From Steromphala cineraria (taxonomy: Eukaryota > Mollusca > Gastropoda > Trochida > Trochidae), in NCBI GenBank assembly GCA_916613615.1, contig OU744727.1, positions 1,766,593 through 1,830,592 of the forward strand: a stretch of DNA of 64,000 nt, written 5' to 3'. Shown here piece after piece: positions 1 to 64,000 of the stretch (position 1 is the stretch's first letter; every line of letters starts with the position of its first letter). Below the pieces are notes generated by a model. It did not search any database. It was given only the letters and a program-made list of their open reading frames with translations, and was not told where the DNA came from. The position numbers and the translations under genes were made by a program.

Positions 1-310
1 CCAGTCTTGAAGGTGCGTAATCTGTATGTCAGTAGTCCTCAACCCAAGATATAACCCCAGTCTTGAAGGTGCGTAATCTGTATGTCAGTAGTCCTCAACC
101 CAAGATACAACCCCAGTCTTGAAGGTGCGTTATCTGTATTTCAGTAGTCCTCAACCCGAGATACAATTCCAGTCTTGAAGGTGCGTAATCTGTTTGTCAG
201 TAGTCCTCAACCCAAAATACAACCCCAGTATTGAAGGTGCGTAATCTGTTTGTCAGTCGTCCTCAACCCAAGATACAACCCCAGTCTTGAAGGTGCGTAA
301 GTCTATATGT
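1..310 (+). repeat. Exon 3 donor minisatellite, gene copy 1 (left edge cut)
   Basis: Tandem units of about 57 bp. Each holds the last ~29 nt of exon 3 (encoding NPRYNPSLE) followed by the donor GTGCGTAATCTG. About five units are inside the window and the array continues off the left edge. The same array follows intact exon 3 in gene copy 2 at 44815, which identifies its origin. Each unit runs into an in-frame TAA four codons or fewer after the donor. Confidence 0.9.
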
Positions 311-868
311 CAGCAGTCCTCAATATCAGATACATGTCATGAGTTGAAGAGTTCTTTCTGCCAGGTGTCTATAAACCAGATACAGTCCCAGCCTTGAAGG
401 TACCTCAATATCCGATAAAAGTTTTGAAGATATTTTCAGCATTAGACCCGTAAAGCTGTACAACACAAATTTGAAGGTGTTTGATTTATGCATAAGTACC
501 TTCAACAAATGCTACTTCTAAAATCTTGAGGTTTTCTCCTTTATTCATCAGGGGTTACGATTACCAATTAGGTGTAGAACGAATAATTTGTGTCATTACA
601 TGACGAGTAATCAAGTCACCTCTTCATCTAAAACTTTCTTGAAATATGAATTTATTCCATTTATGAGTAGACGGTAAACCTATATTAAAGTAAAAATGTT
701 CAACCTACGATCGAGTTGAATGTCGATTTATTTTGTTCAGTTGGGTTTGACTAAAATTGCTATTGATTCTATTGGCGACATACACATTTAATTGATAGAA
801 TTTTAAAGAAATTCAGTCACATTTCATGGTGATATTTTGTTCAGATCAAAAGTCTGTTTTCATCACAG
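311..868 (+). other. Intron 3, remainder (gene copy 1)
   Basis: Degenerate relics of the 57-bp unit persist to about 500 (for example CAGTCCCAGCCTTGAAGGT near 385). The rest is AT-rich intron with no coding signal, ending in the exon 4 acceptor TTTCATCACAG at 858-868. It is nearly identical to 45231-45782. Confidence 0.7.
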
Positions 869-1038
869 ATGGGGGATCCAAGGAGGACACCAGTTTCTCT
901 GCCATGAACCAATGTCATTACGATCTGACCTTCAAGGGTTCCGTGAACTCTCAGCACGGAATTTCCCGAGTCTGGTCGGACAGTGACGAAGTCAGGACAA
1001 ATCATGTTGATGCAGCAGGGAATATCAATATAATGGAG
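869..1038 (+). CDS. VWA5A-like copy 1, exon 4 (post-VIT segment)
   Basis: Phase-1 acceptor CATCACAG and donor GAG|GTTTGT. The 170-nt exon encodes a segment rich in Ser/Asp that contains SQHGI, a motif conserved in VWA5A proteins after the VIT domain. It differs from copy 2 at three residues (Asn/Ser, Val/Ile, Val/Leu). Confidence 0.85.
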
Positions 1039-1708
1039 GTTTGTATCCCCTAGCCTGTAGCACTGATATAACAGTTTACTTACTGGTGGTGCCGTCACAT
1101 CTTAAGTTAACATTAATGATGTTGTAGTGGATTGATAACGTGAATAAAAATGTTAAACATTTAGGAATTCATTAGTACAGTAAACATACATTTTCTTCCC
1201 ACGTATAAAGTCAGATAACCAACAATTTTTACAACTGAATCCCGCAATATGAGTCATATACGACGATACCATGACCTTCGGCTATACCAACCATCTGGTG
1301 TACCAGGTGTAGATGGATTGAGACTGGTGAAATGGGATTTTCATTTTATAACAAGCTGTGCAGATTATATTATTCACAGATACCTCCAAATGGTCTAACA
1401 AAAGTTCATTGACCTAATCTTCATTTAAGACAGAATATTTTAACACGGTTTTTACTTGATCATCCACCCAGCTTGTTGCATAGCAATAGGAGGCGTGCAC
1501 AGCTCTAAATGGTGGTGCTGCTACTGGGTCATTATATTTACCACACTTTAAAACAATACAAATGCTGCAAAGTAAACTTGACGTTTCCTCGAAGTATCCA
1601 GCGTTAAACTATAGAGCAAACTAATAAGTCAAATTTTAGCTCCTTTAAGAGGCATTTTAGAAGTTGGAATGACAAAAATGCTGAGGAATATATGGATGAC
1701 AACTTCTT

Positions 1709-1786
1709 TGTTCATAATATGCGACGTTTCCCTATTGCTTGAGAACGACACAAGAATATGTGTCGAAACGTCGCTTACAATGAACA
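1709..1786. repeat. Nested hairpin in intron 4, copy 1
   Basis: Outer arms contain GCGACGTTTC and GAAACGTCGC, extended by TTCAT/ATGAA. An inner arm pair is CGACACA/TGTGTCG. It is a small foldback sequence, possibly a MITE remnant, and is also present in copy 2 at 46635-46710. Confidence 0.7.
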
Positions 1787-2007
1787 TATGTTCCACAGCT
1801 TTATTGAAGTTTAGCTCTTAGATGCTTATGCACTGTTACGTATATAACGGTGTGATACAGATTTTGATAGCAAAACAAAATTGCAATTTGAATTATTGAT
1901 ATACTATTGACCATGTATTGATAAAACCTGATTTGATTTGTTTCATAGAACTGTAAATGTGTTGACTTGTGTACGTACATGCATATCTATAATTTGTCTC
2001 AGAACTG

Positions 2008-2079
2008 ATGATATCTCCTTAAATGTTCTGTATGAGAATTGTCACAAACCACAGACAACACTGGAAAAGGGCGATCAAG
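2008..2079 (+). pseudogene. VWA5A-like copy 1, exon 5 remnant
   Basis: Aligns with the 3' part of exon 5 of copy 2 (residues DISLNVLY...LEKGDQ) and keeps the donor CAAG|GTGAAA. The upstream 48 bp, including the acceptor TTTTTTACAG and the codons for the FQLDGPPRLD segment, is missing between two ATGA motifs. Upstream candidate AGs at 1948 and 2002 enter the in-frame TGA at 2006-2008 or the wrong phase, so no functional acceptor is visible. Confidence 0.8.
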
Positions 2080-2888
2080 GTGAAACACTGTCTTTATCAA
2101 ATATACTATCTATTATCAATTAATATATGTTCAACAAAGCAAATCCAAGGACAAGGACGGAGGTTTTATAGCTTCTAATGTTTACAACAGTTTTTGACCA
2201 GAAGCATTATTCCATTTTATAAAATTATGAAAACACTACAATTGTGTCAGGAAATTTGTCCCATCGACACTGGCGCTGAGGGAAACGGATCAATCATTAC
2301 TCAAAATCTAGTTAAGAATAAGATAGACACTCAGGGACAAAAGAAACGATGCCATTTAAAATGTTTGATAAAGTTAGCATTGATATTTTCGGCTGAAATA
2401 TGGTAATATCACTAGTTAAAGAGCCAACTTACTTTTGTACTTCTAAGCTATATATGAAAGGTTGTATAAAAGTCTCCGGAGAAGGGCAATCAAGGTCAAC
2501 TATCAACTATGTTCTTAAATTGACTATCGATTGGTGATGTGACCATACCTTTTTATAGGCCAAATAAAACTAGATTGATCGATGACCAAAGATCTTCATA
2601 CACAATATGTTGACAAAAAAAAACCAGTTTGACAATGATTGTTTAGTCGCCGTTCTATAACAAAGATATTTATTTTAGTGCAATATTGATTACTGAATAC
2701 ATTCTGGATAGGCATCAAGTTTATTTCAAGTAAAGATAAATGTCATGGATATTTTCGTCATAACATTTGTCTTGCTGGTTATTAAATTTGTTCTAAAGAA
2801 GAAACACGATTAAAGAATTGAATAGAAACGATTGGTAATTAGTTTGTTGTTTAATAGAGTAAATAAGGCATTTGGAATCATTTCACAG

Positions 2889-2993
2889 ACAAGGAGGGTC
2901 TGATGAGAAAGGATCTGCTGATGTTGTCCTTCTACCCTGATTCCTCAACAACTTCCGGTTCCGCTGAATTCATCTTCATCATCGACCGGTCAG
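2889..2993 (+). CDS. VWA5A-like copy 1, exon 6 (start of VWA domain)
   Basis: 105 nt, phase 1 to phase 1. It encodes the first VWA beta strand (EFIFIIDRS), which opens the MIDAS motif DxSxS. It lacks two codons (Leu-Ser) present in copy 2 just before the SSTTSG stretch. Confidence 0.9.
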
Positions 2994-3699
2994 GTAAAAA
3001 TAAAGTTTTTAATCAATATGTGTGTTCGTGAAAGAACAGAAAGCTGGAATAAAAACATTGATTGTCTTCGATCCTGAGAAAATACATATGAGTTGTACTT
3101 TCGTTTTGAGTGCATTTTGATTAATCCTTGAGTTTCTTGACCATGTTTTTTTCTTTGTGCATTCCATATTTATTTTCACTAAAAGTAGAGTTCCAAGGGC
3201 GACAACTTGCCTGATTAATATAAAACTGCATACCGCAAATATAATAAAACTAGTTCACTCTGGAACAATATGTAATAATATGAGGTAAGAATGATTCATT
3301 TTGACTGCAAACCTTAGAATATATATCAGTTATAGTAACTGTTGTGATGAAATTAATATAAAAAAGTAAACAGATCCATTTTCCAAGCTTAAATGAATTT
3401 ACAGTGTTCCCTCTAAACTTACTTGATACTCAACGACAACAGGTAATCCGCTTGGAACATGTGATGTTTGTCATGAATTTATATTTATTGGGGTAGAATT
3501 TAAGAAATAAAATTCAAAAAGGTGTTATTCAACCTTCAAGTTCAATTGTTTTCTATTCTATGATTTTTCTTTATGCATAACAACAGTGTAAAATGAACAG
3601 TTTGCCTTGAGTGTCGTACATGTAAATGTAAAAATGACATTTAAGTTGGATAAACGTCACTTTTTAATTGAATTCCAACAATATTCATGTGTTCTGCAG

Positions 3700-3826
3700 G
3701 CAGTATGGATGGAGAGTCCATTCAAAGTGCAAAGGAGGCGATGCTTTTCTTCCTGAAGAGTTTGCCAGTTGACTGTTTCTTCAACATCATCAGCTTTGGC
3801 AGCTCGTACAAAGCTTTGTTCCCTAG
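3700..3826 (+). CDS. VWA5A-like copy 1, exon 7 (VWA, MIDAS)
   Basis: 127 nt after acceptor GTTCTGCAG. It completes DRSGSM and encodes the helix and strand with FFLKSLPVDCFFNIISFG, a VWA signature close to the vertebrate VWA5A consensus. Its protein is identical to copy 2 apart from the last split codon. Confidence 0.92.
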
Positions 3827-4237
3827 GTATTCATATTTACCATATATAAACTTTCAAAAGTGTACGTTTTAACAAAACAGTACAAATGGGTACTGCGATG
3901 ATTCCTAACCACGCATCAGTGAATTGAATTTTGATACATCACATATTTGACAGATAACCGTTTAATGTTTATAGAAAATAATATTTCAAGATTTACGAGA
4001 TTAATTTACCCGTATTAAATTGATAGGATATGTTATTGGTTTTCAATTTTCAAATTAAGAAGGTTGTTTAACACAATGGGACCGAAAGATGACTAACTCG
4101 GTCCACAATAAAAGATATCCAAACAACTTTACCCATACAATCTTCGCCGCTGATGTATTCCAACATCCAATCAGAGGCATGTTCTACAGGTAACAATGCA
4201 ACTCCATATGTTCACAAACGTGTCTATAAAATTCTAG

Positions 4238-4382
4238 CGGGAGCATGCAATACACGGAAGGAACACTGAAACAAGCAATGAACCTCCAAGCACATCTGAG
4301 AGCAGACATGGGAGGGACGGAGATCCTGAGACCTCTCGAGTTTGTGTACAGGAAGAAAGCTCAGGCTGGATATCCCAGACAG
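4238..4382 (+). CDS. VWA5A-like copy 1, exon 8 (VWA, MIDAS Thr)
   Basis: 145 nt after acceptor AAATTCTAG. It encodes LRADMGGTEILRPL, carrying the MIDAS threonine in GGTEI. It differs from copy 2 at two residues (YTEGT against YKKGT). Confidence 0.92.
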
Positions 4383-4722
4383 GTAATGGTGAAAGAAACG
4401 TCTACTTTTCAATGTCTTTGGTTTCTACGTTTTCACTTTGCCTTTGTCACATTTAAATCAGTTATAAAATATAATTTCAACTTATTAGAAACAATTGTTT
4501 CGAAATGCGTTGAGAATTCCATTGGTTTTACGTCTATGAAATCAGTAAGTTTTAAAAATAAAATCTTTTGTTTTTTTGTAATTAAATAAGTGTTGTCATG
4601 CATACTGCATTAGTGTTTAGTTTTTCAATATTTATGTTCTTATCAATGAATGTTGTGAAATCCTCAACACTTTGAACTCTTTTTGACACTAACTAATTAC
4701 ACTTCTGGCACTATTCCGGCAG

Positions 4723-4802
4723 ATCTTCCCTCTGACTGACGGGGGTGTGTCTAATGCTGGAGAAGTGGTGTCATTGGTGAAAAGAAATTCTTATGACAGC
4801 AG
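4723..4802 (+). CDS. VWA5A-like copy 1, exon 9 (VWA, MIDAS Asp)
   Basis: 80 nt with acceptor CCGGCAG and donor GCAG|GTGAAA. It encodes IFPLTDGGVSNAGEV, where TDGG supplies the third MIDAS residue. Copy 2 has Leu in place of Pro. Confidence 0.92.
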
Positions 4803-5199
4803 GTGAAATGCATTTGTTTTTGGGTCATTTGCATAATTGATTCAACGTTTTAAGTAATTAGCCAATTCAACGAAACATCTGGTTTTAGCTAAGATAAAAG
4901 GTGATAGGACTTACGTGGCATTGATTGATCAGGCATAAGAAAATGAATATTACAATTGTTTCTCATAACTTGTGTCAGAGACGCAACCTTCTCCATCCAA
5001 TTTAGTGAGTCAGAAAAAAACACAACATGTATGTTGATCTATGTATTGACAGGATAGCTTTAAAATTTTCATTGCACCAAATTAAACCTTTTTTTGTCGA
5101 TTGCGCAGGTAGTTATTACAAAAAAAAAAAAAAAAAAAAAAACCCAAAAAAACCCATTTCAATAATTTCAATATTTTCCGATCTTCATTTCCTGTACAG

Positions 5200-5314
5200 A
5201 GTGTTCACAGTTGGTATCGGAGCCGGAGTCTCCACAACCCTCGTCAGGAATGTTGCTAAAGCTGGAGGAGGAGAAGCTGAATTTGTCACTGACAGTCTCA
5301 ATCTGCAGCAGAAG
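5200..5314 (+). CDS. VWA5A-like copy 1, exon 10 (end of VWA domain)
   Basis: 115 nt with acceptor CTGTACAG. It encodes FTVGIGAGVSTTLVRN and ends TDSLNLQQK, with donor AAG|GTGATG. The exon is base-identical to copy 2. Its last 27-30 nt and its donor are the seed of the giant array that follows. Reading through the donor gives VMQGR and a stop. Confidence 0.93.
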
Positions 5315-6544
5315 GTGATGCAGGGTCGCTAATGACTCAAATGCTTGTATTAGTTTAAGTAATAAGTGATACTAGTATTAGATCGACTATCTTATATGAA
5401 ACTAATACCTTAAGCACCAACAAATGCTTGTATTAGTTTAAGTAATAAGTGATACTAGTATTAGATCGACTATCTTATATGAAACTAATACCTTAAGCAC
5501 CAACAGTATCAATCTGCAGCAGGAGGTGATGCAGGGTCGCTAATAACTCTGATACTAGTATTAGATCGACTATCTTTAATGAAACTAACACCTTAAGCAC
5601 CAATAGTAAAATGCAGCAGAAGGTGATGCAGGGTCGCTAATAACTCATATAATAGTATTAGATCGGCTATCTTATATGAAATAATCACCTTAAGCACCGA
5701 CAGTCTCAATCTGCAGCAGAAGGTGATGCAGGATCGCTAATAACTCTGATACTAGTATTAGATCGACTATCTTTTATGAAACTAACACCTTAAGCACCAA
5801 TAGTAATCTGCAGCAGAAGGTGATGCAGGGTCGCTAATAACTCATATACTAGTATTAGATCGAATGTCTTATATGAAACTAACACCTTAAGCACCAACAG
5901 TATCAATCTGCAGCAGGAGGTGATGCAGGGTCGCTAATAACTCTGATACTAGTATAAGATCGACTATCTTTTATGAAACTAACACATTAAGCACCAATAG
6001 TATCAATCTGCAGCAGAAGGTGATGCAGGGTCGCTAATAACTCATATACTAGTATTAGATCGACAATCTTATATGAAATAATCACCTTAAGCACCGAGAG
6101 TCTCATTCTGCAGCAGAAGGTGATGCAGGGTCGCTAATAACTCATATACTAGTATTAGATCGACAATCTTATATGAAATAATCACCTTAAGCACCGACAG
6201 TCTCAATCTGCAGCAGAAGGTGATGCAGGGTCGCTAATGACTCAAATACTAGTATGAGATCGACTATCTTATATGAAATAATCACCTTTAGCACCGACAG
6301 TCTCAATCTGCAGCAGAAGGTGATGCAGGGTCGCTAATGACTCAAATACTAGTATTAGATCAACTTTCTTATATGAAACTAACACCTTAACCACCGACAG
6401 TCTCAATCTGCAGCAGAAGGTGATGCAGGGTCGCTAATGACTCAAATACTACTATTGGATCGACAATATTATATGAAACTAACACCTTTAGCACTGACAG
6501 TCTCAATCTGCAGCAGAAGGTGATGCAGGGTCGCTAATGACTCA

Positions 6545-7030
6545 AATGCTTGTATTAGTTTAAGTAATATTGATAATTTTTTATGTATTTTTAACGTATT
6601 CTCTGAATAATCTGAAATCAATAGGTACAACCAAAATAAAAATCAGATCAATATTCGTGAAATAAGACAGTAGGTAATTCAAATAATTTAGATGTTTGAA
6701 ATTTGTAGCTAAGTGTTTGTAGCCAGTCTAAGTGCAGCGAATTACACTTAGGGAACCAGAATGACTATGATTTCGATAAACAGGAAGTGAGATCAATTCT
6801 ACGCATGAAACAGTGACGTCACTGATTGTGGGATCGTTAAAGGCTACAGCAAGTGTTTGAGGGTGGTATACTTCAAATTCAAGATAGGTACTTTCTCGTT
6901 AATTAAAAAATCTGTTTTTGGTATCAAAATGTTTTCTGAAAGATTTGTCTACCCATAAATGTGCTCCAATACCATAGTTTTTCGGAAGGGTTAGCTGGAA
7001 ATGCAAGTCTGACCAAGCACCTTTAACTGA
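6545..7030. repeat. Array spacer 1, type A
   Basis: About 485 bp of non-monomer sequence, beginning AAATGCTTGTATTAG and ending GCACCTTTAACTGAAAC. It contains the perfect palindrome CAGTGACGTCACTG at 6811-6824 (core TGACGTCA, a CRE/ATF consensus) and a CTAAGTG/CACTTAG hairpin. No convincing ORF. Confidence 0.85.
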
Positions 7031-8788
7031 AACTAACACCTTAAGCACGGACAGTCTCAATCTGCAGCAGAAGGTGATGCAGGGTCGCTAATAACTCATA
7101 TAATAGTATTAGATCGGCTATCTTATATGAAATAATCATCTTTAGCACCGACAGTCTAAATCTGCAGCAGAAGGTGATGCAGGGTCGCTAATAACTCTGA
7201 TACTAGTATTAGATCGACTATCTTTTATGAAACTAACACCTTAAGCACCAATAGTAATCTGCAGCAGAAGGTGATGCAGGGTCGCTAATAACTCTGATAC
7301 TAGTATTAGATCGACAATCTTATATGAAATAATCACCTTAAGCACCGACAGTCTCAACCTGCAGCAGAAGGTGATGCAGGGTCGCTAATAACTCTGATAC
7401 TAGTATTAGATCGACTATCTTTTATGAAACTAACACCTTAAGCACCAATAGTAATCTGCAGCAGAAGGTGATGCAGGGTCGCTAATAACTCTGATACTAG
7501 TATTAGATCGACAATCTTATATGAAATAATCACCTTAAGCACCGACAGTCTCAACCTGCAGCAGAAGGTGATGCAGGGTCGCTAATAACTCATATACTAG
7601 TATTAGATCGAATGTCTTATATGAAACTAACACCTTAAGCACCAACAGTATCAATCTGCAGCAGGATGTGATGCAGGGTCGCTAATAACTCTGATACTAG
7701 TATTAGATCGACTATCTTTTATGAAACTAACACCTTAAGCACCAATAGTATCAATCTGCAGCAGAAGGTGATGCAGGGTCGCTTATAACTCATATACTAG
7801 TATTAGATCGACAATCTTATATGAAATAATCACCTTAAGCACCGACAGTCTCAATCTGCAGCAGCAGGTGATGCAGGGTCGCTAATAACTCATATACTAG
7901 TATTAGATCGACTGTCTTATATGAAACTAACACCTTAAGCACCAACAGTATCAATCTGCAGCAGGAGGTGATGCAGGGTCGTTAATAACTCTGATACTAG
8001 TATTAGATCGACTATCTTTTATGAAACTAACACCTTAAGCACCAATAGTATCAATCTGCAGCAGAAGGTGATGCAGGGTCGCTAATAACTCTGATACTAG
8101 TATTAGATCGACTATCTTATATGAAACTAATACCTTAAGCACCAACAGTATCAATCTGCAGCAGGATGTGATGCAGGGTCGCTAATAACTCTGATACTAG
8201 TATTAGATCGACTATCTTATATGAAACTAATACCTTAAGCACCAACAGTATCAATCTGCAGCAGGAGGTGATGCAGGGTCGCTAATAACTCTGATACTAG
8301 TATTAGATCGACTATCTTTTATGAAACTAACACCTTAAGCACCAATAGTAATCTGCAGCAGAAGGTGATGCAGGGTCGCTAATAACTCATATAATAGTAT
8401 TAGATCTGCTATCTTATATGAAATAATCACCTTAAGCACCGACAGTCTCAATCTGCAGCAGAAGGTGATGCAGGGTCGCTAATGACTCAAATACTAGTAT
8501 GAGATCGACTATCTTATATGAAATAATCACCTTTAGCACCGACAGTCTCAATCTGCAGCAGAAGGTGATGCAGGGTCGCTAATGACTCAAATACTAGTAT
8601 TAGATCGACTTTCTTATATGAAACTAACACCTTAACCACCGACAGTCTCAATCTGCAGCAGAAGGTGATGCAGGGTCGCTAATGACTCAAATACTACTAT
8701 TGGATCGACAATATTATATGAAACTAACACCTAAAGCACCAACAGTATCAATCTGCAGCAGAAGGTGATGCAGGGTCGCTAATAACTC

Positions 8789-9274
8789 AAATGCTTGTAT
8801 TAGTTTAAGTAATATTGATAATTTTTGATGTATTTTTAACGTATTCTCTGAATAATCTGAAATCAATGGGTACAACCAAAATAAAAATCAGATCAATATT
8901 CGTGAAATAAGACAGTAGGTAATTCAAATAATTTAGATGTTTGAAATTTGTAGCTAAGTGTTTGTAGCCAGTCGAAGTGCAGCGAATTACACTTAGGGAA
9001 CCAGAATGACCATGATTTCGATAAACAGGAAGTGAGATCAATTCTACGCATGAAACAGTGACGTCACTGATTGTTGGATCGTTTAAGGCTACAGCAAGTG
9101 TTTGAGGGTGGTATACTTCAAATTCAAGATAGGTACTTTCTCGTTAATTAAAAAATCTGTTTTTGGTATCAAAATTTTTTCTGAAAGATTTGTCTACCCA
9201 TAAATGTGCTCCAATACCATATTTTTTCGGAAGGGTTAGCTGGAAATGCAAGTCTGACCAAGCACCTTTAACTG
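8789..9274. repeat. Array spacer 2, type B
   Basis: Same 485-bp element with type B differences (GTCGAAGTG and GTTGGATCGTTTAAG). CRE palindrome at 9057-9070. Confidence 0.85.
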
Positions 9275-10036
9275 AAACTAACACCTTTAGCACTGACAGT
9301 CTCAATCTGCAGCAGTAGGTGATGCAGGGTCGCTAATGACTCAAATACTAGTATGAGATCGACTATCTTCTATGAAATAATCACCTTTAGCACCGACAGT
9401 CTCAATCTGCAGCAGAAGGTGATGCAGGGTCGCTAATAACTCATATACTAGTATTAGATCGACTATCTTATATGAAACTAATACCTTAAGCACCAACAGT
9501 ATCAATCTGCAGCAGGAGGTGATGCAGGGTCGCTAATAACTCTGATACTAGTATTAGATCGACTATCTTTTATGAAACTAACACCTTAAGCACCAATAGT
9601 AATCTGCAGCAGAAGGTGATGCAGGGTCGCTAATAACTCATATAATAGTATTAGATCGGCTATCTTATATGAAATAATCACCTTAAGCACCGACAGTCTC
9701 AATCTGCAGCAGAAGGTGATGCAGGGTCGCTAATGACTCAAATACTAGTATGAGATCGACTATCTTCTATGAAATAATCACCTTTAGCACCGACAGTCTC
9801 AATCTGCAGCAGAAGGTGATGCAGGGTCGCTAATAACTCTGATACTAGTATTAGATCGACTATCTTTTATGAAACTAACACCTTAAGCACCAATAGTAAT
9901 CTGCAGCAGAAGGTGATGCAGGGACAGTAATAACTCTGATACTAGTATTAGATCGACAATCTTATATGAAATAATCACCTTAAGCACCGACAGTCTCAAT
10001 CTGCAGCAGAAGGTGATGCAGGGTCGCTAATGACTC

Positions 10037-10522
10037 AAATGCTTGTATTAGTTTAAGTAATATTGATAATTTTTTATGTATTTTTAACGTATTCTCTGAA
10101 TAATCTGAAATCAATAGGTACAACCAAAATAAAAATCAGATCAATATTCGTGAAATAAGACAGTAGGTAATTCAAATAATTTAGATGTTTGAAATTTGTA
10201 GCTAAGTGTTTGTAGCCAGTCTAAGTGCAGCGAATTACACTTAGGGAACCAGAATGACTATGATTTCGATAAACAGGAAGTGAGATCAATTCTACGCATG
10301 AAACAGTGACGTCACTGATTGTGGGATCGTTAAAGGCTACAGCAAGTGTTTGAGGGTGGTATACTTCAAATTCAAGATAGGTACTTTCTCGTTAATTAAA
10401 AAATCTGTTTTTGGTATCAAAATGTTTTCTGAAAGATTTGTCTACCCATAAATGTGCTCCAATACCATATTTTTTCGGAAGGGTTAGCTGGAAATGCAAG
10501 TCTGATCAAGCACCTTTAACTG
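10037..10522. repeat. Array spacer 3, type A
   Basis: Near-identical to spacer 1, at an offset of about 3492 bp. CRE palindrome at 10304-10317. Confidence 0.85.
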
Positions 10523-12281
10523 AAACTAACACCTTTAGCACGGACAGTCTCAATCTGCAGCAGAAGGTGATGCAGGGTCGCTAATAACTCACATAATAGT
10601 ATTAGATCGGCTATCTTATATGAAATAATCATCTTTAGCACCGACAGTCTCAATCTGCAGCAGAAGGTGATGCAGGGTCGCTAATAACTCTGATACTAGT
10701 ATTAGATCGACTATCTTTTATGAAACTAACACCTTAAGCACCAATAGTAATCTGCAGCAGAAGGTGATGCAGGGTCGCTAATAACTCTGATACTAGTATT
10801 AGATCGACAATCTTATATGAAATAATCACCTTTAGCACCGACAGTCTCAACCTGCAGCAGAAGGTGATGCAGGGTCGCTAATAACTCATATACTAGTATT
10901 AGATCGAATGTCTTATATGAAACTAACACCTTAAGCACCAACAGTATCAATCTGCAGCAGGAGGTGATGCAGGGTCGCTAATAACTCTGATACTAGTATT
11001 AGATCGACTATCTTTTATGAAACTAACACCTTAAGCACCAATAGTAATCTGCAGCAGAAGGTGATGCAGGGTCGCTAATAACTCTGATACTAGTATTAGA
11101 TCGACAATCTTATATGAAATAATCACCTTAAGCACCGACAGTCTCAACCTGCAGCAGAAGGTGATGCAGGGTCGCTAATAACTCATATACTAGTATTAGA
11201 TCGAATGTCTTATATGAAACTAACACCTTAAGCACCAACAGTATCAATCTGCAGCAGGATGTGATGCAGGGTCGCTAATAACTCTGATACTAGTATTAGA
11301 TCGACTATCTTTTATGAAACTAACACCTTAAGCACCAATAGTATCAATCTGCAGCAGAAGGTGATGCAGGGTCGCTTATAACTCATATACTAGTATTAGA
11401 TCGACAATCTTATATGAAATAATCACCTTAAGCACCGACAGTCTCAATCTGCAGCAGCAGGTGATGCAGGGTCGCTAATAACTCATATACTAGTATTAGA
11501 TCGACTGTCTTATATGAAACTAACACCTTAAGCACCAACAGTATCAATCTGCAGCAGGAGGTGATGCAGGGTCGTTAATAACTCTGATACTAGTATTAGA
11601 TCGACTATCTTTTATGAAACTAACACCTTAAGCACCAATAGTATCAATCTGCAGCAGAAGGTGATGCAGGGTCGCTAATAACTCTGATACTAGTATTAGA
11701 TCGACTATCTTATATGAAACTAATACCTTAAGCACCAACAGTATCAATCTGCAGCAGGAGGTGATGCAGGGTCGCTAATAACTCTGATACTAGTATTAGA
11801 TCGACTATCTTTTATGAAACTAACACCTTAAGCACCAATAGTAATCTGCAGCAGAAGGTGATGCAGGGTCGCTAATAACTCATATAATAGTATTAGATCT
11901 GCTATCTTATATGAAATAATCACCTTAAGCACCGACAGTCTCAATCTGCAGCAGAAGGTGATGCAGGGTCGCTAATGACTCAAATACTAGTATGAGATCG
12001 ACTATCTTATATGAAATAATCACCTTTAGCACCGACAGTCTCAATCTGCAGCAGAAGGTGATGCAGGGTCGCTAATGACTCAGATACTAGTATTAGATCG
12101 ACTTTCTTATATGAAACTAACACCTTAACCACCGACAGTCTCAATCTGCAGCAGAAGGTGATGCAGGGTCGCTAATGACTCAAATACTACTATTGGATCG
12201 ACAATATTATATGAAACTAACACCTAAAGCACCAACAGTATCAATCTGCAGCAGAAGGTGATGCAGGGTCGCTAATAACTC

Positions 12282-12768
12282 AAATGCTTGTATTAGTTTA
12301 AGTAATATTGATAATTTTTGATGTATTTTTAACGTATTCTCTGAATAATCTGAAATCAATAGGTACAACCAAAATAAAAATCAGATCAATATTCGTGAAA
12401 TAAGACAGTAGGTAATTCAAATAATTTAGATGTTTGAAATTTGTAGCTAAGTGTTTGTAGCCAGTCGAAGTGCAGCGAATTACACTTAGGGAACCAGAAT
12501 GACCATGATTTCGATAAACAGGAAGTGAGATCAATTCTACGCATGAAACAGTGACGTCACTGATTGTTGGATCGTTTAAGGCTACAGCAAGTGTTTGAGG
12601 GTGGTATACTTCAAATTCAAGATAGGTACTTTCTCGTTAATTAAAAAATCTGTTTTTGGTATCAAAATTTTTTCTGAAAGATTTGTCTACCCATAAATGT
12701 GCTCCAATACCATATTTTTTCGGAAGGGTTAGCTGGAAATGCAAGTCTGACCAAGCACCTTTAACTGA
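12282..12768. repeat. Array spacer 4, type B
   Basis: Near-identical to spacer 2, at an offset of 3493 bp. CRE palindrome at 12549-12562. Confidence 0.85.
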
Positions 12769-15700
12769 AACTAACACCTTTAGCACGGACAGTCTCAATC
12801 TGCAGCAGAAGGTGATGCAGGGTCGCTAATGACTCAAATACTAGTATGAGATCGACTATCTTCTATGAAATAATCACCTTTAGCACCGACAGTCTCAATC
12901 TGCAGCAGAAGGTGATGCAGGGTCGCTAATAACTCATATACTAGTATTAGATCGACTATCTTATATGAAACTAATACCTTAAGCACCAACAGTATCAATC
13001 TGCAGCAGGAGGTGATGCAGGGTCGCTAATAACTCTGATACTAGTATTAGATCGACTATCTTTTATGAAACTAACACCTTAAGCACCAATAGTAATCTGC
13101 AGCAGAAGGTGATGCAGGGTCGCTAATAACTCATATAATAGTATTAGATCGGCTATCTTATATGAAATAATCACCTTAAGCACCGACAGTCTCAATCTGC
13201 AGCAGAAGGTGATGCAGGGTCGCTAATGACTCAAATACTAGTATGAGATCGACTATCTTCTATGAAATAATCACCTTTAGCACCGACAGTCTCAATCTGC
13301 AGCAGAAGGTGATGCAGGGTCGCTAATAACTCTGATACTAGTATTAGATCGACTATCTTTTATGAAACTAACACCTTAAGCACCAATAGTAATCTGCAGC
13401 AGAAGGTGATGCAGGGACAGTAATAACTCTGATACTAGTATTAGATCGACAATCTTATATGAAATAATCACCTTAAGCACCGACAGTCTCAATCTGCAGC
13501 AGAAGGTGATGCAGGGTCGCTAATAACTCATATACTAGTATTAGATCGAATGTCTTATATGAAACTAACACCTTAAGCACCAACAGTATCAATCTGCAGC
13601 AGGAGGTGATGCAGGGTCGCTAATAACTCTGATACTAGTATTAGATCGACTATCTTTTATGAAACTAACACCTTAAGCACCAATAGTAATCTGCAGCAGA
13701 AGGTGATGCAGGGTCGCTATTGACTCAAATACTAGTATGAGATCGACTATCTTCTATGAAATAATCACCTTTAGCACCGACAGTCTCAATCTGCAGCAGA
13801 AGGTGATGCAGGGTCGCTAATAACTCTGATACTAGTATTAGATCGACTATCTTTTATGAAACTAACACCTTAAGCACCAATAGTAATCTGCAGCAGAAGG
13901 TGATGCAGGGACAGTAATAACTCTGATGCTAGTATTAGATCGACAATCTTATATGAAATAATCACCTTAAGCACCGACAGTCTCAATCTGCAGCAGAAGG
14001 TGATGCAGGGTCGCTAATAACTCATATACTAGTATTAGATCGAATGTCTTATATGAAACTAACACCTTAAGCACCAACAGTATCAATCTGCAGCAGGAGG
14101 TGATGCAGGGTCGCTAATAACTCTGATACTAGTATTAGATCGACTATCTTTTATGAAACTAACACCTTAAGCACCAATAGTAATCTGCAGCAGAAGGTGA
14201 TGCAGGGTCGCTAATAACTCTGATACTAGTATTAGATCGACAATCTTATATGAAATAATCACCTTAAGCACTGACAGTCTCAATCTGCAGCAGAAGGTGA
14301 TGCCGGGTCGCTAATAACTCATATACTAGTATTAGATCGAATGTCTTATATGAAACTAACACCTTAAGCACCAACAGTATCAATCTGCAGCAGGAGGTGA
14401 TGCAGGGTCGCTAATAACTCTGATACTAGTATTAGATCGACTATCTTTTATGAAACTAACACCTTAAGCACCAATAGTAATCTGCAGCAGAAGGTGATGC
14501 AGGGTCGCTAATAACTCTGATACTAGTATTAGATCGACAATCTTATATGAAATAATCACCTTAAGCACCGACAGTCTCAATCTGCAGCAGAAGGTGATGC
14601 AGGGTCGCTAATAACTCATATACTAGTATTAGATCGAATGTCTTATATGAAACTAACACCTTAAGCACCAACAGTATCAATCTGCAGCAGGAGGTGATGC
14701 AGGGTCGCTAATAACTCTGATACTAGTATTAGATCGACTATCTTTTATGAAACTAACACCTTAAGCACCAATAGTAATCTGCAGCAGAAGGTGATGCAGG
14801 GTCGCTAATGACTCAAATACTAGTATGAGATCGACTATCTTCTATGAAATAATCACCTTTAGCACCGACAGTCTCAATCTGCAGCAGAAGGTGATGCAGG
14901 GTCGCTAATAACTCTGATACTAGTATTAGATCGACTATCTTTTATGAAACTAACACCTTAAGCACCAATAGTAATCTGCAGCAGAAGGTGATGCAGGGAC
15001 AGTAATAACTCTGATGCTAGTATTAGATCGACAATCTTATATGAAATAATCACCTTAAGCACCGACAGTCTCAATCTGCAGCAGAAGGTGATGCAGGGTC
15101 GCTAATAACTCATATACTAGTATTAGATCGAATGTCTTATATGAAACTAACACCTTAAGCACCAACAGTATCAATCTGCAGCAGGAGGTGATGCAGGGTC
15201 GCTAATAACTCTGATACTAGTATTAGATCGACTATCTTTTATGAAACTAACACCTTAAGCACCAATAGTAATCTGCAGCAGAAGGTGATGCAGGGTCGCT
15301 AATAACTCTGATACTAGTATTAGATCGACAATCTTATATGAAATAATCACCTTAAGCACTGACAGTCTCAATCTGCAGCAGAAGGTGATGCCGGGTCGCT
15401 AATAACTCATATACTAGTATTAGATCGAATGTCTTATATGAAACTAACACCTTAAGCACCAACAGTATCAATCTGCAGCAGGAGGTGATGCAGGGTCGCT
15501 AATAACTCTGATACTAGTATTAGATCGACTATCTTTTATGAAACTAACACCTTAAGCACCAATAGTATCAATCTGCAGCAGAAGGTGATGCAGGGTCGCT
15601 AATAACTCATATACTAGTATTAGATCGACAATCTTATATGAAATAATCACCTTAAGCACCGACAGTCTCAATCTGCAGCAGAAGGTGATGCAGGGTCGCT

Positions 15701-16380
15701 AATAACTCATATACTAGTATTAGATCGACAATCTTATATGAAATAATCACCTTAAGCACTGACAGTCTCAATCTGCAGCAGAAGGTGATGCAGGGTCGCT
15801 AATAACTCAAATGCTAGTATTAGATCGACAATCTTATATGAAATAATCACCTTAAGCACCGACAGTCTCAATCTGCAGCAGAAGGTGATGCAGGGTCGCT
15901 AATAACTCAAATACTAGATTGAGATCGACTTTCTTATAATAAATAATCAGCTTAAGCACCGACAGTTTCAATCTGCAGCAGAAGGTGATGTATGGTCGCT
16001 AATGACTCAAATGCTTGTATTAGATCGACTAACTTATATGAAATAAACACCTTGAGCACCGACTGTTTCAATCTGCAGCAGAAGGCAATGCAGGGTCGAA
16101 AATAACTCAAATACTTGTATTAGGTCGACTATCTTATATGAAATAAACACCTTAAGTACAAACAGTCTCATCTGCAGCAGAAAGTGATGCAGGATTTGTG
16201 CTGAGTCTACCTCAATTACGAGAATTGGATCGACTGTCTTAATTTTAATTGACTTGAATTAAAATCAACAACTCTGTTGACCTTTACGGAGATAGAAGAT
16301 TTAATGTTTTTACTCTATATCGTTATTATATGAAGCTTTGATCTTTCAGTTCAGAATAACAACAAGTATTTGATCCCCAG

Positions 16381-16542
16381 GTGATGAAACTTCTGAAGGC
16401 TGCCTGTCAGCCTGCTGCTACTGATATAACGCTCGACCTTGACCTTCCTCCCGGACTCACAGTGGATCTGATGCTTCCCAAGGACATGCTGGTCATCTTC
16501 AGTGGACGGAGGGCTTCCATATTCGTCTTCTTGAGTGGACAG
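16381..16542 (+). CDS. VWA5A-like copy 1, exon 11
   Basis: 162 nt, phase 0 to phase 0, after acceptor GATCCCCAG. It encodes KLLKAACQPAATDI and the LPPGL segment conserved in VWA5A proteins after the VWA domain. It starts GTGATG, the same six bases as the exon 10 donor, so array units and exon 11 share a short homology. Identical to copy 2. Confidence 0.92.
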
Positions 16543-16922
16543 GTAAAAGATGCCCCTTTAAGTTCATTCGGCCTGTAAGGCAAAGGATTGAAAATGCGTT
16601 AATAGTCAAAATCATTATAACCTTTTAATGGCCGATTAATCTTTAAACAATTATCTTCTGAAGAAGGGGCTTATCGTATTGAGAACAAATTCTTTATCAA
16701 TCAATAATGTTTAAAGAATAAGATGATTTTGTGGCCAATACTGTAGGGCTACTCTCCTAAACAACCACGATACTTTACATCTTAGAAATTAATTTTATTT
16801 GCAGAATAATAAACAACTTCTCCGAGGGAAACCTTCAATGTTTTTAGACTTGTTAAACTGTTTTCAATGAAATGTTACTTGATACTTGTACATAAGGTCG
16901 AAGGGTCACTTTTCTTTCTTAA

Positions 16923-17091
16923 GCGGCCACATCAGAGGGCAAAGCTCATCTGTCTGGAAAGATTTCGGGGACAAGCTTCAAGCACTCGATGGAGTTTGAC
17001 TTGCAAACAGACGCCCAGGTCAACTCTGGTGAGTTCATCCACAGGATGGCCATGAAGGGCTTGATCAAAGACCTCGAAATGGACGAAATAG
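16923..17091 (+). CDS. VWA5A-like copy 1, exon 12 (acceptor mutated)
   Basis: By comparison with copy 2 the exon should begin with GCG at 16923 after CTTAG. Here the site reads CTTAA, so the ancestral AG is lost and a new AG overlaps the first exon base. Splicing there drops one base and leads to TGA at 17053-17055. Otherwise the 169 nt are open in the right frame (ATSEGKAHLSGK...DLEMDEI) and end at donor ATAG|GTTGGT. Confidence 0.85.
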
Positions 17092-17292
17092 GTTGGTACC
17101 TATGGCGTGGTTGATGGATTTCATGATATTTAGTTCAGCATGAAAGTGTTTCATACAGTCAGAAGCCATATTCATAAGAAAACGTTTAGCATATATAACT
17201 GAAAGGTTTTGGTTCACTAGATACAACTATTATTCAAAGTCAAAAACTAAAGTTGTCAATACGTTTGGTTTATAATGAGTATGTGGTTTCAG

Positions 17293-17449
17293 ATTCAAAT
17301 GGTGAAAAGAAAAGGGAGATAATCCTTGCGAGTACTGCCAGTAACCTCATCTCCAAGTACACATCATTTGTTGGCGTTGATAAGGAGAGGAACGTGAAGA
17401 TCACGGAAGCTGTCACCTACCATGTTGCACCACCGTATTGGTTAAACCT
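17293..17449 (+). CDS. VWA5A-like copy 1, exon 13 (first repeat)
   Basis: 157 nt with acceptor GGTTTCAG. It encodes DSNGEKKREIILAST and TSFVGVDKERN, matching the family segment that reads SxFTAFIAINKE in vertebrates. The donor CCT|GTATGC is inferred from phase with exon 14. Confidence 0.82.
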
Positions 17450-17513
17450 GTATGCATTGTATGTTAATTTGTTACTTCTCTAGTGTTCAAGTACTAAGTC
17501 TACACCCGTCTAC

Positions 17514-17580
17514 ATAATGATAATGATAATGATAATGATAATGATAATGATGATGACAATGATAATGATGATGATGAAAA
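17514..17580. repeat. (AATGAT)n microsatellite
   Basis: Runs of ATAATG and GATGAT in intron 13. The equivalent tracts at 18295-18377, 61010-61086 and 61806-61852 differ in length. Confidence 0.95.
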
Positions 17581-17655
17581 ATAGATAACTTTGTTGAAAT
17601 AATGATTTGACATAACTGCATAAATTGCTACCCCTAACACGCATTTATTTCACAG

Positions 17656-17873
17656 GGGTCAACATTATATTCCACCGTCGTGGATAAGACCATCAGCACC
17701 ACTCCAACATCTACGATCATCACCAGCACCACCACCATCAATGACGTCTAATGCACGAGCCATATTCCAGAGTTGTTGTGCAAAACCACCACAAGCACCA
17801 CAATCTCAAAATCTACGATCATCACCATCAATGACGTTTGGGGCACGAACCCTAAACGGAATGGACGAAATAG
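17656..17873 (+). CDS. VWA5A-like copy 1, exon 14 (first repeat, chimeric end)
   Basis: 218 nt, phase 2 to phase 1. It encodes a Pro/Ser-rich linker (SAPLQHLRSSPAPPPS) and ends in the residues GMDEI borrowed from exon 12 by the tandem duplication. Confidence 0.82.
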
Positions 17874-18074
17874 GTTGGTACCTGTGGCGTGGTTGATGGA
17901 TTTCATGATATTTAGTTCAGCATGAAAGTGTTTCATACAGTCAGAAGCCATATTCATAAGAAAACGTTTAGCATATATAACTGAAAGGTTTTGGTTCACT
18001 AGATACAACTATTATTCAAAGTCAAAAACTAAAGTTGTCAATACGTTTGGTTTATAATGAGTATGTGGTTTCAG

Positions 18075-18231
18075 ATTCAAATGGTGAAAAGAAAAGGGAG
18101 ATAATCCTTGCGAGTACTGCCAGTAACCTCATCTCCAAGTACACATCATTTGTTGGCGTTGATAAGGAGAGGAACGTGAAGATCACGGAAGCTGTCACCT
18201 ATCATGTCGCACCACCGTCCAGGTTCCACCT
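18075..18231 (+). CDS. VWA5A-like copy 1, exon 15 (second copy of exon 13)
   Basis: 157 nt, nearly identical to exon 13. It differs near its end (PPSRFH in place of PPYWLN). Donor CCT|GTATGC. Confidence 0.82.
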
Positions 18232-18294
18232 GTATGCATTGTATGTTAATTTGTTACTTCTCTAGTGTTCAAGTACTAAGTCTACACCCGTCTA

Positions 18295-18377
18295 AATAAT
18301 GATAATGATAATGATAATGATAATGATAATGATAATGATAATGATAATGATGATGATAATGATAATGATGATGATGA
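18295..18377. repeat. (AATGAT)n microsatellite, second copy
   Basis: Longer version of the tract at 17514, in intron 15. Confidence 0.95.
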
Positions 18378-18455
18378 AAAATAGATAACTTTGTTGAAAT
18401 AATGATTTGACATAACTGCATAAATTGCTAACCCTAACACGCATTTATTTCACAG

Positions 18456-18865
18456 GGGTCAACATTATATTCCACCGACGTGGATGGCACCATCAGCACC
18501 ACTCCAACATCTACGATCATCACCAGCACCACCACCATCAATGACGTCTAATGCACGAGCCATATACCAGAGTTGTATTGCAAAATCACCACAAGCACCA
18601 CCATCTCAAAATCTACGACCATCACCATCAATGACGTTTAGGGCACGAACCCTATACCAGAGTTGTGGTGCAAAACTACCACCACCGCCACCATCTCAAA
18701 ATATTTTGGCTGATTTATGTGACACAGAAGACACATACGAAGAAGCTGACGATTTCTGTGGCACTGTATACGAGGCCGCAACTGCACCGCCGCCTCCACG
18801 ACGTCCATTACCTCCAGCCCGCCCAATAGTACAGTCAAAGGGAAATCAAATGTATTCATCTCAGG
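18456..18865 (+). CDS. VWA5A-like copy 1, exon 16 (full proline-rich exon)
   Basis: 410 nt, phase 2 to phase 1. It begins like exon 14 but continues past the duplication breakpoint into two related SC-A-K-PP repeats, an acidic patch (DTEDTYEEADDF) and a second proline-rich stretch (APPPPRRPLPPARP). The PPxP-type motifs could bind SH3 or WW domains (inference). Donor CAGG|GTGAGA. Confidence 0.85.
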
Positions 18866-19015
18866 GTGAGATAGGACCTTTATCTGAATTAGGAATATTC
18901 CTATTGTTAATTAAAATTGAAATTGAAAAATAAATCATAAGATCATGCAAAATAACATCTCATCTTTATACATGTGTCGAGGATTCAAGTTAATTTTCTT
19001 CTTGCATGTCCCCAG

Positions 19016-19128
19016 CGGGAGAGATGGTGATGCTACAAGCCTTTGATGGATCCTGGGAGTTGGATGATCAACTTTCAAAACTCATCAATGTGACAACAGA
19101 CAATCTGTTAAAGGCGACCGGAATCAAG
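19016..19128 (+). CDS. VWA5A-like copy 1, exon 17
   Basis: 113 nt after acceptor GTCCCCAG. It encodes QAFDGSWELDDQLSKLINV, the C-terminal motif (GSWxLxxxLxxLL) conserved in VWA5A and PARP4-like proteins. Identical to copy 2. Confidence 0.92.
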
Positions 19129-19261
19129 GTATTATTTTAGTCCCATTTTAGTGTTTTGAAAGCATAAAGAGATTTTTTTGTAATGAGTATATAGATAATC
19201 TCACCTAAGTGTCTTCTGATTTCAAAAATAAAAACTTAAGCTGATCAAAGTAACACAGTCT

Positions 19262-20043
19262 TTAAGGAGGTTGGATACAAAATATTGAGGTATTAAGAAA
19301 TAGCTAAATTTGGTCTTATTTTGTTTAAAAATATGTCTTGAATCCAATTGTGTCATAAAAATACCATGTCACCACAGTTTTTGTTCGAAAAAGGGCCCAT
19401 CCGTTAGGGCACCCAATGATGAAAATACAATAATTTAAAAACTCCTTTTCAAGATAACTTTTGAATATAATTGTTATTTAAATGTTTTTCTATTAAGGCA
19501 TTGCAGTATGGAAATAAACAAAGTCAGAAAAAAAGGAACTTGAAAATAATATGAAGTAAATTCATACAAATAACTTTTTTTTTGTATGATTATTTTTGTA
19601 AAATATTATTCTTTTATGAAAAAAAATCGATTTCTCGTATTAAGATTTTTTTGAAAATTATATATTTTATAGTTAATACACACTAGAATAAGATTAAAAA
19701 GAAAAAACAATATGTCACCAGGGGATAACAGAGATATTCACATTCAATTTAGCCACATCAATGAAAATTAACATCCAGGGGAGATAACTCTTCATTGTCA
19801 ACATTACCATTTTTTAGAAATTTTCATTAGTACTTACAGTTAATTAGTGAAATAAATTTTATCATAAAACAAATACTTATGTTCACAAATATAACATAGT
19901 CATTGTTTTTTATTAAACTAAATCATTATTTTATTTTTTTATCTCACACTTTCAGTGAAAAATAAACAAAACAGCATAAACTTTGAAATAGCACAATCTG
20001 ACTGTTGCGGATGTGCAGTAACAAAGGTATCCAACCTCCTTAA
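19262..20043. mobile_element. TTAA-flanked MITE in intron 17, copy 1
   Basis: About 774 bp bounded by inverted termini GGAGGTTGGATAC and GTATCCAACCTCC and flanked on both sides by TTAA. This is the target-site pattern of piggyBac-like and Kolobok-like elements. It is AT-rich inside with no transposase. The same insertion is at 62735-63515, so it predates the duplication of the gene. Confidence 0.85.
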
Positions 20044-20453
20044 TTCAAAACGAATGTTGATATAATTTATATTAGGAAACACGAGGGTGAGATTTTATTA
20101 TCGTCCAAAATCATTTTTATTACTTTCCGTGAAAAATCTCTGACCTCTGAGCTGCCTTATAACTTCAAAACGGTAATAATGTTTACCGTTATAGCATTGT
20201 GAGGTCGCTATGTTTATGATGACATACGATGTCATTATTTGAGTATGCAAAACGTTTGTGCCATTGCATGGTATCATTCAAAATATATTGATTGATACAC
20301 GATTTTTTCTATTTTTTTCAATTTTGATGATAAAAAATACAAATAATTACAATTCCTTTAAGTAAGCCATGTAAACACTAAATGGAGTTTTAGTAAGTTT
20401 TCCTTGTTGTCTTTGGTTGGTTGAATGCACTTGATATGTAAATACTATAATGT
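20044..20453 (+). other. Intron 17, middle part
   Basis: AT-rich intron. The only structure seen is a short hairpin at 20169-20190 (AACGGTAA/TTACCGTT). Confidence 0.6.
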
Positions 20454-21989
20454 GTACATCCTAGTTCTCTTTATGTAAGACTGTATGTATCTCACATAGG
20501 ACAAGAATGTGCTGGCTACTGTGCTGCTGTGTGCTGTACATCCTAGTTCTCTTTATGTAACACTGTATGTATCTCATACAGGACAACAAGGTGCTGGCTA
20601 CTTGTGCTGCTGTGTGCTGTACATCCTAGTTCTCTTAATGTAAGACTGTATGTATCTCACACAGGACTAGAAGGTGCTGGCTACCTGTGCTGCTGTGTGC
20701 TGTACATCCTAGTTCTCTTTATGTAAGACTGTATGTATCTCATACAGGACAACAAGGTGCTGGCTACTTGTGCTGCTGTGTGCTGTACATCCTAGTTCTC
20801 TTAATGTAAGACTGTATGTATCTCACACAGGACAACAAGGTGCTGGCTACTTGTGCTGCTGTGTGCTGTACATCCTAGTTCTCTTAATGTAAGACTGTAT
20901 GTATCTCACACAGGACTAGAAGGTGCTGGCTACCTGTGCTGCTGTGTGCTGTACATCCTAGTTCTCTTTATGTAAGGCTGTATGTATCTCATACATGACA
21001 ACAAGGTGCTGGCTACTTGTGCTGCTGTGTGCTGTACATCCTTGTTCTCTTAATGTAAGACTGTATGTATCTCACACAGGACTAGAAGGTGCTGGCTACC
21101 TGTGCTGCTGTGTGCTGTACATCCTAGTTCTCTTTATGTAAGACTGTATGTATCTCATACAGGACAAGAATGTGCTGGCTACTTGTGCTGCTGTGTGCTG
21201 TACATCCTAGTTCTCTTTATGTAAGACTGTATGTATCTCATACAGGACTAGAAGGTGCTGGCTACTGTTCTGCTGTGTGCTGTACATCCTTGTTCTCCTT
21301 ATGTGACACTGTATGTATCTCACACAGGACAAGAAGGTGCTGGCTACTTGTGCTGCTGTGTGCTGTACATCCTAGTTCTCTTAATGTAAGACTGTATGTA
21401 TCTCATACAGGACAACAAGGTGCTGGCTACTGTTCTGCTGTGTGCTGTACATCCTTGTTCTCCTTATGTGACACTGTATGTATCTCACACAGGAGAAAAA
21501 GGCGCTGGCTACCTGTGCTACTGTGTGCTGTACATCCTAGTTCTCTTAATGTAAGACTGTATGTATCTCATACAGGACAACAAGGTGCTGGCTACTGTTC
21601 TGCTGTGTGCTGTACATCCTAGTTCTCTTTATGTAAGACTGTATGTATCTCACACAGGACTAGAAGGTGCTGTCTACTTGTGCTGCTGTGTGCTGTACAC
21701 CCTAGTTCTCTTAATGTAAGACTGTATGTATCCCACACAGGACAAGAAGGTGCTGGCTACCTGTGCTGCTGTGTGCTGTACATCCTAGTTCTCTTTATGT
21801 AAGACTGTATGTATCTCACACAGGACAAGAAGGTGCTGGCTACCTGTGCTGCTGTGTGCTGTACATCCTAGTTCTCTTTGTGTAACACTGTATGTATCTC
21901 ACACAGGACAAGAAGGTGCTGGCCACCTGTGCTGCTGTGTGCTGTACATCCTAGTTCTCTTTATGTAAGACTGTATGTATCTCACACAG
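20454..21989 (+). repeat. Exon 18 acceptor minisatellite, copy 1
   Basis: About 19 units of 80-83 bp. Each contains a pyrimidine-rich tract, an acceptor (TCTCACACAG or TCTCATACAG) and the first ~45 nt of exon 18 (GACAAGAAGGTGCTGGCTAC onward), then GTACATCCTAG with an in-frame TAG. The last unit is the real exon 18 acceptor. Some units have small deletions (CTACTGTGC for CTACTTGTGC), showing independent drift. Confidence 0.95.
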
Positions 21990-22172
21990 GACAAGAAGGT
22001 GCTGGCTACCTGTGCTGCTGTTTGCTGGCTCACCGTGAAGTGTTCAGAGGAGCGATCAGTCTGGGAGATGGTGGTCGACAAGGCTAAGCAATGGTTGCTA
22101 AGGACGCTAGGAGACCAGATGAAGGTGGACAAACTGATGGAGGAGGTCCGGGAGGCTTTTTTCAAGAACTGA
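21990..22172 (+). CDS. VWA5A-like copy 1, exon 18 (C terminus)
   Basis: Terminal exon of 60 codons plus TGA. It encodes DKKVLATCAAVCWLTVKC followed by an amphipathic helix with WEMVVDKAKQWL and the end EAFFKN. It matches the VWA5A C-terminal pattern (ATALAVxWL ... WxLLExKAxxWL). Confidence 0.93.
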   Translation, partial: DKKVLATCAAVCWLTVKCSEERSVWEMVVDKAKQWLLRTLGDQMKVDKLMEEVREAFFKN

Positions 22173-22360
22173 AGACGAACTGAAAGTGATCCGCAGATAT
22201 AGTTTACCCAAGGAGGCGTTCTTCAAGAACTGAAGACGACCTGAAAGTGATCCGCAGATATAGTTTACCCAAGGAGGCGTTCTTGAAGAACTGAATTTGT
22301 ACTGAAAGTGGTCTGTAGGGATAGTTTACCCAAGTAGGCTTTCTTCAAGAACTGAAGGAA
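22151..22360 (+). repeat. Stop-codon repeat at the end of the coding region
   Basis: Four copies at a 61-bp period, beginning at about 22151, 22212, 22273 and 22334. Each repeats the last coding bases (GGAGGC.TTCTTCAAGAAC) with the TGA stop, followed by the same stretch of 3' UTR. The first copy is the authentic C terminus. Copies three and four are progressively diverged. Confidence 0.9.
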
Positions 22361-22758
22361 GTAGGGGAATTTTGTATTGCTGAAGGAGGTTAAGAAAACT
22401 TTCGTCCTAAATTAGACCAGATTTTTAACGGACTTTTGTTCATACCTGACTTCCATTTTTACGCCTTGAAGTCTCTTGTAATTGACTTGATTATTTATTG
22501 TCCTGAAACACTTGTTTGGTTTGGTTTCTGATTGGCTGCTCTGAAAAATCAGAGGGCATGTAATTTGGTTATGTGGTGCTCTGTTTACTTTGTCTAATGC
22601 ACAGGAACTCATTTGTTGCCTAGCAACAAGTAGTTCTCAAATATTACTGTTGTGACGGAAATTTGCACACAAAAATGCCATTATTGCGTTTTCAAATATG
22701 TACATTATTTATAAAATGTATTCAAACTTTCAGTTCAGATTTCCTGTTGGCATGGTCT
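22361..22758 (+). other. 3' flank of gene copy 1
   Basis: AT-rich, non-coding. No canonical AATAAA was seen before the transposon at 22759, so the polyadenylation site is not defined. Confidence 0.5.
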
Positions 22759-23386
22759 GTCATTCGGCATTCTCTCCCCACAGAGGCAACTCAGTCATAC
22801 CCCAGTTAGCCTCTGTTCCATTACGCCAAAATCCTGGGGTTCCGGTAGATCGCCCTAGCGGCAAAAAGTTGTAACTTGAGATATCTCCCTTATTTGCAGC
22901 CAATGAAAACACCTTTTGGATGTCCACGACTTCGGGAATACTCAACGGTCGCTCAGTGACTTTTAAAAGAATCATGCCTTTAGGTTTCTTTTTCATTAAC
23001 AGTGTGAGTCTCAGAGAGGGAAACTATTTCAAAATCAGATATGTATAGGGTTTTTCATTAGAAACATATTGTTTTATGATTGTGTAAATTGTTCTTCGTT
23101 TTATGATTAATTTTATTTTAATAATTCACCAAATAAAAACCAATGCGAAGGTAAAAAGCGATTGTTTTGTAGAAGAAAGAGTTATCTCCCTTTGATGCGG
23201 ATCCACACGGGAATAGCCGAACTTTTGCGAATGACCACTTTTGAAACGGCGTCGCTGATTGCACAACTAACTTCGATTGCCTCCAATCAGATTTCTACCT
23301 TTCTATCTCGTATGTTAGCCGTAATAGAACAGAGGCTAATTCAGGTATGACTGAGTTGCCTCTGTTGGGAGACAATGGTCATTCGG
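22759..23386. mobile_element. Inverted-repeat transposon (MITE) with 9-bp target duplication
   Basis: A 610-bp element (22768-23377) flanked by the direct repeat GTCATTCGG. Its inverted termini match over at least 34 bp with two mismatches (CATTCTCTCCC against CATTGTCTCCC, then ACAGAGGCAACTCAGTCATAC) and weaker similarity further in. No transposase. A 9-bp duplication is typical of Mutator-like elements; an 8-bp reading would point to hAT or Merlin. Confidence 0.85.
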
Positions 23387-23791
23387 TGGCGTTAAACGAA
23401 AATCGGCCCGACAGTTTAACCGGCCAGAATATCATACAAATATAAATCAAAATGCGGCTTACACTTACCTTAAATTTATTTACAACACCAATGCAATAAT
23501 ACCGACGCCATGTTCGTGAATATATGCAGAACTTAACATTTTCAAAACAACCGTCACAAAATAATAAAATGTCTACTGAAGAGAGTGAGCTCCCTTTGCA
23601 GCATTCGGATATTTGTCGGTAATGTCCAAGGCCTACTATAAGTAACGTCTTTCGAGATTACCAAATCCGTCAGCACTGTTTGAATGTCGCTCCCACATCG
23701 TATACGGGCATCTTGACGCAGCATGCTTGAGTTAATGCGAAAGAATATATTTCGATTTTAAATCGTTTTATGGTAGAATGGAGACAAACAT

Positions 23792-23926
23792 AGTGTATTT
23801 GGAAATCAGCGGCATATAACGGAATTATTATAGCTTTAAATAATCAATTTAAAGCCTTACGCTAGGCGTTCGACTTTAAATCAAATTATAAAATAATTCC
23901 GTTTTTTGCCGCTGATTTCCAAACAC
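23792..23926. mobile_element. 135-bp hairpin element
   Basis: Near-perfect inverted repeat with arms of about 58 bp containing TTTGGAAATCAGCGGCA and AACGGAATTATT, around a 19-nt loop. It looks like a small foldback MITE. Confidence 0.8.
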
Positions 23927-23937
23927 AATAAGTTTAT

Positions 23938-24010
23938 TTCCTAATTAGATCAAATTATTGAATAATATTTAATAATTTCCTAATTAGATCAAATTATTGA
24001 ATAATATTGA
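23938..24010. repeat. Direct repeat, 39-bp period, two copies
   Basis: CCTAATTAGATCAAATTATT followed by GAATAATATT occurs twice in a row, directly beside the hairpin element. Confidence 0.8.
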
Positions 24011-25430
24011 ATAATGGCATGTATACATCTTGTACGTTTTGTTTTTAATGTACACATTCCCTTTCCAAAACCTGTGTTAATAGTTGTAGTTTGTAAACAT
24101 TACGAATTTTCATTTCATTACCACTCAACTGGAATTGTACTTTGACATGTATTTAAACATATCATTAATGCATGCATGTTTCACAAAAGACCGCTTGTTA
24201 TAAAATATGAGTAACTATACCCAAGTAAAGATATTAAATAACGTTCAAATCTGGTTGGAAAACAAAGGCGACCGACTAAAATTGAGGAGACGTTTGTTTT
24301 GTTTGCTTTCAATGTAGTATTCTGAGTAAGGTCACTTTCACATGGTAAAATATACTTCATCAATATTCAAAGGATTCATTTAGTTAAATAGTGTTATGAT
24401 GGTGGTCATGAGAGAGAAAAGTCGTCTCGTCAGGATTTGGGATTTTACTGGCGCATCTAGAACTGCATGAATTACTTCCCTTGTATTACATTAGGAAAAT
24501 ATCTGAGCTAAAAAGCCTAGTCCGCCGTGTGTGTAAACATAAGAAAACCAATCTTTTAACTCCTACTTATTGCATTGTTTGCTTTTGCTTTTCTGGAATG
24601 TATTTACCATTTGTCTGTCTGCAACGATAATAAACATGAGATGAGTTAAAAAAAACGGTCTTGTAAATCTTTACCCTGTAGATCACCATTAACACTGTAA
24701 ATTTATAATTATGTGGTCCTGATTAAAAATTCATTGATAAATCAAGGAGATTTTGTGATTTATTGATTATATGATCATTGTTGCTAATTGGAAATGATCT
24801 GTTGATGATTTAATTATGTGCAGTAATTGGTTATTGATATGGTGATGACGATCTTGCTGTGGTATGGTGACCATTCGTTGATTTTGTTGTCAAAGGTATC
24901 TTGTATATCAGCAGTCACTTTTCATTTGGGTCAGTATCAGTAATATTTACTTGTACGGGAAAGTGATCACTGTTTAATAATTATACAAAGTTATTACACA
25001 TTGTTTAATAACATCGCGCGCTGACCGACGTGTTAGATCGTATAACGTGACAATGTCAGCGAACCAGTCGTGATGGTATAATGTTGGCTAGTTTCTTTAC
25101 ATTTTATGACGATGTAATTAAGCCAGGAATAAAAAACTACCAAAATCACCCCTTTTGATAACATGTGAATGGAATCTGTTATAAACTTTTTATTCTACTT
25201 TCGTTAAATACCAAATCATCCAGTCGTTTCATAAAAAGATTATTAAATGAGACGTCGTTTAGTATTTTCTATTTATCATATGTTTACTGGTGAAATACGG
25301 GGATCTCTTGATACAAATGAAACCTATAATCCGTCACTTACTACTAGATATAAAGGTGTAATCAACTACAATAACTACTTTATTGGCCTGTGACCGCTAT
25401 GCTAATTTTTGGCTTTTTGGATGATTAAAC

Positions 25431-25493
25431 AAGGAAGACAAGAGTAATTCTATGGATGAACAACTTCTTTATCTTTTATCTTGTCTTCCTTAT
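25431..25493. repeat. Short hairpin
   Basis: Arms AAGGAAGACAAGA and its complement around about 35 nt. Possibly a small MITE remnant. Confidence 0.55.
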
Positions 25494-26393
25494 ACCATCA
25501 ACTTCTAGAATGCCACTGAAACAGCTCATGATTAAACTAGGTAAGTGAGTTGATTTAAACATAACTCGGTACATATGATATGTTGTCGCGTCAACAAAAA
25601 GGTTTACTATTTTATGACAAGAAGGTTACGATCTATTAAGAACATTAAGAAATAGATTATTATCATGCTACGAGGTAAAGGGAAGACCGGGGCAGGCACG
25701 ACCCCGGGGCATGTTCATCTTTTCTCTGTAATATTTATTCGGGGCAACTTTAACTTAAATTGGTAATTCCTAACAGACAACATGACCTTACTCCCACATT
25801 GACTTTAAAATGGTGACAATCCAACATATTCTTTACAAACTGTGGAAGCAAATCCGTTTTTCTTCTAGTTCTTCTAGTAATTTATTCGACTTCAGTTCAC
25901 CATGTTTTTGACAAATGTTGACTGTGCATAGGAATATGATCTTAAGTGAGCATAAACCAACATGTCGAGACGTATATGTAACGAACAAGTTATTTTGTTA
26001 TGAGGTCTGTATTTTTTCGTAGCAAAGAAAAAAGAGCAAACGTGGTTTGTGGGGTACATTCGGTCATTACAGACGGGGCACATTTGGCCGTGAGGACGAG
26101 TAAAAAAAAAATTAAGGTCCTCCTCGAAACCATTTTTCTATAGGTCCTCCTCCTCAAAAGGACCCTCTTGGAAAATCTCGGAATTCTTTTCGTAATAGAA
26201 ACTTAACTGAGTCCACATCATTATAAAATATATCTTTGTAAAGTAATGTACTATTATTTCTGTCCACAATATTGAATATTATAGCATCTCATCTCTCTTT
26301 AATTGTTGTAGGCTAAACATGTTCTGATTGTTCCCAAGGATGGCCGAAGATGCCCCTGAGAGAAAACCGAACCTGCCCCGCGAACCTGCCCCG

Positions 26394-26409
26394 AGAGAGA
26401 GAGAGAGAT
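26394..26409. repeat. (GA)n microsatellite
   Basis: Eight uninterrupted GA units after a duplicated GAACCTGCCCCG motif. Confidence 0.8.
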
Positions 26410-27293
26410 TCTTTATTTCCTCCAGTAAAAACCGAAGATTACATCTTCGGGTTTTCAACTCGTTGTCTTTAAAGCATAGTTATTCGGCAAGCAAGTTACT
26501 TTAGGCACTTTCAACAATTATTGCAATAAAGTTAAGATATGTCTCAATAAATGTACGAACGTACATGTACACTAGTATATGGCAAAAAAACCCTCATTAT
26601 CTCATTATTTTAGTGCAAAGGGGACGTACGGGCCCCGGTCTCCCCTTAAGCCTGATGTTGTACGAACTTTGTAATTATCTTTTTCGCGATCTCATGTTGT
26701 TCCTTAAAAGATACCTTGATGCTTTTTGTGGAAAAGGGACCTATGATTAATAAAATTGCAAAATTGAGTCATGTCAGAAAAGCTGTGACCTTTGATATCT
26801 TTCGTATTTACAATCTTTTCACCGTGGGTACACTTCCTCCTGGTACATTGGTACCTTTGGATTCTAGATTATGCAAAATGAATTTTCAATCGGTTATCTG
26901 TAGTCACATAAGAATGTGTCGCCTATCAATCGATGACTGCATATGGCGGTGTTTGTGTGAACATCTATAAACCATTTAGTGGAGGAATACCAGTTCGCGA
27001 TTTCAACCGAACCAGGTACATAAATTTGATATATTTTTGTAATCGATAACGTGGTTTTGATAATCTCCAGCTAAAATTGGATTAATCTGCTGGTTGTGCA
27101 TTCGTGTTATTGTAGAATTCCGTTTCGTTTGGTAACATTTCATTGTTCAAGTATTTGAATAATATCAAACGCTAGTATAAGTTCTGATCGCTACAAATCC
27201 AAAGTGGTTGCCTAAAAACACCAGTATAGGAAAAATGGAATTGTACGCTGTTTTACGCAAGACAAGCCAACCATAGCAATATCTGCCAGTAAC

Positions 27294-27883
27294 TTAACCC
27301 TTACGATGCGGCTATATATTTTTGCTCTACAAGCCCACGTGGCGGAATTGTTTTGTCCGGTGCCAGCCACCGTTATATCCTGATTAACCGCTTCTTTATT
27401 TTTGTGCGCGGATATACATATGATACATGGAAATAAAGACAATTCTCTCTTCTATACGATGATGTAAAAATTATAAAATTATCTCTAATGGTTCGTGAGA
27501 TATAAATGCCGCAAGGTGGGTACCCTCAATCATTTTGAGGTAAACAAATTTTTTGCGGCACTTGTCGCAACGCTTTGCCGCTTCTTTATTTTTGTGCGCG
27601 GATATACATATTATACATGGAAATGAAGACAATTCTCTCTTCTACACGATGATGTAAAAATTATAGAATTATCTCTATTGGTTTGTGAGATATGAATGCC
27701 GCAAGGTGGGTACCCTCAATCATTTTTGAGAAAAGGTTTGATATTTTATATCCGGGAGCAGCCAAGACTGCTTGCAGTCAATATATAGCCTTATCCTGAA
27801 AGTTACGGATTTCGCCAAGAGGGCTTACGTGCCATTTTATATTTGGCCCGTAAATATCACGCGCCCCGCATCGTAAGGGTTAA
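27294..27883. mobile_element. piggyBac-like MITE (TTAA target site)
   Basis: Flanked by TTAA on both sides, with inverted termini CCCTTACGATGCGG / CCGCATCGTAAGGG. CCC termini at TTAA are the hallmark of the piggyBac superfamily. The 582-bp interior has no transposase frame and contains a 155-bp direct repeat, so it is non-autonomous. Confidence 0.87.
27388..27732. repeat. Direct repeat inside the MITE, 190-bp period
   Basis: A block of about 155 bp starting CCGCTTCTTTATTTTTGTGC occurs at 27388 and 27578 with few differences. Each ends near GGGTACCCTCAATCATTTT. Confidence 0.9.
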
Positions 27884-29112
27884 AGTGCAAAAAATTAGTT
27901 GATAGTCATAAGTGTCCTTTAATTGATTTGATAACACAACGATGATCCATTACACGTAAAAGATGCTGTTTCATACTTGCATGCGGTTCAAGATGAAATT
28001 TAGCTATTGAGAAAAAAAATACATCACTTTGTAGAAAAATCTTTCTTCGAAATTTTGATATCACATTTACATTTTTTAATCAACAATAAAATACTTATTT
28101 CGACGCAGAGAGCACAGTGCCCCCTGTAAAATCGGCATAGCATTTAACGAACCCGCTTTCATTATGCGTGTAGGATTTACGTGTCTCAACTACCGTAATT
28201 GCGTTCGATGGGTATCAACTTTGACAGCAACGAATACCTAATTCGGAGAAAAAGAAAATAAAATCTAGTTGAGCGCGACAAAGACATTTTCAAGTGTATA
28301 TTTAGAAACCGGAAGTTATGAAATGGCAACACTTGATTCGCCCTTATGTCGACTGCCGTTTCGGTATTTTTTGGTAAATTATCTCCTATTTAATGAATTT
28401 TGATTCGATTTTCCCAAGATTGGTCACTAAAGATTGCAACAACAAAAAACAAGGAAAACAGTAAAATTACTTTAAAAATATTGAACTCTGATATTGGATC
28501 TTTAAGTAATTAGTTATCAAGCCAACAAGAGAAAATTAAGTCCTATAGGAGACTATGACTGTATAAATATCATTTTATTGTCTTCTGTTATAAAACTTTG
28601 ATCGACAACCAATTTTTTTTGTTAAGTTTTTATTTCCCATGAGATGCTTATATTTTACATTTGTTTGCTGCTTACTGACAATGATAATACACATTATGCA
28701 TTTGAATACAAACAAAAGAAGAATAATATATACACATTTCACCATTAGATATTGCAGGTAACAATCAGTATTCACTATAAAATTCATATCATCTTCAGTT
28801 CTTAGGATCATAATACAACCAATTTTAATCATGATAATGTATGCATATTTTGTTTTTCCAAAATTCACTGCATGTGAATCATGATAAATAAAATTGTAAA
28901 CTGAGTAATCACTGCATATGATCAAGTCACCAAACATCTCTACATCAGCCAATAAGTCCACATTAAGTAGAGGAAAATTGAATTCATTTGATGAGTGACT
29001 GGAGCTGTCCCGAATGCCCTTTTAATTACAGAAGGTACTGGACTACTAGTGACCACTGGGCAAGTCACAGGGAGCAACCGCATTGGATGGGTTGATGGGA
29101 ATATTAGTTCGT
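27884..29112. other. Intergenic, no gene supported
   Basis: AT-rich. The stretch at 28940-29110 is an open minus-strand continuation of the 72-bp repeat frame with no family resemblance. Nothing else recognised. Confidence 0.5.
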
Positions 29113-30238
29113 GCAGGTCAGAGCTCCCTACGCTGGCCCTTGTCTGACCACACACTTCACCTTCTGTAGCCTCTAATTGGCTGTAGTTGTCAGAGCTCCC
29201 TACGCTGGCCCTTGTCTGACCACACACCTCACCGTCTGTAGCCTCTAATTGGCTGTAGTTGTCAGAGCTCCCTACCCTAGCCCCTGTCTGACCATACACC
29301 TCACCTTCTGTAGCCTCTAATTGGCTGTAGTTGTCAGAGCCCCCTACACTAGCCCCTGTCTGACCATACATCTCACCTTCTGTAGCCTCTAATTGGCTGT
29401 AGTTGTCAGAGCTCCCTACCACACACCTCATCTTCTGCCGCCTCTAATTGGCTGTAGTTGTCCGAGCTCCCTACGCTGGCCCTTGTCTGACCACACACCT
29501 CACCTTCTGCCGCCTCTAATTGGCTATAGTTGTCAGAGCTCCCTACGCTGGCCCTTGTCTGACCACACACCTCACCTTCTGTCGCCTCTAATTGGCTGTA
29601 GTTGTCAGAGGTCCCTACGCTGGCCCTTGTCTGACCACACACCTCACCTTCTGTAGCCTCTAATTGGCTGTAGTTGTCAAAGCTCCCTACGCTGGCCCTT
29701 GTCTGACCACACACCTCACCTTCTGTAGCCATCTTATTGGCTGTAGTTGTCAGAGCTCCCTACCACACACCTCATCTTCTGCCGCCTCTAATTGGCTGTA
29801 GTTGTCCGAGCTCCCTACGCTGGCCCTTGTCTGACCACACACCTCACCTTCTGCCGCCTCTAATTGGCTGTAGTTGTCAGAGCTCCCTACGCTGGCCCTT
29901 GTCTGACCACACACCTCACCGTCTGTCGCCTCTAATTGGCTGTAGTTGTCAGAGGTCCCTACGCTGGCCCTTGTCTGACCATACACCTCACCTTCTGTAG
30001 CCTCTAATTGGCTTTAGTTGTAAGAGCTCCCTACGCTGGCCCTTGTCTGACCACACACCTCACCTTCTGTAGCCTCTAATTGGCTGTAGTTGTCAAAGCT
30101 CCCTACGCTGGCCCTTGTCTGACCACACACCTCACCTTCTGTAGCCTCTAATTGGCTGTAGTTGTCAGAGCTCCCTACGCTAGCCCTTGTCTGACCCTTT
30201 ACCTCACCTTCTGTAGCCTCTAATTGGCTGTTGTTGTC
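29113..30238 (-). repeat. 72-bp minisatellite, open in 24-codon periods
   Basis: About 15 units of 72 bp. On the minus strand a unit reads DNYSQLEATEGEVCGQTRASVGSS, and because 72 is a multiple of 3 several frames stay open on both strands. Two units share a 17-bp deletion at about 29418 and 29763, showing a higher-order block of 344 bp. Each minus-strand unit carries ACAGAAG|GTGAGG, a near-consensus splice donor, in the same configuration as the VWA5A exon-edge arrays. No start context, flanking exon or homology supports a real protein gene. Confidence 0.85.
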
Positions 30239-30640
30239 AGGCGCACGTGACGTGGACAGTAGACTGGGTGAACCAACGTTCTCATATACTTGTTTGATTT
30301 CAATTTGGTGTGTATCTTTTACAAACGAATTGACACAATACCATAGATGACAAAGTTCTTCAATCTCTAGTCTCAGTCGTGACATTGGCACCAGATGGCA
30401 TGGTTTACAAGGCGCACGTGACGTGGACAGTAAATTGGGTGAACCAACTTTCTCATATAATTGTTTGTTTATAACTTTGATGTTATTCATCTTTTGTCTA
30501 TTTGCGTGCATATTCCTGAACAAGAATGAACAAAATACTTAATTTCTTTAATCACTGTTGTCAGTCCTCACATTGGAACTAGTTGGCAGTGTTTGTCTCG
30601 CACACGTCGGTGAACCAATTTTCTGTTTTACTGGTCGGAT
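30239..30640 (-). repeat. Diverged 165-170-bp tandem repeat, three copies
   Basis: GCGCACGTGACGTGGACAGT followed by a GGGTGAACCAAC block recurs at about 30241, 30411 and (degenerate) 30600. The first two contain the E-box palindrome CACGTG overlapping TGACGTGG. It lies between the 72-bp array and the exon 3 donor array. Confidence 0.75.
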
Positions 30641-32949
30641 TACAAGTTTGGAGCGTTGTATCTTGGGTTGAGGCCTACTGACATAGTGATCACGCACCTT
30701 CAAGACTGGGGTTGTATCTTGGGTTGAGGCCTACTGACATATAGATTACGCAACTTCAAAGACTGGGGTTGTATCCTGGGTTGAGGCCTACTGATAATAT
30801 ATATTACGCACCTTAAAGACTGGGGTTGTATCTTGGGTTGAGGACTACTGACAAACAGATTACGCACCTTCAAGACTGGGGTTGTATCTTGGGTTGAGGC
30901 CTACTGACAAACAGATCACACACCTTCAAGACTGGGTTTGTATCTTGGGTTGAGGCCTACTGACATACAGATTACACACCTTCAAGACTGGGGTTGTATA
31001 TTTGGTTGAGGCCTACTGACATAAAGATTACGCACCTTCAAGACTGGGGTGGTATCTTGAGTTTAGGACCACTGACAAACAGATTACGCACCTTCAAGAC
31101 TGGGGTTTGTATCTTGGGTTGAGGACTACTGACAAACAGATCACAAATCTTCAAGACTGGGTTTGTATCTTGGGTTGATAACATCTGACAAACAGATCAC
31201 GCAGCTTCAAGACTGAGGCTGAATCTTGGGTTGAGGCCAACTGACAAACAAATTACGCACCTTCAAGACTGGGGTTGTATCTTGGGTTGAGGCCTAGTGA
31301 TAAACTGATTATGCAACTTCAGGACTGGGGTTGTATCTTGGGTTGAGGACTACTGACAAACAGATTATGAACCTTCAAGACTCGGTTTGTATCGTGTGTT
31401 GAGGACTACTGACAAACAGATTATGAACCTTCAAGACTGGGTTTGTGTCTTGTGTTGAGGACTACTTACAAACAGATTATGAACCTTCAAAGACTGTGGT
31501 TGTATCTTGGGTTTAGGACTTCTGACAAACAGATCACACATCTTCAAGACTGGGTTTGTATCTTGGGTTGAGAACATCTGACAAACAGATCACATAGCTT
31601 CAAGACTGAGGCTGAATCTTTGGTTGAGGACTACTGACATACAGATTACGCACCTTCAAGACTGGGGTTGTATTTTGGGTTGAGGACTACTGACATACAG
31701 ATCATGCACCTTCAAGACCGGGGTTGTATCTTGGGTTGAGGACTACTGACATACAGATTACACACCTTCAAGACTGGGGTTGTATCGTGAGTTGAGGACT
31801 ACTGACAAACAGATTATGAACCTTCAAGACTGGGTTTGTATCTTGGGTTGAGGACTACTAACAAAGAGATTATGAATCTTCAAAGACTGTGGTTGTATCT
31901 TGGGTTGAGGACTTCTGACATACAGATCACGCACCTTCAAGACAAGGGTTGTATCTTGGGTTGAGGCCTCCTGACAAACAGATTACGCACCTTCACGACA
32001 GGGGTTGTATCTTTTGGGTTGAGGCCTCCTGACAAACAGATTACGCACCTTCAAGACAGGGGTTGTATCTTGGGTTGAAAACTACTGACAAATAGATTAC
32101 GCACCTTCAAGACTTGGGTTTGTATCTTGGGTTGAGGACTACTGACAAAAAGATTATGCACCTTCAAGACTGTGTTTGTATCTTGAGTTGAGGACTACAG
32201 ACAAACAGATTACCCACCTTCAAGACAAGGGGTTGTATCCTGGGTTGAGGACTACTGACAAACAGATTATATACCTTCAAGACTTGGTTTGTATCTTGGG
32301 TTGAGGACTACTGACAAACAGATTACGCACCTTTAAGACAGGGGTTGTATCTTGGGTTGAAAACTACTGACAAATAGATTACGCACCTTCAAGACAAGGG
32401 TTGTATCTTGGGTTGAGGACTACTGGCAAACAGATTACATACTTTCAAGACTGGGGTTGTATTTTGGGTTGAGGACTACTTACATACAGATTATGCACCT
32501 TCAAGACTGGGATTGTATCTAGGGTTGAGGACTACTTACATACAGATTACGCACCTTCAAGACTGGGATTGTATCTAGGGTTGAGGACTTTTACTGACAT
32601 ACAGATTACGCACCTTCAAGACAAGGGTTGTATCTTGGGTTGAGGACTACTGGCAAACAGATAACGCACCTTCAAGACTTGAGCTGTATCTTGGGTTGGG
32701 GACTACCGACAAACAGATTACATACTTTCAAGACTGGGGTTGTATTTTGGGTTGAGGACTTCTTACATACAGATTACGCACCTTCAAGACTGGGGTTGTA
32801 TCTTGGGTTTAGGCCTACTGACATACAGATCACGCACCTTCAAGACTGGGGTTGTTTCTTGGGTTTAGGCCTACTGACATACAGATTACGCACCTTCAAG
32901 ACAAGGGTAGTATCTTGGGTTGAAGCCTACTGGCATTCAGATTACGCAT
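30641..32949 (-). repeat. Exon 3 donor minisatellite of the inverted fragment (about 40 units)
   Basis: About 2.3 kb of 57-bp units, the reverse complement of the array at 1-310 and 44815-45230. Each holds the end of exon 3 and a GTGCGT-type donor. Units vary more here (CTTGGGTTGAGGACTACTGA against GAGGCCTACTGA), consistent with an older array. Confidence 0.93.
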
Positions 32950-33178
32950 CTTCGAGACTGGGGTTGTATCTTGGATTGAGGACTGTTGGCAGCATGAACT
33001 TGAGAGACCCGTCAGTTTCCAGACTCATTTCCGTTACGAAAGAGAACTTGATGCCAGCCTTTGATTTGGGAGGAAGATTACCCAGCATGCATTTGAAGAT
33101 ATCACCGGAACTGTCGTGTTCCTCCATCAGGACTGCAGATCGTCCACTCCTAACAGCTTCCTCCTATGTCCAACGAGC
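32950..33178 (-). pseudogene. Pseudo-exon 3 of the inverted fragment
   Basis: 229 nt, same length as exon 3 of copy 2. The codons for ETYDE became WT-stop-EE. The end reads GAAG|ATGCGT in place of GAAG|GTGAGT. The middle (MLGNLPPKSKAGIKFSFVTEM) is well preserved. Confidence 0.9.
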
Positions 33179-33525
33179 CCTAAGAGAGAGAAAGGAATGC
33201 TTAATAATGTCATGCTTTTTAAAATGTATAATAAGGGATTTAAGTTTGTGTCATATTTTTCGGATAGACGAAATCACGAAGGTTGATTTTGACGCAAATG
33301 CCACCTTTCTGTCAATTTATACAAATCGCGATTTCTAAAAACTATTTCGCCAGAGTTACCATCATTCACGGACTATCATATCGAAACGTCTGTAAATTTA
33401 ACCATGGCTTTAATTGGCCACTGCCTTTAGGGAAGCATATTGATGAAAATGAGTTTTAAAAGATTCAAAAATCTTTGACAAGAATTACGGAAACAACCTC
33501 GTTTACAGTTTTGTAACACTTTTAC

Positions 33526-33693
33526 TTGTTGCTGCTCCTAGACCTCTGCTGTGATGTTTCTTGTCGTCCATGGGGAAGACGTAGACGACCTCGATAGTGT
33601 CTGTTTCCAAATCGTTTATGTACTGGAGATTCGCCTCCACATTGGCCAGGAAGCCCTGCACGCTGACTCTCACATCCACCCCGTGCAGTGGAA
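33526..33693 (-). pseudogene. Pseudo-exon 2 of the inverted fragment (VIT)
   Basis: 168 nt, exactly 38 less than exon 2 of copy 2. The deletion lies between GACGACAA and GAAACATCAC and removes the SAVYKLEANIDG segment, shifting the frame. A CAG codon near the end is TAG. Confidence 0.9.
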
Positions 33694-34205
33694 CTGGACA
33701 GAGAGACTTTGTTATAAAATACGATATTGAATTTGGTATCTATAAACTGACTCTCACATCCACCTCGTGCAGTGGAACTGGGTAGAGAGAGGTGTTGTTA
33801 TCTATATACTGACTCTCACATCTACATCGTGCAGTGGAACTGGGTAGAGAGACTTTGTTATAACATGGTATTGAATTAGGTATCTATATACTGACTCTCA
33901 CACCAACCCCGTGCAGAGGAACTGGGCAGAGAGACTTTGTTTTAACATGGTATTGAATTAGGTGTCTATATACCGACTCTCACATCCACCCCGTGCAGAG
34001 GAACTTGGCAGAGAGACCTGTTGTTATAACATGGTATTGAATTAGGTATCTATAGACTGACTCTCACATCCACCCCGTGCAGTGGAACTGGGCAGAGAGA
34101 CTTTGTTATAACATGGTATTGAATTAGGTATCTATATACTGACTCTCACATCCACCCCGTGCAGTGTAACTGGGTAGAGAGACCTGTTGTTACTACATGG
34201 TATTA
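33694..34205 (-). repeat. Exon 2 acceptor minisatellite of the inverted fragment
   Basis: Five to six units of 60-97 bp. Each has a pyrimidine tract, an acceptor and the exon 2 start (TTCCACTGCACGGGGTGGAT, GTGAGAGTCAG). Units carry the longer form with GGTATTGAATTAGG. Confidence 0.9.
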
Positions 34206-36420
34206 ATGTTGTTTTCTTTTTACTACTTTGTTACGAACAGTTATAAAAGGTATTACAAAGGACATAGATGACAAAATTATATGTATTTTCATCACTGTGA
34301 AATTTACATGGACTTAAACATTGCAAGGCGAGTATAGAAGGTGAGAAACATACACTGAATGTGTCTTTAAATGGATCAAATGCTGGATTTAAAATTTTCA
34401 TATGGGCAACGAGAGTCTTAAAGATGTTACTTAAACTGAAGGAAGTCTATGTGCCTTCTTACCGATGTATAGAAACGATGTATAAGGCATAGTTTCTTTC
34501 AATTTGGTATAATCAGTGACAGAGGGAAGGCATAGTTAATTTCCATTTGGTGTTTAATCGGTCACTGAGGGAAGAACTTAATGGTAGTTTGTTAGGATTT
34601 GTTGCCGAAAGGACAGGATCTTGAATAACAGATAGATCAATACAAGTCTGCATGTTTTCATCACCAACAGAAGCTGTATTCAAAATCTCACTTTCTTATC
34701 CTAGGATCACAAATTAGCGTCAAATACTTGTCATAGGGTTATTGTACGCAAAAACATTATCGTCATCATTATTTGAAATTTAAATACGCACTTCCAATTG
34801 CATTCAGCTTCTACATTCAATCAGACTAACAGTACAACACCCTAGTTATTTGTATCACATAACGTAGCTGCAGTAGCTCCAACCATATCAACATATGAGT
34901 TTACTTCCGGGTTGGCTGAAGGCGAGAGATAGTGTATGTTAACACCCTACTTGCTTGGTCTATTCTGTCCCTGTACGATAAGTCCGTATATGATCGTCAT
35001 TTATCTTGAAGACACAATGTGACCGAGAGTCACATTGACAGGTGTGGTTGATGCTTATTCACACGTCCACATAGACAGGTCAAAGGTTATGATAAGTAAA
35101 TCAATGCGTTGCTGGGTGTACCAGGATGTACCCCTGTTGCTGTGATCACATTGTATCCGGGTGTCAAGGAGAAGTAGACCCTTTGAAGAAAGACCTTTCG
35201 ATGGAACACACAAAAGATCGGGAATCTGTTTAAAGCATTAAATTTCTATTTAGCAATATAAGTCTCTAAACTGTGACGGATCCAATTTGGTAAATTACAT
35301 GATTTAATCTATCTTTTTTCCGTATAGAATTGTCTTTCGGCTAAATCATCCAATCATCAAACCGGAATAGATAGAGGATAAAGCTTGATTACTTTGAATA
35401 CGTTATAATTTCAATATTTCTACACCTGTTACACTTACATTGATTATTAAAGGCGCCGTAGTACGTTCATAAACAAACTAGTCTTCAACTTTGCTCAATC
35501 TCACACATATAATCACAACGTATTTCTGCTGAAGGTAAGTTATCTTGTCAATCAATTAAATTATTACAGGGTTTCACGTACAAGTGAACATTGCACGTTG
35601 CCATTCAAGTGTGTTTACCGATACTATTCAAGTTAAGGAATTGGGAAAGGTGCAGCTTTGCGGAGCACGTTAAACATTAATGTGTGAAAACATACTTACG
35701 ATAAAACGATAAAAAAAACTTAAGGAAAGATCTGGTAAATTGGAAAACCCAAAATATATAGACTCTAAAAATAAATAAAATCTTGGTATGGTTTGGGACA
35801 TTAGGAAAATACCTTTTGTTACTCCATATTATACTTATTTTGCCAAGGAATATATCCATTCATGCAAAGAAATATTTCAAAATTACACAAATTTATTAAA
35901 GAATTGAAAGAATTTAAAGAATTGTTTCTGTTGATCATGAAAATACATAGCCACAAGCAATAATTGTTATGAATTTTTGTTTCTCACAAATGGTTACCCT
36001 CATTCCAAGTATTCAAAATATAAACGTAATGCACATATGGTGACACATTTACTAAACATTGTGTTTACCCATGTTAATATGCATATTTATCTCTGCTCAA
36101 TTGCTTGTATTCCTGCCTGTAATTGAAATGGGATCAAATAAAAGAAGATAAACAAAACTAAGCAAAAGTTTAATACTTTCTATGCTGACCTGCACATATT
36201 GAAAATATGTCACTTCTTACATGTGTCACCATACAGGTACGAATAAGTATGTTTAGGAATGCATTTCTATTTTCTATTGAACAATTTTCCTTTAATTTCT
36301 CCAAACCTTTTCGTAGTGTCCCTGCTGAGTACATAGATAAAGGTCTTGTGAGAATACTCGCAGTGTCAAGGTAAACAACAGGAAAATCCCTTCATAACCC
36401 ATATCCCTTTCTGAGCAAGT
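34206..36420. other. Upstream flank of gene copy 2
   Basis: AT-rich with no exon seen. It includes a partial direct repeat of about 75 bp at 34483-34575 (AAGGCATAGTT, AGGGAAG) and a short hairpin at 35015-35035 (AATGTGAC/GTCACATT). Confidence 0.5.
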
Positions 36421-36423
36421 GTC

Positions 36424-36431
36424 TATAAATA
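36424..36431 (+). promoter_or_regulatory. TATA box of gene copy 2
   Basis: TATAAATA lies about 150 bp upstream of the start codon in exon 1. Transcription would start near 36455, leaving a 5' UTR of about 125 nt. This is a position-based inference. Confidence 0.6.
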
Positions 36432-36581
36432 GCTGCTTCCTCAGATAAGCAGATATTGCGGTGTTTACTAACCAGCCGCATACGAACATACCTCATCTGT
36501 TCAGTTAGCACATTCAGTTTTTAACTCTGTGATTTAAAGTGTCATTGAATTTATAGCTTGATTTGATTTGAACCACACACC

Positions 36582-36627
36582 ATGGCGATCAAATATGGAC
36601 TTATCATACAGGGCCAAAAAAGAACAG
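36582..36627 (+). CDS. VWA5A-like copy 2, exon 1
   Basis: ATG in good context (CACACCATGG) begins MAIKYGLIIQGQKRT, ending in phase 1 at ACAG|GTAAGT, a perfect donor. The short YGLI... leader joined to VPL in exon 2 matches the N terminus of the family. Confidence 0.83.
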
Positions 36628-39600
36628 GTAAGTTGAAGTTTTTACATTTTGGATCTCGATCTAACCCGGAAGTAGTCTTGACTTTCTTAAAGTCGTGACG
36701 GATTAATAAACATCGACTTACATGTTTTTAAAATATAACGCCTTTATTTTGCCAATAATTCAAAGGCCCAGGATAATAATAAGACTTGTTGGGTTGATTA
36801 TTGGATTAGGAAGTTTAAGGGTTGAGACATAAAACCTGGTGCTGTTGTAAATAAAAATAATAGGCTTCTTTATCAAAGGGAAATAACTCTGCCCTCTTAA
36901 TTGATCATGTTCACTGTTTCATAGGGCATTTTTCTAGAAATAGAATGGAATTATATTATGTTTTTCCCTGTATTTGAAATATTTGTTTACCTATAAGTTA
37001 ATACAAGAATCCGTTTTTTTTCTTACATCTATAATTTGAAAGTTAGGCCGTTATCTCTTAAAAAAAAACCAGTCATTTTTAGATTTGAAAAAGGCAAAGT
37101 CGAAAAATATAGCTTTAGATGATTAAACCTAGTACATATTCCAATGACTTAATACTTTGCTATAATTGCCTTAAGTACTCTTTTATTCGTTTAAGCTTGT
37201 TACTGTGGATATAATCATTATGCGATGTCAAAATCTGATATTGAAATGATAATTAGAGCTGCTTGGGTCATTTCCTCCAGACCAATTTTCGACGAAAAGA
37301 TGCCAATTTTTTTTGCGACAAAGAGTGCCACCAAAACACTTGCAGCACAAAATTATATCCGTCATCGTATGTCACAGCAATAAAGATTTCATAACAGATT
37401 TTTGTCTTGTTAAAAAGACATTAACCGAATTTAGGGGGTCGTTTGTCTGAAGAAGATATTCGACCATAATAGCCTGTTATCGGCCCTGTTTTGACCATAT
37501 GCAATCGCCGTCAATGGTGCTTAAAACCCGAGGGTCAATATGTTAATATATAGGAGAGTCTGGTTTGGTGATACATCACAATTTCACCCAAAACTGTGAA
37601 ATGGATAACAGTTTTTCTTGGTATTGTTTACTGTCGATAAAATCAAAATTGACCTTTAAGTGTATTTGAAAGCTCAACAGATTCGTTATAGATGTGATAA
37701 TGAAAGTAACTAAATCCTACAAACAATACCTGCTTAATAAGTTATTTTGGGAGAATTTGGAAAAAAAGTCTGTACATCAACAACATCTACGAACGTTAAA
37801 TGCATCAGGTTATGGTCTGATGGGGGAAGTTTCCAAGCATTATGATGTGCATTCGCATACAGCACGCCGCATGTTCCAAAACTATGTCAACATCAAGGTC
37901 ATAGTCCCACACAAAGTCTCCAAGTACACGATCTAAACCCATTTGGAAGGTAGATTTTATTAACTTTATTGACATGCACGTCAACATTACATTGTATTTT
38001 AGACACAGACTCTCGTACTGTCGGAAGATCAGCAATGGAAATACAGATGTAATCATTAACACGTATAACTAAATAATAAAATCCTCTATCCCTCCCCAAG
38101 TCATTGTCAGATCTGGACAAAGTTGTGGCAAGGTCTGAAATAAGTAGTTATAAAAACATTAAACTGAGTGTAAAAAGTCAATGTCCTGAACTGTCTTCAA
38201 TTCACAGTAAAACATTCAAACCCTGGAGCAAAAGTAAAACAAACAATTTGGGGCTTTCACTGGGTAGACTGCCCTCCGGCCCGGGGATTATGCCGCCCCA
38301 ATCGAATGAACATAATTAGATAACCATTTTGGGTCCCTTTTAACATGGGTAGATCGTTTGGGGGTTGTAACCTTGGTGTCAGTAGCAGGAGGTGTCGGAG
38401 CATCCCTGTGCTGTGACTCAGACTGGGAGACAGGCTTTCTCATCACTGGATGAGCTTGAGGTGAGGGTGTTGGAGGTAGAGAAATGTCAGGTGGGGTACA
38501 TGGTCGGGATGACATCCACTGTTGAGGCACAGCGTATTGTTGGTCGACAGTAGGATTTGGCTTGATTGTAGATAAGCGTGCTGTATTTGGACAAGGGCGA
38601 GTCATAGAAGTGTTGACAGTACCATGGGTAGATCGTTGTGGCGTTGGCAGGTCGTCAATAATGGAATGTCTAGGAGCAGGTGTGAAGACGGGGATGTACT
38701 TCCTTAGGAACTTTCTGTTCCAAACTGTCACTCTACCTGAGCCATCGATCCGGACAACATACTGGTCAAATTGACGTACTTCAATCACACATCCAGTCTT
38801 GTCCCATTTCAGTGGGTGAGGGCCTCTCTGATTCTGAACTCTATAACAGGTGACAGTGCCTTTGTGTGCTGAGTGAGGCGTTCTGCCATCTTCATATGTC
38901 GGTTTCTTAGAGCCTCTTCTCTCAAAACGAGTGTTTCGCTCCATGTCTCATGGGGTTTGTAACGGCCAGGTAGGATTGGTATGAAATCCTTTGTTGCTCT
39001 GCCCAATACACACATGGCTGGTGATAGCTTTGTGTCCCTATCTGGAGTGTTCCTGTATTGAAGCATTGCAAGCTGGAAGGCGTCTGTGTCAAGTTCCCCA
39101 CGTGTTCCAGTGTTATCTGTGATCATGCGCTTTACTGTCTTCACACCTATTTCTGCTCCGCAGTTACTGTGAGGAAAGGCCACGGAGGATAAAAGATGAT
39201 GCACTGACCATGTTCGAAGGAACTCCCGTGTTAAAGAGGCAGTGAATTCAGGTCCACCATCAGAAGAGAGTTCATCAGGTATGCCAAAGGTAACAAACGT
39301 GCGACGCAGACAGTCTATGAGTCCCGATGCACCTCCAGAGGTCCTTTCAACTATGGGCCAGTTGGAGTATCTGTCGACAATCACGAGGTAGTTGACTCCT
39401 TTGAATTGGAAAAGTCAACACAAACACACTGGAACGGGTATGACTGGTATCCTAATGGAGTCTATGGGGCCGAGGGCTGTGACGGGGCCATCTGATTGCA
39501 GTGGGAGCAGTTTGTCCTGAGGCTTGTAACCGCCAGTGTTAGTCCCGGCCAGAAGATTGACGCTTCAGCTCTGGCCATCATGGATGAGACACCTTGGTGT

Positions 39601-42600
39601 GCAGAGAGAAGGGCAGTGAGTGCATCTTCTCGTAGTGCAGGTGTGATGACGATCCGATCCTTGTAAAGGATGACACCGGGAGTTCAAGGCGTGACTCAGG
39701 CATGCCAGCTTCTATTATGTCAACAAGTTTAGTCATGGTTGTGTCACTGGTGGTGGCTACTTTCACTTTGTTCCATGTGACTGGTTCAAGGGTGCTGATT
39801 GCGGAAGCCGCAGACTCCAGAGTGGCGCACTCGATACTGTTGTCGACGTCCTCGTCATATCTAATGGAGGTGAGGATACTGTGACAAACATCCAGAGGGG
39901 TTGAGGCATCAGGGGAGTCCATTGCAGCGATATCATCTGTTAATATTACCTTATCAGGAGTACCAATTGGATGGCGAGAAATTGCATCAGCAGCTCTGTG
40001 TTTGGCACCTGTGATATGGACCATTTGGAATTTATAGTGCAAGGTCTTTTCCTTTAGGTTTCTGAGACGGGCATTTGAGATGCATTCAAGAGAACGATCG
40101 CCAAATATTTTCAAGAGGGGTTTGTGGTCAACAGCAATGGTCAGGTCACTACATCCAAGCACAAAATATCTTGCTTTGTCCAGGGTGTCAACTACTGCTA
40201 GTGCTTCCCCTTCCACTGGTGCAAAGCGGGATTCCGCAGCATGGGTGAAGCGACTGCCTACCAGGGTAACCTTCCAGCCTTCACGACAGCAAAAGGGCTT
40301 TGTCTTGGGACATTGGCAGTGTTTTTGAAATAGCCAAAACCCAATTCCATTCTTTGACCAATCTGTAGCAAGGCAAGTAGGTTTATTTGCGTCGAAGATA
40401 CGCACACCGTCTTCAATTTCATTAACGATGATGGTTTTGGATTCTTGAAACAAACAGTCCAGATTGTTGTCCCAATGAAATGGTGTACCTGGCTTAAGGA
40501 GTTGACGAAATGGTTGCATCCTTTCAGCCATGCTGAATGCATATGACACTTGATTGACGAGTCCGAACCAAGAACGCATATCTGTGATGTTCTTTGGTGT
40601 AGGAAAGTTCATAATGGCTTGTAAGAACTTTGAGCAAGGGCGAACACAGTTTTGTGTAGTTTCAAAGCCTGCAAACTCGACCGTGTCTTGTGCAAATGTG
40701 AACTTGTCAGGATTTAAAGTGATACCATTTCTTCCACAGATCTCAAGCCAGTTGCATGCTTGGAAGAAGGCTTTCTCAATGTTGTCAGCCCATAAGAGTG
40801 TGTCATCAACACATTTTGTTTTGTTTGGCACATCAGATACAATCTCATCGAAACGCCTTGTGTATCCATCTCCAGATGCGATATATCCTTGTGGAGCAGT
40901 GCGGTATCGGTAACGACCCCAAGGCGTGATGAACGTGGTCAAGTGTTTTTCCTCCTCACGAATGGGGACACTGTGGTAACCATTCCATGCGTCAAAGACA
41001 GTTTTTTTCTTGTTCTGTGGCACTGATCTGGCTTGGTGGCAGGGAGATTGGGTGTGGTGTGTCTCTCGGACCGCATGGGCATTGACTTGTTGGGCATCTG
41101 GGTCAACCATCAGTTTCATGGGGGGTCCATTAATAAGGGGGGGGTTTGATGCTCACAGGTGTTGAAGGTGCTAGACTTGTACAGGTCGAGGAGGTATTGT
41201 TCAAGTCTACCACGGTTCTCTTCCTTCGCTGGGAATGGTAAGTTGTTAGGTGTCGGGGGAGGAAGTTCTCGCTTCGGGCAATCACATTTGACATCATTTA
41301 TTGCTGAGGTGATTATCGTTGATGGCGCTGTTGTGCACGACTTCTCCGATGGTAGGGAATTTCTCTTTGATCATCCCCAGTGAGATACATGCCTCACGAC
41401 TCAAGAAGAACTTGTCAGAGTTGTCTGTGATATATACAACTTGCCTTGTCTCAATTGTTTTTCCTGTTGGACTCCTGCCGGACAACCTTGCAATAAGGGC
41501 ACCAAGGATGTTGATGCCTCTCTGTTTGCAGCGCGCATCTTCAGACTAACTGGATGAGGCTGTTGGTCCAAGTTTATGAGCAAACTTTATGCCAGCGAGA
41601 CAGCTTTGGCAGCCAGTGTCAGCCATGACGGCAACAAAGGTGCTCTTGGGGATTGAGGAGATCATTGTACCTAGGCCAAGTCTGCTGTAATCGTCCGAAT
41701 GAACAGACATTGTTAGGTTGAGGAAGGGCTGGGGCTTGGAGACTTGCTTGGTCCAGGTATTGGCCATCTGATCGTATAAGTGGTGATCGAGGTAGAGTGA
41801 TTTCTTACCATCATGCCAGCCAATGTTGGTGACAGAACAGAGCATGTCGAAGACTGCACCTTCATCTTCTTCGTCAGGTTTTGAGGACTTCTCTGATCTA
41901 GGTTTCCCTTTGTTCTGGCACACTGTTTCGAAGTGGTTATAACGGTTGCAGGAAGAACATACTCGACCGAAAGCAGGGCAGTGCTTTTTCCTGGTTCTGT
42001 GGGATATGCCTTTTCCATGTCCCTTCTTTCCACAGTAGGAGCATGTCTCAGATGGATCCTGTTTTTTAGGGGCGTTGTTAGCCGCATTCCTGCTTCTCCT
42101 GTAGCTGCTGCTAACAGCTTCTGCTGATTGGGAGTCCAGGAGACGAGACGCTTAGCGTTTGCCAGATTCCTTTGCTTCGACAAACTGGAACACCTGTTCT
42201 AGAGTCATGTCCTGGTTCTTGTCTCCGAGGAGGTCCATGTGGATTTCAGGGTCATTAAGTCCACGGATTAACACGTCACGTAGGATTGTCTCTGTATGAT
42301 TCACCTCCTGAGTGCACAAAGGACAAGCAGTGAGGAATTTACATACGCCTGCCTGGCCTCTTATTCTTGCACCGAAGGAGCGAACCGTTTCATCTCGATC
42401 CTGAGTCATGCTGTGTAAGGTAACACTGGCTACCATGGTATTTTCCTCTCTGACAGCGAGAACTCTAATAGCCTTCAGGACGTCTTCCTCAGATTTGTCT
42501 GTAAGGGATCCACCGGCTGAACGTGTAAGATCTCTGCGCAGCGTTTCAGCATTCAAGGAGTTGCACTACTCTGTCTTTTCCTGTTACTTTTGTCGCCTCT

Positions 42601-45600
42601 ACATAGTCTGTCCACCTGGATGTGAAGTATGACCAATCCTCGCTTGTTCCAGCAGATGATATGCTTGGTCGTTTCACTTTCTCAACCTTCCCTGAGATGA
42701 CATGTCCTGTGGAGTGGACTGTTGCATGAGCTGTCAACAGGGCCGCTACCACCACAGAGTCGAGGTCGTCAGTTTCAAAGTCACAGGAAGGAATAGGACA
42801 TCCTACAATCGGCATCCTTGATCAATGATGTGTTAGTTTCTGTGTCCAATCTCCATCATAAATAAGTAGGCGATACTTTTTACAGATGCTTTATTCAGAC
42901 ATCACAAATGATGGAGATCTGCAATGGAAATACAGATGTAATCATTAACATGTATAACTAAATAATAAAATCCTCTAGTGTCAACAATCTTTATGTATCT
43001 TTATTGTGAATAGTTTCTCTTCTTAAGAGTATACGCCACTAATCGCCGAAATATCGCCCAAGCTGCGTAAACAATAACTCACTCACTCGTAAGATTACGT
43101 TCCAACAAAATAATCCCTTTCCATCAATAAATGTTGGTTTAGATTGCATACGTACAACATGAAAAGTGACGGACTCAATAAACAACCGTGCCGAACTCAA
43201 CTCACGGCCTCTTTCTACTCCATTCGACTATATACAGGTAGGATATGAGTGTCAGCAGAAAGATGACAAAATCAACAACATGTTATTCGAAGCGCTTTTC
43301 TTCCCACTTTCACTACACGGGGTTGCTATAAGTTTCGGTATTAAAATCAATATCAATACCATCTCATAACAAGCACAAATTCATATTATCATTCGATGCA
43401 TCTCTCTAGTTCCACTACATATATATATATATATTGTATACAGATAATACAAATTCAATACCATGTTATGACAAAATCTCTACCCAGTTCCATTGCACAG
43501 TTACTATATAGATACCAAATTCAATACCATGTTTTAACAAGGTCTCTCTACCCAGTTCCACTGCACGGGGTAGATGTGAGAGTCAGTATATAGATAACAA
43601 CACCTCTCTCTGTACCCAGTTCCACTGCACGGGGTGGATGTGAGAGTCAGTATATAGATAACAACCTCTCTCTCTACCCAGTTCCCATGCACGGGAATGA
43701 TGTGAGAGTCAGTATATAGATAACAACCTCTCTCTCTACCCAGTTCCCCTGCACGGGGTGGATGTGAGAGTCAGTATATAGATAACAACCTCTCTCTCTA
43801 CCCAGTTCCACTGCACGGGGTGGATGTGAGAGTCAGTATATAGATAACAACCTCTCTCTCTACCCAGTTCCACTGCACGGGATGGATGTGAGAGTCAGTA
43901 TATAGATAACAACCTCTCTCTCTACCCAGTTCCACTGCATGAGGTGGATGTGAGAGTCAGTTTATAGATACCAAATTCAATATCGTATTTTATAACAAAG
44001 TCTCTCTGTCCAGTTCCACTGCTTGGGGTGAATGTGAGAGTCAGCGTGCAGGGCTTCCTGGCCAATGTGGAGGCGAATCTCCAGTACATGAATGACTCGG
44101 ACACAGACACTATCGAGGTCGTCTACGTCTTCCCCATGGACGACAACAGCGCCGTCTACAAACTGGAGGCCAACATCGACGGCAGAAACATCACAGCAGA
44201 GGTCCAGGAGAAGCATCAGGTCGGAAATCTATCATTGTTACATCAATCTTTTGAGATTTTAACCACTTTGAAAGATTCAAGTTTTGGCCGTTAACAAATA
44301 ACATGACACAGTGCATCCAGGCATTTGATATTTTTCCATAGAAATTGGACAACATCCTTATAGCTAATTATTTCCAGCAAACGTGACTGTAATTCAATGA
44401 ACATGAATACTGGTTAAATAATATATTTTTAACCTTTTAGGATGTGTCCTCATATTGTCATTTGAATGGTGTCTGAAAGTTATTATTAGCATAACCATAT
44501 ATATGCATATAATCACAAAAATAGGCTTAATTCAAATCATTTTGAAATGGGTGACATTATGAACCATTCCTTTCTCTCTATGAAGGCTCGTGAGACATAC
44601 GATGAAGCTGTTAGAAGTGGACGATCTGCAGTCCTGATGGAGGAACACGACACTTCCGGTGATATCTTCAGATGCATGCTGGGTAATCTTCCTCCCAAAT
44701 CAAAGGCTGACATCAAGTTCTCTTTTGTAACGGAAATGAGTCTGGAAACTGACGGGTCTCTCAAGTTTGTGTTGCCAACAGTACTCAACCCAAGATATAA
44801 CCCCAGTCTTGAAGGTGAGTAATCTGTATGTCAGTAGTCCTCAACCCAAGATATAACCCCAGTCTTGAAGGTGCGTAATCTGTATGTCAGTAGTCCTCAA
44901 CTCATGATACAACCCCAGTCATGAAGGTGCGTAATCTGTATGTCAGTAGTCCTCAACCCAAGATACAACCCCAGTCTTGAAGGTGCGTTATCTGTATGTC
45001 AGTAGTCCTCAACCCGAGATACAATTCCAGTCTTGAAGGTGCGTAATCTGTTTGTCAGTTGTCCTCAACCCAAAATACAACCCAAGTCTTGAAGGTACAT
45101 AATCTGTTTGTCAGTAGTCCTCAACCCAAGATACAACCCCAGTCTTGAAGGTGCGTAATCTGTTTGTCAGTCATCCTCAACCCAAGATACAACCCCAGTC
45201 TTGAAGGTGCGTAAGTCTATATGTCAGCAGTCCTCAATATCAGATACATGTCATGAGTTGAAGAGTTCTTTCTGCCAGGTGTCTACAAACCAGATACAGT
45301 CCCAGCCTTGAAGGTGCCTCAATATCCGATAAAAGTTTTGAAGGTATTTTCAGCATTAGACCCGTAAAGCTGTACAACACAAATTTGAAGGTGTTTGATT
45401 TATGCATAAGTACCTTCAACAAATGTTACTTCTAAAACCTTGAGGTTTTCTCCTTTATTTATCAGGGGTTACGATTACCAATTAGGTGTAGAACGAATAA
45501 TTTGTGTCATTACATGACGAGTAATCAAGTCACCTCTTCATCTAAAACTTTCTTGAAATATGAATTTATTTCATTTATGAGTAGACGGTAAACCTATATT

Positions 45601-48600
45601 AAAGTACAAATGTTCAACCTACGATCGAGTTGAATGTCGATTTATTTTGTTCAGTTGGGTTTGACTAGAATTGCTATTGATTCTATTGGCGACACACAAA
45701 TTTAATTGATAGAATTTTAAAGAAATTCAGTCACATTTCGTGGTGATATTTTGTTCAGATTAAAAGTCTGTTTTCATCACAGATGGGGGATCCAAGGAGG
45801 ACACCAGTTTCTCTGCCATGAACCAATGTCATTACGACCTGACCTTCAAGGGTTCCGTGAGCTCTCAGCACGGAATTTCCCGAATCTGGTCGGACAGTGA
45901 CGAACTCAGGACAAATCATGTTGATGCAGCAGGGAATATCAATATAATGGAGGTTTGTATCCCCTAGCCTGTAGCACTGATATAACAGTTTACTTACTGG
46001 TGGTGACGTCACATCTTAAGTTAACATTAATGATGTTGTAGTGGATTGATAACGTGAATAAAAGTTAAACAATTAGGAATTCATTTGTTTATGAATTAAG
46101 ATAGTTAACATATTAGTACAATAAACAAACATTTTCTTCTAACCAACAATTATTACAACTGAATCCCACAATATGAGTCTTATACGACGATACTATGACC
46201 TTCGGCTATACCAACCATCTGGTGTACCAGGTGTAGATGGATTGAGACTGGTGAAATGGGATTTTCATTTTATAACAAGCTGTGCAGATTATATTATTCA
46301 CAGATACCTCCAAATGGTCTAACAAAAGTTCATTGACCTAATCTTCATTTAAGACAGAATATTTTAACACGGTTTTTACTTGATCATCCACCCAGCTTGT
46401 TGCATAGCAATAGGAGGCGTGCACAGCTCTAAATGGTGGTGCTGCTACTGGGTCATTATATTTTTCACACTTTAAAACAATACAAATGCTGCAAAGTAAA
46501 CTTGACGTTTCCTCGAAGTATCCAGCGTTAAACTATAGAGCAAACTAATAAGTCAAATTTTAGCTCCTTTTTAGAGGCATTTTAGAAGTTGGAATGACAA
46601 AAATGCTGAGGAATATATGGATGACAACTTCTTTGTTCATAATATGCGACGTTTCCCTATTGCTTGAGAACGACACAAGAATATGTGTCGAAACGTCGCA
46701 TACAATGAACATATGTTCCACAGCTTTATTGAAGTTTAGCTCTTAGATGCTTATGCACTGTTACGTATATAACGGTGTGATACAGATTTTGATAGCAAAA
46801 CAAAATTGCAATTTGAATTATTGATATACTATTGACCATGTATTGATAAAACCTAATTTGATTTGTTTCATAGAACTGTAAATGTGTTGACTTGTGTACG
46901 TACATGCATATCTATAATTTGTCTCAGAACTGATGAATATTTTTTACAGTTCCAACTAGATGGTCCCCCCAGACTCGATCATGATATCTCCTTAAATGTT
47001 CTGTATGATAATTGTCATAAACCACAGACAACACTGGAAAAGGGCGATCAAGGTGAAACACTGTCTTTATCAAATATACTATCTATTATCAATTCATATA
47101 TGTTCAACAAAGCAAATCCAAGGACAAGGACGGAGGTTTTATAGCTTCTAATGTTTACAACAGTTTTTGACCAGAAGCATTATTCCATTTTATAAAATTA
47201 TGAAAACAACACATCGACACTACAATTGTGTCAGGAAATTTGTCCCATCAACACTGGCGCTGAGGGAAACGGATCAATCATTACTCAAAATCTAGTTAAG
47301 AATAAGATAGACACTCAGGGACAAAAGAAACGATGCCATTTAAAATGTTTGATAAAGTTATCATTGATATTTGCGGCTGAAATATGGTAATATCACTAGT
47401 TAAAGAGCCAACTTACTTTTGTACTTCTAAGCTATATATGAAAGGTTGTATAAAAGTCTCCGGAGAAGGGCAATCAAGGTCAACTATCAACTATGTTCTT
47501 AAATTGACTATCGATTGGTGATGTGACCATACCTTTTTATAGGCCAAATAAAACTAGATTGATCGATGACCAAAGATCTTCATACACAATATGTTGACAA
47601 AAAAAAACCAGTTTGACAATGATTGTTTAGTCGCCGTTCTATAACAAAGATATTTATTTTAGTGCAATATTGATTACTGAATACATTCTGGATAGGCATC
47701 AAGTTTCTTTCAAGTAAAGATAAATGTCCTGGATATTTTCGTCATAACATTTGTCTCTAATTATTTGCTGGTTATTAAACTTGTTCTCAAGAAGAAACAC
47801 GACTAAAGAATTGAATAGCAACGATTGGTAATTATCTTGTAGTGTATTAGAGTAAATAAGGGATTTAAAATGATTTCACAGACAAAGAGGGTCTGATGAG
47901 AAAGGATCTGCTGATGTTGTCCTTCTATCCTGATCTAAGTTCCTCAACAACTTCCGGTTCTGCAGAGTTCATCTTCATCATCGACAGATCAGGTGAAATA
48001 CCACTTTTTATCAATATGTGTGTTCGTGAAAGAACAGAAAGATGGAATAACATCGATTGTCCTTAATTCTGAGAAAATACATAATATGACTTGTGTTTTC
48101 GTTTTGAACCACAGTGCATTGTGATGTCCTGAGTTTCTAAACCATGTTTTTTTGTATGTGCATTCCATATTTATTTCCACTAAAAGGAGAGTTCCAAGGG
48201 CGACAACTTGCCTGATAAACATAAAACTGCATACTGCAACTGCAAATATAATAAAAATAATTCACTCTCGAATAATATGTAATAATAAGAGGTAAGAATG
48301 ATACATTTCGACTGCAAACCTTAGAATATATACTAGTTTTAGTAACTGTTGTGAAGAAATTATTATTAAAACAGTAAACAGATCCATTTTCCAAGCTTAA
48401 ATGATTTTACGGTGTTCCCTCTAAAATTATTTGATACTCGACGGCAACTGGTAATCAGCTTTAAAATGTGATGTTTGACCCTATGAAGGTATACATTTAT
48501 CATAAACTTATATCTATTGTGGACGAATTGAAGAAATGAAATTCAAAAAAGTGTTATTTAACCTTCAAGTACTATTGTTTTCTATTCTACAATTTTTCTT

Positions 48601-51600
48601 TATGCATACCAACAGTGTCAAATGTGTAGTAAATGTGAAAATGACATTATATTCGGATAAACAACACTTTTTAATGAATTTCAACCATATTCATGTGTTC
48701 TGCAGGCAGTATGGACGGAGAATCCATTCAAAGTGCAAAGGAGGCGATGCTTTTCTTCCTGAAGAGTTTACCGGTTGACTGTTTCTTCAACATCATCAGC
48801 TTTGGCAGCTCATATAAAGCTTTGTTCCCTGGGTACGCATATTTACCATATATAAACTTTCAAAAGGGTACTTTTTAACAAAACAGTACAAATCGGTACT
48901 GCGATGATGATTCCTAACCACGCATCAGTGAATTGAATTTTGATACATCACATATTTGGTAGATCACCGTTTTAATGTTTATAGGAAATAAACGATTTAC
49001 AAGATGATCATTCAGCATAAATGATACATGTATTAAAATGATATGATATGTTTTTCAATTTTCAAAGTAAGAAGGTTCTAAACCACAATAGAACCGAAAG
49101 ATGACAAACTCGGTCTACAAAGATCTCCAAATAACATCCATAAAATCTTCGTCACTGATGTATTCCAACACCAACCAGATGAATGTTATAATGTAACAAT
49201 GCAACCCCATATGTTCACAAACGTGTCTAAATAATTATTAGCGGGAGCATGCAATACAAGAAAGGGACACTGAAACAAGCAATGAACCTCCAAGCACATC
49301 TGAGAGCAGACATGGGAGGGACGGAGATCCTGAGACCTCTCGAGTTCGTGTACAGGAAGAAAGCTCAGGCTGGATATCCCAGACAGGTACTGGTGAAAGA
49401 AACGTCTACTTTTCGATGTCTTTGCATTATTACGTTTTCACTTTGCCTCGAAAGGGCATGATGCACAATCCCTTATTTTCTGTTCAAAACGAAAGTACAC
49501 GTCACATTTAAATATGATCAGGTCTAGAATATTATTTCAACTTATGCATCATTAGAAACAATTAAATAAGAATAAACTTCGAAATGCGTTGAGAATTTCT
49601 TTGATTTTACTTCTGTAATTTCACACTGTAAAATTAGAAGTTTTATAACAACAATCCTCTGTTATTTCAATGCTCATGTAATTGAATAAATGTTTTCATG
49701 CATACTGCATTAGTGGACAGTTTTTCAAGTTTTATGTTCTTATCACTGAATGTGGTGAAATCCTCAACATTTTGAAATGTGATTTTAACTAACAAATTAC
49801 ACTTCTGGCACTATTTAAAGATCTTCCTTCTAACTGACGGGGGTGTGTCTAATGCTGGAGAAGTGGTTTCCTTGGTGAAAAGAAACTCTTATGACAGCAG
49901 GTGAAATGCATTTATTTTTTATTGTGGTATTTACATTATTGATGCAACGTTTTAAGTAAGTAGCCAATTCAACGGAACATCTGGTTTAAGCTAAGATAAA
50001 AGGTGATAGGACATACGTTGCATTGATTGGTGAGATTTTTTAGGCATAAGATAATGAATATTAAAATTGTATCTCATAACTTGTACCAGAGGCTCAACGT
50101 TCTCCATCCAATTTATTGAGTCAGAAAAAAAGAAACAACATGTAAGTTGATCTATGTATTGACAGAACAGCTTTAAACATAACATAACAGAACATAACAT
50201 AACATAACATAACATAACAATTCAATATTTTCCAATCTTCATTTTCTTTACAGAGTGTTCACAGTTGGTATCGGAGCCGGAGTCTCCACAACCCTCGTCA
50301 GGAATGTTGCTAAAGCTGGAGGAGGAGAAGCTGAATTTGTCACTGACAGTCTCAATCTGCAGCAGAAGGTGATGCAGGGTCGCTAATGACTCAAATGCTT
50401 GTATTAGTTTAAGTAATAAGTGATACTAGTATTAGATCGACTATCTTATATGAAACTAATACCTTAAGCACCAACAAATGCTTGTATTAGTTTAAGTAAT
50501 AAGTGATACTAGTATTAGATCGACTATCATATATGAAACTAATACCTTAAGCACCAACAGTATCAATCTGCAGCAGGAGGTGATGCAGGGTCGCTAATAA
50601 CTCTGATACTAGTATTAGATCGACTATCTTTAATGAAACTAACACCTTAAGCACCAATAGTAAAATGCAGCAGAAGGTGATGCAGGGTCGCTAATAACTC
50701 ATATAATAGTATTAGATCGGCTATCTTATATGAAATAATCACCTTAAGCACCGACAGTCTCAATCTGCAGCAGAAGGTCATGCAGGATCGCTAATAACTC
50801 TGATACTAGTATTAGATCGACTATCTTTTATGAAACTAACACCTTAAGCACCAATAGTAATCTGCAGCAGAAGGTGATGCAGGGTCGCTAATAACTCATA
50901 TACTAGTATTAGATCGAATGTCTTATATGAAACTAACACCTTAAGCACCAACAGTATCAATCTGCAGCAGGAGGTGATGCAGGGTCGCTAATAACTCTGA
51001 TACTAGTATTAGATCGACTATCTTTTATGAAACTAACACCTTAAGCACCAACAGTATCAATCTGCAGCAGGAGGTGATGCAGGGTCGCTAATAACTCATA
51101 TAATAGTATTATATCGGCTATCTTATATGAAATAATCACCTTAAGCACCGACAGTCTCAATCTGCAGCAGAAGGTGATGCAGGGTCGCTAATGACTCAAA
51201 TACTAGTATGAGATCGACTATCTTCTATGAAATAATCACCTTTAGCACCGACAGTCTCAATCTGCAGCAGAAGGTGATGCAGGGTCGCTAATAACTCTGA
51301 TACTAGTATTAGATCGACTATCTTTTATGAAACTAACACCTTAAGCGCCAATAGTAATCTGCAGCAGAAGGTGATGCAGGGTCGCTAATAACTCTGATAC
51401 TAGTATTAGATCGACAATCTTATATGAAATAATCACCTTAAGCACCGACAGTCTCAATCTGCAGCAGAAGGTGATGCAGGGTCGCTAATAACTCATATAC
51501 TAGTATTAGATCGAATGTCTTATATGAAACTAACACCTTAAGCACCAACAGTATCAATCTGCAGCAGGAGGTGATGCAGGGTCGCTAATAACTCTGATAC

Positions 51601-54600
51601 TAGTATAAGATCGACTATCTTTTATGAAACTAACACCTTAAGCACCAATAGTATCAATCTGCAGCAGAAGGTGATGCAGGGTCGCTAATAACTCATATAC
51701 TAGTATTAGATCGACAATCTTATATGAAATAATCACCTTAAGCACCGAGAGTCTCAATCTGCAGCAGAAGGTGATGCAGGGTCGCTAATAACTCATATAC
51801 TAGTATTAGATCAACTTTCTTATATGAAACTAACACCTTAACCACCGACAATCTCAATCTGCAGCAGAAGGTGATGCAGGGTCGCTAATGACTCAAATAC
51901 TAGTATTAGATCAACTTTCTTATATGAAACTAACACCTTAACCACCGACAATCTCAATCTGCAGCAGAAGGTGATGCAGGGTCGCTAATGACTCAAATAC
52001 TACTATTGGATCGACAATATTATATGAAACTAACACCTTTAGCACTGACAGTCTCAATCTGCAGCAGAAGGTGATGCAGGGTCGCTAATAACTCAAATAC
52101 TAGTATTAGATCAACTTTCTTATATGAAACTAACACCTTAACCACCGACAATCTCAATCTGCAGCAGAAGGTGATGCAGGGTCGCTAATGACTCAAATAC
52201 TACTATTGGATCGACAATATTATATGAAACTAACACCTTTAGCACTGACAGTCTCAATCTGCAGCAGAAGGTGATGCAGGGTCGCTAATAACTCAAATAC
52301 TAGTATTAGATCAACTTTCTTATATGAAACTAACACCTTAACCACCGACAATCTCAATCTGCAGCAGAAGGTGATGCAGGGTCGCTAATGACTCAAATAC
52401 TACTATTGGATCGACAATATTATATGAAACTAACACCTTTAGCACTGACAGTCTCAATCTGCAGCAGAAGGTGATGCAGGGTCGCTAATAACTCATATAC
52501 TAGTATTAGATCGACAATCTTATATGAAATAATCACCTTAAGCACCGAGAGTCTCAATCTGCAGCAGAAGGTGATGCAGGGTCGCTAATAACTCATATAC
52601 TAGTATTAGATCAACTTTCTTATATGAAACTAACACCTTAACCACCGACAATCTCAATCTGCACCAGAAGGTGATGCAGGGTCGCTAATGACTCAAATAC
52701 TAGTATTAGATCAACTTTCTTATATGAAACTAACACCTTAACCACCGACAATCTCAATCTGCAGCAGAAGGTGATGCAGGGTCGCTAATGACTCAAATAC
52801 TACTATTGGATCGACAATATTATATGAAACTAACACCTTTAGCACTGACAGTCTCAATCTGCAGCAGAAGGTGATGCAGGGTCGCTAATGACTCAAATAC
52901 TAGTATTAGATCAACTTTCTTATATGAAACTAACACCTTAACCACCGACAATCTCAATCTGCAGCAGAAGGTGATGCAGGGTCGCTAATGACTCAAATAC
53001 TACTATTGGATCGACAATATTATATGAAACTAACACCTTTAGCACTGACAGTCTCAATCTGCAGCAGAAGGTGATGCAGGGTCGCTAATAACTCAAATGC
53101 TTGTATTAGTTTAAGTAATATTGATAATTTTTTATGTATTTTTACCGTATTCTCTGAATAATCTGAAATCAATAGGTACAACCAAAATAAAAATCAGATC
53201 AATATTCGTGAAATAAGACAGTAGGTAATTCAAATAATTTAGATGTTTGAAATTTGTAGCTAAGTGTTTGTAGCCAGTCTAAGTGCAGCGAATTACACTT
53301 AGGGAACCAGAATGACTATGATTTCGATAAACAGGAAGTGAGATCAATTCTACGCATGAAACAGTGACGTCACTGATTGTTGGATCGTTAAAGGCTACAG
53401 CAAGTGTTTGAGGGTGGTATACTTCAAATTCAAGATAGGTACTTTCTCGTTAATTAAAAAATCTGTTTTTGGTATCAAAATGTTTTCTGAAAGATTTGTC
53501 TACCCATAAATGTGCTCCAATACCATATTTTTTCGGAAGGGTTAGCTGGAAATGCAAGTCTGACCAAGCACCTTTAACTGAAACTAACACCTTAAGCACG
53601 GACAGTCTCAATCTGCAGCAGAAGGTGATGCAGGGTCGCTAATAACTCATATAATAGTATTAGATCGGCTATCTTATATGAAATAATCATCTTTAGCACC
53701 GACAGTCTCAATCTGCAGCAGAAGGTGATGCAGGGTCGCTAATAACTCTGATACTAGTATTAGATCGACTATCTTTTATGAAACTAACACCTTAAGCACC
53801 AATAGTAATCTGCAGCAGAAGGTGATGCAGGGTCGCTAATAACTCTGATACTAGTATTAGATCGACAATCTTATATGAAATAATCACCTTAAGCACCGAC
53901 AGTCTCAACCTGCAGCAGAAGGTGATGCAGGGTCGCTAATAACTCATATACTAGTATTAGATCGAATGTCTTATATGAAACTAACACCTTAAGCACCAAC
54001 AGTATCAATCTGCAGCAGGAGGTGATGCAGGGTCGCTAATAACTCTGATACTAGTATTAGATCGACTATCTTTTATGAAACTAACACCTTAAGCACCAAT
54101 AGTAATCTGCAGCAGAAGGTGATGCAGGGTCGCTAATAACTCATATACTAGTATTAGATCGAATGTCTTATATGAAACTAACACCTTAAGCACCAACAGT
54201 ATCAATCTGCAGCAGGATGTGATGCAGGGTCGCTAATAACTCTGATACTAGTATTAGATCGACTATCTTTTATGAAACTAACACCTTAAGCACCAATAGT
54301 ATCAATCTGCAGCAGAAGGTGATGCAGGGTCGCTTATAACTCATATACTAGTATTAGATCGACAATCTTATATGAAATAATCACCTTAAGCACCGACAGT
54401 CTCAATCTGCAGCAGAAGGTGATGCAGGGTCGCTAATAACTCATATACTAGTATTAGATCGACTGTCTTATATGAAACTAACACCTTAAGCACCAACAGT
54501 ATCAATCTGCAGCAGGAGGTGATGCAGGGTCGTTAATAACTCTGATACTAGTATTAGATCGACTATCTTTTATGAAACTAACACCTTAAGCACCAATAGT

Positions 54601-57600
54601 ATCAATCTGCAGCAGAAGGTGATGCAGGGTCGCTAATAACTCTGATACTAGTATTAGATCGACTATCTTATATGAAACTAATACCTTAAGCACCAACAGT
54701 ATCAATCTGCAGCAGGAGGTGATGCAGGGTCGCTAATAACTCTGATACTAGTATTAGATCGACTATCTTTTATGAAACTAACACCTTAAGCACCAATAGT
54801 AATCTGCAGCAGAAGGTGATGCAGGGTCGCTAATAACTCATATAATAGTATTAGATCTGCTATCTTATATGAAATAATCACCTTAAGCACCGACCGTCTC
54901 AATCTGCAGCAGAAGGTGATGCAGGGTCGCTAATGACTCAAATACTAGTATGAGATCGACTATCTTATATGAAATAATCACCTTTAGCACCGACAGTCTC
55001 AATCTGCAGCAGAAGGTGATGCAGGGTCGCTAATGACTCAAATACTAGTATTAAATCGACTTTCTTATATGAAACTAACACCTTAACCACCGACAGTCTC
55101 AATCTGCAGCAGAAGGTGATGCAGGGTCGCTAATGACTCAAATACTACTATTGGATCGACAATATTATATGAAACTAACACCTAAAGCACCAACAGTATC
55201 AATCTGCAGCAGAAGGTGATGCAGGGTCGCTAATAACTCAAATGCTTGTATTAGTTTAAGTAATATTGATAATTTTTTATGTATTTTTAACGTATTCTCT
55301 GAATAATCTGAAATCAATAGGTACAACCAAAATAAAAATCAGATCAATATTCGTGAAATAAGACAGTAGGTAATTCAAATAATTTAGATGTTTGAAATTT
55401 GTAGCTAAGTGTTTGTAGCCAGTCGAAGTGCAGCGAATTACACTTAGGGAACAAGAATGACCATGATTTCGATAAACAGGAAGTGAGATCAATTCTACGC
55501 ATGAAACAGTGACGTCACTGATTGTTGGATCGTTTAAGGCTACAGCAAGTGTTTGAGGGTGGTATACTTCAAATTCAAGATAGGTACTTTCTCGTTAATT
55601 AAAAAATCTGTTTTTTGGTATCAAAATGTTTTCTGAAAGATTTGTCTACCCATAAATGTGCTCCAATACCATATTTTTTCGGAAGGGTTAGCTGGAAATG
55701 CAAGTCTGACCAAGCACCTTTAACTGAAACTAACACCTTTAGCACCGACAGTCTCAATCTGCAGCAGAAGGTGATGCAGGGTCGCTAATAACTCTGATAC
55801 TAGTATTAGATCGACTATCTTTTATGAAACTAACACCTTAAGCACCAATAGTAATCTGCAGCAGAAGGTGATGCAGGGTCGCTAATAACTCTGATACTAG
55901 TATTAGATCGACAATCTTATATGAAATAATCACCTTAAGCACCGACAGTCTCAACCTGCAGCAGAAGGTGATGCAGGGTCGCTAATAACTCATATACTAG
56001 TATTAGATCGAATGTCTTATATGAAACTAACACCTTAAGCACCAACAGTATCAATCTGCAGCAGGAGGTGATGCAGGGTCGCTAATAACTCTGATACTAG
56101 TATTAGATCGACTATCTTTTATGAAACTAACACCTTAAGCACCAATAGTAATCTGCAGCAGAAGGTGATGCAGGGTCGCTAATAACTCATATACTAGTAT
56201 TAGATCGAATGTCTTATATGAAACTAACACCTTAAGCACCAACAGTATCAATCTGCAGCAGGATGTGATGCAGGGTCGCTAATAACTCTGATACTAGTAT
56301 TAGATCGACTATCTTTTATGAAACTAACACCTTAAGCACCAATAGTATCAATCTGCAGCAGAAGGTGATGCAGGGTCGCTTATAACTCATATACTAGTAT
56401 TAGATCGACAATCTTATATGAAATAATCACCTTAAGCACCGACAGTCTCAATCTGCAGCAGAAGGTGATGCAGGGTCGCTAATAACTCATATACTAGTAT
56501 TAGATCGACTGTCTTATATGAAACTAACACCTTAAGCACCAACAGTATCAATCTGCAGCAGGAGGTGATGCAGGGTCGTTAATAACTCTGATACTAGTAT
56601 TAGATCGACTATCTTTTATGAAACTAACACCTTAAGCACCAATAGTATCAATCTGCAGCAGAAGGTGATGCAGGGTCGCTAATAACTCTGATACTAGTAT
56701 TAGATCGACTATCTTATATGAAACTAATACCTTAAGCACCAACAGTATCAATCTGCAGCAGGAGGTGATGCAGGGTCGCTAATAACTCTGATACTAGTAT
56801 TAGATCGACTATCTTTTATGAAACTAACACCTTAAGCACCAATAGTAATCTGCAGCAGAAGGTGATGCAGGGTCGCTAATAACTCATATAATAGTATTAG
56901 ATCTGCTATCTTATATGAAATAATCACCTTAAGCACCGACCGTCTCAATCTGCAGCAGAAGGTGATGCAGGGTCGCTAATGACTCAAATACTAGTATGAG
57001 ATCGACTATCTTATATGAAATAATCACCTTTAGCACCGACAGTCTCAATCTGCAGCAGAAGGTGATGCAGGGTCGCTAATGACTCAAATACGAGTATTAA
57101 ATCGACTTTCTTATATGAAACTAACACCTTAACCACCGACAGTCTCAATCTGCAGCAGAAGGTGATGCAGGGTCGCTAATGACTCAAATACTACTATTGG
57201 ATCGACAATATTATATGAAACTAACACCTAAAGCACCAACAGTATCAATCTGCAGCAGAAGGTGATGCAGGGTCGCTAATAACTCAAATGGTTGTATTAG
57301 TTTAAGTAATATTGATAATTTTTTATGTATTTTTAACGTATTCTCTGAATAATCTGAAATCAATAGGTACAACCAAAATAAAAATCAGATCAATATTCGT
57401 GAAATAAGACAGTAGGTAATTCAAATAATTTAGATGTTTGAAATTTGTAGCTAAGTGTTTGTAGCCAGTCGAAGTGCAGCGAATTACACTTAGGGAACCA
57501 GAATGACCATGATTTCGATAAACAGGAAGTGAGATCAATTCTACGCATGAAACAGTGACGTCACTGATTGTTGGATCGTTTAAGGCTACAGCAAGTGTTT

Positions 57601-60600
57601 GAGGGTGGTATACTTCAAATTCAAGATAGGTACTTTCTCGTTAATTAAAAAATCTGTTTTTTGGTATCAAAATGTTTTCTGAAAGATTTGTCTACCCATA
57701 AATGTGCTCCAATACCATATTTTTTCGGAAGGGTTAGCTGGAAATGCAAGTCTGACCAAGCACCTTTAACTGAAACTAACACCTTTAGCACGGACAGTCT
57801 CAATCTGCAGCAGAAGGTGATGCAGGGTCGCTAATGACTCAAATACTAGTATGAGATCGACTATCTTCTATGAAATAATCACCTTTAGCACCGACAGTCT
57901 CAATCTGCAGCAGAAGGTGATGCAGGGTCGCTAATAACTCATATACTAGTATTAGATCGACTATCTTATATGAAACTAATACCTTAAGCACCAACAGTAT
58001 CAATCTGCAGCAGGAGGTGATGCAGGGTCGCTAATAACTCTGATACTAGTATTAGATCGACTATCTTTTATGAAACTAACACCTTAAGCACCAATAGTCA
58101 TCTGCAGCAGAAGGTGATGCAGGGTCGCTAATAACTCATATAATAGTATTAGATCGGCTATCTTATATGAAATAATCACCTTAAGCACCGACAGTCTCAA
58201 TCTGCAGCAGAAGGTGATGCAGGGTCGCTAATGACTCAAATACTAGTATGAGATCGACTATCTTCTATGAAATAATCACCTTTAGCACCAATAGTAATCT
58301 GCAGCAGAAGGTGATGCAGGGTCACTAATAACTCTGATACTAGTATTAGATCGACAATCTTATATGAAATAATCACCTTAAGCACCGACAGTCTCAATCT
58401 GCAGCAGAAGGTGATGCAGGGTCGCTAATAACTCTGATACTATAATTAGATCGACTATCTTTTATGAAACTAACACCTTAAGCACCAATAGTAATCTGCA
58501 GCAGAAGGTGATGCAGGGTCACTAATAACTCTGATACTAGTATTAGATCGACAATCTTATATGAAATAATCACCTTAAGCACCGACAGTCTCAATCTGCA
58601 GCAGAAGGTGATGCAGGGTCGCTAATAACTCATATACTAGTATTAGATCGAATGTCTTATATGAAACTAACACCTTAAGCACCAACAGTATCAATCTGCA
58701 GCAGGAGGTGATGCAGGGTCGTTAATAACTCTGATACTAGTATTAGATCGACTATCTTTTATGAAACTAACACCTTAAGCACCAATAGTATCAATCTGCA
58801 GCAGAAGGTGATGCAGGGTCGCTAATAACTCTGATACTAGTATTAGATCGACAATCTTATATGAAATAATCACCTTAAGCACTGACAGTCTCAATCTGCA
58901 GCAGAAGGTGATGCAGGGTCGCTAATAACTCATATACTAGTATTAGATCGAATGTCTTATATGAAACTAACACCTTAAGCACCAACAGTATCAATCTGCA
59001 GCAGGAGGTGATGCAGGGTCGTTAATAACTCTGATACTAGTATTAGATCGACTATCTTTTATGAAACTAACACCTTAAGCACCAATAGTATCAATCTGCA
59101 GCAGAAGGTGATGCAGGGTCGCTAATAACTCATATACTAGTATTAGATCGACAATCTTATATGAAATAATCACCTTAAGCACCGACAGTCTAAATCTGCA
59201 GCAGAAGGTGATGCAGGGTCGCTAATAACTCATATACTAGTATTAGATCGACAATCTTATATGAAATAATCACCTTAAGCACTGACAGTCTCAATCTGCA
59301 GCAGAAGGTGATGCAGGGTCGCTAATAACTCAAATGCTAGTATTAGATCGACAATCTTATATGAAATAATCACCTTAAGCACCGACAGTCTCAATCTGCA
59401 GCAGAAGGTGATGCAGGGTCGCTAATAACTCAAATACTAGATTGAGATCGACTTTCTTATAATAAATAATCAGCTTAAGCACCGACAGTTTCAATCTGCA
59501 GCAGAAGGTGATGTATGGTCGCTAATGACTCAAATGCTTGTATTAGATCGACTATCTTATATGAAATAAACACCGTGAGCACCGACTGTTTCAATCTGCA
59601 ACAGAAGGCAATGCAGGGTCGAAAATAACTCAAATACTTGTATTAGGTCGACTATCTTATATGAAATAAACACCTTAAGTACAAACAGTCTCATCTGCAG
59701 CAGAAAGTGATGCAGGATTTGTGCTGAGTCTACCTCAATTACGAGAATTGGATCGACTGTCTTAATTTTAATTGACTTGAATTAAAATCAACAACTCTGT
59801 TGACCTTTACGGAGATAGAAGATTTAATGTTTTTACTCTATATCGTTATTATATGAAGCTTTGATCTTTCAGTTCAGAATAACAACAAGTATTTGATCCC
59901 CAGGTGATGAAACTTCTGAAGGCTGCCTGTCAGCCTGCTGCTACTGATATAACGCTCGACCTTGACCTTCCTCCCGGACTCACAGTGGATCTGATGCTTC
60001 CCAAGGACATGCTGGTCATCTTCAGTGGACGGAGGGCTTCCATATTCGTCTTCTTGAGTGGACAGGTAAAAGATGCCCCTTTAAGTTCATTCGGCCTGTA
60101 AGGCAAAGGATTGAAAATGCGTTAATAGTCAAAATCATTATAACCTTTTAATGGCCGATTAATCTTTAAACAATTATCTTCTGAAGAAGGGGCTTATCGT
60201 ATTGAGAACAAATTCTTTATCAATCAATAATGAATAAAGAATAAGATGATTTTGTGGCCAATACTGTAGGGCTACTCTCCTAAACAACCACGATACTTTA
60301 CATCTTAGAAATTAATTTTATTTGCAGAATAATAAACAACTTCTCCGAGGGAAACCTTCAATGTTTTTAGACTTGTTAAACTGTTTTCAATGAAATGTTA
60401 CTTGATACTTGTACATAAGGTCGAAGGGTCACTTTTCTTTCTTAGGCGGCCACATCAGAGGGCAAAGCTCATCTGTCTGGAAAGATTTCGGGGACAAGCT
60501 TCAAGCACTCGATGGAGTTTGACTTGCAAACAGACGCCCAGGTCAACTCTGGTGAGTTCATCCACAGGATGGCCATGAAGGGCTTGATCAAAGACCTCGA

Positions 60601-62601
60601 AATGGACGAAATAGGTTGGTATTTAGTTCAGCATGAAAGTGTTTCATACAGTCAGAAGCCATATTCATAAGAAAACTTTAGCATATATAACTGAAAGGTT
60701 TTGGTTCACTAGATACAACTATTATTCAAAGTCAAAAACTAAAGTTGTCAATACGTTTGGTTTATAATGAGTATGTGGTTTCAGATTCAAATGGTGAAAA
60801 GAAAAGGGAGATAATCCTTGCGAGTACTGCCAGTAACCTCATCTCCAAGTACACATCATTTGTTGGCGTTGATAAGGAGAGGAACGTGAAGATCACGGAA
60901 GCTGTCACCTACCATGTTGCACCACCGTATTGGTTAAACCCGTATGCATTGTATGTTAATTTGTTACTTCTCTAGTGTTCAAGTACTAAGTCTACACCCG
61001 TCTACATAATGATAATGATAATGATAATGATAATGATAATGATAATGATAATGGTAATGATGATGACAATGATAATGATGATGATGAAAAATAGATAACT
61101 TTGTTGAAATAATGATTTGACATAACTGCATAAATTGCTACCCCTAACACGCATTTATTTCACAGGGGTCAACATCATATTCCACCGGCGTGGATGACAC
61201 CACCAGCACCACTCCAACATCTACGATCATCACCAGCACCACCATCATCAATGGCGTCTAATGCACGAGCCATATTCCAGAGTTGTTGTGCAAAACCACC
61301 ACAAGCACCACAATCTCAAAATCTACGATCATCACCATCAATGACGTTTGGGGCACGAACCCTAAACGGAATGGACGAAATAGGTTGGTACCTATGGCGT
61401 GGTTGATGGATTTCATGATATTTAGTTCAGCATGAAAGTGTTTCATACAGTCAGAAGCCATATTCATAAGAAAACTTTAGCATATATAACTGAAAGGTTT
61501 TGGTTCACTAGATACAACTATTATTCAAAGTCAAAAACTAAAGTTGTCAATACGTTTGGTTTATAATGAGTATGTGGTTTCAGATTCAAATGGTGAAAAG
61601 AAAAGGGAGATAATCCTTGCGAGTACTGCCAGTAACCTCATCTCCAAGTACACATCATTTGTTGGCGTTGATAAGGAGAGGAACGCGAAGATCACGGAAG
61701 CTGTCACCTACCATGTCGCACCACCGTCCAGGTTCCACCCGTATGCATTGTATGTTAATTTGTTACTTCTCTAGTGTTCAAGTACTAAGTCTACACCCGT
61801 CTAAATAATGATAATGATAATGATGATGATAATGATAATGATGATGATGAAAAATAGATAACTTTGTTGAAATAATGATTTGACATAACTGCATAAATTG
61901 CTACCCCTAACACGCATTTATTTCACAGGGGTCAACATTATATTCCACCGACGTGGATGGCACCATCAGCACCACTCCAACATCTACGATCATCACCAGC
62001 ACCACCACCATCAATGACGTTAAATGCACAAGCCATATACCAGAGTTGTATTGCAAAATCACCACAAGCACCACCATCTCAAAATCTACGATCATCACCA
62101 TCAATGACGTTTAGGGCACGAACCCTATACCAGAGTTGTGGTGCAAAACTACCACCACCGCCACCATCTCAAAATATTTTGGCTGATTTATGTGACACAG
62201 AAGACACATACGAAGAAGCTGACGATTTCTGTGGCACTGTATACGAGGCCGCAACTGCACCGCCGCCTCCACGACGTCCATTACCTCCAGCCCGCCCAAT
62301 AGTACAGTCAAAGGGAAATCAAATGTTTTCATCTCAGGGTGAGATAGGACCTTTATCTGAATTAGGAATATTCCTATTGTTAATTGAAATTGAAATTGAA
62401 AAATAAATCATAAGATCATGCAAAATAGCATCTCATCTTTATACATGTGTCGAGGATTCAAGTTAATTTTCTTCTTGCATGTCCCCAGCGGGAGAGATGG
62501 TGATGCTACAAGCCTTTGATGGATCCTGGGAGTTGGATGATCAACTTTCAAAACTCATCAATGTGACAACAGACAATCTGTTAAAGGCGACCGGAATCAA
62601 G
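36582..62601 (+). CDS. VWA5A-like gene copy 2 (exons 1-17; exon 18 off window)
   Basis: Von Willebrand factor A domain-containing 5A-like protein. Seventeen exons join in phase with GT/AG boundaries and no stop: 36582-36627, 44014-44219, 44586-44814, 45783-45952, 46950-47052, 47882-47992, 48706-48832, 49242-49386, 49821-49900, 50254-50368, 59904-60065, 60446-60614, 60785-60941, 61166-61383, 61584-61740, 61929-62338, 62489-62601. This gives 906 residues, about 966 with exon 18 as in copy 1, against roughly 790 in vertebrate VWA5A. The excess is partly an in-frame repeat of 125 residues. The VIT domain spans residues ~8-135 and VWA ~275-445. The MIDAS site is complete: D286, S288, S290 (DRSGS), T358 (GGTEI), D385 (TDGG). 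The C-terminal region is proline-rich. No signal peptide or membrane segment is visible, suggesting an intracellular protein. Arrays of decoy splice sites flank exons 2, 3, 10 and 18. The precise function is unknown. Confidence 0.88.
36628..38026 (+). other. Intron 1, left part
   Basis: AT-rich intron before the retrotransposon; no exon or repeat recognised. Whether 37690-38026 is partly element-derived is not clear. Confidence 0.5.
38027..38088 (-). repeat. Left terminal direct repeat (3' LTR relic)
   Basis: 62 bp, GATCAGCAATGG to AAATCCTCTA, matching 42916-42977 with two differences. Similarity stops abruptly on its left side, so the LTR is truncated or was never longer in this copy. Confidence 0.75.
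38288..38850 (-). pseudogene. Integrase C-terminal region of the retrotransposon
   Basis: Encodes a GPHPLKWDKTG ... FDQYVVRIDGSGRV segment typical of Ty3/Gypsy integrase tails, followed by a Pro/Ser/Thr-rich end. It lies in a different frame from the integrase core. Confidence 0.75.
38850..39576 (-). pseudogene. Integrase zinc-binding and catalytic core
   Basis: A zinc-binding HHCC segment (HQGVSS ... CSHC) is at about 39576-39470. After a frame break the core follows, with the first Asp in IVDRYSNWP, the second in SSDGGPEF and the Glu in NCGAEIGVKT. The DDE triad is complete although the frame is not. Confidence 0.8.
39578..41119 (-). pseudogene. Reverse transcriptase-RNase H of the retrotransposon (N-terminally deleted)
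   Basis: A 513-codon open frame. The RT catalytic box is CVDD, a variant of YxDD (about 40800-40815), preceded by FITPWGRYRYRTAPQG. RNase H shows ATDWSKNGIGF, EGEALAVV and the terminal HRAADAISR. The fingers segment that normally separates the KLMVDPDAQ start from the NAHAVRE motif, around 50 residues by family length, is missing near 41085, so the enzyme cannot be intact. Confidence 0.85.
41120..41923 (-). pseudogene. Protease region of the retrotransposon
   Basis: Contains an aspartic protease active site, ADTG (about 41617-41628), after a FVAVM strand, and a downstream CDCPKRE linker before reverse transcriptase. Frames are interrupted between 41546 and 41120. Confidence 0.7.
41915..42815 (-). 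pseudogene. Gag region of the retrotransposon
   Basis: Begins MPIVGCPIPSCDF at 42815. The capsid-like part shifts frame near 42550, and an in-frame TAA occurs near 42152 after the ESGKR residues. Two zinc knuckles follow at about 42045-41915 (CSYCGKKGH and CSSCNRYNHF...C). Confidence 0.8.
42916..42977 (-). repeat. Right terminal direct repeat (5' LTR relic)
   Basis: 62 bp matching 38027-38088. Between it and Gag lies a polyadenylation-like AATAAAG on the minus strand (near 42885), as expected inside an LTR. Confidence 0.75.
42978..43299 (+). other. Intron 1, right part
   Basis: No exon or element recognised. Confidence 0.45.
43300..44013 (+). repeat. Exon 2 acceptor minisatellite, copy 2
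   Basis: Eight to ten units, mostly about 60 bp. Each has CTCTCTCTACCCAG, a full polypyrimidine tract and acceptor, then the start of exon 2 (TTCCACTGCACGGGGTGGAT, GTGAGAGTCAG), then TATATAGATAAC with an in-frame TAG. Units degrade toward the left, and a (TA)n tract at 43420 interrupts an early one. The last acceptor, TCTGTCCAG at 44005-44013, is the one that opens exon 2. Confidence 0.93.
44014..44219 (+). CDS. VWA5A-like copy 2, exon 2 (VIT domain, first half)
   Basis: 206 nt, phase 1 to phase 0. It encodes VPLLGVNVRVSVQGFLANVE and the VIT hallmark EVVYVFPMDDNSAVYKLEA, ending EKHQ at donor CAG|GTCGGA, a weaker donor. Confidence 0.92.
44586..44814 (+). CDS. VWA5A-like copy 2, exon 3 (VIT domain, second half)
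   Basis: 229 nt after CTATGAAG. It encodes ARETYDEAVRSGRSAVLMEE, the GNLPPKSKADIKFSFV segment and the family motif LPTVLNPRY. The donor GAAG|GTGAGT is better than the GTGCGT of the decoy units downstream. Confidence 0.93.
44815..45230 (+). repeat. Exon 3 donor minisatellite, copy 2
   Basis: About seven 57-bp units immediately after the true donor, with degenerate relics to about 45420. Each carries the exon 3 end and GTGCGTAATCTG or a close variant. Confidence 0.93.
45231..45782 (+). other. Intron 3, remainder (gene copy 2)
   Basis: AT-rich and nearly identical to 311-868. A second acceptor-like CAG at 45757-45759, 24 nt before the exon, would read a TAA here, so the downstream acceptor is used. 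Confidence 0.65.
45783..45952 (+). CDS. VWA5A-like copy 2, exon 4
   Basis: 170 nt, acceptor CATCACAG, donor GAG|GTTTGT. Begins DGGSKEDTSF and contains SSQHGISRIW. Confidence 0.87.
46635..46710. repeat. Nested hairpin in intron 4, copy 2
   Basis: Counterpart of 1709-1786. The right outer arm pairs slightly better here (GAAACGTCGCATA). Confidence 0.7.
46950..47052 (+). CDS. VWA5A-like copy 2, exon 5 (intact)
   Basis: 103 nt after acceptor ATTTTTTACAG. It encodes FQLDGPPRLDHDISLNVLYD, matching the FDRDVELLIYY segment of vertebrate VWA5A. This intact version shows what copy 1 lost. Confidence 0.88.
47882..47992 (+). CDS. VWA5A-like copy 2, exon 6 (start of VWA domain)
   Basis: 111 nt. Encodes LLMLSFYPDLSSSTTSG and EFIFIIDRS; two codons longer than in copy 1. 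Confidence 0.92.
48706..48832 (+). CDS. VWA5A-like copy 2, exon 7 (VWA, MIDAS)
   Basis: 127 nt after GTTCTGCAG, completing DRSGSM. Donor CTGG|GTACGC. Confidence 0.92.
49242..49386 (+). CDS. VWA5A-like copy 2, exon 8 (VWA, MIDAS Thr)
   Basis: 145 nt after acceptor AATTATTAG, ending CAG|GTACTG. Carries T358 in GGTEI. Confidence 0.92.
49821..49900 (+). CDS. VWA5A-like copy 2, exon 9 (VWA, MIDAS Asp)
   Basis: 80 nt after acceptor ATTTAAAG. Encodes IFLLTDGGVSNAGEV with D385. Confidence 0.92.
50175..50220. repeat. (CATAA)n microsatellite
   Basis: About nine 5-bp units in intron 9; copy 1 has a poly-A tract at the matching place. Confidence 0.9.
50254..50368 (+). CDS. VWA5A-like copy 2, exon 10 (end of VWA domain)
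   Basis: 115 nt after CTTTACAG, identical to copy 1, donor AAG|GTGATG. Seed of the array that follows. Confidence 0.93.
53095..53580. repeat. Array spacer 5, type A-like
   Basis: 485-bp spacer with type A signature apart from GTTGGATCG. CRE palindrome at 53362-53375. Confidence 0.85.
55240..55727. repeat. Array spacer 6, type B
   Basis: 485-bp spacer, type B. CRE palindrome at 55507-55520. Confidence 0.85.
57285..57773. repeat. Array spacer 7, type B
   Basis: Near-identical to spacer 6 at an offset of 2045-2046 bp. CRE palindrome at 57553-57566. Confidence 0.85.
59904..60065 (+). CDS. VWA5A-like copy 2, exon 11
   Basis: 162 nt after GATCCCCAG, identical to copy 1. Confidence 0.92.
60446..60614 (+). 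CDS. VWA5A-like copy 2, exon 12 (intact acceptor)
   Basis: Acceptor TTTCTTAG|GCG keeps phase 0 and reads AATSEGKAHLSGK. Donor ATAG|GTTGGT. The following intron lacks about 30 bp that copy 1 has (CCTATGGCGTGG...). Confidence 0.9.
60785..60941 (+). CDS. VWA5A-like copy 2, exon 13
   Basis: 157 nt, ends AACCC|GTATGC. Same protein as in copy 1 except the final split codon. Confidence 0.82.
61010..61086. repeat. (AATGAT)n microsatellite
   Basis: Intron 13 tract, longer than at 17514. Confidence 0.95.
61166..61383 (+). CDS. VWA5A-like copy 2, exon 14 (chimeric end)
   Basis: 218 nt. Proline-rich linker with several substitutions relative to copy 1 (HHIPPAWMTPPAP against HYIPPSWIRPSAP), ending GMDEI. 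Confidence 0.82.
61584..61740 (+). CDS. VWA5A-like copy 2, exon 15
   Basis: 157 nt, second copy of exon 13. One substitution (Val to Ala in DKERNAKI). Confidence 0.82.
61806..61852. repeat. (AATGAT)n microsatellite
   Basis: Shortest of the four tracts, in intron 15. Confidence 0.95.
61929..62338 (+). CDS. VWA5A-like copy 2, exon 16
   Basis: 410 nt, proline-rich and acidic segments as in copy 1, donor CAGG|GTGAGA. Confidence 0.85.
62489..62601 (+). CDS. VWA5A-like copy 2, exon 17
   Basis: 113 nt after GTCCCCAG, last exon of copy 2 inside the window, donor AAG|GTATTA. Confidence 0.92.
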
Positions 62602-62734
62602 GTATTATTTTAGTCCCATTTTAGTGTTTTGAAAGCATAAAGAGATTTTTTTGTAATGAGTATATAGATAATCTCACCTAAGTGTCTTCTGATTTCAAAA
62701 ATAAAAACTTAAGCTGATCAAAGTAACACAGTCT

Positions 62735-63515
62735 TTAAGGAGGTTGGATACAAAATATTGAGGTATTAAGAAATAGCTAAATTTGGTCTTATTTTGTTTA
62801 AAAATATGTCTTGAATCCAATTGTGTCATAAAAATACCATGTCACCACAGTTTTTGTTCGAAAAAGGGCCCATCCGTTAGGGCACCCAATGATGAAAATA
62901 CAATAATTTAAAAACCCTTTTCAAGATAACTTTTGAATATAATTGTTATTTAAATGTTTTTCTATTAAGGCATTGCAGTATGGAAATAAACAAAGTCAGA
63001 AAAAAAGGAACTTGAAAATAATATGAAGTAAATTCATACAAATAACCTTTTTTTTGTATGATTATTTTTGTAAAATATTATTCTTTTATGAAAAAAAATC
63101 GATTTCTCGTATTAAGATTTTTTTGAAAATTATATATTTTATAGTTAATACACACTAGAATAAGATTAAAAAGAAAAAACAATATGTCACCAGGGGATAA
63201 CAGAGATATTCACATTCAATTTAGCCACATCAATGAAAATTAACATCCAGGGGAGATAACTCTTCATTGTCAACATTACCATTTTTTAGAAATTTTCATT
63301 AGTACTTACAGTTAATTAGTGAAATAAATTTTATCATAAAACAAATACTTATGTTCACAAATATAACATAGTCATTGTTTTTTATTAAACTAAATCATTA
63401 TTCTATTTTTTTATCTCACACTTTCAGTGAAAAATAAACAAAACAGCATAAACTTTGAAATAGCACAATCTGACTGTTGCGGATGTGCAGTAACAAAGGT
63501 ATCCAACCTCCTTAA
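62735..63515. mobile_element. TTAA-flanked MITE in intron 17, copy 2
   Basis: Orthologous insertion to 19262-20043 with the same ends and TTAA sites and few differences. Confidence 0.85.
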
Positions 63516-63925
63516 TTCAAAACGAATGTTGATATAATTTATATTAGGAAACACGAGGGTGAGATTTTATTATCGTCCAAAATCATTTTTATTACTTTCC
63601 GTGAAAAATCTCTGACCTCTGAGCTGCCTTATAACTTCAAAACGGTAATAATGTTTACCGTTATAGCATTGTGAGGTCGCTATGTTTATGATGACATACG
63701 ATGTCATTATTTGAGTATGCAAAACGTTTGTGCCATTGCATGGTATCATTCAAAATATATTGATTGATACACAATTTTTTCTATTTTTTTCAATTTTGAT
63801 GATAAAAAATACAAATAATTACAATTCCTTTAAGTAAGCCATGTAAACACTAAATGGAGTTTTAGTAAGTTTTCCTTGTTGTCTTTGGTTGGTTGAATGC
63901 ACTTGATATGTAAATACTATAATGT

Positions 63926-64000
63926 GTACATCCTAGTTCTCTTTATGTAAGACTGTATGTATCTCACATAGGACAAGAATGTGCTGGCTACTGTGCTGCT
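63926..64000 (+). repeat. Exon 18 acceptor minisatellite, copy 2 (start only)
   Basis: The first unit matches 20454-20528, including acceptor TCTCACATAG and the exon 18 start. The array and the real exon 18 continue past the right edge. Confidence 0.9.

Follow-up and report, generated by a model that had tools for sequence, protein, structure and literature searches.

Minisatellite-like arrays built of copied exon boundaries have been described from lancelets as 'mirages', in the genes for Adh3, the globins BflGb6 and BflGb9, troponin C and PGBD5 (PMC3087553 and PMC3902484, the latter covering the PGBD5 mirage and mentioning troponin C), and the available text of both papers reports that they do not disturb splicing. 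In human, a minisatellite of IFI6 (6-16) contains multiple splice donors (Turri 1995, as cited in the available text of PMC3618361 and PMC4526556), and duplicated genes have variable internal tandem repeats at exon-intron boundaries (available text of PMC2812944). Intron gain through tandem duplication of AGGT sites is also on record (Rogers 1989, as cited in accessible parts of PMC2812944 and PMC3087553; also PMC4974935), and an abalone gene contains a 27-bp minisatellite in intron 3, which the available text does not place at an exon edge (PMC6905558). The literature matches listed (open-licence papers, judged by titles and abstract openings) include no mollusc mirage.

The 64-kb stretch of marine snail DNA analysed here (the window) is a cluster of VWA5A-like genes, with two copies (A and C) on the + strand and a broken fragment (B) on the - strand. 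Minisatellites cover about two fifths of the window (Tandem Repeats Finder, rows summed by hand). An initial annotation had described four arrays of duplicated exon edges with unrelated sequences, and a fifth repeat copying the end of the coding region, all in one gene; there are really three gene copies sharing inherited arrays. All five arrays are recovered by Tandem Repeats Finder, with which the arrays were located, and the assignment of the four edges to the exon 2 acceptor, the exon 3 donor, the exon 10 donor and the exon 18 acceptor is borne out by the reading frame and protein alignment (Table 1).

Table 1. Gene features and boundary arrays in the window
Feature	Position	Strand	Details and basis
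Copy C exons 2-17, VWA5A-like gene (VIT, VWA)	44014..62601	+	Frame, Pfam domains, protein alignment
Copy C exon 2, authentic acceptor CTGTCCAG|TTCCACTG	44014..44219	+	Frame and protein alignment
Copy C exon 3, authentic donor TTGAAG|GTGAGT	44586..44814	+	Frame and protein alignment
Copy C exon 10, authentic donor CAGAAG|GTGATG	50254..50368	+	Frame and protein alignment
Copy A exon 10	5200..5314	+	Exon reading
Copy A exon 18, final coding exon up to stop codon	21990..22172	+	Frame and protein alignment
Copy C exon 2 acceptor array	43543..43974	+	62-bp unit, 6.9 copies; decayed units back to ~43209
Copy C exon 3 donor array	44780..45237	+	56-bp unit, 8.2 copies; decayed unit 45291-45320
Copy C exon 10 donor array	50392..59716	+	100-bp unit, 80 anchored units including authentic edge; inserted blocks
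Copy C exon 18 acceptor array, first unit, cut by window end	63931..64000	+	Profile match
Copy A exon 3 donor array, cut by window start	1..323	+	Tandem Repeats Finder and profile
Copy A exon 10 donor array	5338..16193	+	91 anchored units including authentic edge
Copy A exon 18 acceptor array	20453..22027	+	83-bp unit, 19 copies including authentic edge
Copy A coding-end array with stop codon	22151..22357	+	61-bp unit, 3.4 copies
Copy B exon 2 acceptor array	33663..34204	-	82-bp and 62-bp units
Copy B exon 3 donor array	30655..32984	-	~41 units; exon-proximal donor AT, not GT

Exon edges were set by the reading frame together with an alignment to ten VWA5A-like proteins (abalone, bivalve, lancelet and marsupial). 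Exons 2-17 of copy C together with exon 18 of copy A give one open frame of 945 codons including a single terminal stop, unbroken across 17 exons, all junctions used having GT and AG, and its translation contains Pfam VIT and VWA domains. The best molluscan matches of the translated frame, among the matches listed (the best 120 of 2,954, with 7,984 candidates scored), are VWA5A-like proteins of Haliotis; H. rufescens P0002 is 64% identical over 53% of the query, and five others are 50-55% identical over 60-61%. These matches point to a vetigastropod as the probable host. The junctions LQQK|VMKLLK and NPRYNPSLE|DGG are continuous in the alignment with H. rufescens P0002. Exon 1 was not found in the window, and the exon 2 acceptor is the least firm of the edges.

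Copy C has exons 2-17 intact, the window ending within its exon 18 array, and copy A extends from its exon 3 array through to the stop; copy A is without an exon 5 acceptor (a small deletion) and, at the exon 12 acceptor that C uses, has AA instead of AG. Copy B, a 5' fragment, contains exons 2 and 3, of which exon 2 is internally deleted. Identity between A and C is 98.6% in intron 4, 86-90% in introns 6-9 and 99.2-100% in the three downstream introns measured (the tail of intron 10, and introns 11 and 17), while exons 10-17 are 96.8-100% alike, and dN/dS is 0.27 over 13 exons (21 synonymous and 19 other changes). This mosaic of identity suggests gene conversion or repeated duplication. Divergence is ~12% in intron 9, zero in exon 10 (4803-5314 compared with 49901-50368) and 0-0.8% over the three measured downstream introns, such that the conversion or duplication border adjoins the exon 10 array. 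Exons 13-14 form a tandem-duplicated cassette (17293-18865 and 60785-62338, + strand); exon 14a is a hybrid, its end copied from the end of exon 12, and the frame remains open. Retroelement-like open reading frames (reverse transcriptase and integrase-like by eye) lie upstream of copy C at 38288-42821 on the - strand.

In all four splice-edge arrays the repeat unit spans the exon-intron boundary. Units are 62 bp long at the exon 2 acceptor of C (82 and 62 bp in B), 56 bp at the exon 3 donor, 100 bp at the exon 10 donor and 83 bp at the exon 18 acceptor; the fifth array, with a 61-bp unit, does copy the coding end and spans the stop codon, but in only 3.4 copies. Profiles, which were built for the four splice-edge arrays and not for the stop array, match neither one another's arrays nor the stop array, and elsewhere in the window give matches only at E 0.85 or worse. 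The intron-side, exon-abutting position of the arrays follows from the duplicated unit spanning an exon edge, as one end copy stays joined to the exon body, and is no information beyond that spanning. The authentic boundary is retained at the exon end of the array in A and C wherever the edge is within the window, and is not retained at exon 3 of fragment B. Each unit had been described as keeping a piece of exon, and such pieces are present at all four edges: 31-34 nt in six of the seven exon 2 decoys of C and 4 nt in the seventh (by a script rule), 33-43 nt in the seven exon 3 decoys of C, 14-33 nt in 59 exon 10 units of C, and 38-45 nt in 7 of the 18 exon 18 decoys of A. The exceptions are the first two exon 10 units (83 bp), which are without an exon piece in A and C alike. 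The exon 18 unit profile weakly matches the opposite strand of its own array (20453-22027, +; best E 0.0014), so the unit is partly self-complementary.

As far as the available text of PMC3087553 and PMC3902484 describes them, the lancelet mirages and the snail arrays have in common minisatellite-like boundary copies at both acceptors and donors that adjoin the authentic edge, AG or GT in many but not all units, variable copy number, and cluster ends that escape homogenisation. The statement that no family of such arrays had been described thus does not hold, the IFI6 minisatellite having been published as early as 1995, and with lancelet mirages, IFI6 and the human boundary repeats all on record the snail arrays are not a new kind. 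Unlike the lancelet cases they occur in a mollusc, with four in one gene and one more at the stop codon, and the exon 10 arrays comprise 80 and 91 units in 9.3 and 10.9 kb, compared to the 2-7 units given for globin and PGBD5 in the accessible lancelet reports. Among the literature matches listed, what appears new is the mollusc host, the number in one gene and the array size of 9-11 kb. Tandem units carrying splice donors are common to IFI6 and the snail donor arrays, although downstream IFI6 units are reported, in the available citing text, as donors in alternative transcripts, whereas read-through into the snail donor arrays meets a stop. Boundary repeats in a duplicated gene family are likewise shared with the human genes of PMC2812944, where the available text reports transcript-backed novel introns and alternative splicing; the snail arrays are known from DNA alone. 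AGGT-mediated intron gain, in the sources as available, shares with the snail a tandem duplication over a splice-like site, the snail being without a demonstrated new intron. Mirages are described from lancelets in the papers found, and four in one mollusc gene suggest a wider phenomenon.

We interpret the arrays as probably being mirage minisatellites that arose by chance tandem duplication over exon edges, and as tolerated by-products rather than working parts. A short tandem duplication happening to span an exon edge would leave the intron or 3'UTR with a second copy of the edge, which slippage and unequal exchange would then expand into an array. The authentic site would be the copy joined to the exon body and would still be used, with normal splicing expected, and the outer copies would be spare, free to drift, homogenised mid-array and decaying at the distal end. 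Two filters may operate on this process. Duplications may start more readily in the G+C-richer exonic sequence of an A+T-rich gene, or arrays may persist better with it; and an exon-derived array with a length indivisible by three would survive only if it straddles an edge, being tolerated there because splicing or termination would leave the repeat outside the coding frame.

Distal decay and turnover between the gene copies are observed directly. Decayed units lie past the called limits of the exon 2 and exon 3 arrays (profile E 0.05 to 1e-5), and the last units of the exon 10 array are low-scoring in the profile search. Among the exon 10 decoys, 90 in A and 79 in C, the first 8 and the last 14 are in register between the two copies (identity 0.94-1.0), while the interior is out of register, with blocks that recur within A. 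In A, the last five units are 0.98-1.0 identical to their partners in C, compared to 0.74-0.97 to their best fellows in A, an end-exclusion pattern like that described for lancelet mirages in the available text of PMC3087553. Copy-number instability, seen here between gene copies only, amounts to 91 units (A) versus 80 (C) at exon 10 and 8 (C) versus 41 (B) at exon 3. A non-unit block of ~455-470 bp recurs in the exon 10 arrays (8804-9272 and similar blocks), from which long spacings arise, four in A and three in C, and it was apparently carried along by block duplication. Unit and exon part company near the short match CAGT(A) in the exon 3 array and near GGAGGC in the stop array, with a weaker short match, CAC..ACA, near the exon 10 breakpoint; judged by eye and with no test, these matches resemble what slippage or microhomology would leave.

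The working-looking splice signal that had been ascribed to each unit is present in nearly all of them. With the authentic edge counted where it is within the window, AG is kept in 16 of 16 exon 2 units (B and C) and 18 of 19 exon 18 units, and GT in all 14 exon 3 units of A and C and 169 of 171 exon 10 units; copy B, which has lost its exon-proximal exon 3 donor, retains GT in 33 of 41. This retention could be read as selection on multiplied splice sites, for example for splicing robustness or as poison sites tuning expression, and three of the four edges in A and C show core signals with a slight conservation advantage over the remaining columns (0.990 and 0.989 vs 0.922 at exon 10, 0.987 vs 0.936 at exon 2 of C, and 0.976 vs 0.944 at exon 3 of A and C); at exon 3 of broken B the core is the less conserved part (0.861 vs 0.917). 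However, column identity among the decoys has a median of 0.975-1.0 in every A or C array, the core shows no advantage over the remaining columns at exon 18 (0.949 vs 0.958), and in broken B, too, the exon 2 core exceeds the remaining columns (0.939 vs 0.895). All of these differences are small and carry no significance test, and units of the same array do not count as independent observations. Compared with other unit columns, the decoy splice dinucleotides show no clear excess of conservation, and the core differences are compatible with weak selection in the live copies A and C. At exon 10 of C, 60 of the 80 units (the authentic one among them) share the 18-base sequence surrounding the authentic donor, and at exon 3 of C the GTGAGT of the authentic donor is absent from the other seven units of C and from the six of A. 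Read-through from exon 3 of C meets a stop after 5 nt and from exon 10 of C after 15 nt, and all 25 decoy acceptors checked run into in-frame stops, those at exon 2 of C after 35-47 nt (8 of 8 tested) and those at exon 18 of A after 3-141 nt (17 of 18, being those the pattern found); use of a decoy in place of the true site would thus truncate the protein, if the intervening sequence were kept. Selection had been offered as one cause of the arrays, and the state of the dinucleotides, the decoys lacking GTGAGT and the in-frame stops make it quite improbable.

Chance placement was evaluated in a gene of 11,317 bases, obtained by cutting the arrays to one unit, which, exon 1 being missing, has 33 splice edges plus the stop as its 34 edges. 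The five unit lengths observed were each placed at every position with a minimum of 10 nt or 20 nt on each side, in a test framed after the pattern was seen and confined to one gene. Under uniform placement the probability that at least four of five units span a splice edge is 0.0023 (10 nt) or 0.0003 (20 nt), and 0.0042 or 0.0005 without seeds lying wholly inside an exon. Uniform chance placement as a sufficient account is rejected on these values (P 0.0003-0.004). G+C content is 48.5% in exons, 31.5% in introns and flanks, and 40-48% in the five units (lowest 0.400). For seeds of G+C at least 0.36 the same probability becomes 0.092 (10 nt) or 0.015 (20 nt), at least 0.40 gives 0.20 or 0.033, at least 0.42 gives 0.23 or 0.038, and seeds matched to unit G+C, which, depending on the unit, span a splice edge at 24-64% of positions, give 0.19 or 0.039. 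Most of the anomaly disappears under the G+C-dependent nulls; the matching is in part circular because the units are G+C-rich through the exon they hold, and a placement bias beyond base composition is possible. The initial judgement that the pattern is hard to attribute to chance therefore stands against uniform placement but not against G+C-dependent placement (P 0.015-0.23).

A mutational process preferring exon edges, linked for instance to transcription, R-loops or splicing, might seed the tandem duplications. All five minisatellites in the gene with a unit of at least 50 bp and at least 3 copies, a threshold chosen after seeing the repeat list, lie across an exon edge or the stop; plain intron contains microsatellites but none of these arrays. 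With no G+C rule the probability of five out of five is 0.0002 (10 nt) or 0.00001 (20 nt). It rises to 0.039 (10 nt) or 0.004 (20 nt) with G+C-matched seeds and to 0.001-0.05 over the G+C-dependent placements, under which four of five at splice edges has P 0.015-0.23; moreover, this is a single gene picked after the fact, and the stop-codon array has no splice site. An edge-directed process, the other cause initially proposed, is on this evidence unlikely, and it is similarly doubtful that in certain animal genomes, those of lancelets and molluscs at the least, a process tied to transcription or splicing turns exon edges into true mutational hot spots of tandem duplication; if it does, mirages would recur several times in one gene. 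At the other extreme, five arrays may have fallen where they did by chance alone and the pattern simply been noticed. It is a post-hoc pick among many features of many windows, with P as high as 0.23 for G+C-rich seeds, but uniform placement gives 0.004 or less and several lancelet genes have the same pattern (available text of PMC3087553 and PMC3902484), so that chance alone is very improbable. That the exon edges are misassigned and the arrays not at splice sites at all is scarcely credible: the exon 2 acceptor lacks its partner, exon 1 not having been found, and the edges are known from sequence alone, but the unbroken frame with its GT/AG junctions and an alignment to Haliotis proteins that runs through them largely contradict this reading.

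The mirage interpretation is thus weighed as follows. Counting for it are edges placed by frame and homology, the G+C-matched P of 0.04-0.19, distal decay, the in-register ends of A and C, the short breakpoint matches judged by eye, decoy signals with no clear excess of conservation, the in-frame stops and the likeness to lancelet mirages; counting against it are the uniform P of 0.0003-0.004, the G+C-matched P of only 0.004-0.04 for five out of five, the partial circularity of the G+C matching, and decoy cores that have a slight conservation advantage at three of the four boundaries in A and C and are the less conserved part at exon 3 in broken B. The snail gene offers a concrete test case of whether splice-edge arrays exceed the expectation from G+C content and frame survival, and the arrays bear on the spliceosome's choice of one site among dozens of near-identical ones.

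A second repeat-bearing sequence, outside the VWA5A gene, is a 72-bp array of open 24-codon units (29117-30240, - strand), in which two shortened 55-bp units break the frame and AAG|GTGAG is present in 11 of the 15 listed - strand cores. This could be a further exon-edge array, belonging to a second gene; a protein search with the sequence 29117-30538 returned no relatives at E <= 1. Copy B ends within its exon 3 array (30655, -), a few hundred bases from the 72-bp array, and its end looks as if the exon 3 array was a rearrangement breakpoint.
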